From: an uncultured Bacteroidales bacterium | Lineage (GTDB): Bacteria > Bacteroidota > Bacteroidia > Bacteroidales > Paludibacteraceae | Length of the DNA stretch: 50,650 bases | NCBI GenBank assembly: GCA_902774185.1 | Contig: CACYHE010000025.1 | Location: 1 to 50,650 of the forward strand | Direction of reading: 5' to 3' | In this document: one piece after another, positions 1 to 50,650 of the stretch | Numbering within the stretch: the first letter of the stretch is position 1 | Layout of the letters: every line of letters begins with the position of its first letter | Position numbers and translations under genes: made by a program | The notes under the pieces: generated by a model | The model's input: the letters and a program-made list of their open reading frames with translations, nothing else | Told to the model about the DNA's origin: nothing | Databases searched by the model: none

Positions 1-1
1 C

Positions 2-2203
2 GACAAATACTGCCAGGCTTACTTCTCTTACGATAGTAAGAAATCCGGTGGATTCACCTGCTCGCACCTCCGTTTCGGCGACGAGCCTATCCACTCGACT
101 TACCTCGTTACTACGCCTAACTTCGTGGCTTGCCACGTTCAGGCATACCTCCACATGTACGATGTTACCCGCGGTCTGCAGGACGGCGGTACGTTCCTTC
201 TGAACACCATCTGGGAGGGAGACGAGCTCGTTAAGAACCTGCCGAACAAAGTGAAGAAATACTTCGCTGACCATAAGATTAAAGTTTATTACATCAACGC
301 TACCAAGATTGCGCAGGAGATCGGTTTGGGCAACCGTACCAACACCATCCTCCAGTCTGCTTTCTTCCGTATCACCGCTGTCATCCCTGTTGAGAAGGCA
401 GTAGAGGAGATGAAGCACTTCATCGTGAAGTCCTACGGCAAGAAGGGCGAGGATGTCGTTAATAAGAACTACGCAGCTGTGGACCGCGGCGGCGAGTATA
501 AGGAGCTGGCTATCGATCCAGCATGGTCGAGCCTGCCTGCTGATCCCGCTAAGGACTACGGAGATGAGCCTGAGTTCATCACCAAGGTCGTTCGTCCTAT
601 CAACGGTCAGGACGGTGACCTCCTCCCTGTTTCCGCTTTCAAGGGCATCGAGGACGGCGCATGGCCTGCCGGTACCGCCAAGTTCGAGAAACGTGGTGTG
701 TCTGCCTTCGTACCGGTTTGGACCGCAGACAACTGTATCGAGTGTAACAAGTGTGCGTATGTTTGTCCTCACGCTTGCCTCCGTCCGTTCGTTCTCGACG
801 AGGAGGAGCTCAAGGGCCTCAACGGTGCGGCTACACGCGAGATGAAGGCTCCGGCTGCTATGAAGGGTATGCACTTCCGTATGCAGGTCGGCGTTATGGA
901 CTGTCTCGGCTGCGGCAACTGCGTCGATGTATGTCCGGGCAACCCGAAGACAGGCAAGGCGCTCCAGATGGTACCGCTCGAGGGACAACTCGGAGAGGCT
1001 GCCAACTGGGACTACTGCGTAGAGCACGTCGCTTCCAAGCAGCACCTCGTTGACATCGCTGCCAACGTCAAGAACTCGCAGTTCGCAACTCCGCTCTTTG
1101 AGTTCTCCGGCGCTTGCTCCGGTTGCGGTGAGACTCCGTATCTGAAACTCATCAGCCAGCTCATCGGTGACCGCGAGATCATCGCTAACGCTACCGGTTG
1201 TACCTCTATCTACTCCGGTTCCGTACCTTCTACTCCGTACACCAAGAACGCCAAGGGTCACGGTCCGGCTTGGTCCAACTCCCTCTTCGAGGACTTCTGC
1301 GAGTACGGTCTCGGTATGCAGATTGCCCACCGCAAACTGCGTGAGCGCCTCGCTGCTCTCATGCAGAAGGGTCTGGAGTGCGGCGACTGCTCGGCCGAAC
1401 TCAAAGAGATGTTCCAGAAGTGGCTCGACAACCGCAATGACGCTAAGATCACCAACGACCTCTACGAGCCGATGGTGGCTGCAATGGAGAAATGCGGTTG
1501 CGACACCTGCAAGGCTATTCTCGCTGAGAAAGACCATATCGTTAAACGCAGCCAGTGGATTGTCGGCGGTGACGGTGCTTCCTATGATATCGGTTACGGC
1601 GGACTCGACCACGTCATCGCTTCCGGCGAAGATGTCAACATCCTCGTGCTCGATACCGAGGTGTACTCCAACACCGGTGGTCAGGCATCCAAGGCTACGC
1701 CGCTCGGCGCTATCGCCAAGTTCGCAGCTATGGGTAAGCGTGTACGCAAGAAAGACCTCGGTATGATTGCTACTACCTACGGATATGTATATGTAGCACA
1801 GATCGCTATGGGTGCTGACCAGGCGCAGACGCTGAAGGCTATCCGCGAGGCGGAGGCTTATCCCGGACCGTCGCTCATCATCGCTTACGCTCCGTGTATC
1901 AACCACGGTCTGAAAGCCGGTATGGGTCACAGCCAGGAAGAGGAAGCCAAGGCCGTTGAGTGCGGTTACTGGCACCTCTGGCGTTACAACCCGCAGCTCG
2001 AGGCTGAAGGCAAGAACCCGTTCTCGCTCGACTCCAAAGAGCCTAACTGGGATAACTTCCAAGCCTTCCTCAAGGGTGAGGTTCGTTTCGCTTCTGTAGC
2101 AAAACAGTTCCCGAAAGAGGCAGACGAACTCTTCGCCGCCGCTCAGGAGAACGCTCAGTGGCGTTACAAATCCTACCTCCGCATGCTCGGCACAGCTTGG
2201 TAA
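2..2203 (+). CDS. nifJ: pyruvate:ferredoxin (flavodoxin) oxidoreductase, 3' part
   Basis: The reading frame is open from base 2, so the gene is cut by the window edge; about 734 C-terminal residues of an enzyme usually near 1180 aa are present. It oxidatively decarboxylates pyruvate to acetyl-CoA and CO2 and passes electrons to ferredoxin in the cytoplasm, central to anaerobic energy metabolism. Visible: two 4Fe-4S ferredoxin motifs (CIECNKCAYVCPHAC and CLGCGNCVDVCPGNP), then the C-terminal thiamine-pyrophosphate domain with SGACSGCGETPYLKL, ATGCTSIYSG and the GDGASYDIG...VYSNTGGQASKATP block. The frame runs cleanly to TAA and a strong hairpin terminator follows. Codon use is GC-rich and biased, as expected for a highly expressed gene. 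Confidence 0.97.
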   Translation, partial: DKYCQAYFSYDSKKSGGFTCSHLRFGDEPIHSTYLVTTPNFVACHVQAYLHMYDVTRGLQDGGTFLLNTIWEGDELVKNLPNKVKKYFADHKIKVYYINATKIAQEIGLGNRTNTILQSAFFRITAVIPVEKAVEEMKHFIVKSYGKKGEDVVNKNYAAVDRGGEYKELAIDPAWSSLPADPAKDYGDEPEFITKVVRPINGQDGDLLPVSAFKGIEDGAWPAGTAKFEKRGVSAFVPVWTADNCIECNKCAYVCPHACLRPFVLDEEELKGLNGAATREMKAPAAMKGMHFRMQVGVMDCLGCGNCVDVCPGNPKTGKALQMVPLEGQLGEAANWDYCVEHVASKQHLVDIAANVKNSQFATPLFEFSGACSGCGETPYLKLISQLIGDREIIANATGCTSIYSGSVPSTPYTKNAKGHGPAWSNSLFEDFCEYGLGMQIAHRKLRERLAALMQKGLECGDCSAELKEMFQKWLDNRNDAKITNDLYEPMVAAMEKCGCDTCKAILAEKDHIVKRSQWIVGGDGASYDIGYGGLDHVIASGEDVNILVLDTEVYSNTGGQASKATPLGAIAKFAAMGKRVRKKDLGMIATTYGYVYVAQIAMGADQAQTLKAIREAEAYPGPSLIIAYAPCINHGLKAGMGHSQEEEAKAVECGYWHLWRYNPQLEAEGKNPFSLDSKEPNWDNFQAFLKGEVRFASVAKQFPKEADELFAAAQENAQWRYKSYLRMLGTAW

Positions 2204-2212
2204 TATTAATAG

Positions 2213-2241
2213 AGAACGCGCGTACACACGCGCGTTCTTTA
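2213..2241 (+). terminator. rho-independent terminator of nifJ
   Basis: An 11-bp perfect stem (AGAACGCGCGT / ACGCGCGTTCT) with a 4-nt loop and a short T-run starts 9 nt after the nifJ stop codon. Confidence 0.85.
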
Positions 2242-2247
2242 CATTTA

Positions 2248-2352
2248 GCGTCTATGCTTTGCGCATCAATGCGCAATATCTCGCGTCTATGCATTGCGCA
2301 TCTATGCGCAATATCTCGCGTCTATGCTTTGCGCATCCATGCGCAAAATCCA
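2248..2352 (+). repeat. REP-like palindromic repeats, upstream cluster (3 x 35 nt)
   Basis: Three head-to-tail 35-nt units start at 2248, 2283 and 2318. Each begins with GCGTCTATGC and contains a hairpin with core TGCGCAT-nn-ATGCGCA. Four more units lie just after the transposase gene. This arrangement is the classical one for REP sequences and their cognate REP-associated tyrosine transposase. Confidence 0.85.
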
Positions 2353-2356
2353 CGCT

Positions 2357-3340
2357 ATGCCCCGCAATTATCGCCTGAAATATTGGAATTACAAGGGACG
2401 CGGCATCTATATGATTACGATCAATATAGCCAGCCGCGTTCCCTTGCTTGGTGTGCTGAGTGGTGGTGAGGATGACGCGAGGGTTGAGTACTCTCTAATA
2501 GGCAAGATGGTCTCGGAACGAATAGAGCTGACCTTCGAGCCATTCCCACAGATACAGATATGTGCTAAGCAACTCATGCCCGATCATCTGCATTTCGTAC
2601 TCTGGGTAAAGGAGGACATCCCTGTTCCTCTCGGTGAAATCATCCGTAAACTGAAGATAGGTTGTACGCAAGCATATCGAGATAGCGGTCGCATGGATGC
2701 AACCTTCACAAACGCTACTCCCCTTTTTGAATCTGGCTTCCATGATCGCGTGTTACTCCATGCCGGACAGTTGCGCAGTATGATCAACTATGTCCATGAC
2801 AATCCACGCAGGGCGGTTATCAAGCGCGCTCATCCGGATTTGTTTATGTTGCGGCAATCAGAGAATGTCTCCGGCTTTGAATGTACTACGCTTGGCAACA
2901 GGTTCTTATTAGATGACCCGATGAAAGAGGTGCTTCAGTGCTCTCGGTCACTTACTCAAGAGGAGATTGACAAGAAGAAAAGCGAGTGCCTGAGACTTGC
3001 TGACAGAGGCGTGGTTTTTGTTTGTGCGGGTATTTCGGAAGGAGAGAAACAGATCTGCCGGGCGTTACGCGAAGCGGGCTATCCTCTCATCATCCTTCTT
3101 AGTGAAGGTTTCCCTGCCGCCGATAGCCCGCATGCTAAATTCTACAAACCGCAAGGCATCTATTTCGAGACCTGCGCTCAAGGCAAACTCTTACTCATAG
3201 AACCTGCTCCGGCTTTGTATGAAGACAGGGATATAGAGGCGGAAGTATATGCAAAATCCGGAACTCTTCCGCATACAACTCTCCGCTACAAGTTCCTCGC
3301 CCTCAATGCGTTAATCCGCAGGCTTTGTAACATCCATTAG
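2357..3340 (+). CDS. REP-associated tyrosine transposase (HUH/Y1) with DprA/SLOG-like C-terminal extension
   Basis: 327 aa if started at 2357 (MPRNYRLKYW); the open frame reaches further upstream, but that part is translated REP sequence. Residues 1-165 are an IS200-like Y1 transposase domain: HUH pair H77 and H79 in MPDHLHFVLW, and the probable catalytic Tyr145 in INYVHDNPRRA. Residues about 190-290 form an extra domain with DRGVVFVCAGISEGEKQ and AGYPLIILLSEGFP, which reads like the glycine-rich nucleotide/DNA-binding part of DprA/LOG-type Rossmann proteins. Known RAYTs nick and join single-stranded REP hairpins; the extension is inferred and might help handle ssDNA. Repeat clusters on both sides support a RAYT identity. 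All catalytic residues are intact, so it may be active. Confidence 0.85.
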   Translation: MPRNYRLKYWNYKGRGIYMITINIASRVPLLGVLSGGEDDARVEYSLIGKMVSERIELTFEPFPQIQICAKQLMPDHLHFVLWVKEDIPVPLGEIIRKLKIGCTQAYRDSGRMDATFTNATPLFESGFHDRVLLHAGQLRSMINYVHDNPRRAVIKRAHPDLFMLRQSENVSGFECTTLGNRFLLDDPMKEVLQCSRSLTQEEIDKKKSECLRLADRGVVFVCAGISEGEKQICRALREAGYPLIILLSEGFPAADSPHAKFYKPQGIYFETCAQGKLLLIEPAPALYEDRDIEAEVYAKSGTLPHTTLRYKFLALNALIRRLCNIH

Positions 3341-3350
3341 CCCCTTTATA

Positions 3351-3485
3351 GCGTCTATGCTTTGCGCATCCATGCGCAATATCTAGCGTTTATGCTTTGC
3401 GCATCCATGCGCAAAATCTAGCGTCTATGCTTTGCGCATCCATGCGCTATATCTCGCGTCTATGCTTTGCGCATCCATGCGCTGA
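3351..3485 (+). repeat. REP-like palindromic repeats, downstream cluster (about 4 x 35 nt)
   Basis: Units start at 3351, 3386, 3421 and 3456, nearly identical to those upstream of the transposase (core TTGCGCATccATGCGCAA). The last unit runs into unrelated sequence after the hairpin. Small changes at the end of units (gcgcaatatc, gcgcaaaatc, gcgctatatc) show they are not perfectly homogenised. Confidence 0.85.
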
Positions 3486-3672
3486 TTGTTATACCTCCAT
3501 TCCCGACCGTCTCGCTTATTGGCAAGACCGTTACATCTACTACCGCAAAGCCGCTAACAAACATATAGGACGCGCCAATAACAAATTTATCGGTATAACT
3601 TCCGACAAGTTCTATTCCACTCTTCGTGGTTTCATCATAGCTTCCCTGTCTGCCCAACTAAAGGCAGAGTAA
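3484..3672 (+). pseudogene. possible 3' gene remnant after the REP cluster
   Basis: An open frame continues out of the last REP unit and gives about 60 residues that look protein-like (SIPDRLAYWQDRYIYYRKAA, then KFIGITSDKFYSTLRGFIIA) and end at TAA. No start codon exists outside the REP sequence. It could be the tail of a gene whose 5' part was replaced by repeats, or a chance frame. I do not recognise the family. Confidence 0.3.
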
Positions 3673-3881
3673 AGCCTTGTTTTCTTATTTTGCACGCCAT
3701 TTAATGGCGTGCTATCATCAGCGTCCATTAGTCCCGGATATTATCCGGCTCATAGCGTCTCTGCGCGGCATATCTATGTGCCGCATTCCCTCCGTATGTT
3801 CGTTATTCGGGATTGCATCCCGATGATTTTCATCTTTTCTCCATCAAAATCAATAAATTCCACACTTTCATACTCCAAAAC
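3673..3881. repeat. run of unrelated hairpins, degenerate REP-like
   Basis: Four compact palindromes lie within 140 nt: GCACGCCATT-t-AATGGCGTGC (3692-3712), CCGGAT-att-ATCCGG (3734-3748), TGCGCGGCAT-atct-ATGTGCCGCA (about 3762-3785) and TCGGGAT-tgc-ATCCCGA (3807-3823). The second and third are preceded by GCGTC, like the 5' tag of the 35-nt REP units, so they may be decayed members. No gene is seen in this stretch. Confidence 0.6.
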
Positions 3882-3912
3882 TTGTATATCTCAGAAAAAA
3901 GCAGTACCTTTG
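3882..3912 (+). promoter_or_regulatory. sigma-ABfr promoter for the Ser/Thr kinase
   Basis: TTG at 3882-3884, 20 nt, then TACCTTTG at 3905-3912. It lies 20 nt before the ATG at 3933 and decides that start over the longer open frame beginning at 3813. Confidence 0.8.
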
Positions 3913-3932
3913 CACTCACAAATAGTCTGGCA

Positions 3933-5150
3933 ATGGTAGATTCTTCGTTCATCGTATCTCCCCTCACGCCCGAATTTTCGGATGTGTGGTCGGAGCCGCA
4001 GTTATTGTCCGCCAAAGGACATAACGCTATCTATGCCGCTACCCGTTTCGGGCGCAAGTACATCCTCAAAGCCTTAGCCGAGCCTTACCGCCAATCCACT
4101 CCGCATGTGGAATTGCTTCGCAAAGAGTTCTCTATAGGCGTCAGTTTGGATCATCCCAATATTGTCCGTTTGCTCGATTTCGGGCACATGGATTCCATTG
4201 GCTGGTATATACAGATGGAGTTTATTGATGGCATTACGCTGGATCAGTTCCTTGAGACCAAACCATCAGCCACCACACGCCGACATATCCTGTTCCAACT
4301 CCTTGATGCTCTTTCTTGCCTGCACGAACGGCAAATTATCCATCGGGATATCAAACCATCCAATATTCTCATTACCCGTAACGGCAATACGGTCAAACTG
4401 ATTGATTTCGGAGTGTCCGACACGGATGATTATGTCACGTTCAAGCAGCCAGCCGGCTCGATGGCGTATATCGCACCGGAACAATTAGCCGGCAAAACGA
4501 TTGATAACCGCGCAGATATATACGCGGTCGGCAAAATCATCAATCTTCTTTTCCCGCATCGCTATAAATATATTGTTCGCATATGCACGCGCGTAAAACC
4601 TGCTGAGCGTTATTCTTCCTGCGCACAGGTGCTACAAGCTATTCGTAGAGCAGATAGAGTGCATATATGGTTGCCGGTTTCACTTATCTTATTGCTTTTA
4701 TCATGCGCAGCTGTATGGGGAACTTATTCCGGCTATCAACATTCCGAACTCGCCCATAAAGAAAACGAAAAACAATTATTCGTTCATGTGGATTCACTGC
4801 GTGCGCAGAATGAAGAACGCCAACACTCGCTTGATTCGCTCAACCGACTCGTAGATTCGCTGGCTATCAAGACCGAAACACCTTCTCCGCGTGAGCAAGT
4901 ACGTCAGCAAGCCGCTGCCATACATTTTGCCCACCAAGCAGCTATCCGCAAGGCGGTTAAAAGTGGAGAGCTGAAAACAATGAACGAAGTGCGCAATTAC
5001 GATGGGGGGCTGCAAGCGAATTTCCAAAAGGCAAAGCAGTCCATAAAAGATCTTATGTTACTGGAGGAATTTATGCAGGCATATATGAATTATTTCAACA
5101 TGAACGACCAACTCTATGACTCCTTGGCGCTCGTTCTGCCGGAGAAATAA
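3933..5150 (+). CDS. membrane Ser/Thr protein kinase with C-terminal extracytoplasmic coiled coil
   Basis: 405 aa from the ATG just after a promoter. Residues 15-240 are a complete Hanks-type kinase domain: ATP lysine K46 (RKYILKAL), HRDIKPSNIL with catalytic D139, LIDFG with D158, and YIAPEQL. A single membrane helix at about 247-267 (WLPVSLILLLLSCAAVWGTY) follows. The remaining 135 residues are charged and heptad-like (HVDSLRAQNEERQHSLDSLN), so probably a coiled coil outside the cytoplasm. This kinase-TM-sensor order resembles PknB-like receptor kinases, but no PASTA domain is seen. Substrate unknown; the three separately promoted genes downstream are candidates for a shared pathway by position only. 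Confidence 0.9.
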   Translation: MVDSSFIVSPLTPEFSDVWSEPQLLSAKGHNAIYAATRFGRKYILKALAEPYRQSTPHVELLRKEFSIGVSLDHPNIVRLLDFGHMDSIGWYIQMEFIDGITLDQFLETKPSATTRRHILFQLLDALSCLHERQIIHRDIKPSNILITRNGNTVKLIDFGVSDTDDYVTFKQPAGSMAYIAPEQLAGKTIDNRADIYAVGKIINLLFPHRYKYIVRICTRVKPAERYSSCAQVLQAIRRADRVHIWLPVSLILLLLSCAAVWGTYSGYQHSELAHKENEKQLFVHVDSLRAQNEERQHSLDSLNRLVDSLAIKTETPSPREQVRQQAAAIHFAHQAAIRKAVKSGELKTMNEVRNYDGGLQANFQKAKQSIKDLMLLEEFMQAYMNYFNMNDQLYDSLALVLPEK

Positions 5151-5166
5151 AAGAAGTAATAAGAAA

Positions 5167-5198
5167 TTGGCGTATATCAGAAAAAAGTTGTACCTTTG
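5167..5198 (+). promoter_or_regulatory. sigma-ABfr promoter
   Basis: TTG at 5167-5169 and TACCTTTG at 5191-5198, 25 nt before the ATG at 5224. It supports the 5224 start and independent transcription from the kinase gene. Confidence 0.78.
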
Positions 5199-5223
5199 CA
5201 GCGGATTTCAAATCATAATACAG

Positions 5224-5796
5224 ATGAACAAAAATGCACCCGAGGTAATACAACTGCGCAAAGATGTAGAAGCGCGTTTTGGCACACGTCCGGCGACACC
5301 GGCTGATTTTGAATCGCTCATCGCGCAAATATGGTTGTGCCTGCATGAGAACTTGGCTCTTAGTACGCTGGAGCGTCTGTGGGGGTACGTGGAAGGCGCC
5401 AATAATACCCGTCTGTCCACACTCAATATTCTTTCCCGCTATGTGGGTTCGCGCGATTGGAATGATTATACCAACCATTTGAAGGAAGGCGAACATGGCA
5501 GTAGTAATCCGTTCATCGCAGAGGGTATCCATACAAAGGACTTGCAACCCGGACAGAGTATTGAAGTAACTTGGTTGCCAAACCGCCGTTGTGTGTTCCG
5601 CTATTTGGGCGATATGCGTTTTGAGGTAGTGGAATCTGTCAACTCAAAGCTTAGCGAGGGGGACACTTTTGTCTCCACATTCTTCCTGACCGGCCAACCG
5701 CTCTTTATAGACCAGCTTGTCCTTACAGGTCATACTACTGTTTCTTATGTCGCCGGCAACAACGGAGGTCTCCAATCTGTCACCCTTCTGACATAA
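5224..5796 (+). CDS. conserved Bacteroidales protein of unknown function
   Basis: 190 aa from the promoter-proximal ATG. The N-terminal half (LRKDVEARFG, TPADFESLIAQIW, LSTLERLWGYVEG, STLNILSRYVGSRDW) has the layout of an uncharacterised, very common Bacteroidales family that looks helix-turn-helix-like. The C-terminal half (GQSIEVTWLPNRRCVFRYLG, RFEVVESVNSKLSEGDTF, VSYVAGNNGG) is a beta-rich domain shared by the same family as I remember it. No signal peptide or membrane segment, so cytoplasmic. A regulatory role is plausible from the HTH-like half but unproven. Confidence 0.7.
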   Translation: MNKNAPEVIQLRKDVEARFGTRPATPADFESLIAQIWLCLHENLALSTLERLWGYVEGANNTRLSTLNILSRYVGSRDWNDYTNHLKEGEHGSSNPFIAEGIHTKDLQPGQSIEVTWLPNRRCVFRYLGDMRFEVVESVNSKLSEGDTFVSTFFLTGQPLFIDQLVLTGHTTVSYVAGNNGGLQSVTLLT

Positions 5797-5825
5797 CACG
5801 ACACAACAAGACATAACAAGAATTA

Positions 5826-5855
5826 GTCGTATTTCAAAAATTTGTTGTACCTTTG
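5826..5855 (+). promoter_or_regulatory. sigma-ABfr promoter with 5' hairpin leader
   Basis: TACCTTTG at 5848-5855 with a poorer upstream element. The predicted transcript begins with a stem-loop (GCGGAA...TTCCGC, about 5860-5881), a possible 5' stabiliser. Confidence 0.7.
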
Positions 5856-5919
5856 CAGCGGAATTCCGAAAGGCGTTCCGCTGATTGGTTTATTAATCCT
5901 ATAATTAATGATTACAACA

Positions 5920-6693
5920 ATGAAAAAAGTATTCTTATTTGTGCTTATGTTTTTATGCATGGCAGGGAGTATGGACGCGGCAGGGTATCGAGGCAACAAT
6001 CGTGGTCGCTCGTATGGTCACTCCAGAAGTAGTTTTAGCAGAAGTCATCGTGGCGGAGGTCGAACTACCGGAGGTGGAAGTTATACCCACCGAATAGGCG
6101 GTATGGTGGGAAATATGTTCGGTGCTTCCTACAAAGGCTTTATTTTCGGAGTAGACGGCTTGGCGTTGCAGGCGGATTTAGCGGTCAAATTACAATTGTC
6201 ACCAACTAAAGATGACATTAAGTTGAAGAATGTACTGACGGAAGAAGTGGCGGTTGAGGAGATTCAGGTGGCGGACACTTATCAGGAACTGCATGATACC
6301 TATAACTGGAGTAACTTCACTTTTGAACTCAATCCGAATATCGTTTATCAGAAGGAAATCGATACTGCCGGACGCAGTACGTTTGCCATATTTGGTGGAG
6401 GCGGTGTGTCGTTGGGTCTTATCAAATCGCTCAATATGGCAAGTTTCGGTTTCGGAGAAAGCAATCCGCTACTCGGCAAATTCGGTGTGAATGGCATCGT
6501 GGGTGTGGAATTCATATGGTCGCGTTTTGTGCTCAGTTTGGATGCTCGTCCCGGTTACGGCTTAGCGTTCAGCTCCAAGTATGAATATCGTGGCGGATTG
6601 GTCGGCGAAGATGTCTTTGAAGTAGATGCAGATCGCAACCTTCGGCATTTCTTCGACTTCGGCGCTTCTATCGGATTCCATTACTGTTTCTGA
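5920..6693 (+). CDS. secreted, probably outer-membrane beta-barrel protein
   Basis: 257 aa from MKKVFLFVLMF (preferred to the in-frame ATG at 5908). A signal peptide ends near SMDAA. Residues 25-65 are rich in Gly, Arg and Ser (RGNNRGRSYGHSRSSFSRSH), a basic low-complexity linker. The rest alternates hydrophobic and polar residues with aromatic turns (FGVNGIVGVEFIWSRFVLSL) and ends FDFGASIGFHYCF; a terminal aromatic residue is typical of outer-membrane barrels. No catalytic motif seen. Followed after 54 nt by a lipoprotein gene, probably in the same transcript. Confidence 0.65.
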   Translation: MKKVFLFVLMFLCMAGSMDAAGYRGNNRGRSYGHSRSSFSRSHRGGGRTTGGGSYTHRIGGMVGNMFGASYKGFIFGVDGLALQADLAVKLQLSPTKDDIKLKNVLTEEVAVEEIQVADTYQELHDTYNWSNFTFELNPNIVYQKEIDTAGRSTFAIFGGGGVSLGLIKSLNMASFGFGESNPLLGKFGVNGIVGVEFIWSRFVLSLDARPGYGLAFSSKYEYRGGLVGEDVFEVDADRNLRHFFDFGASIGFHYCF

Positions 6694-6747
6694 TGGACTG
6701 TCCGTAGGTTTTGTTCATAAATGTTTAATCCCTAAAATAGTACAACA

Positions 6748-7317
6748 ATGAAAACTAAAACTTTTGTTTGGCTATGTTTAGCCCTCTTTATTTGCTCCGC
6801 TTGTGAGCGTGAAACTATCAAACCGGATGATCCGACAACATTCACCAATTCCTCTATTGTGGGCATTTGGGCTTGTATTGCGTCCGATAATCTGACTTAT
6901 GACATATTTACCGGGCAACAGACTTACCATTGGGACTACGATCCCAACGCACAGACATATGATGTACTGTGGTACTTTGACATCAAAAGCGATTCAAAAG
7001 TACAATATGTGAATGTAATAGGTCAAGACAAAGGAGAATACCGTAAGTCGGATAGATATTTACATATCCCCGCTAATTCCGAATGGAGAACCTTGATAGA
7101 TGCCAACTATATCTTCGATCAAGAACACCAAGCTATCAGATGTCCGAGTGGAAAGATTATGGGCTTTACCTTAGAATCTACAGCGGAACTTCTTGGAAGT
7201 GATACTATCTTCTATGTAAAAAGAAAAACAATAGACGAAGCGGTTATTTTTGACAATACAGGATGGATCAAAAGCCAATATGTTGTCCGCGTGAAAGGCA
7301 TCAAGAAAGATTTGTAA
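6748..7317 (+). CDS. lipoprotein, lipocalin-like
   Basis: 189 aa with a lipoprotein signal (MKTKTFVWLCLALFICSAC; Cys19 is the lipidated residue). After a short linker the sequence IVGIWACIAS followed by alternating strands resembles the start of lipocalin-like domains, which bind small hydrophobic ligands, but the match is weak. Likely attached to the outer membrane. No separate promoter is visible, so it is probably co-transcribed with the preceding secreted protein. Confidence 0.6.
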   Translation: MKTKTFVWLCLALFICSACERETIKPDDPTTFTNSSIVGIWACIASDNLTYDIFTGQQTYHWDYDPNAQTYDVLWYFDIKSDSKVQYVNVIGQDKGEYRKSDRYLHIPANSEWRTLIDANYIFDQEHQAIRCPSGKIMGFTLESTAELLGSDTIFYVKRKTIDEAVIFDNTGWIKSQYVVRVKGIKKDL

Positions 7318-7404
7318 TAACTCTCTCAGAGTTAAGCAGTACATTCCGAAAGTATGTAATTTGCACGCGCAAAAGTAAAAAAATCGACAAAAAACATAAA
7401 TTCT

Positions 7405-7436
7405 TTTGTGTATTTCAATTTTTTGTTGTATCTTTG
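7405..7436 (+). promoter_or_regulatory. strong sigma-ABfr promoter for a leader or ncRNA
   Basis: TTTG at 7405-7408, 20 nt, TATCTTTG at 7429-7436. The next convincing coding start is 410 nt away (7847), so a long untranslated RNA is made first. Confidence 0.8.
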
Positions 7437-7442
7437 CAGGCG

Positions 7443-7846
7443 TTTAGCAGCGGCTGATTGTTTCGCGCACGCGAACATATATATTTTTACTGACGAACCA
7501 ATCTGTACATACATAAGTCTGGCAGCTTATAAAAGGAAACAGTTGGCAATCCGTCAGTGCATACTTTGGTATGTACTGCTTTTGCTTTTGTTTCCTTGGG
7601 TTATGCCAGACACCCGTATGTACGAAAGCATAAGCAGTATTTTTGTATATGCTCCTCACCGACCGACAAGCGGGAGAAGAGCGGCACAAGACCGAGAAAC
7701 GAAAAGCAAAAAAATACTGACTAAATCACCGGCGAAACCTCCTGCCGAATAGTAAAGGTGGGGAAAAAAATAGACGGAGAATGTCAAAAATCCGATAAAG
7801 AGTAGACAATAAAAGTTGCGCCCGACACGAATTAGGGAAGAAGAAA
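7443..7846 (+). ncRNA. candidate structured RNA or long structured 5' leader
   Basis: This 400-nt stretch has no convincing gene but several nested complementary segments: GTCTGGCA (7517-7524) with TGCCAGAC (7604-7611); inside it AAGGAAAC (7533-7540) with GTTTCCTT (7590-7597); inside that AGTGCATAC (7556-7564) with GTATGTACT (7569-7577, one G-U). A second domain pairs CAGTATTTTT (7635-7644) with AAAAATACTG (7710-7719). It does not carry the conserved cores of RNase P RNA, tmRNA or 6S that I know. It could be the leader of the small gene at 7847 or a separate RNA. Confidence 0.5.
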
Positions 7847-8026
7847 ATGAAACAAGTATTTTATGCAGAGCCTATGGAAGAAAGCATCATAGGCAAAGAG
7901 ATTTACGAAGTAGTTCGTATTGGGAATAATGGAGAATTTCAGCCAACGGGGCATCGATGTATGCCCAAAGAAGCTGCAGAAGAATTGGCTCGAGAGTTAA
8001 ACGAAGAGTATAATAATTTAGATTAA
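7847..8026 (+). CDS. small hypothetical protein (59 aa)
   Basis: ATG at 7847 preceded by a purine-rich stretch (gggaagaagaaa). The 59-residue product (MKQVFYAEPMEESIIGKEIY ... EAAEELARELNEEYNNLD) is acidic and soluble, with a central Gly turn (VRIGNNGEFQPTGH). No signal peptide. It ends 9 nt before the next gene, so the two are probably one operon behind the long leader. Family not recognised; the acidic small size would suit a binding partner or antitoxin-like role, but nothing proves this. Confidence 0.6.
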   Translation: MKQVFYAEPMEESIIGKEIYEVVRIGNNGEFQPTGHRCMPKEAAEELARELNEEYNNLD

Positions 8027-8035
8027 TATTCGCTT

Positions 8036-8617
8036 ATGAAAAAGATTATTTCTGTCAATTACTGCCTATGTGCAGGTGTTGCCGTGTGTATTTATATACT
8101 AACGGCGAGGATATTTCCTTGTATGCAAATCCAATTTTCATTTCTTGATATAGAAGGAACTAATTGTTTTAATTCTATCATGGAAAGTTTGGCTGTTAGT
8201 TACCTTTCAGGTGTCTTTGTCTACTATTTAACTGTAATTCTAAAGAATAAAATTAACAGAAATCGTCAAAAGTGGGAACTTTATGATACACTTAAAGATC
8301 ATCATAAACTTGAAGATATTACAGGTGAAAGATGGGATCTATTTAATGAAGACAGTTACAAGAAATTAACATCGGAACAGGTGTCTAAGTTAATTAACGA
8401 GTATGACCATATACTTAAAGTTCTTCATAGATATGATAATATCTTAACTGAAGACGAGTTGGATTGTTTGCATGATATATCTCAAAATCTAAATTTTGAG
8501 GCCTATTGCTCAAATATGCGACCTATTGAGATAGAAAAGAATGTTGGTCAAATTAAAGCGATCAACAGATGCATCATAAAGTTGCAGAATAGTTTTATCA
8601 AATTAATAAAACAATAA
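8036..8617 (+). CDS. hypothetical membrane protein (193 aa)
   Basis: Two N-terminal membrane helices (about residues 7-26 and 50-70, YLSGVFVYYLTVILKNK) followed by a 120-residue cytoplasmic helical domain rich in Lys, Asp and Glu (EDITGERWDLFNEDSYKKLT). The gene is much more AT-rich than its flanks, which hints at acquisition. It follows the 59-aa gene by 9 nt. I do not recognise the family. Small effectors of defence or stress systems can have this two-helix plus soluble-domain layout, but no diagnostic motif is present. Confidence 0.7.
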   Translation: MKKIISVNYCLCAGVAVCIYILTARIFPCMQIQFSFLDIEGTNCFNSIMESLAVSYLSGVFVYYLTVILKNKINRNRQKWELYDTLKDHHKLEDITGERWDLFNEDSYKKLTSEQVSKLINEYDHILKVLHRYDNILTEDELDCLHDISQNLNFEAYCSNMRPIEIEKNVGQIKAINRCIIKLQNSFIKLIKQ

Positions 8618-8630
8618 ATAATATACAATT

Positions 8631-11600
8631 ATGAAAAAGGCTATATTAATGTTTTTAATTGCAGCAAGTGCAAATATAATACTTGCTGGTGATTATGATG
8701 TGCAAAGAGTCAGATTAACTGGTCATACGGCAAAAGGAACATACGATGGATATCCTGTTTTTATTGTTAGCAGCAATGAAATTTTAACATTTACACATAC
8801 TGGAAATGTATCAATACCATATTTGGAAGTCCTTCTAAATGGGCAGAGTTTGGGGTGTTTTAATAATGGGTACAACTCAAATCAATTGACTATTGGAGAA
8901 ATGTATATTTTCCGTTTGATGCAAGGCACGAATCTTGTAAATAATGGTTATGGAAGAGCTGGAGTTGTTATAAATACACCTTCACAAACGGCTTGCTCAA
9001 AGACATCAAAAAAGATTACAATCTGGCACGGAGATATTTCTCGTTGGGAACGAAGTCGCGATGGAGGAAGCAGTTGGACTAATATTGCATGTACTTCCTA
9101 TCAATATACAGAATCTAATCCTGCTGCAGGTACCGCCTTGTACAGGGTTTTAGGAACAGATAATACATATAGCGATGTTGTTACTATTACTTATGTAGAT
9201 GCAGTTCCTTCAACGATTCAAGCATTGCCAGCTACAAGCACAAAAACAGTTGATGAGAGTGTTACCTTGGAAGCGAATGTGACCGATAAAGGGTATTCGT
9301 ATCAATGGAAGAAAAACGGAACAGATATTTCCGGAGCGAAAAGCAGGACATATACTATTTCCAAAGTCAAATCGTCTCATGCAGGAAACTATACCTGTTA
9401 TATATCCAATGGATGTAATGGAGTTACCTCCACTACTGCCAAACTAACAGTGAATAAGTGTGCTCAAGTGATTGACTTTCCTGAAATACCGGTACAGACC
9501 TATTCTTCCGGTTTGACATATACCTTACCCAAGACCACGAACAAGGGGCTCACGATTACTTACCAAAGTATGAATACCTCGGTAGCAACGGTAAGCGGAA
9601 ACGTATTAACCATTAAAGCACCCGGCACCGCTATTATTTCTGCTACACAGGTCGGCAATGCTGATTACTTGGAAGCCACGCAAGTATCTCGTACGCTGAC
9701 GGTTAACAAACGTTCACAAGTTATTACATTTGGTGAGTTGCCGGAAAAGACATACGAAGATCTGCCTTTCACTCTTCCACAAAAGACGAATGAGGGACTC
9801 TCAATCTCTTATAAAAGCACCAACACAAGTGTTGCTACTATTAGCGGTAATACAGTGACTATAGTAAAACCCGGTACGACGGATATCATTGCTTCGCAAG
9901 CCGGCGACGCGACTCACTATGCTGCTGCTGAAGTATCGCGGACTCTTGTGGTTAAGAAAGCCGCACAAGAGATAACTTTTGCTGCCTTAGCAAGCAAAAC
10001 ATATGGAGACGCTCCTTTTGCACTTAATCAGGTAAGTAACAAAAATTTAACTATCTCATATACCAGTAGCGATGCTTCTGTAGCTTCTATATCCAGCAAT
10101 ATGGTTACTATCCATAAACCGGGCACGGTTACAATTACTGCATCACAGCCAGGAAATGCCTATTATTTGGCTGCTACTTCTGTGTCACAAACGCTTACGA
10201 TCAAGAAGGCAAATCAATCTATTAATTTATCTGCACTTGAATCACGGCCATATGGTAGTGCTGATTTTGCACTGCCGGCACAGACGGACAAGGGGCTAAC
10301 AATAACTTATGTTAGCAGTAATACAGAGGTCGCTACTATCAATGGTAATATAGTTCATATCACCGGAGCCGGAACGACAGAGATTACAGCTACGCAGGAA
10401 GGGAATGAATATTATAATGCTGTTTCGACAGTTTCGCAAACATTGACGGTTACAAAGGCTTATCAAACGATTAGTTTCCCTCAATTACCGGAATGTGTTT
10501 ACGGACAAGCGCCTATTACTCTAAACGCAACTATTAATTCTAATGCGGATATCGAATATGAGAGTTCTGATTATTCCGTAGCGCAGATCAATGGCAACCA
10601 ATTGACGATTGTTGGCGCAGGGCAGTGTTACATAACTGCCTCTGCAGCAGGTAACAAAAACTATTATACTGCAACTCCCGTAGAAAGGACATTGGTAGTA
10701 GCTAAAGCTCCGCAAGTAATTACATTCGCTCCGTTGGAGAATGAGTATACGTACGGAGATGCTCCAATTGCTTTGGTGGCAACGAGTAATACCGGAAACG
10801 TGACTTTCACTTCTTCGAACCCGGCAAAGTTGATGATTGTTGGTACAAACGCAATTATTAACGGAGCAGGTACATTTACAATAACGGCTTCTTTGGATGA
10901 GGATGCAAACTACTTAGCAGCCTCTACCTCGCAGGAGATAAAGGTCAACAAAGCTAACCTGACTGCAACCGCCAATAATGCGTCTCGTGTATATGGTGAG
11001 GCGAATCCGGAGTTTACATATATCTATAAGGGATTTGTAAATGGAGATACAAAATCAGAGATAACTGCTACTATACAAGTGTCCTCCGAGGCAAACTTGA
11101 CCTCTCCTGTCGGTACTTATGAAATCGTGGCTACTGCAACTACCGATGAAAACTATAATATCATTTGCAAGAAAGGCGTATTGACAATCAATAAAGCGGC
11201 ATTGTCTATTTCGACGCAACCAAGTTCTCGTGAATATGGAGAGAATAATCCGGAATTTGAATTTACTTATACTGGTTTCAAGAATGAAGAAAACAGCGAT
11301 GTGTTAACTTCACTTCCGCAAGCATACACGACGGCAAAAAAGACAAGTCCTGCAAATACATATCCTGTTTACGTTACCGGCGCTACGGCTCAAAACTATA
11401 CCATTGCATACGAAGAAGGCTCACTGGTCGTTGAGAAAGCGCCTCTTACTATTAAGGCTTTGGATGCTACCCGTAAACGACTCGAACGTAATCCGGAATT
11501 TGAATTAAGTATCTGTGGCTACAAATTGGAAGAGACTATTGATGTTTTGGACAAACTGCCGACTATTCAATGTGAAGCAGATATAAATTCGCCGGCAGGC

Positions 11601-12839
11601 ACGTATCCGATAGTCCTGTTGAATGATGGTTATGCCGCTAATTATGAGTATACTTTAATTAACGGTGTACTGACCGTTGAAAAACTACAATTCACCATCA
11701 CCGTTCAATCAGAAGATGAATCAATGGGAACGGTTTCCGGTGGAGGTATCTATGATGAGGAAGAAACAGTCAACATCTATGCCACCCCGAAAGCACATCA
11801 CCACTTTGTAAAATGGGATGATGATAATAAGGATGTTATGAGAAGTGTTATAGTAACACAAAATGTGACTTATACTGCTACCTTTGCGATAGACAAACAT
11901 ACTATTACAACTTCTGTAAACGATGGCTCGAAAGGCTTCGTTTCTGGTGCCGGAGAGTATGATTACGGAACAATAATAGAATTAACGGCAGTGCCATTTG
12001 AAGGCTACCAGTTCAATCAATGGTCTGATGGGAACACCCAGAACCCACGGCCAGTTGATGTGGTCGGTAATGCTTCATACACCGCAGAATTTGGTATGAA
12101 ACAATGTGTCATAACGCTGAAAACATCTGATTATATAATGGGTAGAGTATTCGGAGAAGGAACATATGATTATGGAACTTATATTGAGTTGAAGGCAATA
12201 CCAAATTCCGGTTATAAATTTAGTCATTGGAGTAATGGAAAAACGTACAATCCGTATACCATGGCTATTCAAGACGATCTAAATCTTGTAGCGTATTTCG
12301 AAGACGAGAGCTTAAATGACGCAGAACAAACAGATGTTGTATTTACAGGAGATGCTACTTTGGATTCTGTGATTATAAATACAACAGGAAATGCCGCTCA
12401 ATTCATTTGGCCGGTTATTGATGGAGCTACACTTTATACTTTAGTTATATGGGCAGATGAGGCGCAAACAATTAAAGTGTGTACACTTACTTTCAACACA
12501 TCGGGACAACTCGTTAACATAGACTTTTCCAATAATGCGCCTGCGCGTACGCATAATCAGGCGGCAAAGGCAGATAATGTTCAAAATGTAGCGCTTGCAT
12601 TTACGGTTACTGGGTTAAGTCAGAATGTGAGATATCGTTTCGACATGGAAGCGAAAAACGGTCAATCCGAAACTATTGATAGTACGCATGGCTATTTTGA
12701 AACAAGTGGTACTACGGATATTAATACTACCAATAGCCAACCGGCAATGGATAAGATTCAAAAAGTTCTTATCAACGGTCAAATCCTCATCATTCGTGGA
12801 GATAAGATCTTCACATTACAAGGTCAAATGGTAAAATAA
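8631..12839 (+). CDS. giant secreted adhesin-like protein with Ig, MBG and InlB-type repeats
   Basis: 1402 aa with signal peptide (MKKAILMFLIAASANIILAG). Domain order: N-terminal region; Ig-like domain about 190-275 (YSYQWKKNGTDISG, HAGNYTCYISNGC); six repeats of about 83 aa, each opening with Q-x-I-x-F and carrying T-[YF]-x-S-x[4-5]-A-x[3-5]-N-x-[VL] and A-T/S-Q-x-G; three MBG-type domains of about 85 aa (YGE-NPEF-x-Y-x-G-F, SPVGTY); three InlB-like repeats of about 70 aa (GTVSGGGIYDEEETVNIYA, FVKWDD); a fibronectin-like domain; and a C-terminal motif (KVLINGQILIIRGDKIFTLQ). This composition is typical of cell-surface adhesins of Bacteroidales. Many tandem domains mean copy number may vary between strains. 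Confidence 0.85.
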   Translation: MKKAILMFLIAASANIILAGDYDVQRVRLTGHTAKGTYDGYPVFIVSSNEILTFTHTGNVSIPYLEVLLNGQSLGCFNNGYNSNQLTIGEMYIFRLMQGTNLVNNGYGRAGVVINTPSQTACSKTSKKITIWHGDISRWERSRDGGSSWTNIACTSYQYTESNPAAGTALYRVLGTDNTYSDVVTITYVDAVPSTIQALPATSTKTVDESVTLEANVTDKGYSYQWKKNGTDISGAKSRTYTISKVKSSHAGNYTCYISNGCNGVTSTTAKLTVNKCAQVIDFPEIPVQTYSSGLTYTLPKTTNKGLTITYQSMNTSVATVSGNVLTIKAPGTAIISATQVGNADYLEATQVSRTLTVNKRSQVITFGELPEKTYEDLPFTLPQKTNEGLSISYKSTNTSVATISGNTVTIVKPGTTDIIASQAGDATHYAAAEVSRTLVVKKAAQEITFAALASKTYGDAPFALNQVSNKNLTISYTSSDASVASISSNMVTIHKPGTVTITASQPGNAYYLAATSVSQTLTIKKANQSINLSALESRPYGSADFALPAQTDKGLTITYVSSNTEVATINGNIVHITGAGTTEITATQEGNEYYNAVSTVSQTLTVTKAYQTISFPQLPECVYGQAPITLNATINSNADIEYESSDYSVAQINGNQLTIVGAGQCYITASAAGNKNYYTATPVERTLVVAKAPQVITFAPLENEYTYGDAPIALVATSNTGNVTFTSSNPAKLMIVGTNAIINGAGTFTITASLDEDANYLAASTSQEIKVNKANLTATANNASRVYGEANPEFTYIYKGFVNGDTKSEITATIQVSSEANLTSPVGTYEIVATATTDENYNIICKKGVLTINKAALSISTQPSSREYGENNPEFEFTYTGFKNEENSDVLTSLPQAYTTAKKTSPANTYPVYVTGATAQNYTIAYEEGSLVVEKAPLTIKALDATRKRLERNPEFELSICGYKLEETIDVLDKLPTIQCEADINSPAGTYPIVLLNDGYAANYEYTLINGVLTVEKLQFTITVQSEDESMGTVSGGGIYDEEETVNIYATPKAHHHFVKWDDDNKDVMRSVIVTQNVTYTATFAIDKHTITTSVNDGSKGFVSGAGEYDYGTIIELTAVPFEGYQFNQWSDGNTQNPRPVDVVGNASYTAEFGMKQCVITLKTSDYIMGRVFGEGTYDYGTYIELKAIPNSGYKFSHWSNGKTYNPYTMAIQDDLNLVAYFEDESLNDAEQTDVVFTGDATLDSVIINTTGNAAQFIWPVIDGATLYTLVIWADEAQTIKVCTLTFNTSGQLVNIDFSNNAPARTHNQAAKADNVQNVALAFTVTGLSQNVRYRFDMEAKNGQSETIDSTHGYFETSGTTDINTTNSQPAMDKIQKVLINGQILIIRGDKIFTLQGQMVK

Positions 12840-12860
12840 TCTATTAGTTTCGAAGACTAC

Positions 12861-12893
12861 AAAGGTGTGCCAATTAGTTGACACACCTTTGTT
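12861..12893 (+). terminator. rho-independent-like terminator of the adhesin gene
   Basis: AAAGGTGTG (12861-12869) pairs with CACACCTTT (12882-12890), 9 bp, followed by a weak T-rich tail. Confidence 0.65.
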
Positions 12894-12930
12894 ATATAAG
12901 TCGATTTTTTCCAGAAAATCTTCAAAATTA

Positions 12931-12962
12931 TTTGGTTATATCATTTTTTTGTTGTATCTTTG
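12931..12962 (+). promoter_or_regulatory. sigma-ABfr promoter of candidate small RNA
   Basis: TTTG at 12931-12934, 20 nt, TATCTTTG at 12955-12962; both elements match consensus. No start codon of a plausible gene follows. Confidence 0.8.
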
Positions 12963-12968
12963 CAATCG

Positions 12969-13092
12969 GAATTACATTCCACAGTGTTTCCGATAGCCGA
13001 ATAGTAAAGTGGAGCCAATAAAAAATCGCAGAAGAAAATAAATCAATTCTCTTAGCTCCTTCATCCGCCTGTATTCCCGCAGGTGGATTTTT
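12969..13092 (+). ncRNA. candidate small noncoding RNA (about 124 nt)
   Basis: It runs from the predicted start 7 nt after a consensus promoter to an intrinsic terminator. A 5' stem (ATCGGAA / TTCCGAT) opens it; GGAGC (about 13012) can pair with GCTCC (about 13055); the terminator is ATCCGCCTG (13063-13071) with CAGGTGGAT (13080-13088, one G-U) and a T-run. There is no reading frame of note inside. It shares the 14-mer GCCGAATAGTAAAG with the structured leader at 7744. Promoter plus structure plus terminator without a frame is good evidence for an sRNA. Confidence 0.65.
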
Positions 13093-13648
13093 GTGGTAAA
13101 TTATCGAACAAAATACCACAAAATAACATTTTGCTTAACGGAATAAGCAATTTTTTTGCAAAAATGCTTATCGGATTAAGCATTTCGAAAGACGGTAAGC
13201 AGATTGCAGATGTTCCTAATGCTTTCATTGCAGCCGATGGTATTGAATATGCTTTAGGCAACAAAATTCCTCTTTGGCTCTTTGGATTCCTGTATTAGCA
13301 TTGGCCCAAAAGCACAATAAAACAATCTTCCTGTTATTCCGTCCATTTGGCGGTCACTTTATCCCTCACGTTAGGACTTATCCCAACGCGAGGGTATTTC
13401 TTGCTCGTCGTTTCCACTATCAAATAGATTCTTACTATCAGTCGGTTATTACATCGTTCATTAGGTTGGATGTCATCCAACAAAGGGACATGACGCAAAT
13501 TTTACGCTCAGAGTATTTTTCGCTCCTACCAATTTTACGCTCAATGCATATCTTGCTTCGAAACATTTTGGGGATAGTGCATGTTTTGGCTCCAAAAATT
13601 TGCGGGATAGTGCAAATTTATTAAAAATATTATTTAAAGTAGATTTTA
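13093..13648. other. gene-poor stretch with hairpins, a 33-nt tandem repeat and a possible gene remnant
   Basis: Two similar hairpins lie side by side: TGCTT-AACGGAAT-AAGCA with a T-run (about 13131-13156) and ATGCTT-ATCGGATT-AAGCAT (about 13164-13183). A plus-strand frame through them ends LGNKIPLWLFGFLY at 13298; it may be a remnant and I do not recognise it. Further palindromes: CCCTCaCGTT...AACGcGAGGG (about 13361-13392) and GTTGGAT-gtc-ATCCAAC (13465-13481). A four-unit repeat follows at 13482. No reliable gene is present. Confidence 0.5.
13482..13613. repeat. degenerate 33-nt tandem repeat, four units
   Basis: Units at 13482, 13515, 13548 and 13581, each exactly 33 nt. Units 1-2 share AATTTTACGCTCA and units 3-4 share GGGATAGTGC at the same place. 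Because 33 is a multiple of three, a minus-strand frame (13655 to 13473, 60 aa) gives an 11-residue peptide repeat (ALSRKFLEPKH, ALSPKCFEARY, ALSVKLVGAKN, TLSVKFASCPF). Whether this peptide is made is unknown. Confidence 0.65.
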
Positions 13649-13680
13649 TTTGCACAATTCAAAAAAAAGCAGTACTTTTG
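13649..13680 (+). promoter_or_regulatory. sigma-ABfr promoter of the LRR gene
   Basis: TTTG at 13649-13652, 20 nt, TACTTTTG at 13673-13680, 17 nt before the first ATG. Confidence 0.8.
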
Positions 13681-13700
13681 CAGCGCAAAATTGGTAAATG

Positions 13701-15506
13701 ATGAAAAAACTATCTTTCTTATTACTGGCGCTCGTTTGCGCAATGAACCTGTTGGCGGATCAGATCATCAAGTATGGCGATCTGTATTTCTCCTTAGGCA
13801 CGACAACCGCTACGGTGGTCAAAGACCAGAGTTCGGACGATCCGACCTACAAAACGTTTATCACCGTGACGATTCCGGATTCCGTGAAGTATAACAACTA
13901 CACCTATCCGGTGAAGACCATCGGTACGGACGCTTTCGAGTACTGCTCCGATTTGCAGTCGGTGACGCTGCCTAATACGATCACAGCTATCTATTCCGAT
14001 GCATTCTATTACTGCTCGAAATTGGGCAGTGTTAATCTGCCGGAAGGCTTGCAGACCATCAGTACGGACGCATTCCGTCATTGTAACCTCAGTTCAATCA
14101 CTATTCCGAGCACCGTGACCTCGATCAGCAGCAGGGCTTTCCAGGAAAATCCGCTTGTTTCGGTGACCTGGTTACCGCCTACGTGCAGCATCCAGACTTC
14201 GACGGATGCACCGTTCTATAGCCAGAATTCGACGATCACCTCCTTCACCTTCGGGCCGAACGTGCAGACGGTACCTTCGTATATCTGCTACAAGATGAGT
14301 AAGTTAGATACGATCGTCCTGCCGCCTTCGGTGAACTCCTTGGGTACGTACGCCAACCCAAAAGACCATTCCGCAGAGTTTCCTGGTAGGATGTTCGTCG
14401 CTGGAGTCCATCGAACTGCCGGCTACGGTGACTACTATCAGTACGGATGCGTTCTATTACTGCTCGAGCCTCAAGTCCATTAACTTGCCGGAAGGTTTGC
14501 AGTCGATCGGCGTGGACGCATTACGTTATTGTAAGTTGGATTCAATCACTATTCCGAGCACCGTGACCTCGATCAGCAGCAGGGCCCGACCACTTCGGTG
14601 ACCTGGCTGCCGGCTACCTGCTCGATTCAAACAGAAAAGGATGCACCGTTCTATAGCGATAAATCGACAATCACCTCCTTTACCTTCGGAGACAAGGTAG
14701 AGATCATTCCGAATTATTTGTGCTATAAGATGAACCAACTCGATACGGTTGTCTTGCCGCAAAGCCTGCAGACGATCGGCAATTATGCCTTCGCGTACTG
14801 TTCGGCCCTCAAAGGGCTGGAGATACCGACATCGGTGACTCTGGTAGCCAGATACTCCTTCGCTTATTGTACGGCACTGAAATCCTTCACCTTCCCGGAA
14901 GGCATCACGACGGTAGCTACCGATGTGCTCGATGGCTGTACAGCGCTGGAAGAGGTGTATATCCCTGCTTCTGTCACCACTATCAACGCCGATGCGTTCT
15001 ATAACTGCAAAGCTTTGCGCGCCATTCATAACTATGCCATCACGCCGCAGTCCATTACCGCCAATACGGTGTATAACGTCAATAAGCAGTCCTGTATCCT
15101 CTACGTACCCTTGGATTATATCAACCTCTATCGAAATGCGAATGTATGGAAAGACTTCTTGAATATCGTCGGCGTCGCTACCGAACTGCAGTTCGAGGAG
15201 CAGTTGGTCAACGTCACCTATCTCAAGCAGGACAAATCGCTGCATTATATGGAGTCGCAGACTTGGTCGGTGCCGCACGAACCCTATATCGAAGGTTTCA
15301 CCTTCGTCGGTTGGCAAGTACAGCAAGGCATGTTAGAAGACGGTATCGTGCTCCAAGCCGTCTATCAGTCCGATGACCCCACGCCGAACCCCTCTGACGT
15401 CATCGTCAACCCTGCCAATAAAGCCCAAAAACTCATCCGGCAAGGCAATGTCTATATCTTGCAAGACGATGCTATCTACACGCTGCAAGGACAGCGCGTT
15501 CAATAA
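13701..15506 (+). pseudogene. BspA-like leucine-rich-repeat surface protein, two frameshifts
   Basis: Signal peptide MKKLSFLLLALVCAMNLLA (ATG at 13698 or 13701), then BspA/LRR_5 repeats (DAFEYCSDLQSVTLPNTITA). Three pieces are needed: frame A 13701 to about 14345 (stops at 14483), frame B about 14395-14582 (LESIELPATVTTISTDAFYY), frame A again from about 14598 to 15506. At the first break there is foreign sequence of about 35 nt around 14353-14390; at the second, about 13 nt are missing compared with the paralogous unit near 14130. The C-terminus ends in KLIRQGNVYILQDDAIYTLQ, the same motif as the 1402-aa adhesin. As read, translation stops at 260-261 aa. Real decay and misassembly between long internal repeats are both possible. 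Confidence 0.75.
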
Positions 15507-15531
15507 AAAGAGCCCTTCGGGGCTTTTTTTT
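15507..15531 (+). terminator. rho-independent terminator
   Basis: AGCCC-TTCG-GGGCT stem-loop with a T-run of 8, directly after the LRR stop codon. Confidence 0.9.
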
Positions 15532-15550
15532 ATGAAAAAATGCAAAAAGA

Positions 15551-15582
15551 TTTGCACATTCCAAATATTTGTAGTAATTTTG
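15551..15582 (+). promoter_or_regulatory. sigma-ABfr promoter of the glnN operon
   Basis: TTTG at 15551-15554, exactly 20 nt, TAATTTTG at 15575-15582; a consensus promoter 53 nt before glnN. Confidence 0.85.
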
Positions 15583-15634
15583 CGGTCGATTTTGAAATCT
15601 AATCGGATTAAAAACGAAAAATAAGGTCAAAAGT

Positions 15635-17839
15635 ATGGCAAATGTTCGGTTTGAAGCGTTAAAAAGTGCGTTTTCGCATAATTTTGTCGAATTAAGGAGT
15701 GAAGGAGTTAAGGATTTAAGGAGTGAACGCGTGAAGGATTATTTCGCGCAGGACGTGTTCACGCGCGAGAAGATGAAGGAATATATCGCGCAGGAGGTCT
15801 TGGATCAGTTGTTCGATGATGTGGATAACGGTCGGACGATCCACCGTGACATCGCGGGAGTGGTAGCGATCGGTATCCGTAAATGGGCGATCGAGCACGG
15901 TGCAACGCATTTCACGCACTGGTTTCAGCCCTTGACGGGCGGTACGGCGGAGAAGCATGATGCGTTCTTCACGTTAAAAGACGGTGCGTTGTTGGAGGAG
16001 TTCAGCGGCGAGAGTCTGTACCAGCAGGAACCGGACGCTTCGTCTTTCCCGAGCGGCGGTATCCGCAATACCTTCGAAGCGCGCGGTTACTCGGCATGGG
16101 ATCCTTCGAGTCCGGTCTTCTTGATTGGCGACACGCTCTGTATCCCGACGGTGTTCGTGGCTTATACGGGGGAAGCACTCGATTACAAGACCCCGCTGAT
16201 CCGTTCGACGGCAAGTCTGTGTCATATTGCACGAGAGGTGTGCGGTTATTTCGACAAACAGGTGAAGCACGTACACACGAACTTAGGCTGGGAGCAGGAG
16301 TATTTCCTCGTCGATGAGTCGCTCTATAACGCCAGACCGGACCTGATGTTGACGGGTCGGACGCTGATGGGACATAACAGCGCGAAGAGTCAGCAGCTCG
16401 AGGATCATTATTTCGGAGCGATCCCGGCACGGGTGTTGGCGTTCATGCAGGAGTTGGAGTACGAGGCACTGAAAGCCGGTATTCCGGTTCGAACGAGACA
16501 TAACGAGGTAGCGCCGAACCAGTTCGAGATGGCACCGATCTACGAGGAGGTGAACCTGTCGAACGACCATAACCTACTGGTGATGAGTATCATGGAGCGC
16601 GTGGCAGAGAAGCATCATTTCCGCGTACTGCTGCACGAGAAACCCTATGCGGGTGTGAACGGAAGCGGTAAGCACTGCAACTGGTCGATGCAGACCAATA
16701 CGGGTGTGAACCTGCTCGCACCGGGTAAGAACCCCTACCAGAACCTGCAGTTCATCACCTTCCTCGTGAACGTCCTCATGGCAGTGCATCGCCATAACGG
16801 ACTGCTCAAAGCGTCCATCGTGAGCGCAACCAACGAGCACCGTCTGGGCGCCAACGAAGCACCGCCGGCTATCATCTCCGTCTTCCTCGGCAAGCAGATC
16901 AGCGAAGTGCTGGACAAACTCGAGCATGCGAGTGCCGAGGAGGCGATCATCATCAATGCTAAGAAAGAGATGAAACTCGGTGTGGCGAACATCCCGGAGA
17001 TCTTGCTGGATAATACAGATCGCAACAGAACCTCGCCCTTTGCCTTCACGGGTAACCGGTTCGAGTTCCGCGCCGTGGGTTCGTCCGCCAACTGCGGTGC
17101 AGCGATGTTGGCGCTTAACGCAGCAGTCGCGGAGCAGTTGACACTCTTCAAGGAAGAAGTGGACGCACGTATCGAGAAGGGCGAACCCAAAGAGCGGGTG
17201 CTCTTCGACGTGATCAAGAAATATATCGTGGCGTGCAAAGCGATCCGTTTTGACGGCAATGGTTACAGCGACGAGTGGAAAGCTGAGGCTGCCAAACGCG
17301 GGCTGGACTGCGAGCAGAGTGTGCCGGTGGTCATCGACCGCTACCTGAGCGAGAGCAGTATAAAGATGTTCGAGCGCACAGGCGTGCTCACACGCGCGGA
17401 GTTACAAAGCCGTTGTGAGGTCAAATGGGAGACGTACGTGAAGAAACTGCAGATTGAGAGCCGCGTGATGGGCGACCTCGTGGTCAACCATGTGCTGCCT
17501 GCCGCCAAACGCTACCAGACGATGCTGCTGCAGAACGTGCTGGCGGTCAAGCAGGTGTTCAGCGCCGACGAGACAGCAAGTCTGAACGAGATGGACTACC
17601 ATATCATCAAGCAGATCGAGCGTCACTCGGGGGCTATCCTTGAAGGCGTGGAGAAGATGACCGAAGCACGGCATAAGGCGAACCGTCAACCCAACGAACG
17701 CACTAAAGCCGTGGCTTATCATGACACCGTCCTGCCGCTCATGGCGGATATCCGCGAACATGCCGATGCCCTCGAACTCATCGTCGATGACGAACTATGG
17801 ACATTACCCAAATACAGAGAATTAATGTTCATCCATTAA
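15635..17839 (+). CDS. glnN: type III glutamine synthetase
   Basis: 734 aa, the normal size of GSIII (about 730). It makes glutamine from glutamate, ammonia and ATP in the cytoplasm. GSIII hallmarks: HFTHWFQPLTGGTAEKHDAF near residue 95, GWEQEYFLVDESLY, NGSGKHCNWSMQTNTGVNLL, ATNEHRLGANEAPPAIISVF and FAFTGNRFEFRAVGSSANCG. Residues 19-35 contain a doubled peptide (LRSEGVKD LRSERVKD) coded by a quasi-tandem TTAAGGAGTGAAGG sequence, which looks like an in-frame repeat insertion. It is first in a likely operon with glmS, whose product consumes glutamine. Confidence 0.97.
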   Translation: MANVRFEALKSAFSHNFVELRSEGVKDLRSERVKDYFAQDVFTREKMKEYIAQEVLDQLFDDVDNGRTIHRDIAGVVAIGIRKWAIEHGATHFTHWFQPLTGGTAEKHDAFFTLKDGALLEEFSGESLYQQEPDASSFPSGGIRNTFEARGYSAWDPSSPVFLIGDTLCIPTVFVAYTGEALDYKTPLIRSTASLCHIAREVCGYFDKQVKHVHTNLGWEQEYFLVDESLYNARPDLMLTGRTLMGHNSAKSQQLEDHYFGAIPARVLAFMQELEYEALKAGIPVRTRHNEVAPNQFEMAPIYEEVNLSNDHNLLVMSIMERVAEKHHFRVLLHEKPYAGVNGSGKHCNWSMQTNTGVNLLAPGKNPYQNLQFITFLVNVLMAVHRHNGLLKASIVSATNEHRLGANEAPPAIISVFLGKQISEVLDKLEHASAEEAIIINAKKEMKLGVANIPEILLDNTDRNRTSPFAFTGNRFEFRAVGSSANCGAAMLALNAAVAEQLTLFKEEVDARIEKGEPKERVLFDVIKKYIVACKAIRFDGNGYSDEWKAEAAKRGLDCEQSVPVVIDRYLSESSIKMFERTGVLTRAELQSRCEVKWETYVKKLQIESRVMGDLVVNHVLPAAKRYQTMLLQNVLAVKQVFSADETASLNEMDYHIIKQIERHSGAILEGVEKMTEARHKANRQPNERTKAVAYHDTVLPLMADIREHADALELIVDDELWTLPKYRELMFIH

Positions 17840-17877
17840 ATAAATCGTTAAATCGTAAAACGTTAAATCGTAAATGG
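17840..17877. repeat. short quasi-tandem repeat between glnN and glmS
   Basis: Repeats of TAAATCG / TTAAATCGTAAA fill almost the whole 42-nt gap. Same style as the other short AT-rich tandem motifs between genes in this window. Confidence 0.6.
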
Positions 17878-17881
17878 TTTT

Positions 17882-19771
17882 ATGTGTGGAATAGTAGGAT
17901 ACATAGGTAAGAAAAAAGCTTATCCTATCTTGATCAAAGGTCTTCATCGTCTCGAGTATCGGGGCTACGACAGTGCCGGTGTGGCGCTCATCAACGAGCA
18001 GGGACAATTGAATGTCTATAAGGCGAAAGGTAAGGTGTCCGAACTCGAAGCATTCTGTGCCGAAAAAGACACGTGCGGTAATATAGGTATCGCGCACACG
18101 CGCTGGGCGACACACGGCGAACCCAACACCGTCAACGCTCATCCCCATTACTCGGAGTCCGAACGGCTGGCGATCATCCACAACGGTATCATTGAGAACT
18201 ACGCCGTGCTCAAAGCGGGGCTGATGGAGCAGGGGTACAGTTTCAAGTCCGACACCGACACGGAGGTGCTTGTGCAACTCGTCGAATATACGCAGGTCAA
18301 CCGTCATGTGGACCTCAAGACCGCGGTACAACTGGCGCTGCAACAGGTCATCGGAGCGTACGCGATTGCGATTCTGGACAAGGAACACCCGGACACGCTC
18401 ATTGCGGCACGTAAAGGTTCACCGCTCGTGGTCGGTATCGGCGAAGACGAGTATTTCCTGGCTTCCGACGCCACGCCGATCGTGGAGTACACCGACAAGG
18501 TGATCTATATTGAGGATGAGGAAGTAGTGGCTTTAAAGTTGAAAGTTGAAAGTTTAAAATTGAAAGAAGTTGGAGAGGTGAAAGTTGAAAGTAATATAGA
18601 TATTACTACGATTAACAACGTCACCAAGACACCGGAGATCAAGCGGTTGGAGTTGTCGCTGAGCCAGTTGGAGAAAGGCGGTTATCCACATTTCATGATC
18701 AAGGAGATCTTCGAGCAACCCCGTACGTTGACCGACTCCATGCGGGGTCGTGTGAACGTAAGGCAGGATAATATCGCGCTCTCGGGTTTCATCGATAACA
18801 AAGAGCGGTTCCTCAACGCCAAACGGATCATCATCACCGCCTGCGGTACGAGTTGGCACGCCGGTCTGATCGCGATGTACGCCATTGAAGAGTTCGCGCA
18901 GATACCCGTTGAGGTGGAGTACTCGTCGGAGTTCCGTTACCGCAAACCGGTCATCAACAAAGACGATGTGGTCATTGCCATCTCGCAGTCCGGTGAGACG
19001 GCAGATACGTTAGCAGCTATTCAGTTGGCGAAGTCGAAAGGAGCGTTCATCTTCTCCATCTGTAACGTTGTCGGTGCGTCTATTCCGCGTATCTCGGACA
19101 GCGGTTGTTATACGCATGTCGGACCCGAGATAGGTGTTGCATCGACCAAAGCCTTCACGGCACAGGTCGTTGCCCTCACCATGCTTGCCCTCTGTATCGG
19201 AAAAGAGAAGGGTACTATGACCGAAGAACAGTACCTCAGCATCGTTCGAGAACTGGGGCAGATTCCCGATAAGATCGAACGGGTACTGGGTCAGAACAAA
19301 CGAATAGCCGATTTCGCCAAAACCTTTACCTACGCCCAGAATTTTATATACCTCGGTCGAGGGTATAACTTCCCCGTAGCCATGGAAGGAGCGCTCAAAC
19401 TCAAAGAGATATCCTATATCCATGCCGAGGGTTATCCCGCTGCCGAAATGAAACACGGTCCTATCGCCCTCATCTCGCAAGAGATGCCGGTTGTTGTCGT
19501 TGCGCCGCATTGCGGGACGTACGAGAAAGTGGTAAGTAACATCCAGGAGATCAAAGCCCGCAAGGGTAGGGTGATCGCGGTTGTCACCGAAGGCGATGAA
19601 CTGGTCAGCAAGATTGCCGATTACATCATCGAAGTGCCGCAGACCGAAGAGTGTCTTACCCCGCTGTTGACCGTCATTCCCCTGCAGTTGTTAGCCTACC
19701 ACATCGCCGTCGTCAAAGGTTGTGATGTCGATCAACCCCGTAATTTGGCAAAATCAGTAACAGTAGAATAA
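17882..19771 (+). CDS. glmS: glutamine-fructose-6-phosphate aminotransferase (isomerizing)
   Basis: 629 aa. Converts fructose-6-phosphate and glutamine to glucosamine-6-phosphate, the first step to UDP-GlcNAc for peptidoglycan and LPS. The N-terminal nucleophile Cys2 is present (MCGIVGYIG), then HRLEYRGYDSAGVAL, HTRWATHGEP; two SIS domains follow (CGTSWHAG, SQSGETADTLAA, GRGYNFPVAMEGALKLKEIS) and the C-terminal DQPRNLAKSVTVE. The linker between the glutaminase and the first SIS domain (residues about 218-238) holds KLKVESLKLKEVGEVKVES, an in-frame low-complexity insertion. No glmS ribozyme is visible upstream. It is 42 nt after glnN and 1 nt before ddh, so an operon is likely. Confidence 0.97.
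   Translation: MCGIVGYIGKKKAYPILIKGLHRLEYRGYDSAGVALINEQGQLNVYKAKGKVSELEAFCAEKDTCGNIGIAHTRWATHGEPNTVNAHPHYSESERLAIIHNGIIENYAVLKAGLMEQGYSFKSDTDTEVLVQLVEYTQVNRHVDLKTAVQLALQQVIGAYAIAILDKEHPDTLIAARKGSPLVVGIGEDEYFLASDATPIVEYTDKVIYIEDEEVVALKLKVESLKLKEVGEVKVESNIDITTINNVTKTPEIKRLELSLSQLEKGGYPHFMIKEIFEQPRTLTDSMRGRVNVRQDNIALSGFIDNKERFLNAKRIIITACGTSWHAGLIAMYAIEEFAQIPVEVEYSSEFRYRKPVINKDDVVIAISQSGETADTLAAIQLAKSKGAFIFSICNVVGASIPRISDSGCYTHVGPEIGVASTKAFTAQVVALTMLALCIGKEKGTMTEEQYLSIVRELGQIPDKIERVLGQNKRIADFAKTFTYAQNFIYLGRGYNFPVAMEGALKLKEISYIHAEGYPAAEMKHGPIALISQEMPVVVVAPHCGTYEKVVSNIQEIKARKGRVIAVVTEGDELVSKIADYIIEVPQTEECLTPLLTVIPLQLLAYHIAVVKGCDVDQPRNLAKSVTVE
18533..18592. repeat. in-frame short-repeat insertion in glmS
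   Basis: Quasi-tandem AAAGTTGAAAGTT / AAAATTGAAAG units, clearly different in base composition from the GC-rich codons on either side. Encodes KLKVESLKLKEVGEVKVES. Confidence 0.7.
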
Positions 19772-19772
19772 T

Positions 19773-20630
19773 ATGAAAAAGATTGCAATTTTAGGTTATG
19801 GAAACATCGGCAAAGCTGCCGAAGAAGCCATCAAAGCCGCTCCCGATATGGAGCTTACCGGCATCTATCACCACAATGATTGTTTAGACTGCATCGACGC
19901 AGATGCTATGCTTATCTGTACGCCAACTCGCGAAGTGCAGAAGTTCGCTACCGTCTTGGCTGCACGGGGTATCTGTACCGTTGACAGTTTCGATATCCAC
20001 GGACAGATCTGGTCCCTCCGTACCGCCTTAGACCCCGTTTGCAAGACCAACCAAGCCGTCAGCATTATCTCTGCCGGTTGGGATCCGGGGTCGGACTCTA
20101 TGGTCCGTGCTATCCTCATGGCGTTGGCTCCGAAAGGACTGACCTACACCAATTTCGGTCCCGGTCGTTCGATGGGGCATACCGTCGCTGCCAAATCCAA
20201 ACCCGGTGTCAAGAATGCCCTTTCCATGACCATCCCTTTGGGAACCGGTATCCACCGTCGTATGGTGTATGTCGAACTCGAAGAAGGTGCAGACTTCAAG
20301 GCCGTTGAAGCGGCTATCCTGGCGGATGATTATTTCGCACACGACGAGACGCATGTCATCCCTGTAGAGAGCGTCGATGCCCTCAATAACGTGGCGCATG
20401 GCGTCAATCTGGTGCGTAACGGCGTCTCCGGAGAAACCCACAACCAGCGTTTTGAGTTTAATATGACGATTAACAACCCTGCTCTTACCGGTCAAGTCAT
20501 GGTCTCTTGTGCACGGGCGGCGCTGAGGCTCAAAGAGCGCGGCGACTTTGGTGCCAAGACGATGATCGAACTGGCTCCTATTGATCTGCTGCCGGGTACG
20601 ACCGAACAACTCGTCAAAACACTCGTTTAA
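19773..20630 (+). CDS. ddh: meso-diaminopimelate dehydrogenase
   Basis: 285 aa. Reversible NADPH-dependent amination that gives meso-diaminopimelate for lysine and peptidoglycan in one step. N-terminal Rossmann motif (AILGYGNIGKAAEEAIK), then CTPTREVQKFA, VDSFDIHGQIW, SIISAGWDPGSDSMVRAI, TNFGPGRSMGHTVAAK and the substrate-binding C-terminus with NQRFEFNMTINNPALTGQVM. Full length for the family. Starts 1 nt after glmS and ends 6 nt before menG. Confidence 0.95.
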   Translation: MKKIAILGYGNIGKAAEEAIKAAPDMELTGIYHHNDCLDCIDADAMLICTPTREVQKFATVLAARGICTVDSFDIHGQIWSLRTALDPVCKTNQAVSIISAGWDPGSDSMVRAILMALAPKGLTYTNFGPGRSMGHTVAAKSKPGVKNALSMTIPLGTGIHRRMVYVELEEGADFKAVEAAILADDYFAHDETHVIPVESVDALNNVAHGVNLVRNGVSGETHNQRFEFNMTINNPALTGQVMVSCARAALRLKERGDFGAKTMIELAPIDLLPGTTEQLVKTLV

Positions 20631-20636
20631 TCCCCT

Positions 20637-21326
20637 ATGGAAGAGAAACAACATATCGGACAACTCTTTGACCGCATCGCCGGTACCTACGACGGACTCA
20701 ACCATGGTCTGTCTCTGAATACCGACCGGCGTTGGCGGAAGAAAGCGGTGGCACAGATGCAACCCGTAGAGCACGTGCTGGACGTAGCTGTCGGTACGGC
20801 GGATCTCACTATCGAGATGCTCAAACGGGGTAAGGCACAACGTGTCACCGGTATCGACCTCTCTGATCAGATGATGGCATACGGGAAGTTGAAAGTGGAA
20901 AGTTTAAAGTGGAAAGAGCGGGTAGAATTTATTCATGCCAATGCACAACACATGCCCTTTGAGGATAACACCTTCGATGCCGTCACCTGTGCCTATGGTT
21001 GCCGTAACTTCCAGAACTTAGACGAAGGACTTCGAGAGATGTACCGTGTGCTCAAACCCGGGGGACAGGTCACGATACTCGAGTTCAGTTATCCCAAAAA
21101 CCGCCTCATCCGCTGGGTCTATGATCTCTATTTCTCGAAGATCCTGCCTTGGGTGGGACGTATCGTCAGCAAGGACAAGACGGCTTATACCTATCTCAAT
21201 AAGAGCGTCAAGTCTTTCTGTTGGGGCGAAGCCTTCGTGCAGCATCTCCACGATGCCGGTTTCAAAGAGGAGCACTTTATTCCTCTCTCCTTCGGCATCA
21301 CCACTATTTATACTGCTACGAAATAA
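20637..21326 (+). CDS. menG: demethylmenaquinone methyltransferase (UbiE/MenG family)
   Basis: 229 aa SAM-dependent methyltransferase that completes menaquinone synthesis at the inner face of the membrane. Seen: FDRIAGTYDGLNHGLSLNTD, RRWRKKAV, VLDVAVGTADLTIEM (SAM motif I), GIDLSDQMM, and FGCRNFQ-type CAYGCRNFQNLDEGL, LKPGGQVTILEFSYP. Residues about 83-93 (KLKVESLKWKE) are coded by the same AAGTTGAAAGTGG repeat type found in glmS. Bacteroidota use menaquinone, so MenG rather than UbiE is the likely activity. Confidence 0.93.
   Translation: MEEKQHIGQLFDRIAGTYDGLNHGLSLNTDRRWRKKAVAQMQPVEHVLDVAVGTADLTIEMLKRGKAQRVTGIDLSDQMMAYGKLKVESLKWKERVEFIHANAQHMPFEDNTFDAVTCAYGCRNFQNLDEGLREMYRVLKPGGQVTILEFSYPKNRLIRWVYDLYFSKILPWVGRIVSKDKTAYTYLNKSVKSFCWGEAFVQHLHDAGFKEEHFIPLSFGITTIYTATK
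20884..20917. repeat. in-frame short-repeat insertion in menG
   Basis: AAGTTGAAAGTGG / AAAGTTTAAAGTGG quasi-tandem units; same family as 18533-18592 in glmS. Confidence 0.65.
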
Positions 21327-21372
21327 ATGGTAAATAAATGGTAAATGAACAAATAGTAAATGATTTTATGGT
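21327..21372. repeat. short quasi-tandem repeat overlapping a gene start
   Basis: AAATGGTAAATAAATGGTAA units separate menG and the Dabb gene and run into the ATGGTAAAG start of the latter. Confidence 0.55.
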
Positions 21373-21673
21373 AAAGCACATTATTTTATGGAAACTGCGC
21401 TCGGAGTTGAGTGCAGATCAGAAACGCGAAGCAGCCTTGGCTATCAAGGCGGGTTTGGAAGGCTTGCAAGGTCAAGTACCGGGTCTGAAGGAAATTCATG
21501 TTCAGATTGACGGAGTCCTTGCCAGCAGTAATGCCGACATCATGTTGGATAGCACCTTGGAGTCTCCGGAAGCCCTCAAAGGTTATGCCGTTCATCCTGC
21601 CCATGTGGCGGTAGCTACCGGTATCGTTCGGCCCAATACCGAACTCCGTACCTGCCTCGACTTCGAGATCTAA
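21368..21673 (+). CDS. Dabb (stress-responsive A/B barrel) domain protein
   Basis: 101 aa from ATG at 21368 (MVKHIILWKLRSEL), the usual first residues of this family; the open frame upstream is only repeat sequence. Typical ferredoxin-like dimeric barrel: hydrophobic MVKHIILWKL strand, central helix LEGLQGQVPGLKEIHVQID, and the conserved C-terminal HPAHVAVATGIV. Exact role unknown; family members are small cytoplasmic proteins. Last gene before a strong terminator, so probably the end of the glnN operon. Confidence 0.85.
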   Translation: MVKHIILWKLRSELSADQKREAALAIKAGLEGLQGQVPGLKEIHVQIDGVLASSNADIMLDSTLESPEALKGYAVHPAHVAVATGIVRPNTELRTCLDFEI

Positions 21674-21715
21674 AATCACAAATCACAAATCACAAATCAA
21701 AAATCACAAATCAAA
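21674..21715. repeat. short quasi-tandem repeat (AATCACAA type)
   Basis: Four to five copies of AAATCACA / AAATCAAA immediately after the Dabb stop codon. The same motif, reversed, lies in frame in pepT. Confidence 0.65.
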
Positions 21716-21741
21716 AAAAGGAACCCGAAAGTTCCTTTTTT
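21713..21741 (+). terminator. bidirectional rho-independent terminator
   Basis: AAAAAGGAAC (21715-21724), 6-nt loop, GTTCCTTTTT (21731-21740). Confidence 0.88.
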
Positions 21742-21832
21742 GTAGTGCTACCCGGACTCGAAAATTGCACTTGTGCAATAATCGTTCGAACGCAGTGAGA
21801 TAAGAACCCCCGGATTCGAGCCGCGTAGCACA
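21741..21832. repeat. duplicated tRNA-Glu 3' end and inverted degenerate copy
   Basis: Bases 21741-21762 are identical to 21861-21882, which is the 3' end of tRNA-Glu plus its flank (and the T-run before both also matches). About 45 nt further, 21808-21832 resembles the same sequence on the opposite strand (TTCGAGCCGCGTAGCAC). A small hairpin TTGCAC-tt-GTGCAA lies between. tRNA 3' ends are common integration sites, so this may be a scar of a lost element. Confidence 0.6.
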
Positions 21833-21862
21833 AAAAAAGAGCCTTTTGAGCTCTTTTTTTTG
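21832..21862 (-). terminator. terminator of the tRNA-Glu transcript
   Basis: AAAAAAAGAGC, 7-nt loop, GCTCTTTTTTT; symmetrical, so it can act on either strand, and it sits right after the tRNA 3' end on the minus strand. Confidence 0.8.
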
Positions 21863-21935
21863 TAGTGCTACCCGGACTCGAACCGGGGTTTACGGCGTGA
21901 GAGGCCGTTGTCCTAGGCCACTAGACGATAGCACC
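21863..21935 (-). tRNA. tRNA-Glu (anticodon CTC)
   Basis: 73 nt, cloverleaf read on the minus strand: acceptor GGTGCTA / TAGCACT (one G-U), D arm GTCTAGTGGCCTAGGAC, anticodon stem ACGGC / GCCGT with loop CTCTCAC (anticodon CTC), T arm CCCGG-TTCGAGT-CCGGG, discriminator A. CCA is not encoded. It has its own promoter at 22015-22046 and a leader with a GAGAA-type hairpin (TTCTCCCG...CGGGAGAA). Confidence 0.95.
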
Positions 21936-22014
21936 CAGAGCGTTCTCCCGTCAATCGGGAGAAGCGGCCTCCGCCTAAGAGGGCAAATTTTGTCGCTCTT
22001 GACGAAAGCGGGTG

Positions 22015-22046
22015 CAAAAGTACTGCTTTTTTTTGACATATGCAAA
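22015..22046 (-). promoter_or_regulatory. sigma-ABfr promoter of tRNA-Glu
   Basis: On the minus strand TTTG (22046-22043), exactly 20 nt, TACTTTTG (22022-22015). Confidence 0.8.
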
Positions 22047-22082
22047 TATTTTTGAAAAAAAATGCAAATTTATCGTGATTTT

Positions 22083-22114
22083 TTTGCATATGTGGAATTA
22101 TTTTACTAATTTTG
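22083..22114 (+). promoter_or_regulatory. sigma-ABfr promoter
   Basis: TTTG at 22083-22086, 20 nt, TAATTTTG at 22107-22114; 44 nt before the ATG at 22159, which supports that start over the longer frame. Confidence 0.8.
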
Positions 22115-22158
22115 CAACGATTTTTTACGAATTAATCAATTTTAAACATTTTTGTACT

Positions 22159-22470
22159 ATGGCAAATGAAGTAAAACTCCAAAATGCACCGGGTTCGGTA
22201 GCATCGATGGTATTGGGTATTTGCTCGATCGCTACGGGTTGCCTCGTAGTAGGTCTGGTTCTGGGTATTATCGGTCTTGTTCAGGCTAAGAAAGCCAATG
22301 CGATTATGGCAGAGATGCCGGCTCAGTACGGTGGCGCAGGTTTCACCAAAGCCGGTAAGATCACCTCGATCATCGGTATCGTTGTTGGTGCGCTGTCCAT
22401 CTTCTATTGGATCTGGGTATTGGTTATCGCAGCCGAAGCAGCTACTGTTGCTTCTTCGATGTACTGGTAA
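22159..22470 (+). CDS. small two-helix membrane protein (DUF4190/CCC-motif type)
   Basis: 103 aa. N-terminus MANEVKLQNAPGSVASMVLG, first membrane hairpin about 16-40 (LGICSIATGCLVVGLVLGII), basic loop QAKKANA, second helix about 72-98 (ITSIIGIVVGALSIFYWIWV). This two-helix layout with a Gly-rich GIIG turn matches small DUF4190-like proteins in Bacteroidota. It is followed after 6 nt by a DUF2752 protein; that pair is often seen together. Function unknown. Confidence 0.75.
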   Translation: MANEVKLQNAPGSVASMVLGICSIATGCLVVGLVLGIIGLVQAKKANAIMAEMPAQYGGAGFTKAGKITSIIGIVVGALSIFYWIWVLVIAAEAATVASSMYW

Positions 22471-22476
22471 TCAACA

Positions 22477-22761
22477 ATGCTTTTGCTGAGCGAAGTACCG
22501 ACTCTTCTGCCTTGCACGTGGAAGCAGCTCTTCGGAATAAGTTGCCCCTTCTGCGGGACGCAACGATCCGTCTGGTTCCTGCTCCATGGTGAACTGCTTG
22601 AGAGTCTGCGTATGGCACCTTTCCTTCTGCCCGAGATGATAGCCTTGGGGCTGCTCATCTACGGGTGGAGGGCAAAGAAACCTGTGCTCCTTAAGTGGTC
22701 AACTATTACCCTGCTGACCATGCTTGCGCTTAACATGATCTACCAGAATATCTGGAATTGA
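22477..22761 (+). CDS. DUF2752 family membrane protein
   Basis: 94 aa. Carries the family's Cys-x-x-Cys signature in ISCPFCGTQRSVWFLLHG (normally CPGCGLTRA), then two membrane helices (FLLPEMIALGLLIYGW and ITLLTMLALNMIYQ). The Cys pair could bind metal or be redox active; no function is established. Co-transcribed with the previous gene; its stop codon runs into a terminator. Confidence 0.85.
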   Translation: MLLLSEVPTLLPCTWKQLFGISCPFCGTQRSVWFLLHGELLESLRMAPFLLPEMIALGLLIYGWRAKKPVLLKWSTITLLTMLALNMIYQNIWN

Positions 22762-22788
22762 ACTCCTCCTTCGTGGCGGAGTTTTTTA
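22761..22788 (+). terminator. rho-independent terminator
   Basis: AACTCC (22761-22766) pairs with GGAGTT (22778-22783), extended inward by CC/GG, TTCG-containing loop, then a T-run. It overlaps the last base of the DUF2752 stop codon. Confidence 0.85.
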
Positions 22789-22791
22789 TAC

Positions 22792-22892
22792 AGTCCGTTT
22801 CCTGCTCGTCGTTTCTTTAGTCCGTCTCCTGCTCGTCGTTTCTATAGTCCGTCTCCTGCTTCGCGTTTCTTTAGTCCGTTTCCTGCTTCGCG
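22792..22892. repeat. 27-nt tandem repeat, about 3.7 units
   Basis: Units start at 22792, 22819, 22846 and 22873: AGTCCGTYTCCTGC followed by TCGTCG or TTCGCG and TTTCTTT. No reading frame of interest. A similar 13-mer (TGCTCGTCGTTTC) occurs near 13405. Confidence 0.85.
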
Positions 22893-22917
22893 TGATAGCG
22901 CGAAGTATTTATAATCT

Positions 22918-23034
22918 GGGGACAAATTATCCCTAGGAACATTCTTCATTTCAAGGGGGGGACAATTTGTACCCCACATGAATCTTCAAAGCGTTACAAT
23001 TTGTAACGGTTTTAACTGGTAACAATTTGTTACC
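22918..23034. promoter_or_regulatory. cluster of four palindromes sharing ACAATTTGT
   Basis: Near-palindromes at 22918-22933 (GGGGACAAATTATCCC), 22958-22975 (GGGGACAATTTGTACCCC), 22993-23007 (GTTACAATTTGTAAC) and 23018-23034 (GGTAACAATTTGTTACC). All share the core (A)CAATTTGT at about 40, 35 and 25-nt steps. They could be operators for a dimeric regulator or RNA hairpins in a leader. Confidence 0.55.
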
Positions 23035-23079
23035 GTTTCAAAATCTAAAAAGTCCTCTACGGAGAGCGCGCCGCGCCCC

Positions 23080-23223
23080 GTGGAAATCCGCAAATCGCTT
23101 ATTTACAGTATCAATATCAGGCAATATGCGTCGGACGCACAAAGAACTATCGTCTTTAATCGTTTTCAAGATAAATTTAACCTCTCTCCCGATGATTTCT
23201 GCCGCGCAAGGCTGAATAAATAA
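23080..23223 (+). CDS. possible small protein or gene remnant (47 aa, GTG start)
   Basis: From GTG at 23080 the frame reads VEIRKSLIYSINIRQYASDA ... FNLSPDDFCRARLNK and stops at 23221, 33 nt before an intrinsic terminator. It looks protein-like and is 45 nt downstream of the palindrome cluster, but has no ATG; the frame is open upstream only to a stop near 23022. Not recognised. Confidence 0.35.
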   Translation: MEIRKSLIYSINIRQYASDAQRTIVFNRFQDKFNLSPDDFCRARLNK

Positions 23224-23255
23224 CGCGGAATATCTGCGGTCTTCGCGGATTATTT

Positions 23256-23283
23256 GCACCTCTCTTTAGGGGTGCTTTTTTTA
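23256..23283 (+). terminator. rho-independent terminator
   Basis: GCACC (23256-23260) pairs with GGTGC (23271-23275), followed by a run of T to 23281. Confidence 0.75.
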
Positions 23284-23295
23284 TACCTACCTTTG
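23265..23295 (+). promoter_or_regulatory. probable sigma-ABfr promoter of the small-gene cluster
   Basis: TACCTTTG at 23288-23295 with an imperfect upstream TTTA at 23265. A 210-nt leader follows with hairpins CCGGAG-agg-CTCCGG and GGGG-tgata-CCCC and a 25-codon frame from 23369 (MSIQKLRPEMGSTPSRLWFM, stop at 23444) that could be a leader peptide. Confidence 0.55.
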
Positions 23296-23505
23296 TATCG
23301 CTTTTCGGCCGGAGAGGCTCCGGAGCCATTTATCCCGAAGCTACCGTAAAACCGAAATCCGATGTATTATGAGTATTCAAAAATTACGACCCGAAATGGG
23401 TTCAACTCCTTCCCGCCTTTGGTTTATGTCCCAAGGGCTACTTTAAATCAATGTTTAATAGGGGTGATACCCCGACAATTATTAACCTCAAAAATTTTAT
23501 TCATT

Positions 23506-23664
23506 ATGAAACAATCACTCAAATCCAAAGTGATCAACGCGGTTCTTGCCGCTTTCATTAACCAACTCTACGTATGGGTGCGCAAGTGGGAAAACGATGC
23601 CTTCTTCTTCCTCGTCATCGGCGGCAAAGCTTACACCGAAACCAAGAACGGAGGCGCACAATGA
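23506..23664 (+). CDS. small hypothetical protein (52 aa)
   Basis: MKQSLKSKVINAVLAAFINQ, then LYVWVRKWENDAFFFLVIGG and a polar tail. One amphipathic or membrane-associated helix is likely at the N-terminus. Its stop codon overlaps the next start (ATGA), so translation of the two is probably coupled. Family not recognised. It sits in a stretch with repeats and several other tiny genes, which suggests a mobile-element or phage-derived cargo. Confidence 0.55.
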   Translation: MKQSLKSKVINAVLAAFINQLYVWVRKWENDAFFFLVIGGKAYTETKNGGAQ

Positions 23665-23873
23665 GAGTTGAGTTTAACCCCGCGATCAAATCCGCGTCCG
23701 GCACACACCGTTCCGCTGCATCCTATCAGCGATCCGGAAAACCGTCCGAGAAGGAAATAGCTGCACGCGAACTTTTTGCCAAGCGACAAGCATTCGTGCA
23801 GGAACTCATGGCATCCGGAGCCTATCACTCAAAAGCGGAAGCATGGAAAATCGCCAAAAAACAAATCAATTAG
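23661..23873 (+). CDS. small basic hypothetical protein (70 aa)
   Basis: MRVEFNPAIKSASGTHRSAA, then SEKEIAARELFAKRQAFVQE and YHSKAEAWKIAKKQIN. Basic, soluble, probably two helices; the SKAEAWKIA segment resembles the ends of some small DNA-associated proteins, but this is a loose impression. Overlaps the preceding gene by ATGA. Not recognised as a named family. Confidence 0.55.
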   Translation: MRVEFNPAIKSASGTHRSAASYQRSGKPSEKEIAARELFAKRQAFVQELMASGAYHSKAEAWKIAKKQIN

Positions 23874-23927
23874 TATTACATCGGTATTAAGACCTGATTA
23901 TTACGTGGTTTTTACGTGTTCAGAATT

Positions 23928-24240
23928 ATGGAAATTATCTTATCAGAACGTTGCAAGTCACTTACCGGAAATCTCGGTAGTGGTTTCGGTTATCACATCC
24001 AGCGCCGCAAAAACGGATGCTTTGCCAAACGTAACTCAAAAGGGGACATCCCGCCCGACGGACACCTCCGTTTCATCCTTACCTGTGCCGTTCTCGCAAA
24101 AAACGGTCTCCACATCGCCAACATCCGAGTCTCGCGCAAAGAACCTCGCTACCTTGGCACAAGACCAAGCAGCTGTCCCCCCCCTTGGGACACAAAAAAT
24201 AGCGTACCCGCAAAGGTACGCTATTTTCATTATCGCTTAG
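23928..24240 (+). CDS. small hypothetical protein, C-terminus uncertain
   Basis: From MEIILSERCKSLTGNLGSGF the frame is well formed (GYHIQRRKNGCFAKRNSKGD, IPPDGHLRFILTCAVLAKNG) to about NIRVSRKE (near 24141), a pattern I have seen in unnamed Bacteroidales proteins. After that the open frame runs through a terminator into ppdK, while another frame gives a more natural ending (LATLAQDQAAVPPLGTQKIA, stop at 24238-24240). A frameshift near 24141, or at the run of eight C near 24177, is possible. Basic, cytoplasmic, function unknown. Confidence 0.45.
24196..24227. terminator. bidirectional rho-independent terminator
   Basis: 13-bp perfect stem AAAATAGCGTACC / GGTACGCTATTTT with a 6-nt loop, between the small genes (plus strand) and ppdK (minus strand). 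Confidence 0.9.
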
Positions 24241-24245
24241 ATACA

Positions 24246-26898
24246 TTATTTTTCATCCTCTACAGCAGCTTGAGCGGCAGCCAGACGTGCGATAGGTACG
24301 CGGAACGGTGAGCAGGAAGCGTAGTTCATGCCGACACGGGCGCAGAATTTCACAGAACTCGGTTCTCCACCGTGCTCGCCGCAGATACCGGTACGCAATC
24401 CCGGACGAACGGCACGACCTTTCTCTACTGCCATCTTGATCAGCTGGCCTACGCCATTCTGGTCAAGTACCTGGAACGGATCCACTTTGAGGATCTTCTT
24501 CTCGAGGTAAGCCGGCAAGAAGGAAGCGATATCGTCACGGCTGTAACCGAAGGTCATCTGCGTGAGGTCGTTGGTACCGAAGCTGAAGTACTGAGCCTCC
24601 GTAGCGATCGAATACTTCCTTAGCCACAGTCTGGATAATCTCCTTCTGTTGTTTGAGCTCATAGAGGATACCGATCAGCGGAACCATGATCTCCGGCATC
24701 GGGTTTTTACCCTCTTTCTTGAGTTCGCAAGCAGCGCCGAGGATAGCACGGGTCTGCATGGCGGTGATCTCCGGGAAGGTGATACCCAGACGGCATCCGC
24801 GGTGACCCAACATCGGGTTGTTCTCTGCCAACGATGCTACACGTGCCTGGATCTCTTCTACGCTAACGCCCATCTCTTTCGCCATCTGCTCTTGTCCCTT
24901 CAGATCATGCGGAACGAACTCGTGCAAAGGCGGGTCGAGCAGACGGATGTTCACTGGTAGGCCGTCCATAGCGTCCAAGATACCTTTGAAGTCAGCCTTT
25001 TGGTACGGCAGCAGTTTAGCCAGTGCTTTCTCGCGACCCTCGCTGTCCTTGGCGAGAATCATCTCACGCATAGCGATGATCTTCTGGTCGTCGAAGAACA
25101 TGTGCTCGGTACGGGTCAGACCGATACCCTTAGCACCGAAGGCGCGTGCTACAGCAGCGTCGTGCGGGGTGTCTGCGTTCGTACGAACTTGCAGTTTGGT
25201 ATATTTGTCGCAGAGGTCCATCAATGCCTTGAAGTCACCGCTGAGCTCAGCAGCCTTGGTAGGGATCTCACCTGCATAAACCTGACCCGTAGAACCGTTC
25301 AACGAGATATAGTCACCTTCTTTATAGGTAACGCCTTCGATCTTAACGGTCTTAGCCTTGTAGTCCACTTGGATAGCACCGGCTCCGGAAACACAGCATT
25401 TACCCATACCGCGGGCTACCACAGCAGCGTGAGAAGTCATACCACCACGAGCGGTGAGGATACCTTCGGCTGCGCTCATACCTGCGAGGTCTTCCGGGCT
25501 GGTCTCAATACGAACCATCACTACTTTGTGACCGTTTGCGTGCCACTCCTGTGCGTCGTCCGCATGGAAGACGATCTGACCGCAAGCTGCACCCGGAGAA
25601 GCGGGCAGACCTTGGGTGATCACTTTCGCTTTCTTGAGCGCGTCCTTGTCAAAGACAGGGTGGAGCAGCTCGTCCAGTTTCTGCGGCTCGCAGCGCATGA
25701 TAGCCTCTTTCTCGCTGATCTTGCCTTCACGAACCATGTCCATTGCGATCTTCACCATCGCGGTACCGGTACGCTTACCGTTACGGGTCTGGAGGAACCA
25801 GAGTTTGCCTTCCTGAACGGTGAACTCCATATCCTGCATGTCGCGGTAGTGGTCCTCAAGTTTCTGCTGGATAGCGTTCAACTCAGCGTACATCTCCGGC
25901 ATGGCTTCTTCCATGGACGGATACTTAGCCAGACGCTCAGCTTCGCTGATACCGGCGCGCTCTGCCCAACGTTGTGAACCGATCTTGGTAATCTGTTGCG
26001 GTGTACGGATACCTGCTACTACGTCCTCACCCTGTGCGTTAACCAGGTACTCACCGTTGAACAAGTTCTCACCGTTACCGGCATCACGGCTGAAGCAAAC
26101 ACCCGTTGCAGAGGTGTCACCCATGTTACCGAATACCATCGCCATAACGGATACTGCCGTTCCCCACTCGTCAGGAATTCCTTCCATCTTACGGTAGAGG
26201 ATCGCACGCTCGTTCATCCAGCTGCGGAATACAGCGCAGATAGCGCCCCAGAGTTGCTCCATCGGATCATCCGGGAAGTCTTTGCCGGTACGCTCTTTGA
26301 TAGCCGTTTTGAAACGAGCTACGAGGAGCTTGAGTTCCTCTACATTCAGGTCCTTGTCCAGCTTCACGCCACGGATCTCCTTTACCTCGTCGATGATCGC
26401 CTCGAACGGATCGATGTCGGTCTTGTTCACCGGCTTCATACCCAATACGACGTCACCGTACATCTGTACGAAACGACGATAGGAGTCATAAACGAAGTGC
26501 GGGTTGTTGGTCTTGGCAACCATACCTTCTGCCACTACGTCGTTCAGACCCAGGTTGAGGATGGTATCCATCATACCCGGCATAGATGCGCGCGCACCCG
26601 AACGAACAGAAACGAGCAGCGGGTTCTTCGGATCGCCGAACTTGCAGTTCATCAGACCCTCTACATGAGTGACCGCTGCGTTCACCTCATCGGTCAACTC
26701 AGCCACGATCTTCTCCTGACCCACTTGGTAGTACTCGTTGCAGACTTCGGTGGTAATGGTGAATCCCGGAGGAACAGGAACACCAACCAAGTTCATCTCA
26801 GCACAGTTAGCGCCCTTACCGCCAAGCAGTTCGCGCATTTGTGCGTTACCTTCAGCCTTACCGTTACCGAAGGTGTAAACTCTTTTTTTCTTTTCCAT
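24246..26898 (-). pseudogene. ppdK: pyruvate, phosphate dikinase with internal deletion
   Basis: Start chosen at 26898 (MEKKKRVYTFGNGKAEGNAQ). The enzyme interconverts pyruvate + ATP + Pi with PEP + AMP + PPi. Present: N-terminal ATP-grasp part (RELLGGKGANCAEM), the phospho-histidine site GGMTSHAAVVARGMGK, and the C-terminal TIM barrel with [19 protein letters not shown] and the catalytic Cys in [10 protein letters not shown]. At about 24604-24612 the frame breaks: KEVFDR is followed directly by [11 protein letters not shown] in another frame. About 24 residues that normally carry GTMIEVPRA, with a Mg-binding Glu, are missing (roughly 70-75 nt). Breakpoint lies at GATCG, consistent with deletion between short direct repeats. 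Broken gene or assembly error. Confidence 0.85.
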
Positions 26899-26959
26899 TT
26901 CTTTTCCATGTTTTAATAAAAAATATATAGATTTTAATGTGTTTCCCAAAAATCGGCTG

Positions 26960-26991
26960 CAAAGTTACGAAAAAAAATTCATATGTGCAAG
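26960..26991 (-). promoter_or_regulatory. sigma-ABfr promoter of ppdK
   Basis: On the minus strand CTTG (26991-26988), 20 nt, TAACTTTG (26967-26960). Back to back with the hppA promoter. Confidence 0.75.
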
Positions 26992-26996
26992 ATTTT

Positions 26997-27028
26997 TTTG
27001 CATATATTAAGAAATTTTTGTAATTTTG
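26997..27028 (+). promoter_or_regulatory. sigma-ABfr promoter of hppA
   Basis: TTTG at 26997-27000, exactly 20 nt, TAATTTTG at 27021-27028. The two divergent promoters are only 5 nt apart at their -33 ends, so ppdK and hppA may be co-regulated. Confidence 0.8.
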
Positions 27029-27074
27029 TAGCCGGTTTTGAAAAAACACTGACTAATACATAAAAAACACAATC

Positions 27075-29303
27075 ATGGAAGATTTAACTATTTTGATGTA
27101 CGCCGTGTTGGCGGCATCGGTTTTAGCACTTGGTTTTGCGTATTATTTCTATCGTTCGATGTTGAAGAAGGACGAGGGTACGGCTCTGATGAAGACCATC
27201 GCATCGCATGTGCGTAAGGGCGCTATGGCGTATCTGAAACAGCAGTATAAAGTGGTGACGATCGTGTTCGTCGTCTTGGCTGTTGTCTTTGCGGTGATGG
27301 CGTATTTCCATCTGCAGAACGGTATCGTATGGTTCGCGTTCCTGACAGGCGGTTTCTTCTCCGGCTTGGCTGGTTTCTTCGGCATGAAGACGGCGACCTA
27401 TGCATCGGCTCGAACGGCTAACGCAGCCCGTCAGAGTCTGAATGCCGGACTGCAGGTCGCTTTCCGTTCGGGTGCCGTGATGGGTCTGACCGTAGTCGGT
27501 CTGGCGCTGTTAGACGTAGCCGGTTGGTTCCTGATCCTGCAGAAGACAGGCCTGCTGGAGATGGTGGGCGCACAAGCGGACATGATCACCATCACCACGA
27601 CGATGCTGACCTTCGGTATGGGTGCCTCGACGCAGGCTTTGTTTGCCCGTGTAGGCGGCGGTATCTATACGAAGGCTGCTGACGTAGGCGCTGATCTAGT
27701 CGGAAAGACCGAGTATAACATCCCCGAAGATGATCCGCGTAACCCTGCCACGATAGCCGATAACGTGGGCGATAACGTAGGAGACGTAGCCGGTATGGGT
27801 GCCGACTTGTACGAGTCCTACGCCGGTTCGATCCTGGCAACGATGGCGCTGGGTGCCGCCGCTTTCGCTTCGTCCGGCGTAGCCGGCATGCAGATGAAAG
27901 CCGTGCTGGCACCGTCTTTGATTGCGGCCTGCGGCGTGTTGCTCTCACTCATCGGTATCTTCATGGTCAAGACCAAAGAAGGGGCAGGGATGAAAGAGTT
28001 ACTGCGTGCGCTCAGTATCGGTACCAACACCGCCGCTTTCCTCATTGCAGGCGTCACTTTCGGTATCTTCGCTTGGCTCTTCGGTACGGAAACCGACCAA
28101 TGGTGGCAGGTATCGCTCTCTGTAGTAGTGGGTCTGCTGGCTGGCGTGATCATCGGTAAATCAACCGAATATTATACCTCGCAGAGTTACAAACCGACGC
28201 AGAAAGTGAGTGAGAGCAGTCAGACCGGTCCGGCTACCGTCATCATCAGCGGTCTGGGGCTGGGGATGCTCTCCACCGCTATTCCGGTTGTGACGGTAGG
28301 TATCGCCATCGTGCTGGCGTACCTCTGTGCGAACGGTTTCCAGGTAGCCTTCACGCCGGAGAACCTCAGTCTGGGTCTGTACGGTATCGGTATCGCAGCG
28401 GTCGGCATGCTCTCCACGCTCGGTATCACTTTGGCTACCGACGCTTACGGCCCTATCGCCGATAACGCAGGCGGTAACGCCGAGATGTCGGGTCTGCCGG
28501 CAGAAGTGCGTCAACGTACCGACGCCCTCGATGCCCTGGGTAACACCACCGCTGCTACCGGCAAAGGTTTTGCCATCGGTTCGGCTGCCCTTACAGCCCT
28601 TGCACTCTTGGCTTCGTATGTCGAGGAGATCAAGATAGCTTTGATTCGTACCGGCGAGAAACTGCCGGCATTGGCAGACGGCACGCAGATACCGGCGGAC
28701 AACGCTACGCTCGTTGATTTCATGAACGCGTATAACGTCAACCTGATGAACCCCATCGTGCTGGTAGGTATCTTCATCGGTTCGATGATGGCGTTCCTGT
28801 TCTGCGGTCTGACGATGAACGCAGTAGGTCGTGCGGCACAGAAGATGGTGGAAGAGGTACGCCGCCAGTTCAAGACTATCAAAGGTATCCTCGAAGGCAA
28901 AGCCGATCCGGATTACGCACGCTGCGTAGCCATCTCGACCAAGGGTGCGCAACATGAGATGTTGTTGCCCTCTATCTTAGCCATCATCGTACCGATCATC
29001 ACCGGTCTCATCTTAGGCGTTGCCGGTGTGTTAGGTCTGCTCATCGGCGGTCTGGCTACGGGCTTCGTGCTGGCGGTCTTCATGGCGAATGCAGGCGGTG
29101 CGTGGGATAATGCCAAGAAATATGTGGAGGAAGGACATTTCGGTGGTAAAGGTTCTGACTGCCACAAGGCCACCGTCGTTGGCGACACCGTGGGAGATCC
29201 GTTCAAAGACACATCGGGACCGAGTCTCAATATCCTCATCAAGCTCATGTCGATGGTAAGTATCGTGATGGCAGGATTGACGGTAGCGTATCACCTGTTA
29301 TAA
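27075..29303 (+). CDS. hppA: membrane-bound ion-translocating pyrophosphatase
   Basis: 742 aa with about 16 membrane helices. It couples PPi hydrolysis to H+ or Na+ export. Seen: the substrate-binding DVGADLVGKTEYNIPEDDPR, NPATIADNVGDNVGDVAGMG, the second acidic motif TDAYGPIADNAGGNAEMSGL, and GGAWDNAKKYVEEG with VGDTVGDPFKDTSGPSLNIL at the C-terminus. GNTTAATGKG (Ala, not Lys, after GNTTA) indicates the K+-dependent class. Ion choice cannot be read here; Bacteroides relatives pump Na+ or both. Divergent from ppdK, which makes PPi in its PEP-forming direction, so the pair fits one PPi economy. Confidence 0.96.
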   Translation: MEDLTILMYAVLAASVLALGFAYYFYRSMLKKDEGTALMKTIASHVRKGAMAYLKQQYKVVTIVFVVLAVVFAVMAYFHLQNGIVWFAFLTGGFFSGLAGFFGMKTATYASARTANAARQSLNAGLQVAFRSGAVMGLTVVGLALLDVAGWFLILQKTGLLEMVGAQADMITITTTMLTFGMGASTQALFARVGGGIYTKAADVGADLVGKTEYNIPEDDPRNPATIADNVGDNVGDVAGMGADLYESYAGSILATMALGAAAFASSGVAGMQMKAVLAPSLIAACGVLLSLIGIFMVKTKEGAGMKELLRALSIGTNTAAFLIAGVTFGIFAWLFGTETDQWWQVSLSVVVGLLAGVIIGKSTEYYTSQSYKPTQKVSESSQTGPATVIISGLGLGMLSTAIPVVTVGIAIVLAYLCANGFQVAFTPENLSLGLYGIGIAAVGMLSTLGITLATDAYGPIADNAGGNAEMSGLPAEVRQRTDALDALGNTTAATGKGFAIGSAALTALALLASYVEEIKIALIRTGEKLPALADGTQIPADNATLVDFMNAYNVNLMNPIVLVGIFIGSMMAFLFCGLTMNAVGRAAQKMVEEVRRQFKTIKGILEGKADPDYARCVAISTKGAQHEMLLPSILAIIVPIITGLILGVAGVLGLLIGGLATGFVLAVFMANAGGAWDNAKKYVEEGHFGGKGSDCHKATVVGDTVGDPFKDTSGPSLNILIKLMSMVSIVMAGLTVAYHLL

Positions 29304-29324
29304 ATTGAAAATTGAAAATTGAAA
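29302..29324. repeat. short quasi-tandem repeat (AAATTGAA type)
   Basis: Three units of AAATTGAA/AAATTGAAAG directly after the hppA stop; TTTCACC units follow at 29350-29366. Confidence 0.6.
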
Positions 29325-29348
29325 GGGGAGCCTATTGGCTCCTCTTTT
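29325..29348. terminator. rho-independent terminator between convergent hppA and acyl-CoA synthetase
   Basis: GGGGAGCC (29325-29332), loop TATT, GGCTCCTC (one G-U), then TTTT. Confidence 0.75.
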
Positions 29349-29364
29349 CCTTTCACCTTTCACC

Positions 29365-31023
29365 TCATTTGTAGAGGAATCGTTTGATGGATCGTTTGGG
29401 GGTTTTCTCGAAGGGCTTGTCTTGCACCTCGATATCCGCCACTTTGCTGTAACCCGGAATGAGGTTATTGAGTTTTGCCAAGTTCGCCTTCATGATCTGC
29501 AAGATCTGCTCCGGTGTCATGCGCTTTGTGAGCGTCTCATCGGGGAAGACGAGTGCCACCAACTTCCCTTCGCGTTCCACAATCAAGGATTCGCTGACAG
29601 CCTCCTGGTTGTTCAGTTTGTCTTCGATCTCTTCGGGGTAGATATTCTGTCCCGAAGCCCCTAAGAACATCGTCTTGCAGCGCCCTTTGATATAGATATT
29701 CTTCTTTTTATCGAGTCGTCCCAAGTCACCGGTTCGTAACCACCCGTCTTCGGTGAACGCTGCTTTTGTGGCTTCTTCGTTCTTGTAATAACCCATCATC
29801 ACGTTTTCTCCTTTGACGAGGATCTCCCCGATGCCGGCTTGGTTGGGTTCGTCTATCTTCACCTCCATATTCATCACCGGTACACCGCCCGAACGGGCTT
29901 TGAAATACTTAGGCGGGTTACCTCCGATAAGCGGACCGCACTCGGTCATGCCGTAACCGATCGAAAGCGGGAAATGGATATCCATCAGACATTTCTCCAC
30001 CACCGGGTTCATTGCTGCACCGCCGCAGATGAAATAGCGTAACTTGCCGCCGAAAGCGGATTTGAGGGCCGACCGTACCCGTCGGTGCAAGAGCGAACCG
30101 ATACCCGGTATGTGCCAGAACGAACGGATCGCCCATTTGCTAAGGGTCGGGTCCAGGTTCTTCTTATAGATCTTCTCAATCACCAAGGGCACCGTCACCA
30201 CCAGATAGGGCTGCACGTCCTTGAGGGCTTTGAGCAGGATGGACGGGGTCGGACTCTTGGTCAGGAAATAGATATGCGTTCCCGAGCAGAGCGGGTAGAG
30301 TAGTTCGCATACCTGACCGAACATATGGGCAAGCGGTAACATCGAAACGAGCCGTTGACCCGGTTCCACCGGCAACATCTTCATACCTACCTCCACGTTG
30401 TTGCTCAGACTCATCCCGTTCAGCATCACGCCTTTGGGACTTCCCGTCGAACCCGAGGTGTAGTTGATCAGCGCCAAGCGGTTCTCATCGGCTGCAAAAT
30501 GGATATCTTCCGACTCCAGAGGATGCGGATACTTCGCCTTGAACGCTTTATCTACTACATCATTAAGCGAAGCGTCACCATTGAGCAACGCGCTCATTTC
30601 ATCATTACTATACAGCACCTTCCAGTCTTCGAGCGAAAGGGCAGCTTTCATTTTGGCGGGCATCGTCTGATGCTGCAGGTCTTTCCATACATATGGACCG
30701 ACGAACAGCAATTCAGAATCCGAGTGCTCCAATAGGTGCGCGATATCCTCTGCCATGAAGTCCTGCAAGATACTGACGCACACACCTTCGTACGCAGCGA
30801 TGGCCAGATAAGCGACAGCCCAATTGGCGCAGTTACGTCCGCAGAGCGCGATCTTATCGCCCCGCTTGATACCCATCTGCTCGAACAGCACATGCAGACG
30901 TATCATCTGCTCCGCCAACTGTCCGAACGTGTATTCGTGATCTTCGTTATAATCCGTCAGAGCAGGATCATTCCACTGATGCTCCATCACCTCTGTCAGA
31001 TAGTGTAAATAATGCTGTTTCAT
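29365..31023 (-). CDS. AMP-binding long-chain acyl-CoA synthetase, copy 1
   Basis: 552 aa from MKQHYLHYLTEVMEHQWNDP (31023), just after a promoter. It activates fatty acids via acyl-AMP to acyl-CoA. Motifs: P-loop NYTSGSTGSPKGVML, SIGYGMTECGPLIGG, EDGWLRTGDLG, KGRCKTMFLGASGQNIYPEE and the C-terminal lysine motif KTPKRSIKRFLYK. It is a tandem paralogue of the next gene. Residues about 139-156 (NDEMSALLNGDASLNDVV) are coded by a short-repeat family that also occurs in valS and the dehydrogenase. Confidence 0.92.
   Translation of the reverse strand: MKQHYLHYLTEVMEHQWNDPALTDYNEDHEYTFGQLAEQMIRLHVLFEQMGIKRGDKIALCGRNCANWAVAYLAIAAYEGVCVSILQDFMAEDIAHLLEHSDSELLFVGPYVWKDLQHQTMPAKMKAALSLEDWKVLYSNDEMSALLNGDASLNDVVDKAFKAKYPHPLESEDIHFAADENRLALINYTSGSTGSPKGVMLNGMSLSNNVEVGMKMLPVEPGQRLVSMLPLAHMFGQVCELLYPLCSGTHIYFLTKSPTPSILLKALKDVQPYLVVTVPLVIEKIYKKNLDPTLSKWAIRSFWHIPGIGSLLHRRVRSALKSAFGGKLRYFICGGAAMNPVVEKCLMDIHFPLSIGYGMTECGPLIGGNPPKYFKARSGGVPVMNMEVKIDEPNQAGIGEILVKGENVMMGYYKNEEATKAAFTEDGWLRTGDLGRLDKKKNIYIKGRCKTMFLGASGQNIYPEEIEDKLNNQEAVSESLIVEREGKLVALVFPDETLTKRMTPEQILQIMKANLAKLNNLIPGYSKVADIEVQDKPFEKTPKRSIKRFLYK
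30558..30607. repeat. in-frame Asn/Gly repeat in acyl-CoA synthetase 1
   Basis: Minus-strand AATGATGAAATGAGC, GCTCAATGGTGACGC, GCTTAATGATG modules; similar modules lie in valS (47770-47810) and the dehydrogenase (36866-36915). Confidence 0.6.
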
Positions 31024-31044
31024 AACAAAAACCGGATTCGGGTG

Positions 31045-31076
31045 CAAAATTACTGCTTTTTTTGCATATATGCAAA
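31045..31076 (-). promoter_or_regulatory. sigma-ABfr promoter of acyl-CoA synthetase 1
   Basis: Minus strand TTTG (31076-31073), 20 nt, TAATTTTG (31052-31045). Confidence 0.8.
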
Positions 31077-31213
31077 TTTTTCTGCATTTTGCAAAACCGT
31101 ATATACAAAACAAGCGCAAAGCTTCCCAGTTTCGCGCCTGCTCTGATTCCCCATTTCAGAGGAATCACCATCTACTTACTCACTTTAACGTTACACTTAG
31201 GTAACGTTTGGCA

Positions 31214-32839
31214 TTACTTATATAAGTATCTCTTGATCGACCGTTTCGGAGTCTTCTCGAATTCCGAAGCGACTAATTCGATAGCACTGATTTGACTGTA
31301 CTGCGGCAGGTTCTTGTTTACCGCCACACGGTTCTCTTCCATCAACTCGGCGATATTGCGGTTTGTTTGCTCCGGATAGACGAGCGCAACCAGTTTGCCT
31401 TCCCGATCCACCACGATAGACTCAACAACGCAAGGCATCGAGTTCAGTTTGTCCTCCAACTCCTCCGGATAGATGTTCTGTCCGCTCGGACCCAGAATCA
31501 TATTCTTCGAACGACCGTGGATATAGATATTGCCTTCTTTATCCAGCACGCCCAGGTCACCGGTACGCATCCAACCGTCCGGGGTGAATACGGCACTTGT
31601 AGCCTCCGGATTCTTGTAGTAACCCATCATCACGTTGATACCCTTCACTTGGATCTCACCGTCTTTGGAGTACGGATCCTCGGAATCGACGCGCACGTGG
31701 CATTGCGGCAGGTCTTTACCGCAACTGTGCATCTTGTATTTCCACCAGTCTTCGTAACTGATCAGCGGAGCACATTCGGTCATACCGTAACCCACGCAGT
31801 ATTGGAATTTGATATCGTGCAGTACTTGCTCTACTTCTCCGTTCAAAGCGGCGCCGCCAATGATCAGGAAACGAAGTTTACCTCCGAAAGTCTGATCCAG
31901 ACCGGCTTTCACTTTATTGCGGATGACGCGTTTGAGCAGCGGAGTCTTCCACATGATTTTGGCAGCCGGACTGCTGATCTTGGGTAGTACACCTTTCTTG
32001 ATGATTTTCTCAATCACCAGAGGAACGGTCAGAATCATGAACGGCTTCACTTGTGCGAAAGCTTTCATCAGCACCGTCGGCGTAGGAGCCTGTGTGAGGA
32101 AATATACCTCCGCACCATCGCAAACCTGGTATAAGAACTCGTACATCAAACCGAACATATGGGCGATCGGCAACATCGACAATACGGCGTCATCAGGTCT
32201 GTGCGGGATACGTGTTCTACCGAACTCTACGTTACCGCTCAGGTTCAGATGCGAGATCATCACACCCTTCGGGTTGCCCGTCGAACCGGACGTATAGTTG
32301 ATAATCGCCAGGTCATCGTAGTTATCCTCTGGATAATGTACATCGGAGAGGGCTACACCGTTCGGGAATGCTTTCTTAAACGCTGCGTCTGCGCCTTCGA
32401 ATTTCTTGCGGAACGTGTCATCGGCGTCCACAATCGTCATGTCGTCCATGAAGATAGTTGCCTTCAAACCCGGCATCTGCTTGGTGTCGATCTTCTTCTT
32501 TACGTTCGGACCTACATACAGCAGGATAGCTTCCGAGTGCTCTACCAACGAGTAGATACCCTCTGCCGTAAAGTCCGGCAGAATACTAACCACTACCGCC
32601 TTGTAACTCTCAGCGGCAAGGAACAACAAACCCCAGTTGGCACAGTTACGACCCGCAAGAGCAATCTTATCGCCCTCTTTGATGCCGCACTCACGCCAAG
32701 TAATATGCAATTTTTCTATTTCTGCTGCTAATTGCGCATAGGTGTAACTGTTTACACCATCCAAATCTTTCAACGCCAGGTTATCCCACCTGCGCGCCAT
32801 CGTTTCTTGTAAGTAAGAGAAGTAATGTTTTGTTGCCAT
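31214..32839 (-). CDS. AMP-binding long-chain acyl-CoA synthetase, copy 2
   Basis: 541 aa from MATKHYFSYLQETMARRWDN (32839); the longer frame begins inside the promoter region. Same motifs as copy 1: NYTSGSTGNPKGVMISHLNL, CVGYGMTECAPLISY, PDGWMRTGDLG, HGRSKNMILGPSGQNIYPEE and KTPKRSIKRYLYK. The two copies share order of motifs and C-terminus but differ widely elsewhere, so the duplication is old. Each has its own promoter, which allows separate regulation, perhaps for different acyl chains (inference). Confidence 0.92.
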   Translation of the reverse strand: MATKHYFSYLQETMARRWDNLALKDLDGVNSYTYAQLAAEIEKLHITWRECGIKEGDKIALAGRNCANWGLLFLAAESYKAVVVSILPDFTAEGIYSLVEHSEAILLYVGPNVKKKIDTKQMPGLKATIFMDDMTIVDADDTFRKKFEGADAAFKKAFPNGVALSDVHYPEDNYDDLAIINYTSGSTGNPKGVMISHLNLSGNVEFGRTRIPHRPDDAVLSMLPIAHMFGLMYEFLYQVCDGAEVYFLTQAPTPTVLMKAFAQVKPFMILTVPLVIEKIIKKGVLPKISSPAAKIMWKTPLLKRVIRNKVKAGLDQTFGGKLRFLIIGGAALNGEVEQVLHDIKFQYCVGYGMTECAPLISYEDWWKYKMHSCGKDLPQCHVRVDSEDPYSKDGEIQVKGINVMMGYYKNPEATSAVFTPDGWMRTGDLGVLDKEGNIYIHGRSKNMILGPSGQNIYPEELEDKLNSMPCVVESIVVDREGKLVALVYPEQTNRNIAELMEENRVAVNKNLPQYSQISAIELVASEFEKTPKRSIKRYLYK

Positions 32840-32868
32840 ATAACGATTACTTTTTTTCAAATCGGGTG

Positions 32869-32900
32869 CAAAGGTACTACTTTTTTTTGAATTAACAATA
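32869..32900 (-). promoter_or_regulatory. sigma-ABfr promoter of acyl-CoA synthetase 2
   Basis: Minus strand TACCTTTG (32876-32869) with TTG about 20 nt upstream (32898-32896). Confidence 0.75.
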
Positions 32901-32983
32901 CCTTTGATGCATTTTTTTTATTTTTTTTGTACGATTTATGTAATATGAAACATTATTGTACCGATACTCAAAATCTGAACACT

Positions 32984-33772
32984 TTATGTCTCATATCGGT
33001 CGAGCGCTTCGTTCATGATCCGGTATCCTTCGGCGATGATCTCTTCCGCTTTGTCAAAATCAAAGGTATTATACGCGTACTGGCGCATGGATGCGAGCAC
33101 GTCAGGCGGGGTGAGACGAAGGGACAGCATCGTGTTCTGCTGGATCTGCATGTCGCTCATGCGGTCTAACATCTGAACGAAGTTCATCTTCTTCTCCATC
33201 GGGATGCCGTCTTTACCGCTGATGTCTGCCGCAACAAGGATGTCTCCTTCGGTACGGGGAACGACATGCAGGGGTAGGGGATCCAAGATCCCGCCGTCGA
33301 TAAGCAGTTTATCGCCCATCTGAACGGGTTCGAAGAAAAGCGGAATACTGATGGACGCACGAACGGCTTGGAAAAGACTGCCTGTTCGAAAGACCACCTC
33401 TTCCGTACTGCGCACGTCCGTTGCCACGATGGCACAAGGGATAGGCAGTTGTTCGATTGGCTGGTCCGGCACAATGGTCTGTAACTCTTTGATGATCTTC
33501 TCGCCCTTCACCAGCGAGTTATGGCTAAGCAGATTGATGTCCATCATGCGAAGGATCATCTGCTTATCCACACTCAGAAACCACTCTTTGGCTTGTTTGA
33601 TCTGCCCGGCGGCGTACATACCGGCGATGATCGAACCCATAGAGCAACCCGCTATACTCGTGATCGTATAACCTCGTTCCTCCAGCGCCTCGATAGCTCC
33701 TATATGGGCTAATCCTCTCGCTCCGCCGGATCCCAATACCAGTGCAACTTTCTTACTTTCCACTTCTTTCAC
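32984..33772 (-). CDS. patatin-like phospholipase (RssA/NTE type)
   Basis: 262 aa. Glycine-rich oxyanion loop GSGGARGLAHIGAIEAL, nucleophile elbow AGCSMGSIIAGMYA (Gly-x-Ser-x-Gly) and the catalytic Asp in LLIDGGILDPLP form the Ser-Asp dyad of patatins. No signal peptide; acts as a cytoplasmic lipid acyl hydrolase. The first residues (MKEVESKK) come from a TTTCACC repeat that fills the gap to gcvT, so the true start is uncertain by a few codons. Lies 22 nt after gcvT, probably co-transcribed. Confidence 0.92.
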   Translation of the reverse strand: MKEVESKKVALVLGSGGARGLAHIGAIEALEERGYTITSIAGCSMGSIIAGMYAAGQIKQAKEWFLSVDKQMILRMMDINLLSHNSLVKGEKIIKELQTIVPDQPIEQLPIPCAIVATDVRSTEEVVFRTGSLFQAVRASISIPLFFEPVQMGDKLLIDGGILDPLPLHVVPRTEGDILVAADISGKDGIPMEKKMNFVQMLDRMSDMQIQQNTMLSLRLTPPDVLASMRQYAYNTFDFDKAEEIIAEGYRIMNEALDRYET

Positions 33773-33803
33773 CTTTCACCTTTCACCTTTCACCTTACAC
33801 TTC
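33758..33803. repeat. short quasi-tandem repeat (TTTCACC type)
   Basis: Four to five copies of CTTTCAC between gcvT and the patatin gene, extending into the patatin start. Confidence 0.65.
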
Positions 33804-34889
33804 CTTCGCCGGAATGAGTTTTTCGCGTATCTTGATATAGATAATGTTCTCTTTCTTGGCAAATTCGGTCTTCACGTAACCCATACCGATACCAACTTTG
33901 GTATTCGGCAGCATGATACCGGACGTCACATTACCGATGATTTCGCCCTTTTCATCGCAGATCTCGTATCCGTTACGCGGTATCGCACGCTCCAGACATT
34001 CGAAATGAACGAGTTTGCGTTTCACACCTTCCGCTTTCTGTTGTTTCAGATAATCGCGGTCGATAAAATCTTTGGCATCGAGCTTGGTGATCCAACCCAG
34101 ACCTGCCTCCAATGGCGAAGTGGTGTCATCGATATCGTGACCGTACAAGCAGTACCATTTCTCCAGACGCAGACTATCCCGAGCACCCAGACCGATAGGC
34201 GCCAAACCAAAAGGTTTACCTACTTCGAACAAAGCATCCCAGATCTGTTTGCCTTTGTCTGCAGGGAAATACAACTCAAAACCGCCGGCACCCGTATAAC
34301 CGGTGTTACTCAAGATCACACCCGGTACACCGGCAAAACTCCACTCCCGGAAGGCATAATAGTCGATGGACTTCAAATCAGCGTCGGTCAACAGTTGCAA
34401 TAACTCCGTTGCCTTCGGTCCCTGTACCGCCAATTGACCATACCGCTCCGAAGCGTTCTCTAAGCTAATCTCTCCCCAATTTTTAATTTTTAATTTTTCA
34501 TTTTTAATTTGATTTATCCACTCCCAGTCTTTGTCGATATTGCCGGCATTAACGACCATGAGGTACTTGGTCGTGGAGTACTTGTAGATGATCAGGTCAT
34601 CGACGATACCGCCTTTGCCGTTCGGCATGCAGGTGTATTGACATTTGCCCGAAGCAATAACCGAAAGATCATTGGTCGTGATGTACTGCAAGAAGTCCAA
34701 AGCCTTCTCGCCTTTCACCCAGAACTCTCCCATGTGACTTACATCGAACACGCCTACGCCTTCGCGTACGATTATGTGCTCCTGATTGATACCCGTCGGG
34801 TACTGGATAGGCATGTTAAAGCCTGCAAATTCAGCCATCTTTGCGCCTAACGCAATATGGATGTCTGTAAACGGTGTTGTTTTTAACAT
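33795..34889 (-). CDS. gcvT: aminomethyltransferase, glycine cleavage T protein
   Basis: 364 aa. Transfers the methylene group of glycine (on GcvH) to tetrahydrofolate and releases ammonia. Seen: [102 protein letters not shown] and [20 protein letters not shown]. Residues about 126-138 ([10 protein letters not shown]) are encoded by an AATTTTTAATTTTTAA-type repeat and look like an in-frame insertion before the conserved [11 protein letters not shown]. The other gcv genes are not in the window. Confidence 0.95.
34477..34512. repeat. in-frame short-repeat insertion in gcvT
   Basis: ATTTTTAATTTTTAATTTTTC quasi-tandem, the same motif as the intergenic copy at 36451-36481. Its A+T content is nearly 100% inside a roughly 50% GC gene. 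Confidence 0.7.
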
Positions 34890-35276
34890 ATTCTTTTGAT
34901 TATTTTTGTTATTCTTTATTTTAAGAAAAAAACCTAAATGACACTTTTGAATGATTTAAAAGTTTCACTTTCTGTGTCTTTGTCTGCTTGACCATCTATG
35001 AAAACAAGTTTTCCTATCTGTTCAATCACCCAAATCCACACACCTACGTGTCAAATCATTCAAAAGAAATAAACCTAAAAAACATTCTATTCAAAGCGCG
35101 TGTGTAATAAAAAAATGTCATTTGTGTTTATTTCTGATTATTGATTTTAAATTCAAAGAATTTGGAAGATTATTTTGATAAAATGATTTGCAAATTTATT
35201 TGTGAAAGCAGTTTAGCAAAATAAGATTCGTATTGTTAAATAAAATCAATAATCAGTGTTTTATATGTTTTTTTCC
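34890..35276. other. AT-rich spacer with two inverted-repeat elements (MITE-like)
   Basis: No gene in this 387-nt stretch. Inverted repeat 1: 34944-34957 with 35053-35066 (14 bp, CTTTTGAATGATTT). It is flanked by 9-nt direct repeats AAACCTAAA at 34930-34938 and 35071-35079. Inverted repeat 2: 35134-35149 with 35241-35256 (16 bp, CTGATTATTGATTTTA). Each inverted repeat spans exactly 123 nt. A candidate minus-strand promoter for gcvT (TAAATTTG, 35198-35191) lies inside element 2, so element 1 would be in the gcvT leader. I see no glycine-riboswitch core. Confidence 0.6.
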
Positions 35277-36452
35277 TTATTTCTTAACGATCTCGAGGAT
35301 GACCTTCATGGCCGCTTCCATCGAAGGAATGGGGAGGTATTCGTATCTACTATGGAAATTCTCTCCGCCTGCGAAGATATTGGGGCAGGGTAGGCCTTCG
35401 AAACTCAGTCTCGCGCCGTCTGTTCCGCCACGAATCGGTTTGACGATAGGTGTAACTCCTACCGATTCCATCGCACTTTTTGCCAGGTCAACGATATGCA
35501 TCACGGGTTCGATCTTCTCCCGCATGTTGTAGTACTGATCGCGTATCTCGATTTCTGCCGTTCCTTCGCCGAACTCGGCATTGATCTTCTTCACCAGATG
35601 CTCCAATTCTCGTTTGCGGTACTCGAACAGCGTGCGGTCGTGATCCCGGATGATATAACTGAGCGTCGTCTCCTCCACCGTACCGTTCATCCCGATCAAA
35701 TGGAAGAAACCTTCATATCCTTGCGTGTGCTCGGGACTCTGCCAACGAGGTAACATCAGGATGATCTGGTTGGCGATACGCATGGAGTTACGCATCTTAT
35801 GGTACGCGCTACCCGGGTGCACATTCAGACCATGCACCTTGATCTTACAGGATGCCGCGTTGAAGTTCTCAAACTCCAACTCACCGATCGCTCCGCCGTC
35901 CATCGTATAAGCAAAATCGCAGCCGAAAGCCTTCACGTCAAAATGATCCGCACCTTGACCAATCTCTTCGTCCGGCGTAAAACCGATACGCACTTTCCCG
36001 TGCTGAATCTCCGGGTGCTGAATGAGGTACTCCATCGCCGTCACGATCTCTGCGATACCCGCTTTATCATCGGCTCCTAAAAGCGTCGTTTGGTCGGTCA
36101 CGATGACATCCTGTCCGGCGTATTTAGGGTCGATGAAATCGCGCTCTTCTGCTTTCACGATACTTGCCTTTACATGCCTACCACTGGCGTCCGGACTCGT
36201 ATCCATATGGGCAATGAAACCGATGACCGGACATTTGTCATTTGTCATTTGTGATTTGTCATTTGCCTCCAATGTCGCCATAATATATCCGTTTTCATCG
36301 AGCGAAACCTCGGTGAGACCGATAGTTTTTAACTCTTCCGCCAGATACCGTGCAAACTCCATCTGTCCGGGCGTCGAAGGCGTCATACCCGTGTTCTCGT
36401 CACTCGTCGTGCAGAACGACACATACTTCAAAAAACGTTCAACTATATCCAT
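35277..36452 (-). CDS. pepT: peptidase T (tripeptide aminopeptidase)
   Basis: 391 aa M20-family zinc exopeptidase removing N-terminal residues from tripeptides. Metal and catalytic motifs: [78 protein letters not shown] and C-terminal [33 protein letters not shown]. Residues about 62-74 ([10 protein letters not shown]) come from a CAAATGACAAAT-type repeat and interrupt the normally short segment before [10 protein letters not shown]. Lies 23 nt after the dehydrogenase gene with only an AATTTTTAATT repeat between, so the two are probably one operon. Confidence 0.96.
36232..36267. repeat. in-frame short-repeat insertion in pepT
   Basis: ATTTGTCATTTGTCATTTGTGATTTGTC-style units of about 7-8 nt; related to the AATCACAA repeat at 21674-21715. 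Confidence 0.7.
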
Positions 36453-36481
36453 TTTTAATTTTTAATTTTTAATTTTTAATT
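36451..36481. repeat. short quasi-tandem repeat (TTTTTAA type) between pepT and dehydrogenase
   Basis: Four copies of ATTTTTA; it also supplies the stop region of the dehydrogenase gene. Confidence 0.65.
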
Positions 36482-37471
36482 GACAATATTCATGTCTTTC
36501 GGTCGATTTTCGACGAAAGCAAGGATATTGTCCGTCACGTTCTCGCACATCGCGATACGTCCTTCCCATGTGCCGGTTCCGGTATGCGGTGAAAGGACCA
36601 CGTTCGGCAGCGTCAAAAGTTCCGTTGGAACCGCAGGTTCGTGTTCATACACATCCATGGCCGCACCGGCGATGATACCGCTCTTAAGTGCCTCTATCAG
36701 CGCCGCTTCATCTACGTGCGCGCCACGCGCGGTATTGATAAGGTACGCACTCCGTTTCATCATTCCTAACTCCGGCTTACCGATGATATGATGCACTTCC
36801 GGCGTGTAGGGGAGGTTCAGACTGAGAAAATCACTATCCTGCAGCAAGGTCTGGAAATCGACGTATTTCACCATTTCATCATTTCCACCATTAAGCGCTT
36901 TTAGCGCGTCATCATTGATTTTGTGTCGGTTATGGTAGATGATTTTCATTCCCGATGCTTTCGCTCTGCGTGCAAGAGCCTGACCGATTCGTCCCATACC
37001 CAAGATCCCCAAGGTCTTGCCATACAGCGAATGACTCAGATTTTTCATTACGCCGAATAAACTCTCTTCTTTAAACTTGCCTACTTCTCTCAACTCTAAA
37101 CTCTCCACTCTCAACTTCTTGTCGAATTCCACAATTCGACGAGATACCGCCATCATCAGCGCAAAAGCCAACTCGGCCGTCGGTTCAATCACCGGCTGCG
37201 GCGTGTTCGTCACACGTATCCCGCGCTCCTTACATGCCTCCAGGTCGATATTATTGTATCCCGCTCCGAAATTGGCAATCAGTTTCAGGTTCGGCATCGC
37301 CTCGATCATCGTTCCCGGCACGTTATAATCGAACGTGCTTACAAGGATCTCGACGTCCTTCAATTCTTCCGAAGAACAATGACCAATGACCAATGACAAA
37401 TCACCAATGCCTCGTTCTACGAGGCGCTCAAATCCCTCTTTCGGTAACGCTGTTGTAAATGCAATTTTCAT
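36476..37471 (-). CDS. D-isomer-specific 2-hydroxyacid dehydrogenase
   Basis: 331 aa. NAD(P)-dependent reduction of 2-ketoacids or glyoxylate/hydroxypyruvate; exact substrate not readable. Rossmann motif LGILGMGRIGQALARRAK, NTARGAHVDEAALIEAL with the catalytic Arg, DVYEHEPAVP with Glu, and the catalytic His in VLSPHTGTGTWEGR. Three short-repeat insertions seem to sit in frame: residues about 20-32 (IGDLSLVIGH), 117-137 (LRVESLELREVGKFKEES) and 185-202 (LKALNGGNDEMV). All lie at loops between conserved blocks, so the enzyme is probably active. Promoter at 37493-37524. Confidence 0.9.
   Translation of the reverse strand: MKIAFTTALPKEGFERLVERGIGDLSLVIGHCSSEELKDVEILVSTFDYNVPGTMIEAMPNLKLIANFGAGYNNIDLEACKERGIRVTNTPQPVIEPTAELAFALMMAVSRRIVEFDKKLRVESLELREVGKFKEESLFGVMKNLSHSLYGKTLGILGMGRIGQALARRAKASGMKIIYHNRHKINDDALKALNGGNDEMVKYVDFQTLLQDSDFLSLNLPYTPEVHHIIGKPELGMMKRSAYLINTARGAHVDEAALIEALKSGIIAGAAMDVYEHEPAVPTELLTLPNVVLSPHTGTGTWEGRIAMCENVTDNILAFVENRPKDMNIVN
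36866..36915. repeat. in-frame Asn/Gly repeat in the dehydrogenase
   Basis: Minus-strand GCGCTTAATGGTGG, AAATGATG, AAATGGTGAAA modules, matching those in acyl-CoA synthetase 1 and valS. Confidence 0.6.
37062..37120. repeat. in-frame short-repeat insertion in the dehydrogenase (KLRVESLELRE)
   Basis: Minus-strand AAGTTGAGAGTGGAGAGTTT units, the same family as in glmS and menG, in GC-richer form. Confidence 0.65.
37377..37412. repeat. in-frame short-repeat insertion in the dehydrogenase (CAATGAC type)
   Basis: CAATGACCAATGACCAATGA units, then CAAATCACCAATG; encodes GDLSLVIGH on the minus strand. Confidence 0.65.
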
Positions 37472-37492
37472 CTTTTCACCTTTGCGCTTGCA

Positions 37493-37524
37493 AAGGTACT
37501 ACAAATTTTTGAAATACACAAGGA
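37493..37524 (-). promoter_or_regulatory. sigma-ABfr promoter of the dehydrogenase-pepT operon
   Basis: Minus strand CTTG (37524-37521), 20 nt, TACCTTTG (37500-37493). Confidence 0.78.
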
Positions 37525-37894
37525 TTTTACGGTAAAAATTAAATTTATTCGATTTTTTTTCTTTCGATGTTTGCATATGTCAAAAATTTTGTGTAATTTT
37601 ACAGCGCAAAATGAAATAATATTCGTTTATACTGAGTATCACATTGCGGTATGCAAAATCGACGAGAATTATCAAGTTGTCGGAGACATCGTTTACCATA
37701 CCTACGATTAATATTTTTCACTCTTTTCAACCATCGATACCTATGCAAGCCCTGAATTTTCAAGGCTTGCGCCGTTGTCGTATTGGGTGATTATAGGGCG
37801 ATTATTGCGTGATTATTGCGTGATTCGACACCATACCCATAGATCTGATTTTTTTTGGCACGTTTTTTGTACATAAAATGAAAAATGCAAAATT
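37525..37894 (+). other. intergenic region with promoter, orphan frame, hairpin and 11-nt tandem repeat
   Basis: TTTG at 37570-37573, 20 nt, TAATTTTA at 37594-37601 is a near-consensus promoter. A frame without ATG (possibly TTG start near 37588) reads NEIIFVYTEYHIAVCKIDEN ... VGDIVYHTYD and stops near 37712; it looks coding-like but is not recognised. Then a hairpin GCAAGCC...GGCTTGC (about 37745-37770) and an 11-nt tandem repeat GATTATTGCGT (37788-37832). This may be a roughly 290-nt leader of the VWA gene. Confidence 0.45.
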
Positions 37895-39643
37895 ATGAAG
37901 AAGATTGTCTATTTTTTGGCAGCCATTTTGATCTGCAGCATCAGTATTTCATGTGTGAAGAAAGTGCCTGTTAACCATTCACAGGATCAGCCTTTGACAC
38001 TCATTGTGATGGATTCTACGCAAGCCCTTTTGGACGCCGTGCAGGTGAAAGTCGGCAAACAGACTTATACCACCTCATACGACGGACGTATCGTGTTCAA
38101 ACCGGAGCAGTTAGCCGGTGTGAAATCCTTGCAACTCTCTTGCGAAGGGTATAAATCCCAAACGCTTTCCCTTACCGGTGAGCAGACGCTAATCGCTACC
38201 CTTGTTCCGAATAAAGAGAAGAAGAACAACAAAGACAAAGAAGGGGAGCACGTAAAATACTACTTAACGTCCCGTGCGATGGCGGATGAAGCGGTGCCTG
38301 TGATGGGGCGTGCCGATGTACCGTTGACTGGAGGGGCTGTCAAAATGGTAGAAAATCACGTCATCTATGATGAGGCATTAGAACCAACATCTGCCGGAAG
38401 ATTAACCGCCGGTGAGGTGAACGATTTTGCCAAATGGGCATTGTGGCGGAATATATTGGAAAATTCCCACAAAGAGTATATCGACACCTGGCGTATCGCT
38501 CCCCGTCACCGTTACACGGTGCAGGTAACCAACAAAGAGGGCTTCCCAGTTGTTAACTACGCGGTTAACCTGACCGATGCAAACGGGAATACGCTCTTCC
38601 AAGCTCTTACCGACAACACCGGCAAAGCAGAGCTTTGGAACGGATTACTGAATCAAGGAGCGAACGACTTAAGGGTGAACGGCGAAGCCTTGGCGGAAAA
38701 CGGCAACACGCGTATCGTGATTGACGAACCCTGTGAGGCATCCGAAGGAGTGGACGTGTTATTTGTCTTCGATGCCACCGGTTCGATGGGGGACGAGTTA
38801 CGCTACCTCCAGAAAGAGATGAACGATGTCATCGCGCGTGCCAAAGAGGCGACAGGCGGTTTAGCTATCCGAACCGGTGCGGTGGTCTATCGCGATCACA
38901 CAGACGAATACCTCACCCGTATCTCCCGTCTGACGGACGATATCACGGTGACGCAATCCTTTATTGACAAACAGGAAGCATCCGGAGGCGGAGATTACGA
39001 AGAGGCGGTTCCCGAAGCCCTCATGGCAGCCCTCAACAGTGCCGGTTGGGATAGCGAAGCCCGCGCCCGTATCGCGTTCCTGGTCTTGGATGCACCTTGT
39101 CATGAAGATAGTGCTACCGTCGCTTTGTTGCACGAACAGATACTGAACGCGGCGGCGCAAGGTATTCGTATCGTACCCGTCGTTTGTAGCGGTTTGGAGA
39201 AGAGCGGTGAGTACCTCATGCGTTCCATCGCCTTGGCTACCAACGGTACCTCTTTCTTCCTGACCGACGACTCCGGTATCGGCGGTAAGCACCTTAAACC
39301 GACTACCGACACGCTCCAAGTGGAACACTTGAACGACATGCTCGTGCGTACCATCGTGGAGTTCAGTCTTATGCCCGCATGTGCCGGAGAAGAAGTAGCA
39401 GAACTGCTCATCAGCGATTTTGTACCGAATCCGTTCAGTACTCAAGACATCGCTTCCAACCCCGACATCCCGCATGGAGAAGGTGTTCATTATATCGTGG
39501 ATATCAGCGGAAAGCTCATCGGTATGTACGAAGGTGACATCGAGCAACTCCAATTGAACCAATACCAACTGCCCATCGGTATCTATTTCATCAAGACCTA
39601 TATCGACGGAAAATGGTACACAAAAAAGGTGTTAGTTCGTTAA
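37895..39643 (+). CDS. VWA-domain surface lipoprotein with type IX secretion-like C-terminus
   Basis: 582 aa. Lipoprotein signal (AAILICSISISC, lipidated Cys20). Residues about 30-115 form a carboxypeptidase-regulatory-like beta domain (LQLSCEGYKSQTLSL), then a lysine-rich linker KEKKNNKDKEGEH. Residues about 285-495 are a von Willebrand A domain with MIDAS motif VLFVFDATGSMGDELRYLQK. The last 60 residues resemble a type IX sorting domain (VDISGKLIGMYEGD ... LPIGIYFIKTYIDGKWYTKK). Having both a lipobox and a T9SS-like tail is unusual. Likely an adhesion or metal-dependent binding protein on the cell surface. Confidence 0.82.
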   Translation: MKKIVYFLAAILICSISISCVKKVPVNHSQDQPLTLIVMDSTQALLDAVQVKVGKQTYTTSYDGRIVFKPEQLAGVKSLQLSCEGYKSQTLSLTGEQTLIATLVPNKEKKNNKDKEGEHVKYYLTSRAMADEAVPVMGRADVPLTGGAVKMVENHVIYDEALEPTSAGRLTAGEVNDFAKWALWRNILENSHKEYIDTWRIAPRHRYTVQVTNKEGFPVVNYAVNLTDANGNTLFQALTDNTGKAELWNGLLNQGANDLRVNGEALAENGNTRIVIDEPCEASEGVDVLFVFDATGSMGDELRYLQKEMNDVIARAKEATGGLAIRTGAVVYRDHTDEYLTRISRLTDDITVTQSFIDKQEASGGGDYEEAVPEALMAALNSAGWDSEARARIAFLVLDAPCHEDSATVALLHEQILNAAAQGIRIVPVVCSGLEKSGEYLMRSIALATNGTSFFLTDDSGIGGKHLKPTTDTLQVEHLNDMLVRTIVEFSLMPACAGEEVAELLISDFVPNPFSTQDIASNPDIPHGEGVHYIVDISGKLIGMYEGDIEQLQLNQYQLPIGIYFIKTYIDGKWYTKKVLVR

Positions 39644-39669
39644 AATGCGCTAAAAAACGCGAAAATAAT

Positions 39670-39700
39670 GGCATACGCTTGCGTATGTCATTTTTTTTTT
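39670..39700 (+). terminator. terminator of the VWA gene overlapping the ffh promoter
   Basis: GGCATACGC / GCGTATGTC stem (one G-U, loop TT) and a run of ten T. The stem and T-run lie inside the ffh promoter. Confidence 0.75.
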
Positions 39701-39709
39701 GTAATTTTG
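39679..39709 (+). promoter_or_regulatory. sigma-ABfr promoter of the ffh operon
   Basis: TTG at 39679-39681, 20 nt, TAATTTTG at 39702-39709; 25 nt before ffh. Confidence 0.78.
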
Positions 39710-39734
39710 CGGCCGCAAATAAAATTGAAGTAAG

Positions 39735-41039
39735 ATGTTTGATAATTTAAGCGAACGATTAGAACGAAGTTTTAAGATTCTGAAGGGTGAAGGCCGCATC
39801 ACCGAAATCAATATTGCGGAGACGGTCAAGGATATCCGTAAGGCTTTGCTGGAGGCCGATGTCAACTACAAAACCGCCAAGCAGTTTACCGATCAGGTAA
39901 AGGAGAAAGCCTTGGGGCAGAACGTCATCACAGCGGTTCGTCCGGGCCAGTTGATGGTCAAGATCACGCATGACGAGTTGGCGGCATTGATGGGCGGTGA
40001 GGCACAGGAGATCAACCTCAAGGGTTCTCCGGCTATTATCCTCATGGCGGGTCTTCAAGGTTCCGGTAAGACCACTTTTGCTTCCAAGTTAGCCAACTAT
40101 CTCCAGACCAAGAAGGGAAAGAAAGTGATGTTGGTGGCCTGTGACGTTTATCGTCCGGCGGCTATCGAGCAGTTACGGGTACTTGGTGAGCAGATCAATG
40201 CGAAAGTCTATACGGCGGAGAATGAATCCAACCCGGTGAAGAAAGCGCAAGACGCCATCAAGGAGGCACGTACCTACGGCTACGATGTCGTCATCGTCGA
40301 TACTGCCGGCCGTCTTGCCGTTGATGAGCAGATGATGCAAGAGATAGCGGCCATCAAGTCGGCTATCACGCCAAGCGAGACCCTCTTCGTGGTGGACGCC
40401 ATGACCGGTCAGGATGCCGTCAATACCGCCAAGGAGTTTAATGACCGTCTGGATTTTGACGGTGTTGTTCTCACCAAACTGGACGGTGACGCACGTGGCG
40501 GTGCTGCTTTGTCCATCCGCTCGGTGGTCAACAAACCGATTAAGTTCATCGGTACGGGCGAGAAGATGGAGGCACTCGATGTCTTCCACCCTGCGCGCAT
40601 GGCGGACCGTATCCTCGGCATGGGTGATGTTGTATCCCTCGTCGAGCGCGCGCAAGAGCAATACGATGAAGAAGAGGCGCGCCGTATATCCAAAAAGATC
40701 GCCAAGAACCAATTTGATTTCAACGATTTCATCGGGCAACTCAATCAGATCAAGAAGATGGGTTCGATGAAGGACTTGATGGGTATGATTCCGGGTATGG
40801 ATAAAGCCCTCAAAGGGGTGGAAGTCAGCGATGACGCCTTCAAACCCGTTGAAGCAATGATTAACTCCATGACACCCGAAGAGCGTTCGAACCCGAGTCT
40901 GCTGAACGGAAGTCGGAAGAACCGTATTGCCAAAGGTGCCGGTGTCACCATCGTGGAACTCAACCGCTTCCTGAAGCAGTTTGAGCAGACCTCAAAGATG
41001 ATGCGTAAAATGCAACAAATGTCAGGACGTAGAAGATAA
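39735..41039 (+). CDS. ffh: signal recognition particle protein Ffh (SRP54)
   Basis: 434 aa GTPase that binds 4.5S RNA and signal sequences and targets ribosomes to FtsY at the membrane. N domain (LSERLERSFKILKGEGRITE), G domain with P-loop GLQGSGKTTFASKLA, DTAGRLAVDEQMM, TKLDGDARGGAALS, and a methionine-rich M domain (GMIPGMDKALKG, MTPEERSNPSLLNGSRKNRI, MMRKMQQMSGRRR). Normal length. First gene of a compact operon; the stop codon overlaps the next start by one base. Confidence 0.97.
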   Translation: MFDNLSERLERSFKILKGEGRITEINIAETVKDIRKALLEADVNYKTAKQFTDQVKEKALGQNVITAVRPGQLMVKITHDELAALMGGEAQEINLKGSPAIILMAGLQGSGKTTFASKLANYLQTKKGKKVMLVACDVYRPAAIEQLRVLGEQINAKVYTAENESNPVKKAQDAIKEARTYGYDVVIVDTAGRLAVDEQMMQEIAAIKSAITPSETLFVVDAMTGQDAVNTAKEFNDRLDFDGVVLTKLDGDARGGAALSIRSVVNKPIKFIGTGEKMEALDVFHPARMADRILGMGDVVSLVERAQEQYDEEEARRISKKIAKNQFDFNDFIGQLNQIKKMGSMKDLMGMIPGMDKALKGVEVSDDAFKPVEAMINSMTPEERSNPSLLNGSRKNRIAKGAGVTIVELNRFLKQFEQTSKMMRKMQQMSGRRR

Positions 41040-41611
41040 TGGCAAAAGAAGAACACACGTATCAACCCGGGTGGGGAGAGAAGAAACATCATCACCATCA
41101 CCATCATTACGAGCCGAACCATAAGAACAGAGGTATGGGCGGCGCGTTGCGTATGCGTGACAAACAGGCGTATGTAGGTCTGATGCTGGTGATTATCGGA
41201 GCATTGGCATTCGGCGGTTATAAATTGGCAGATTTGTTTGCTGAGGAAATCAGACAAATGCCGAAGGATAACCCGTCGAAAGAGATGAAAGTGGATGCCT
41301 TGGGTATCCGTATGGTGGACGAAGCGGAGGCCCTGCGCGAAGGCGACAGTATTGCCAGAGAGTTGCAACTGGATACCGTCCGTAAGACCGTCTTGGCGGA
41401 GAAACATAACGTTTATCGTCCGCCACGCAAGAACACCGATTGGTACATCAACGGAAATGAATGGCGCTCTCTCAAGAGAAGTTATAAAATATGGCTGCGG
41501 TCCAACACAGAGAAACCTTGGGTGGTTGCCGGAGTCGTGTTGTTCGTCCTGTTCATCATTTTCTTGGTCTTCTACGGAATCTATAAGCATGTCAATATTC
41601 ACGGCGAATGA
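41039..41611 (+). CDS. hypothetical membrane protein with His-rich N-terminus
   Basis: 190 aa. Residues 14-24 contain seven consecutive His ([12 protein letters not shown]) followed by a basic stretch. One membrane helix at about 42-62 ([20 protein letters not shown]), an acidic soluble middle ([20 protein letters not shown]), and a second helix at about 158-180 ([20 protein letters not shown]). Overlaps ffh by 1 nt and folD by 4 nt (ATGA). The His tract could bind Ni or Zn, or just be a repeat expansion of CAT/CAC codons. Family not recognised. Confidence 0.75.
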
Positions 41612-42513
41612 TTTTAGACGGTAAAAAAATAGCAGCGGATATCCGGGCTGAGTTACGCGAGCAGATACGTTCTTTGGTCGCTAAGGGTCAACGCGCGCCT
41701 AAGTTGGCGGTGGTCATCGTGGGGCATAACCCTGCGTCGGAAACCTATGTAGCCAATAAGATGAAAGCTTGTGCGGAAGTGGGTATTGAATCCGAACGTA
41801 TCGCTTTCGAAGCAGACATCACAGAGCAGGAACTGTTGGCTGCGGTGCAGCGACTCAATAACGATCCGACTATTGACGGTTTCATCGTACAACTGCCCTT
41901 GCCGGAACATATCTCTGAGACTACCATCATGAGTGCCATCGACCGGCGCAAAGATGTCGATGGACTGACCCCGGAGAATGTAGGTCGTACTGTCCAAGGA
42001 CTTCCGTCCTTAGTCAGCGCAACACCCAAAGGAATACGCGAACTGCTGGCACGCTATGCCATTCAGACGGAAGGTAAACATGTGGTGGTTATCGGTCGTT
42101 CGAACATCGTAGGCAAACCCATCGCCATGCTGCTTATGCAGCGTCCGTATCTGTCTCTGCCCGGCATGAGTGCGGCTTCTTTAGGAGACGCTACCGTCAC
42201 TATCTGCCACTCGAAGACACAGGACCTCAAGTCCATTTGCCTTACGGCAGATATCATCATCGTAGCTGCAGGATGTCCGAAACTGCTGACAGCCGAAATG
42301 GTCAAAGAAGGGGCGGTGATTATTGATGTGGGCATTAATCGTATCGATGATTCGTCTGTGCCCAGAGGATATCGTCTCGTTGGTGATGTTGATTTCGAAA
42401 ACGTAGCACCAAAAGCGGCGTATATCACCCCCGTTCCCGGAGGCGTCGGACCCATGACGATCGTTTCTTTGTTACAAAATACTTTGCAAGCTTACAATGA
42501 ACATTCTCGATAA
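41608..42513 (+). CDS. folD: bifunctional methylene-THF dehydrogenase / methenyl-THF cyclohydrolase
   Basis: 301 aa. Interconverts 5,10-methylene-THF and 10-formyl-THF with NADP. Seen: [38 protein letters not shown] (catalytic Tyr and Lys), [42 protein letters not shown] and [21 protein letters not shown] stretch of about 12 residues ([13 protein letters not shown]) between [12 protein letters not shown] and [11 protein letters not shown] seems longer than usual. Overlaps the previous gene by ATGA and prfA by 17 nt. One-carbon metabolism also links to gcvT in the window. Confidence 0.96.
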
Positions 42514-43597
42514 AATAGACGGATTAGAGGCAAAATTCCATGAGGTGAGTCTGTTGATTACAGACCCTTCGGTCATTGCCGACCAGGCGCGTTATGTCCG
42601 GCTTAATCGGGACTACCATGACTTGGAACGTGTGCTCGAATGTGCCCGTCGTTACAAGAAAGCCGTTACGGATCTTCAGGATGCCAAGGACCTCTTTTTC
42701 AATGAGTCCGATCCGGAGATGAAGGAGATGGCGAAAGCGGAGATCGATGAACTCGAACCGCAGATTCCTGCGCTCGAAGAAGAACTGAAACTGCAACTCC
42801 TTCCGCAAGACCCCGAAGACGGTAAGAATGTCGTTATGGAGATCCGTGGCGGAACAGGTGGTGACGAAGCGGCGATCTTTGCAGGAGACCTCTTCCGGAT
42901 GTACACCAAATATTTCGAGATCAAAGGATTCAAATATACCATCTCGTCTTTCACCGAAGGTGCTTCCGGCGGTTATAAGGAGATCATCTTCAATGTGACC
43001 GGACAGAACGTCTATGGTACCCTCAAATACGAATCCGGTGTGCATCGTGTGCAACGCGTACCCGTCACGGAGACCCAAGGACGTGTGCATACTTCTGCCG
43101 CTACGGTGGCAGTCTTACCCGAAGCCGATGAGTTTGAGGTGCATATCAACGAAGGGGAGATCAAATGGGAGACCTTCCGCTCCGGTGGAGCCGGTGGACA
43201 GAACGTCAATAAAGTGGAGTCGGGTGTACGCCTTCGTTATAACTGGAAGAATCCCAACACGGGCGAGGTGCAAGAGATACTCATCGAGTGTACCGAGACA
43301 CGGGACCAGCCGAAGAACAAAGAACGTGCCCTCTCTCGTCTGCGTACGCAGATTTACGACAAAGAGCATCAGAAATATATCGATGACATCGCTGCGCGTC
43401 GTAAGACGATGGTCTCCACCGGTGACCGCTCTGCGAAGATCCGCACCTATAACTATCCGCAGGGACGTATCACCGACCATCGTATCGGTTATACCGTTTA
43501 TAACCTAGCCGCCTTCATGGATGGCGATATCCAAGGCGTCATCGATGCCCTGCAAGTAGCCGAAAACGCCGAAAGACTTAAAGAGTCTGAACTGTAA
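42497..43597 (+). CDS. prfA: peptide chain release factor 1
   Basis: 366 aa. Recognises UAA and UAG and releases the peptide. The stop-codon tripeptide P-V-T is in [19 protein letters not shown] (RF1 type, not the SPF of RF2), and the catalytic GGQ is in [20 protein letters not shown]-terminal coiled coil about 60-105. Overlaps the folD 3' end by 17 nt. Confidence 0.97.
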
Positions 43598-43638
43598 ATC
43601 GTCAATCGTCCAATCGTCAATCGTCCAATCGTCAATCA
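43596..43638. repeat. short quasi-tandem repeat (CAATCGT type)
   Basis: Five to six units AATCGTC / CAATCGTC fill the gap between prfA and rsmE. The same motif is in frame in the GSCFA gene at 47071-47110. Confidence 0.7.
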
Positions 43639-43640
43639 AG

Positions 43641-44345
43641 ATGTATCTCTTTTATTGTCCTGATATAGAAAAGCAGCAGACTCTTTCCGAAGAGGAGAGT
43701 GCACATTGCGTGCGGGTGCTGCGGAACACAGCCGGCGATGAGATATTGATCACTGACGGACGTGGTATCACCTATACGGCGCGTATCACAAATCCGCATC
43801 CCAAACATTGTGATTTTGAGATCATTAGTAGCGAAAAACAGACGCCACACCATGCGTTCCATTTGCATATCGCCATCGCGCCAACCAAGAATATCGAGCG
43901 CCTCGAATGGGCTATCGAGAAATGTGTGGAGATAGGCGTTGACGAGATCACGCCCCTTTTATGCCATTTCTCCGAACGCAAACAATTACGTACCGATCGT
44001 CTGGAGAAGATCATCCTCTCTGCCGCCAAACAAAGTCTGACACCTTATCTGCCTGTCTTACATGAGCTCACACCTTATGATGAGTTTATCAAAGGTCAAC
44101 GTCAAAGCCAGGGTCAGAAATTCATTGCGCATTGTTACAAAGAGGATAAACGGGTGCTCAAGAACGAGATAGAGCGGGGTAGAGATGTATTGGTCCTCAT
44201 CGGACCTGAAGGGGATTTTAGTGAACAAGAAGTGGCAGACGCCCTTTCAATCGGTTTCATTCCCGTCAGTTTAGGAAACAGCCGGCTCCGTACCGAAACA
44301 GCCGGTGTCGTTGCTTGTCACACGGCCATACTCATGAATGAATAG
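43641..44345 (+). CDS. rsmE: 16S rRNA (uracil-1498-N3)-methyltransferase
   Basis: 234 aa SPOUT methyltransferase. N-terminal PUA-like part (HCVRVLRNTAGDEILITDGR) and C-terminal knot with ERLEWAIEKCVEIGVDEITP, LLCHFSERKQLR, AAKQSLTPYLPVLHEL, VLIGPEGDFSEQEV and SLGNSRLRTETAGVVA. GQRQSQGQ near residue 155 (GTCAACGTCAAAGCC) may be another small repeat insertion. The stop region overlaps the next start (ATGAATAG). Confidence 0.95.
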   Translation: MYLFYCPDIEKQQTLSEEESAHCVRVLRNTAGDEILITDGRGITYTARITNPHPKHCDFEIISSEKQTPHHAFHLHIAIAPTKNIERLEWAIEKCVEIGVDEITPLLCHFSERKQLRTDRLEKIILSAAKQSLTPYLPVLHELTPYDEFIKGQRQSQGQKFIAHCYKEDKRVLKNEIERGRDVLVLIGPEGDFSEQEVADALSIGFIPVSLGNSRLRTETAGVVACHTAILMNE

Positions 44346-44910
44346 TGACGCCGAAATAGTACTTTGGATCAATAGTCATGGTAACGCATGGCTCGATGCG
44401 GCGATGTGGACCATCAGCAGACCTTCTACTTGGTTTCCATTGTACGCCTTGTTGCTCCTGTTGCTTGCATACCGCTATCGAAATTGGAAGACGATGCTTT
44501 GGATTCTCATCGGTTTCGGTATTGCAGTCGGACTGAGTGACTTCACCTGCAGCGGTATTCTCAAACCCTTGGTAGCTCGATTGCGTCCTACTCATGAACC
44601 CGCCATTGATCCTATCCGCCTTATCCACGGTTACATCGGAGGATTATACGGTTTCTGTAGTTCGCATGCCGCCAACTCGATGGCGATCGCTCTGCTTTTC
44701 AGTCTCTTGTACAAAAATAAAACAGCCACCGTTTGTCTGATGACCTGGGTGGTTGTAGTATGCTATAGTCGAATGTATCTCGGAGCACATTATCCGACCG
44801 ATATCATGGTTGGTCTGTTGATTGGAGCTCTGTGGGCGCTGGGGACGTGGCTGGCATTAAAGCGTTGGTGCCACGTGGACGGCGAGGCTGCTCGGCCGGG
44901 TGGTTCATAA
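44338..44910 (+). CDS. PAP2-family membrane phosphatase
   Basis: 190 aa with about five membrane helices. Three PAP2 motifs: KPLVARLRPTHEP, SSHAANSMAIA (PSGH-like) and SRMYLGAHYPTDIMVG. Such enzymes hydrolyse undecaprenyl pyrophosphate or phosphatidyl substrates at the outer face of the inner membrane. Overlaps rsmE by 8 nt. Its last 35 codons overlap the opposite-strand gene at 44804. Confidence 0.9.
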   Translation: MNSDAEIVLWINSHGNAWLDAAMWTISRPSTWFPLYALLLLLLAYRYRNWKTMLWILIGFGIAVGLSDFTCSGILKPLVARLRPTHEPAIDPIRLIHGYIGGLYGFCSSHAANSMAIALLFSLLYKNKTATVCLMTWVVVVCYSRMYLGAHYPTDIMVGLLIGALWALGTWLALKRWCHVDGEAARPGGS

Positions 44911-45208
44911 AACGCTCGAACTCCTCCTCCGTCAGTAAGAGCTTTAACTCATTATGAATGGCTTGCATGCGCTCCATATTCTCAGCACGGGTCAAACCCT
45001 TCTGACGAATCACGGCATACTTGAGATGCATACGATAAATCGTATCAATACGAACGGAATCGCGAATACCTAATTCACGAACCAAACGAGTAGTCTGACG
45101 CAAAGCCTCCTCCTCCGGAGTACGTTGAGGACGATCGGAAGGCTCTTGAGCCCAAACGGCTCCGCCTATAAAAAGAACGCAAAGAATAGCGAATAAACGT
45201 GTTTTCAT
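44804..45208 (-). CDS. small secreted hypothetical protein, Spy/LTXXQ-like
   Basis: 134 aa from MKTRLFAILCVLFIGGAVWA with signal peptide cut near WAQ. The mature part is helical and charged: RTPEEEALRQTTRLVRELGI, YRMHLKYAVIRQKG, RMQAIHNELKLLLTEEEFER, a pattern like the periplasmic Spy/CpxP LTxxQ proteins. Pro-rich C-terminus (MPATSPAPTELQSTDQP). It overlaps the PAP2 gene tail by 107 nt on the opposite strand and is divergent from the permease gene (23 nt between starts). Confidence 0.75.
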   Translation of the reverse strand: MKTRLFAILCVLFIGGAVWAQEPSDRPQRTPEEEALRQTTRLVRELGIRDSVRIDTIYRMHLKYAVIRQKGLTRAENMERMQAIHNELKLLLTEEEFERFMNHPAEQPRRPRGTNALMPATSPAPTELQSTDQP

Positions 45209-45231
45209 ACACGAATAACATAACAAAAATC

Positions 45232-46461
45232 ATGCCAAATAATGCTTTTAAAATAGCATCCAAAATTTATTTTTCGCAGAAAGGGGAACATCGTTCTTCA
45301 CGCCCTGCCGTGCGGGTGGCATTGGCGGGTATGATCGTAGGCGTGGCGGTCATGATTCTTACCGTTTGTATCGTGGTCGGATTCAAACAGACCATCACCG
45401 ATAAAGTGGCGGGATTTGGAGCACATATACAAGTCGTTTCCTTTGATAATAACAATACCTACGACCTGCATCCGATTACCGTTTCGGATAGTCTGCTTAA
45501 CCAACTGGCGAGTTATAACCACGTCGTTTCGGCTGCACCTTTCATCACAAAACCCGGTATGATTAAGACCGATTCAGCCTTTCAGGGAATCGTACTCAAA
45601 GGAACGGACTATTGGACCTTCTTTGCGCAAAACATTGTGGAAGGTGTCATCCCTTCTCAACCGCAAGAGGTACTCCTCTCCCGCATGACAGCGAATCGGC
45701 TACAACTGCATCTCAATGATGACATCCTTTGTTATTTTGTGGATGATACCGATGTGCGGGCAAGACGTTTTACCATCGTCGGACTATACGACACCGGTTT
45801 TGCACAAGCTGATGAACTATTCGTATTATCGCCGCTTGAAACGGCGCGAAGACTGCAACAATGGGAACACAATACCTATTCGGGGGTAGAGATTCTGATT
45901 GATGACATTGCGAAACTGGAAGACGTGGCAGATGAGATTTATTTTGCTACTGTCAATCATTTGGATGAACATGGCTATAATACCTACTATGTCCAGACGC
46001 TCGTGCAACTCAATCCGGCTATCTTTGGCTGGCTTGAACTACTGGATATGAACGTCATCGTCATCATCATTCTCATGCAGCTGGTAGCCGGATTTAACAT
46101 CGTCTCCGGACTGATCATCCTCATCTTGGACGGCGTACAACTGATCGGAACACTCAAAGCACTCGGTGCCGATAACCGCTTCGTACGACGTATCTTCTTG
46201 ACACAAGCCGCTATGCTGATCGGCAAAGGTGTCCTGTGGGGAAATATCATCGGACTCGGTATCGCTGCAATGCAGTATTTCGGACATCTCATCCCGCTTG
46301 AAGCTACCACCTATTATGTCGATACCGTACCGGTCTCTTTTGCATGGTCATGGCTCATCGTACTTAACGTACTTACTATCGGTATCTCGTTACTCATCCT
46401 GCTGTTACCATCCATGATCATCAGTAAAATAAGTCCGGCAAAAGTAATGCATTTTGAGTAA
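45232..46461 (+). CDS. ABC transporter permease, FtsX/LolC-LolE family
   Basis: 409 aa from MPNNAFKIASKIYFSQKGEH (45232). Membrane helix at about 28-50 (VALAGMIVGVAVMILTVCIV), a large extracytoplasmic domain of about 220 residues, then three helices at the C-terminus (MNVIVIIILMQLVAGFNIVS; FLTQAAMLIGKGVLWGNIIG; LIVLNVLTIGISLLILLLPS). This matches the lipoprotein-releasing LolC/E layout. The ATPase partner is not in the window. Overlaps the GSCFA start by 8 nt. Confidence 0.88.
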   Translation: MPNNAFKIASKIYFSQKGEHRSSRPAVRVALAGMIVGVAVMILTVCIVVGFKQTITDKVAGFGAHIQVVSFDNNNTYDLHPITVSDSLLNQLASYNHVVSAAPFITKPGMIKTDSAFQGIVLKGTDYWTFFAQNIVEGVIPSQPQEVLLSRMTANRLQLHLNDDILCYFVDDTDVRARRFTIVGLYDTGFAQADELFVLSPLETARRLQQWEHNTYSGVEILIDDIAKLEDVADEIYFATVNHLDEHGYNTYYVQTLVQLNPAIFGWLELLDMNVIVIIILMQLVAGFNIVSGLIILILDGVQLIGTLKALGADNRFVRRIFLTQAAMLIGKGVLWGNIIGLGIAAMQYFGHLIPLEATTYYVDTVPVSFAWSWLIVLNVLTIGISLLILLLPSMIISKISPAKVMHFE

Positions 46462-47311
46462 TATGAAACTGCAAACGATAGTGGACATACCGGCATCGCC
46501 CTGGAAAATAGGGTATGAGGATAAAATCCTCATGATCGGTTCGTGTTTCTCGGATGAGATAGGCGAACAAATGCAGCAACGATACCTGAATGTCACCTGT
46601 AATCCCTTCGGTACGCTCTATAACCCGCTTTCCATCGCACAGGCATTGGCCATTACGGATGTGCCTGAACTCATCGAACAAGAAGGATTATGGCATGCCA
46701 TGAGTCATCACGGTTCATTTTCTCGGGCAGATAAAAACGAGGCTGAAGTCGTGATACGGACGTCCATTGAGACGATGCAGAAGGCATTAAACGAAGCGAC
46801 TGTCATCATCGTTACCTTTGGTACGGCGTGGGTCTATGAGAAAGATGGGGAGATCGTCGGAAATTGTCATAAGTTACCGGAATCGTGCTTTACGCGTCGT
46901 CGTCTTTCGGTCGATGAGATCGTTTCAGCTTGGCAACCCATTATTGCTCGTTATCCCGATAAACATTGGCTTTTCACCGTCTCACCGATTCGCCATATTC
47001 GCGATGGTCTCCATGAGAACCAACTCTCCAAAGCCACATTGCTGCAAGCAATCGATCAATTGATTAAATCGAACAATCAATCGTCCAATCGTCAATCGTC
47101 CAATCGTCAATATTTCGAGGCACTCGAAATTATGCTTGATGAGTTGCGTGACTATCGTTTTTATGCGGATGATCTCGTGCACCCATCTTCGCTTGCCGTC
47201 AATTATATCTGGGAGCGTTTCGTGGATACCTTCTGTACGCCGCAAACAAAAAATGAACTCGTGCTCCAACATAAGCGTTGGAAACACGAGCATCATCTTC
47301 CTTTACACTAA
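46454..47311 (+). CDS. GSCFA-domain protein
   Basis: 285 aa. Family signature GSCFSDEIGEQM near residue 33, then CNPFGTLYNPLSI, VTFGTAWVYE, FTRRRLSVDEIVSAW, FTVSPIRHIRDGLHENQLSK and YRFYADDLVHPSSLAVNYIW. GSCFA proteins resemble SGNH-type hydrolases (Ser in GSCF, Asp/His in the C-terminal block); substrate unknown, possibly polysaccharide acetyl groups. Residues about 206-219 ([13 protein letters not shown]) come from a CAATCGTCCAATCGTC repeat and look inserted. Start could be 46454 or 46463. Confidence 0.88.
   Translation: MSNMKLQTIVDIPASPWKIGYEDKILMIGSCFSDEIGEQMQQRYLNVTCNPFGTLYNPLSIAQALAITDVPELIEQEGLWHAMSHHGSFSRADKNEAEVVIRTSIETMQKALNEATVIIVTFGTAWVYEKDGEIVGNCHKLPESCFTRRRLSVDEIVSAWQPIIARYPDKHWLFTVSPIRHIRDGLHENQLSKATLLQAIDQLIKSNNQSSNRQSSNRQYFEALEIMLDELRDYRFYADDLVHPSSLAVNYIWERFVDTFCTPQTKNELVLQHKRWKHEHHLPLH
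47071..47110. repeat. in-frame short-repeat insertion in the GSCFA gene
   Basis: CAATCGTC/CAATCGTCAATCGTC units; nearly identical to the intergenic copy at 43596-43638. Confidence 0.75.
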
Positions 47312-47346
47312 TTCGTTAACTCTTTAATTCGTTAATTCTTTAACGC
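47311..47346. repeat. short quasi-tandem repeat (TTAATTCG type) between GSCFA and valS
   Basis: AATTCGTTAA, CTCTTTAATTCG, TTAATTC units fill the gap between the two convergent genes and run into the valS 3' end. Confidence 0.6.
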
Positions 47347-49956
47347 TTTTATAGCCTCTTCGAGGGCAGCGATACGGGTTTCCGCATCCGCTTTTTTCTT
47401 CTGCTCCAACGCTACGATCTCCGGTTTCGCATTCTGTACGAAACGCTCGTTGCTAAGTTTAGCCATCACACCCTTTAAGAATCCTTGTTGGTGAGCCAAA
47501 TCAGCCTCTAACTTCTTGAGCTCTTCTTCCACGTTGATGAACGCGTCCATCGGAATCGCGAACTCAGTGGTTCCGACAATGAACTTAGAAGCGTTTCCGC
47601 TTACTTCTCCGTTAACCGCTACTTCAACATTCGCGAGTTTGTCCACAAGGGCATTAAGCGTAATCGGTGAGATGAGTGTCAGGCGCTCTTTCTGCGGGAT
47701 ATTCTTCGATGCACGCACATTACGTACACCGGCAATAATAAGTTTGAGGTCTTCGACTTCATCGAGTATTTCACCATTAAGCATAGCGTCACCATTTGCA
47801 TCATTGAGCGCAGCGACCATTATAGACTCTCCCTCTTTGCGCTCGTAGAGGTTCTGCCAAAGTTCCTCAGTGATGAACGGCATGAATGGATGCAGTACGC
47901 GGAGCAGACGGTCGAAGAATGCGAGTGTAACTTCGTATGTCGCCTTGTCAATAGGCTGTTGATAAGCGGGTTTGATCATCTCCAGATACCATCCGCTGAA
48001 CTCATCGCAGTACAGTTTGAAAATCGCCATCAAGGCTTCGCTTAGACGATATTTGCTGAACAGATCCGCTATCTCGGCTTCGGTCTCTGCTAACTTGGCA
48101 TCGAACCATTGAATGGCGTATTTCGAGGTCTCCGGTTGAGCGATTTCCGCTACTTCAAGACCCTTCACCATACGGAAGCAGTTCCAGATCTTATTGCAGA
48201 AGTTACGTCCTTGCTCGCAAAGCGAATCATCATACAGAATATCGTTGCCGGCCGGAGCACTCAGTAAGATACCCATACGCACACCGTCGGCACCGAAACG
48301 CTCAATCAGATCCAACGGGTCAGGACTGTTACCCAGCGACTTAGACATCTTACGACCGAGTTTGTCACGCACGATACCGGTGAAATAGACATGCTTGAAC
48401 GGCATCTTTCCTACGTATTCGTAACCTGCCATGATCATACGGGCTACCCAGAAGAAGATGATATCCGGACCCGTTACAAGGTCTGCAGTGGGGTAGTAAT
48501 AGTTGATCTCTTTATTGTCCGGATGCTCGATACCGTCGAATAAGGAGATAGGCCATAACCAACTGCTGAACCAGGTGTCCAAAGCGCCTTCGTCTTGTAC
48601 ATAGTTACCTTCCGGCGCGCTCTCGCTTACGATGATCTTATCGTCCGGATAGTTCTCCAGACCCGTTTCTGCCAACAAATCGGCATCATAATACGCCGGG
48701 ATACGGTGTCCCCACCATAACTGACGACTGATACACCAATCTTTGATGTTCTCTAACCAGTTACGATACGTGTTCTTGTATTTGGTCGGGTAAAAGACGA
48801 TCTCATCGTTCATTACCGGCGGCAAAGCAATATCTGCAAAATGTTGCATCTTAACGAACCATTGCAGACTCAAACGAGGCTCGATAGGCACGTTCGTACG
48901 CTCACTATAACCCACCTTATTATCATAGTCTTCGATCTTCTCAACCAAACCTGCCGCTTGCAAATCCTCCACAATCTGCTTACGGCAGTCAAAACGATCC
49001 ATACCGTGGTATTTGCGTACATTAGCCTGTAACTCTTCCTCCACCGTGTCTATGTTCAGATGAGCGTCCGGTGTGAAGATATCAATCGTCTTCAGGTTGT
49101 ATTTCTGACCCAACGCGTAGTCGTTCACGTCATGCGCAGGGGTCACTTTCAGACAGCCCGTACCAAAACCAATCTCTACGTACCGATCCTCGATGATCGG
49201 AATCACACGACCTACACCCGGTACGATCACATGCTTACCCTTCAACCACTGGTTCTTCTCTTCTTTAGGGTTGATACATACGGCGATATCGCCGAAGATG
49301 GTCTCCGGACGAGTGGTCGCTACGACTGCATATTTCGTCGGGTCTTCGGCTACGCGGTAACGCAGATAGTAGAACTTATTATGTTCATCGTGGTAAATAA
49401 CCTCCTCGTCACTCAAAGCTGTTTGACGTTCCGGGTCCCAGTTAACCATTCGTAATCCTCTGTAGATGAGACCTTTCTTGTATAAGTCGCAGAAAACTTT
49501 AATCACGGCTTTACTGCGTGTCTCGTCCATCGTGAATGCAGTACGGTCCCAGTCGCAGGAACAGCCTAACTTGCGTAATTGCTTCAAGATGATACCTCCG
49601 TGTTCGTCCGTCCATGCCCATGCATGCTTCAAAAACTCTTCACGCGTCAAGTCACTCTTGTTGATTCCTTGCTCCTTAAGACGCTTGATCACCTTCGCCT
49701 CGGTCGCAATAGACGCATGGTCCGTACCCGGTACCCAACATGCATTCTTACCTTCCAAACGAGCACGACGAACCAGAATGTCCTGAATAGTCTCGTTCAA
49801 TACGTGACCCATATGTAATACTCCCGTCACATTAGGAGGCGGAATTACAATGGTAAAAGGTGCACGACCATCCGGTTCGCTGTGGAAAAGCCCGTTGTCC
49901 AACCAGTACTGGTACCAACGTGCTTCAATGTCTGTAGGATTGTACTTCGATTCCAT
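47332..49956 (-). CDS. valS: valyl-tRNA synthetase
   Basis: 874 aa from [20 protein letters not shown] (49956). Charges tRNA-Val. Class I signatures: HIGH in [15 protein letters not shown] and KMSKS in [19 protein letters not shown]; editing domain with [15 protein letters not shown]-terminal coiled-coil arm ([20 protein letters not shown] ... [16 protein letters not shown]). Residues about 715-729 ([13 protein letters not shown]) are a repeat-coded insert in the anticodon-binding region. Confidence 0.97.
47770..47810. repeat. in-frame Asn/Gly repeat in valS
   Basis: Minus strand GCTCAATGATGC, AAATGGTGACGC, GCTTAATGGTGAAA; same modules as 30558-30607 and 36866-36915. Confidence 0.6.
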
Positions 49957-49986
49957 ATATTGTCTGTTATTTTTCAAAAAAGCGTG

Positions 49987-50018
49987 CAAATTTACTACAA
50001 ATTATTCAAATGTGCAAG
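49987..50018 (-). promoter_or_regulatory. sigma-ABfr promoter of valS
   Basis: Minus strand CTTG (50018-50015), 20 nt, TAAATTTG (49994-49987), 31 nt before the chosen start. Confidence 0.75.
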
Positions 50019-50082
50019 ATTTAGCCATAAAAAAAATCAAAAATGCTTGCATAATTTGCGTTTTATGGTTAAAGATTGTAGA

Positions 50083-50148
50083 TTGCACGATAGTGCGAAC
50101 GTAAATTAGGGGGAGACCCTGCGATTTAGTAGGGAGGACCGAATTTAC
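50083..50148. other. structured element upstream of the rRNA operon
   Basis: Two adjoining hairpins: TTGCAC-gata-GTGCGA (about 50083-50098) and a longer stem GTAAATT (50101-50107) with AATTTAC (50142-50148), extended by GG/CC and an inner CCCT/AGGG. The 16 nt just after are alternating purine-pyrimidine (ACGCGCGCACGCG). No gene lies between 49957 and 50606. Confidence 0.45.
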
Positions 50149-50341
50149 TATATTTATACGCGCGCACGCGATCCTATTATATATAAATATAAAACGCTTG
50201 TTTCCTTTACGTAGAAGACCGACAAACCCGCAAAAATATGTCTTGAAGCAAAAAATCCTAAAAATCGCCAAAAATGCCACACTTGATTTTCAGGCACTTA
50301 CAAAGAAAATGCATTTTTTATGCAATTTTTTTTCAAAAATA

Positions 50342-50373
50342 TTTGGTCAGTTCAAAAATTTGTTGTACCTTTG
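50342..50373 (+). promoter_or_regulatory. rRNA operon promoter (sigma-ABfr)
   Basis: TTTG at 50342-50345, exactly 20 nt, TACCTTTG at 50366-50373, with an AT-rich stretch upstream. About 230 nt of leader follow before 16S, including ATCTTTGAAAAGAT. Confidence 0.82.
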
Positions 50374-50507
50374 CATCCGCTTTCGCTCAAAAATGGGGCA
50401 CGCCCCAAAAGAGCACAAGCAATGATCTTTGAAAAGATGTCTATTCATAACAAGATTGTAGTACAAGAACTGATTTGAATCTTGACGATTGGACTTGCGA
50501 GGTTTCC

Positions 50508-50538
50508 TTTCAATTTTCAATTTTCAATTTTCAATTAA
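50508..50538. repeat. short quasi-tandem repeat in the rRNA leader (TTTTCAA type)
   Basis: Four copies of TTTTCAA / TTTCAATT inside the transcribed leader of the rRNA operon. Confidence 0.7.
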
Positions 50539-50606
50539 ATTTAGGTTCCCGAAAAATTCTACACTTGATAAATCGATTATTCTGAGCTATCTTATAAATT
50601 TCTTTT

Positions 50607-50650
50607 ACAACGAAGAGTTTGATCCTGGCTCAGGATGAACGCTAGCGACA
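50607..50650 (+). rRNA. rrs: 16S rRNA, 5' end (cut by the window)
   Basis: AGAGTTTGATCCTGGCTCAG begins at 50614, followed by GATGAACGCTAGCGACA, the typical Bacteroidota 16S start. The mature 5' end is placed about 7 nt before this by comparison with E. coli. Confidence 0.97.

What the first reader, a model, noticed from the sequence alone, without database searches (positions are those of the whole stretch)
15692..47110. Short quasi-tandem repeats inserted in frame in conserved enzymes
Low-complexity segments of 34-60 nt, built of 7-14 nt units, sit in frame in glnN (15692-15739), glmS (18533-18592), menG (20884-20917), gcvT (34477-34512), pepT (36232-36267), the hydroxyacid dehydrogenase (37062-37120 and 37377-37412) and the GSCFA gene (47071-47110). 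They encode peptides such as [30 protein letters not shown] and SNRQSSNRQ, and differ sharply in composition from flanking codons. From memory of the families, these positions are short loops in homologues. Related motifs lie between genes. This resembles Rickettsia palindromic elements inside proteins, but these are not palindromic. A mechanism that seeds and tolerates such repeats in essential genes would be new to me.
Basis: partly seen in the sequence, partly recalled or inferred. Interest (0 to 1): 0.78.

Follow-up and report, generated by a model that had tools for sequence, protein, structure and literature searches.

The report
Four-unit DNA blocks inside bacterial enzymes
In a group of rumen bacteria, short DNA blocks of about 30 letters, each made of about four slightly different copies of a seven-letter word, are scattered through the genome and sit in frame even inside everyday enzymes, looking like a very small copy-and-spread element whose way of moving is unknown.

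Summary
All eight segments, in seven genes, are quasi-tandem arrays of 7-8 nt units, in frame; chance gives almost none. Same-genus orthologues often lack them, or carry other units or palindrome-like inserts in the same loop. Several arrays replace codons rather than insert.

They do not look like free-running slippage tracts. In a 450,650-nt sample of this genome, 63 of 124 heptad arrays are 28-34 nt, four whole units. One ordered 30-mer occurs 7 times among 60 blocks examined in this genome; in relative G336 one occurs 10 times among 17 blocks (46 identical-order pairs; permuted mean 14, maximum 38 of 5000). Units differ by species. Against this: the size mode is unclear in pooled relatives (25 of 66), and order sharing is weak in this genome.

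Best reading: a non-palindromic four-heptad micro-repeat spread by copying, then filtered by selection into stop-free frames, loops and signal peptides. The copying is inferred. It works like Rickettsia palindromic elements but fails their palindrome and size criteria. Heptanucleotide repeats are known; ordered four-unit blocks inside enzymes are a new variant.

The parts
15694..15735 (+). period-8 array in glnN (type III glutamine synthetase), peptide LRSEGVKDLRSERVK; +18 nt against G015
17841..17874 (.). intergenic period-15 (7+8) array between glnN and glmS
18537..18566 (+). 30-nt four-heptad block in glmS, one substitution from the block found at 7 loci of this genome; a partial second array follows to about 18592
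   Evidence: orthologues
20887..20916 (+). 30-nt four-heptad block in menG/ubiE; no net length gain against G007 and G001
21673..21717 (.). AAATCAC array overlapping the end of the ORF after menG
29302..29324 (.). AAATTGA array at a gene end
33766..33800 (.). CTTTCAC (AAAGGTG) array overlapping the 3' end of gcvT
34478..34510 (-). 33-nt array in gcvT, peptide [12 protein letters not shown]; shared with G015
36232..36265 (-). 34-nt CAAATGA array in pepT; G001 and G015 carry other units and G007 a GC-rich insert in the same loop
36451..36481 (.). AATTTTT array between pepT and the dehydrogenase
37087..37116 (-). 30-nt four-heptad block in the 2-hydroxyacid dehydrogenase, peptide KLRVESLELRE
37377..37408 (-). 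second array (GTCATTG units) in the dehydrogenase; G015 has GATTAGC units there
43597..43637 (.). AATCGTC/AATCGTCC (7+8) array at a gene junction
47077..47111 (+). 35-nt AATCGTC/AATCGTCC array in the GSCFA gene, peptide [13 protein letters not shown]
47309..47343 (.). period-16 (8+8) array after the GSCFA gene
50508..50536 (.). intergenic TTTCAAT array

Best explanation
The segments are copies of a very small dispersed repeat: blocks of about four imperfect heptads plus a few bases (mostly 29-34 nt), with recurrent ends in the best-studied unit family, AGTNN(AAAGTNN)3AAAG. Shown: the size mode in this genome, identical ordered blocks at unlinked loci, species-specific units, presence in genes and between genes, and absence or other occupants in orthologues. 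Inferred: blocks spread by copying an existing block (as single-stranded DNA or RNA template) into a break or gap, without target duplication and often with loss of local bases, so that codons are partly replaced. Purifying selection then leaves in genes only copies in stop-free frames and tolerant places: loops, signal-peptide cores, linkers.
For: Size: of 124 heptad arrays in the own sample 62 are 29-34 nt, 33 shorter, 29 longer; coding 27 of 51, intergenic 17 of 32, gene-edge 18 of 41; simulated detection loss of short arrays is too small to make this mode. In the same unselected sample the AAAGTNN family has blocks of 16, 23, 30, 37 and 44 nt in 13, 9, 15, 2 and 1 cases, null none: a peak at 30 and a sharp fall beyond. 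Copies: in G336, 10 of 17 blocks are the same 30-mer; identical-order pairs 46, permuted mean 14.0, none of 5000 reaching it. In G000 one 30-mer occurs 7 times among 60 blocks. Ends: of 20 places in G009, G007, G329 and G018 picked for a 21-nt core, 15 have AGTCG directly before it and 18 AAAG directly after it. Units: 52 distinct dominant units in 124 arrays, about 115 expected. Dialects: same-species nearest neighbours 140.7 of 259, permuted maximum 121 of 1000; whole-genome counts in 31 genomes. Sieve: in-gene arrays are open in 3.69 of 6 frames, intergenic in 2.46.
Against: Pooled relatives show no clear size mode: 25 of 66 heptad arrays at 29-34 nt, 26 shorter, 15 longer (G015 12 of 23, G007 7 of 19), and their few AAAGTNN blocks fall with length (16 nt 9, 23 nt 4, 30 nt 2). 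The figures '36 of 60' (G000) and '15 of 17' (G336) blocks of 30 nt come from places chosen mostly (G000) or wholly (G336) by three-unit patterns, which lose shorter blocks. Order sharing in the own sample does not exceed permutation (92 arrays, 20.41 against 20.33 +- 0.32; 43 mixed arrays, 16.14 against 16.46) and is weak among selected blocks (29 against 20.7, 235 of 5000 as high); the copying evidence rests mainly on G336. A clean +30 insertion is not seen (26 instances, -6 to +63). No enzyme or template was identified or searched for. I lowered this confidence from 0.57 after searches were weighed.
Confidence: 0.5

Rival explanations
1. Ordinary long simple sequence repeats: each array grew where it stands by polymerase slippage in 7-nt steps from a local seed and was kept when harmless.
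For: Period 7 dominates; heptanucleotides are the commonest long class in most genomes studied and a polymerase-footprint slippage idea is in print (PMC4679880 section 3; PMC4692102 passages). Own-genome order tests null or weak. No clear size mode in pooled relatives.
Against: Length peak at four units in this genome; identical ordered blocks at unlinked loci in G336; few, species-specific units; array-free orthologues do not clearly resemble the array's own unit more than other units (longest match 4.47 against 4.30, 296 of 2000 controls as high; best of 14 nt 8.35 against 8.08, 158 of 2000); net length changes not enriched for multiples of 21 (4 of 24 non-zero).
Confidence: 0.25
2. A transposase-driven micro-element (REP/RAYT-like or MITE-like): a transposase recognises the block, or a neighbouring hairpin, and moves it.
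For: Recurrent ends with mostly unrelated flanks; no target duplication, as expected for single-strand transposition (the expectation is recalled); in G336 and G009 some blocks abut other dispersed repeats that look hairpin-like.
Against: Most representative blocks have no fold; many unit families would need separate recognition; no transposase was looked for.
Confidence: 0.13
3. Functional sites or modules under selection, for example protein-binding sites upstream of genes and useful peptide modules inside genes.
For: 30 of 52 intergenic arrays lie nearest a gene start; N-terminal arrays are hydrophobic.
Against: Found in unrelated enzymes, in either orientation, with many units; most sister species lack them at the same place.
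Confidence: 0.07
4. Assembly or binning artefact.
For: Named relatives are metagenome assemblies (titles).
Against: Arrays sit in uninterrupted orthologous genes in several separate assemblies, with flanks that align.
Confidence: 0.02

Closest known systems
Heptanucleotide repeats / long simple sequence repeats of bacteria (Mrazek 2007, seen only as cited; TAACTGA repeats, PMC4679880; GGGAATC repeats, PMC4692102)
   Same: 7-nt unit, imperfect copies, dispersed, mostly outside genes, sporadic distribution incl. some Bacteroidetes. For Xanthomonas GGGAATC the majority of arrays is said to have four units (PMC4692102 section 10).
   Different: The units here have no G-tracts; many unit families per genome, species dialects, identical ordered blocks, and 61 of 172 arrays wholly inside called genes, against 7-11% at least partly intragenic in Xanthomonas.
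Rickettsia palindromic elements
   Same: Short repeats in frame in unrelated metabolic genes, several families (PMC10969869 passages; PMC3767692 passages), typically in non-structured segments (PMC2996958 passages).
   Different: RPEs are 100-150 bp and palindromic; these are about 30 nt and mostly do not fold.
Cyanobacterial STRR sequences
   Same: Heptanucleotide tandem repeats (recalled; only a search listing was seen).
   Different: Not compared here.
REP / MITE elements
   Same: REPs are 20-40 bp dispersed repeats (PMC3733652, start of abstract in a listing).
   Different: No palindrome in most blocks and no target duplication.

Membership tests
Rickettsia palindromic element | palindromic sequence | tested here: not met
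   RNA-parameter folding of 8 representative arrays: 5 show no fold on either strand, two fold weakly (-1.6 to -3.6 kcal/mol), one 7+8 array folds at -9.4 on one strand only
Rickettsia palindromic element | length 100-150 bp | tested here: not met
   62 of 124 heptad arrays are 29-34 nt, longest 95; size of RPEs from PMC3767692 passages
Rickettsia palindromic element | in-frame presence in unrelated protein genes | tested here: met
   61 of 172 arrays inside called genes; window genes identified
Bacterial heptanucleotide repeat (long SSR) | tandem 7-nt units beyond chance | tested here: met
   81 period-7 arrays against 0 in null
Bacterial heptanucleotide repeat (long SSR) | open-ended unit number from slippage | tested here: inconclusive
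   peak at four units in this genome (63 of 124), not due to detection, but no clear peak in pooled relatives (25 of 66)
REP/MITE | hairpin or terminal inverted repeats; for MITEs target duplication | tested here: not met
   no exact duplication of 3 nt or more at the ends of 68 blocks; with slack 8 of 68 reach 4-5 nt, about 5 expected; folds absent in most
REP/MITE | mobilised by a transposase in trans | not tested
Cyanobacterial STRR | homology to the cyanobacterial units | not tested
   no cyanobacterial sequence was compared

The most novel reading that the evidence does not exclude
A dedicated copying activity in this genus writes blocks of about four heptads from a template that drifts from species to species: a non-palindromic micro-mobile element that overwrites short stretches of host DNA, codons included, and so supplies ready-made loops and signal-peptide cores.
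Probability: 0.25. Interest if true: 0.87.

Novelty: new variant of a known kind. Interest (0 to 1): 0.66.

Why it matters
It is a natural assay of which places in conserved enzymes accept foreign peptides: sister species fill the same loop with different repeats. A four-heptad size and shared unit orders, if they hold in complete genomes, would mean that heptad arrays in bacteria can be made by one discrete process rather than open-ended slippage, and strain comparison could find that process. Repeats that form the cores of what look like signal peptides would be a direct route from spreading DNA to protein function.

Tried and rejected
Local seed idea: menG, the dehydrogenase and glnN looked as if the array grew from conserved codons, but over 26 array instances the own unit does not clearly match array-free orthologues better than other units. 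Unit-order sharing in the own sample: null; clear only in G336. Unit-quantised insertion: not supported. Target duplications: none. Type IX secretion tail at array-bearing C termini (8 of 15 C-terminal arrays look so to the eye): no such model matched in the 7 proteins scanned, so it stays a resemblance. Two 30-nt blocks were sought as exact matches in viral contigs: none. Rfam on the window at gathering scores: one tRNA only. An early alignment with unturned minus-strand loci was wrong and was redone (replaced). An earlier count said 9 segments; the finding lists 8.

Cautions: the AAAGTKK pattern read backwards is nearly itself, so the built-in control says little. Counts are overlapping 21-mers, not arrays, and their place lists are capped. 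Of the 97 in-gene arrays 69 had no usable orthologue in the DNA held.
Full report
What was checked. The window is contig C25 of a 2.19 Mb, 35-contig genome. All eight segments of the finding are arrays of 7-8 nt units, in frame, in genes whose families Pfam confirms.

More than chance. In 450,650 nt (window and 20 sampled stretches) a self-match scan finds 172 arrays against 1.33 per null pass; at a stricter cut period 7 has 81 and the null none. Called genes cover 85.3% of the sample and hold 61 arrays wholly inside, 15.9 per 100 kb coding, against 78.8 per 100 kb for the 52 intergenic ones, or 168 if the 59 arrays overlapping gene ends are added. The gene caller is my own simple one, so the classes are approximate. 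Two genomes of other families of the order have almost no heptad arrays in 100 kb each: G026 0 and G020 1. In same-genus samples of 60-100 kb the density of arrays of all six periods runs from 57 per 100 kb (G015) to 9 (G008).

Orthologues. For the window genes I aligned 13 to 20 genomes each. The GlmS turn carries AAAGTTG-type units in G000, G001 and G007 (AGAG variants in the last two), AAAGGTG units in G006 and ACAAGGT units in G015. There is no array in G003, G009, G013 and G012 or in the other families; G004, G008 and G016 have a longer turn without a clear array. In RUG225 (92% identical) the same turn holds a palindromic CCCCTCC...GGGAGGGG stretch. PepT: CAAATGA units in G000, AATCAGC in G001, GAACGAAT 8-mers in G015, a GC-rich insert in G007, no array seen in the others. 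GSCFA: CAATCGTC in G000, ACGACTA in G012, a longer repeat in G006, palindrome-like inserts in G015 and G010. MenG: AAAGTTG in G000, ACGACCA in G015. So the same places are filled by different short repeats in different species. GcvT is an exception: G000 and G015 share one array, and G002 and G003 look eroded. The shared GlmS order in G000, G001 and G007 could be old, or gene exchange; I did not resolve it.

Insertion or replacement. 28 of 97 in-gene arrays (own and relatives) had an orthologue above 50% identity spanning the array in the DNA held; 26, at 20 distinct sites, had an array-free one. Net differences run from -6 to +63 nt; 10 of 26 lie within 6 nt of zero although in-gene arrays average 31 nt. 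Examples without change are LNSQLSTLNC for LRDALSDLPI (G000 L038 against G014) and EEFRIQNSDLR for EAFAINSHDLP (G015 against G002). Four of 24 non-zero differences are multiples of 21, so whole-unit growth is not favoured; but loops vary in length anyway, and the array-free relative is not the ancestor. The array-free orthologues do not clearly resemble the array's own unit more than other units.

The block. In this genome array lengths peak at 29-34 nt: 62 of 124, with 33 shorter and 29 longer, in coding, intergenic and edge classes alike. Simulated detection falls too little at 24 nt to explain this. 63 of 124 have four whole units. In the AAAGTNN family the recurrent ends are AGTNN at the left and AAAG at the right. 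In the unselected sample such blocks number 13 of 16 nt, 9 of 23, 15 of 30, 2 of 37 and 1 of 44, with none in five null passes. In the larger set, mostly gathered with a three-unit pattern, they are 16 of 23 nt, 36 of 30, 6 of 37 and one each of 44 and 51. One 30-mer occurs at 7 loci with unrelated flanks. The glmS block differs from it by one base, and menG and the dehydrogenase carry 30-nt blocks of the same design. Against this, pooled same-genus relatives have no clear peak: 25 of 66 at 29-34 nt, 26 shorter, 15 longer, with G015 most like the own genome (12 of 23); their AAAGTNN blocks fall with length, 9, 4 and 2.

Copying. G336 had 18 matches to an ARAGTCR pattern at 17 places, all fetched. 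The pattern loses blocks under three full units, so that 15 of 17 blocks are 30 nt shows mainly that longer ones are rare. It does not select order: 10 of 17 are the same 30-mer, mostly between T and C, and among the 13 mixed blocks identical-order pairs number 46, whereas shuffling unit order gives 14.0 on average and at most 38 in 5000. Nine of the 17 places were aligned; only the block is conserved, though some places abut other shared repeats. The same ordered core occurs in G009, G007, G329 and G018 (listing); of 20 places chosen for it, 15 have AGTCG directly before it and 18 AAAG directly after. It also occurs in G000, at L033, L036 and in part L025. In G000 the order test is weak (29 against 20.7; 235 of 5000) and an earlier one over all heptad arrays of 28 nt or more was null. 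There is no target duplication and little or no fold in most.

Dialects. Units are few (52 distinct among 124 arrays, about 115 expected) and species-bound (266 arrays of 8 genomes). Whole-genome counts over 31 genomes: AAAGTKKx3 is 68 in G000 but 1 in G007; GTTKAGHx3 is 146 in G007 and 26 in G000; ARAGTCRx3 is 58 in G007, 36 in G329, 30 in G015, 23 in G000 and 0 in G014 and G017. AAAGTTGx3 occurs in 5 of 296 genomes drawn from the phylum, this one included.

Sieve and use. In-gene arrays are open in 3.69 of 6 frames, intergenic ones in 2.46 (p = 8e-5). Of 97 in-gene arrays, 17 start within the first 26 codons; these are more hydrophobic than the 65 in mid-protein (means 0.51 and -0.93, p = 0.0007) and more often read on the pyrimidine-rich strand (11 of 17 against 19 of 65, p = 0.011). 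By eye 9 of the 17 form the core of a signal peptide; no signal-peptide program was run, but SusD and OstA families among the carriers fit export. Two of the 17 (both G007) are probably over-called starts.

Literature. Seen: PMC4679880 (abstract, sections 3, 8, 10, 15, 23), PMC4692102 (passages, section 10), passages of PMC2996958, PMC10969869 and PMC3767692. Mrazek 2007 and Ogata 2000 were seen only as cited there. None of the listings of searches showed a description of four-heptad blocks in Bacteroidales genes; the library lacks most subscription journals. In Xanthomonas the majority of GGGAATC arrays is reported to have four units, in a paper on quadruplexes; the same number here without G-tracts suggests another cause (inference).

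Verdict. Real and unusual. The evidence favours a copied micro-repeat over slippage tracts, but not decisively: the size mode is clear in this genome, the order sharing in a relative. How it copies itself is open. On re-reading I lowered the best reading from 0.57 to 0.50 and raised slippage from 0.20 to 0.25 because of the pattern selection and the relatives.

Noticed in passing
window 2248-2350 and 3349-3482: Two arrays of the same 35-nt unit (GCGTCTATGCTTTGCGCATC...), 2.9 and 3.8 copies, about 1 kb apart.
   Followed up: no
window 22792-22887: 27-nt tandem repeat, 3.6 copies, 90% matches.
   Followed up: no
L232 glmS turn; L208 and L220 GSCFA loop; L137 pepT loop: GC-rich palindromic or hairpin-like inserts (by eye), in frame, in the very loops that carry heptad arrays in sister species.
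   Followed up: partly
L352, L353, L364, L365, L367 (G336); L385, L386, L392 (G009): Heptad blocks abut other dispersed repeats such as GCTGCAG...TGTGCAGCAG and GTGCGTAGCGCACTCC.
   Followed up: no
L036:2535-6266: Large surface-type protein with PARCEL/DUF285 and BspA-type repeats, carrying an AAAGTCG block near its C terminus.
   Followed up: no
L033, L036, L040, L046 C-terminal arrays: VESQKSKVESQK or [10 protein letters not shown] just before an NGQL-like tail recurs in different proteins, as if tail and array travel together.
   Followed up: partly
L311:8507-8575, L313:10304-10343, L319:9228-9262: 16-nt arrays of AGACCGCTACGCTGAC type in G002 and G007.
   Followed up: no
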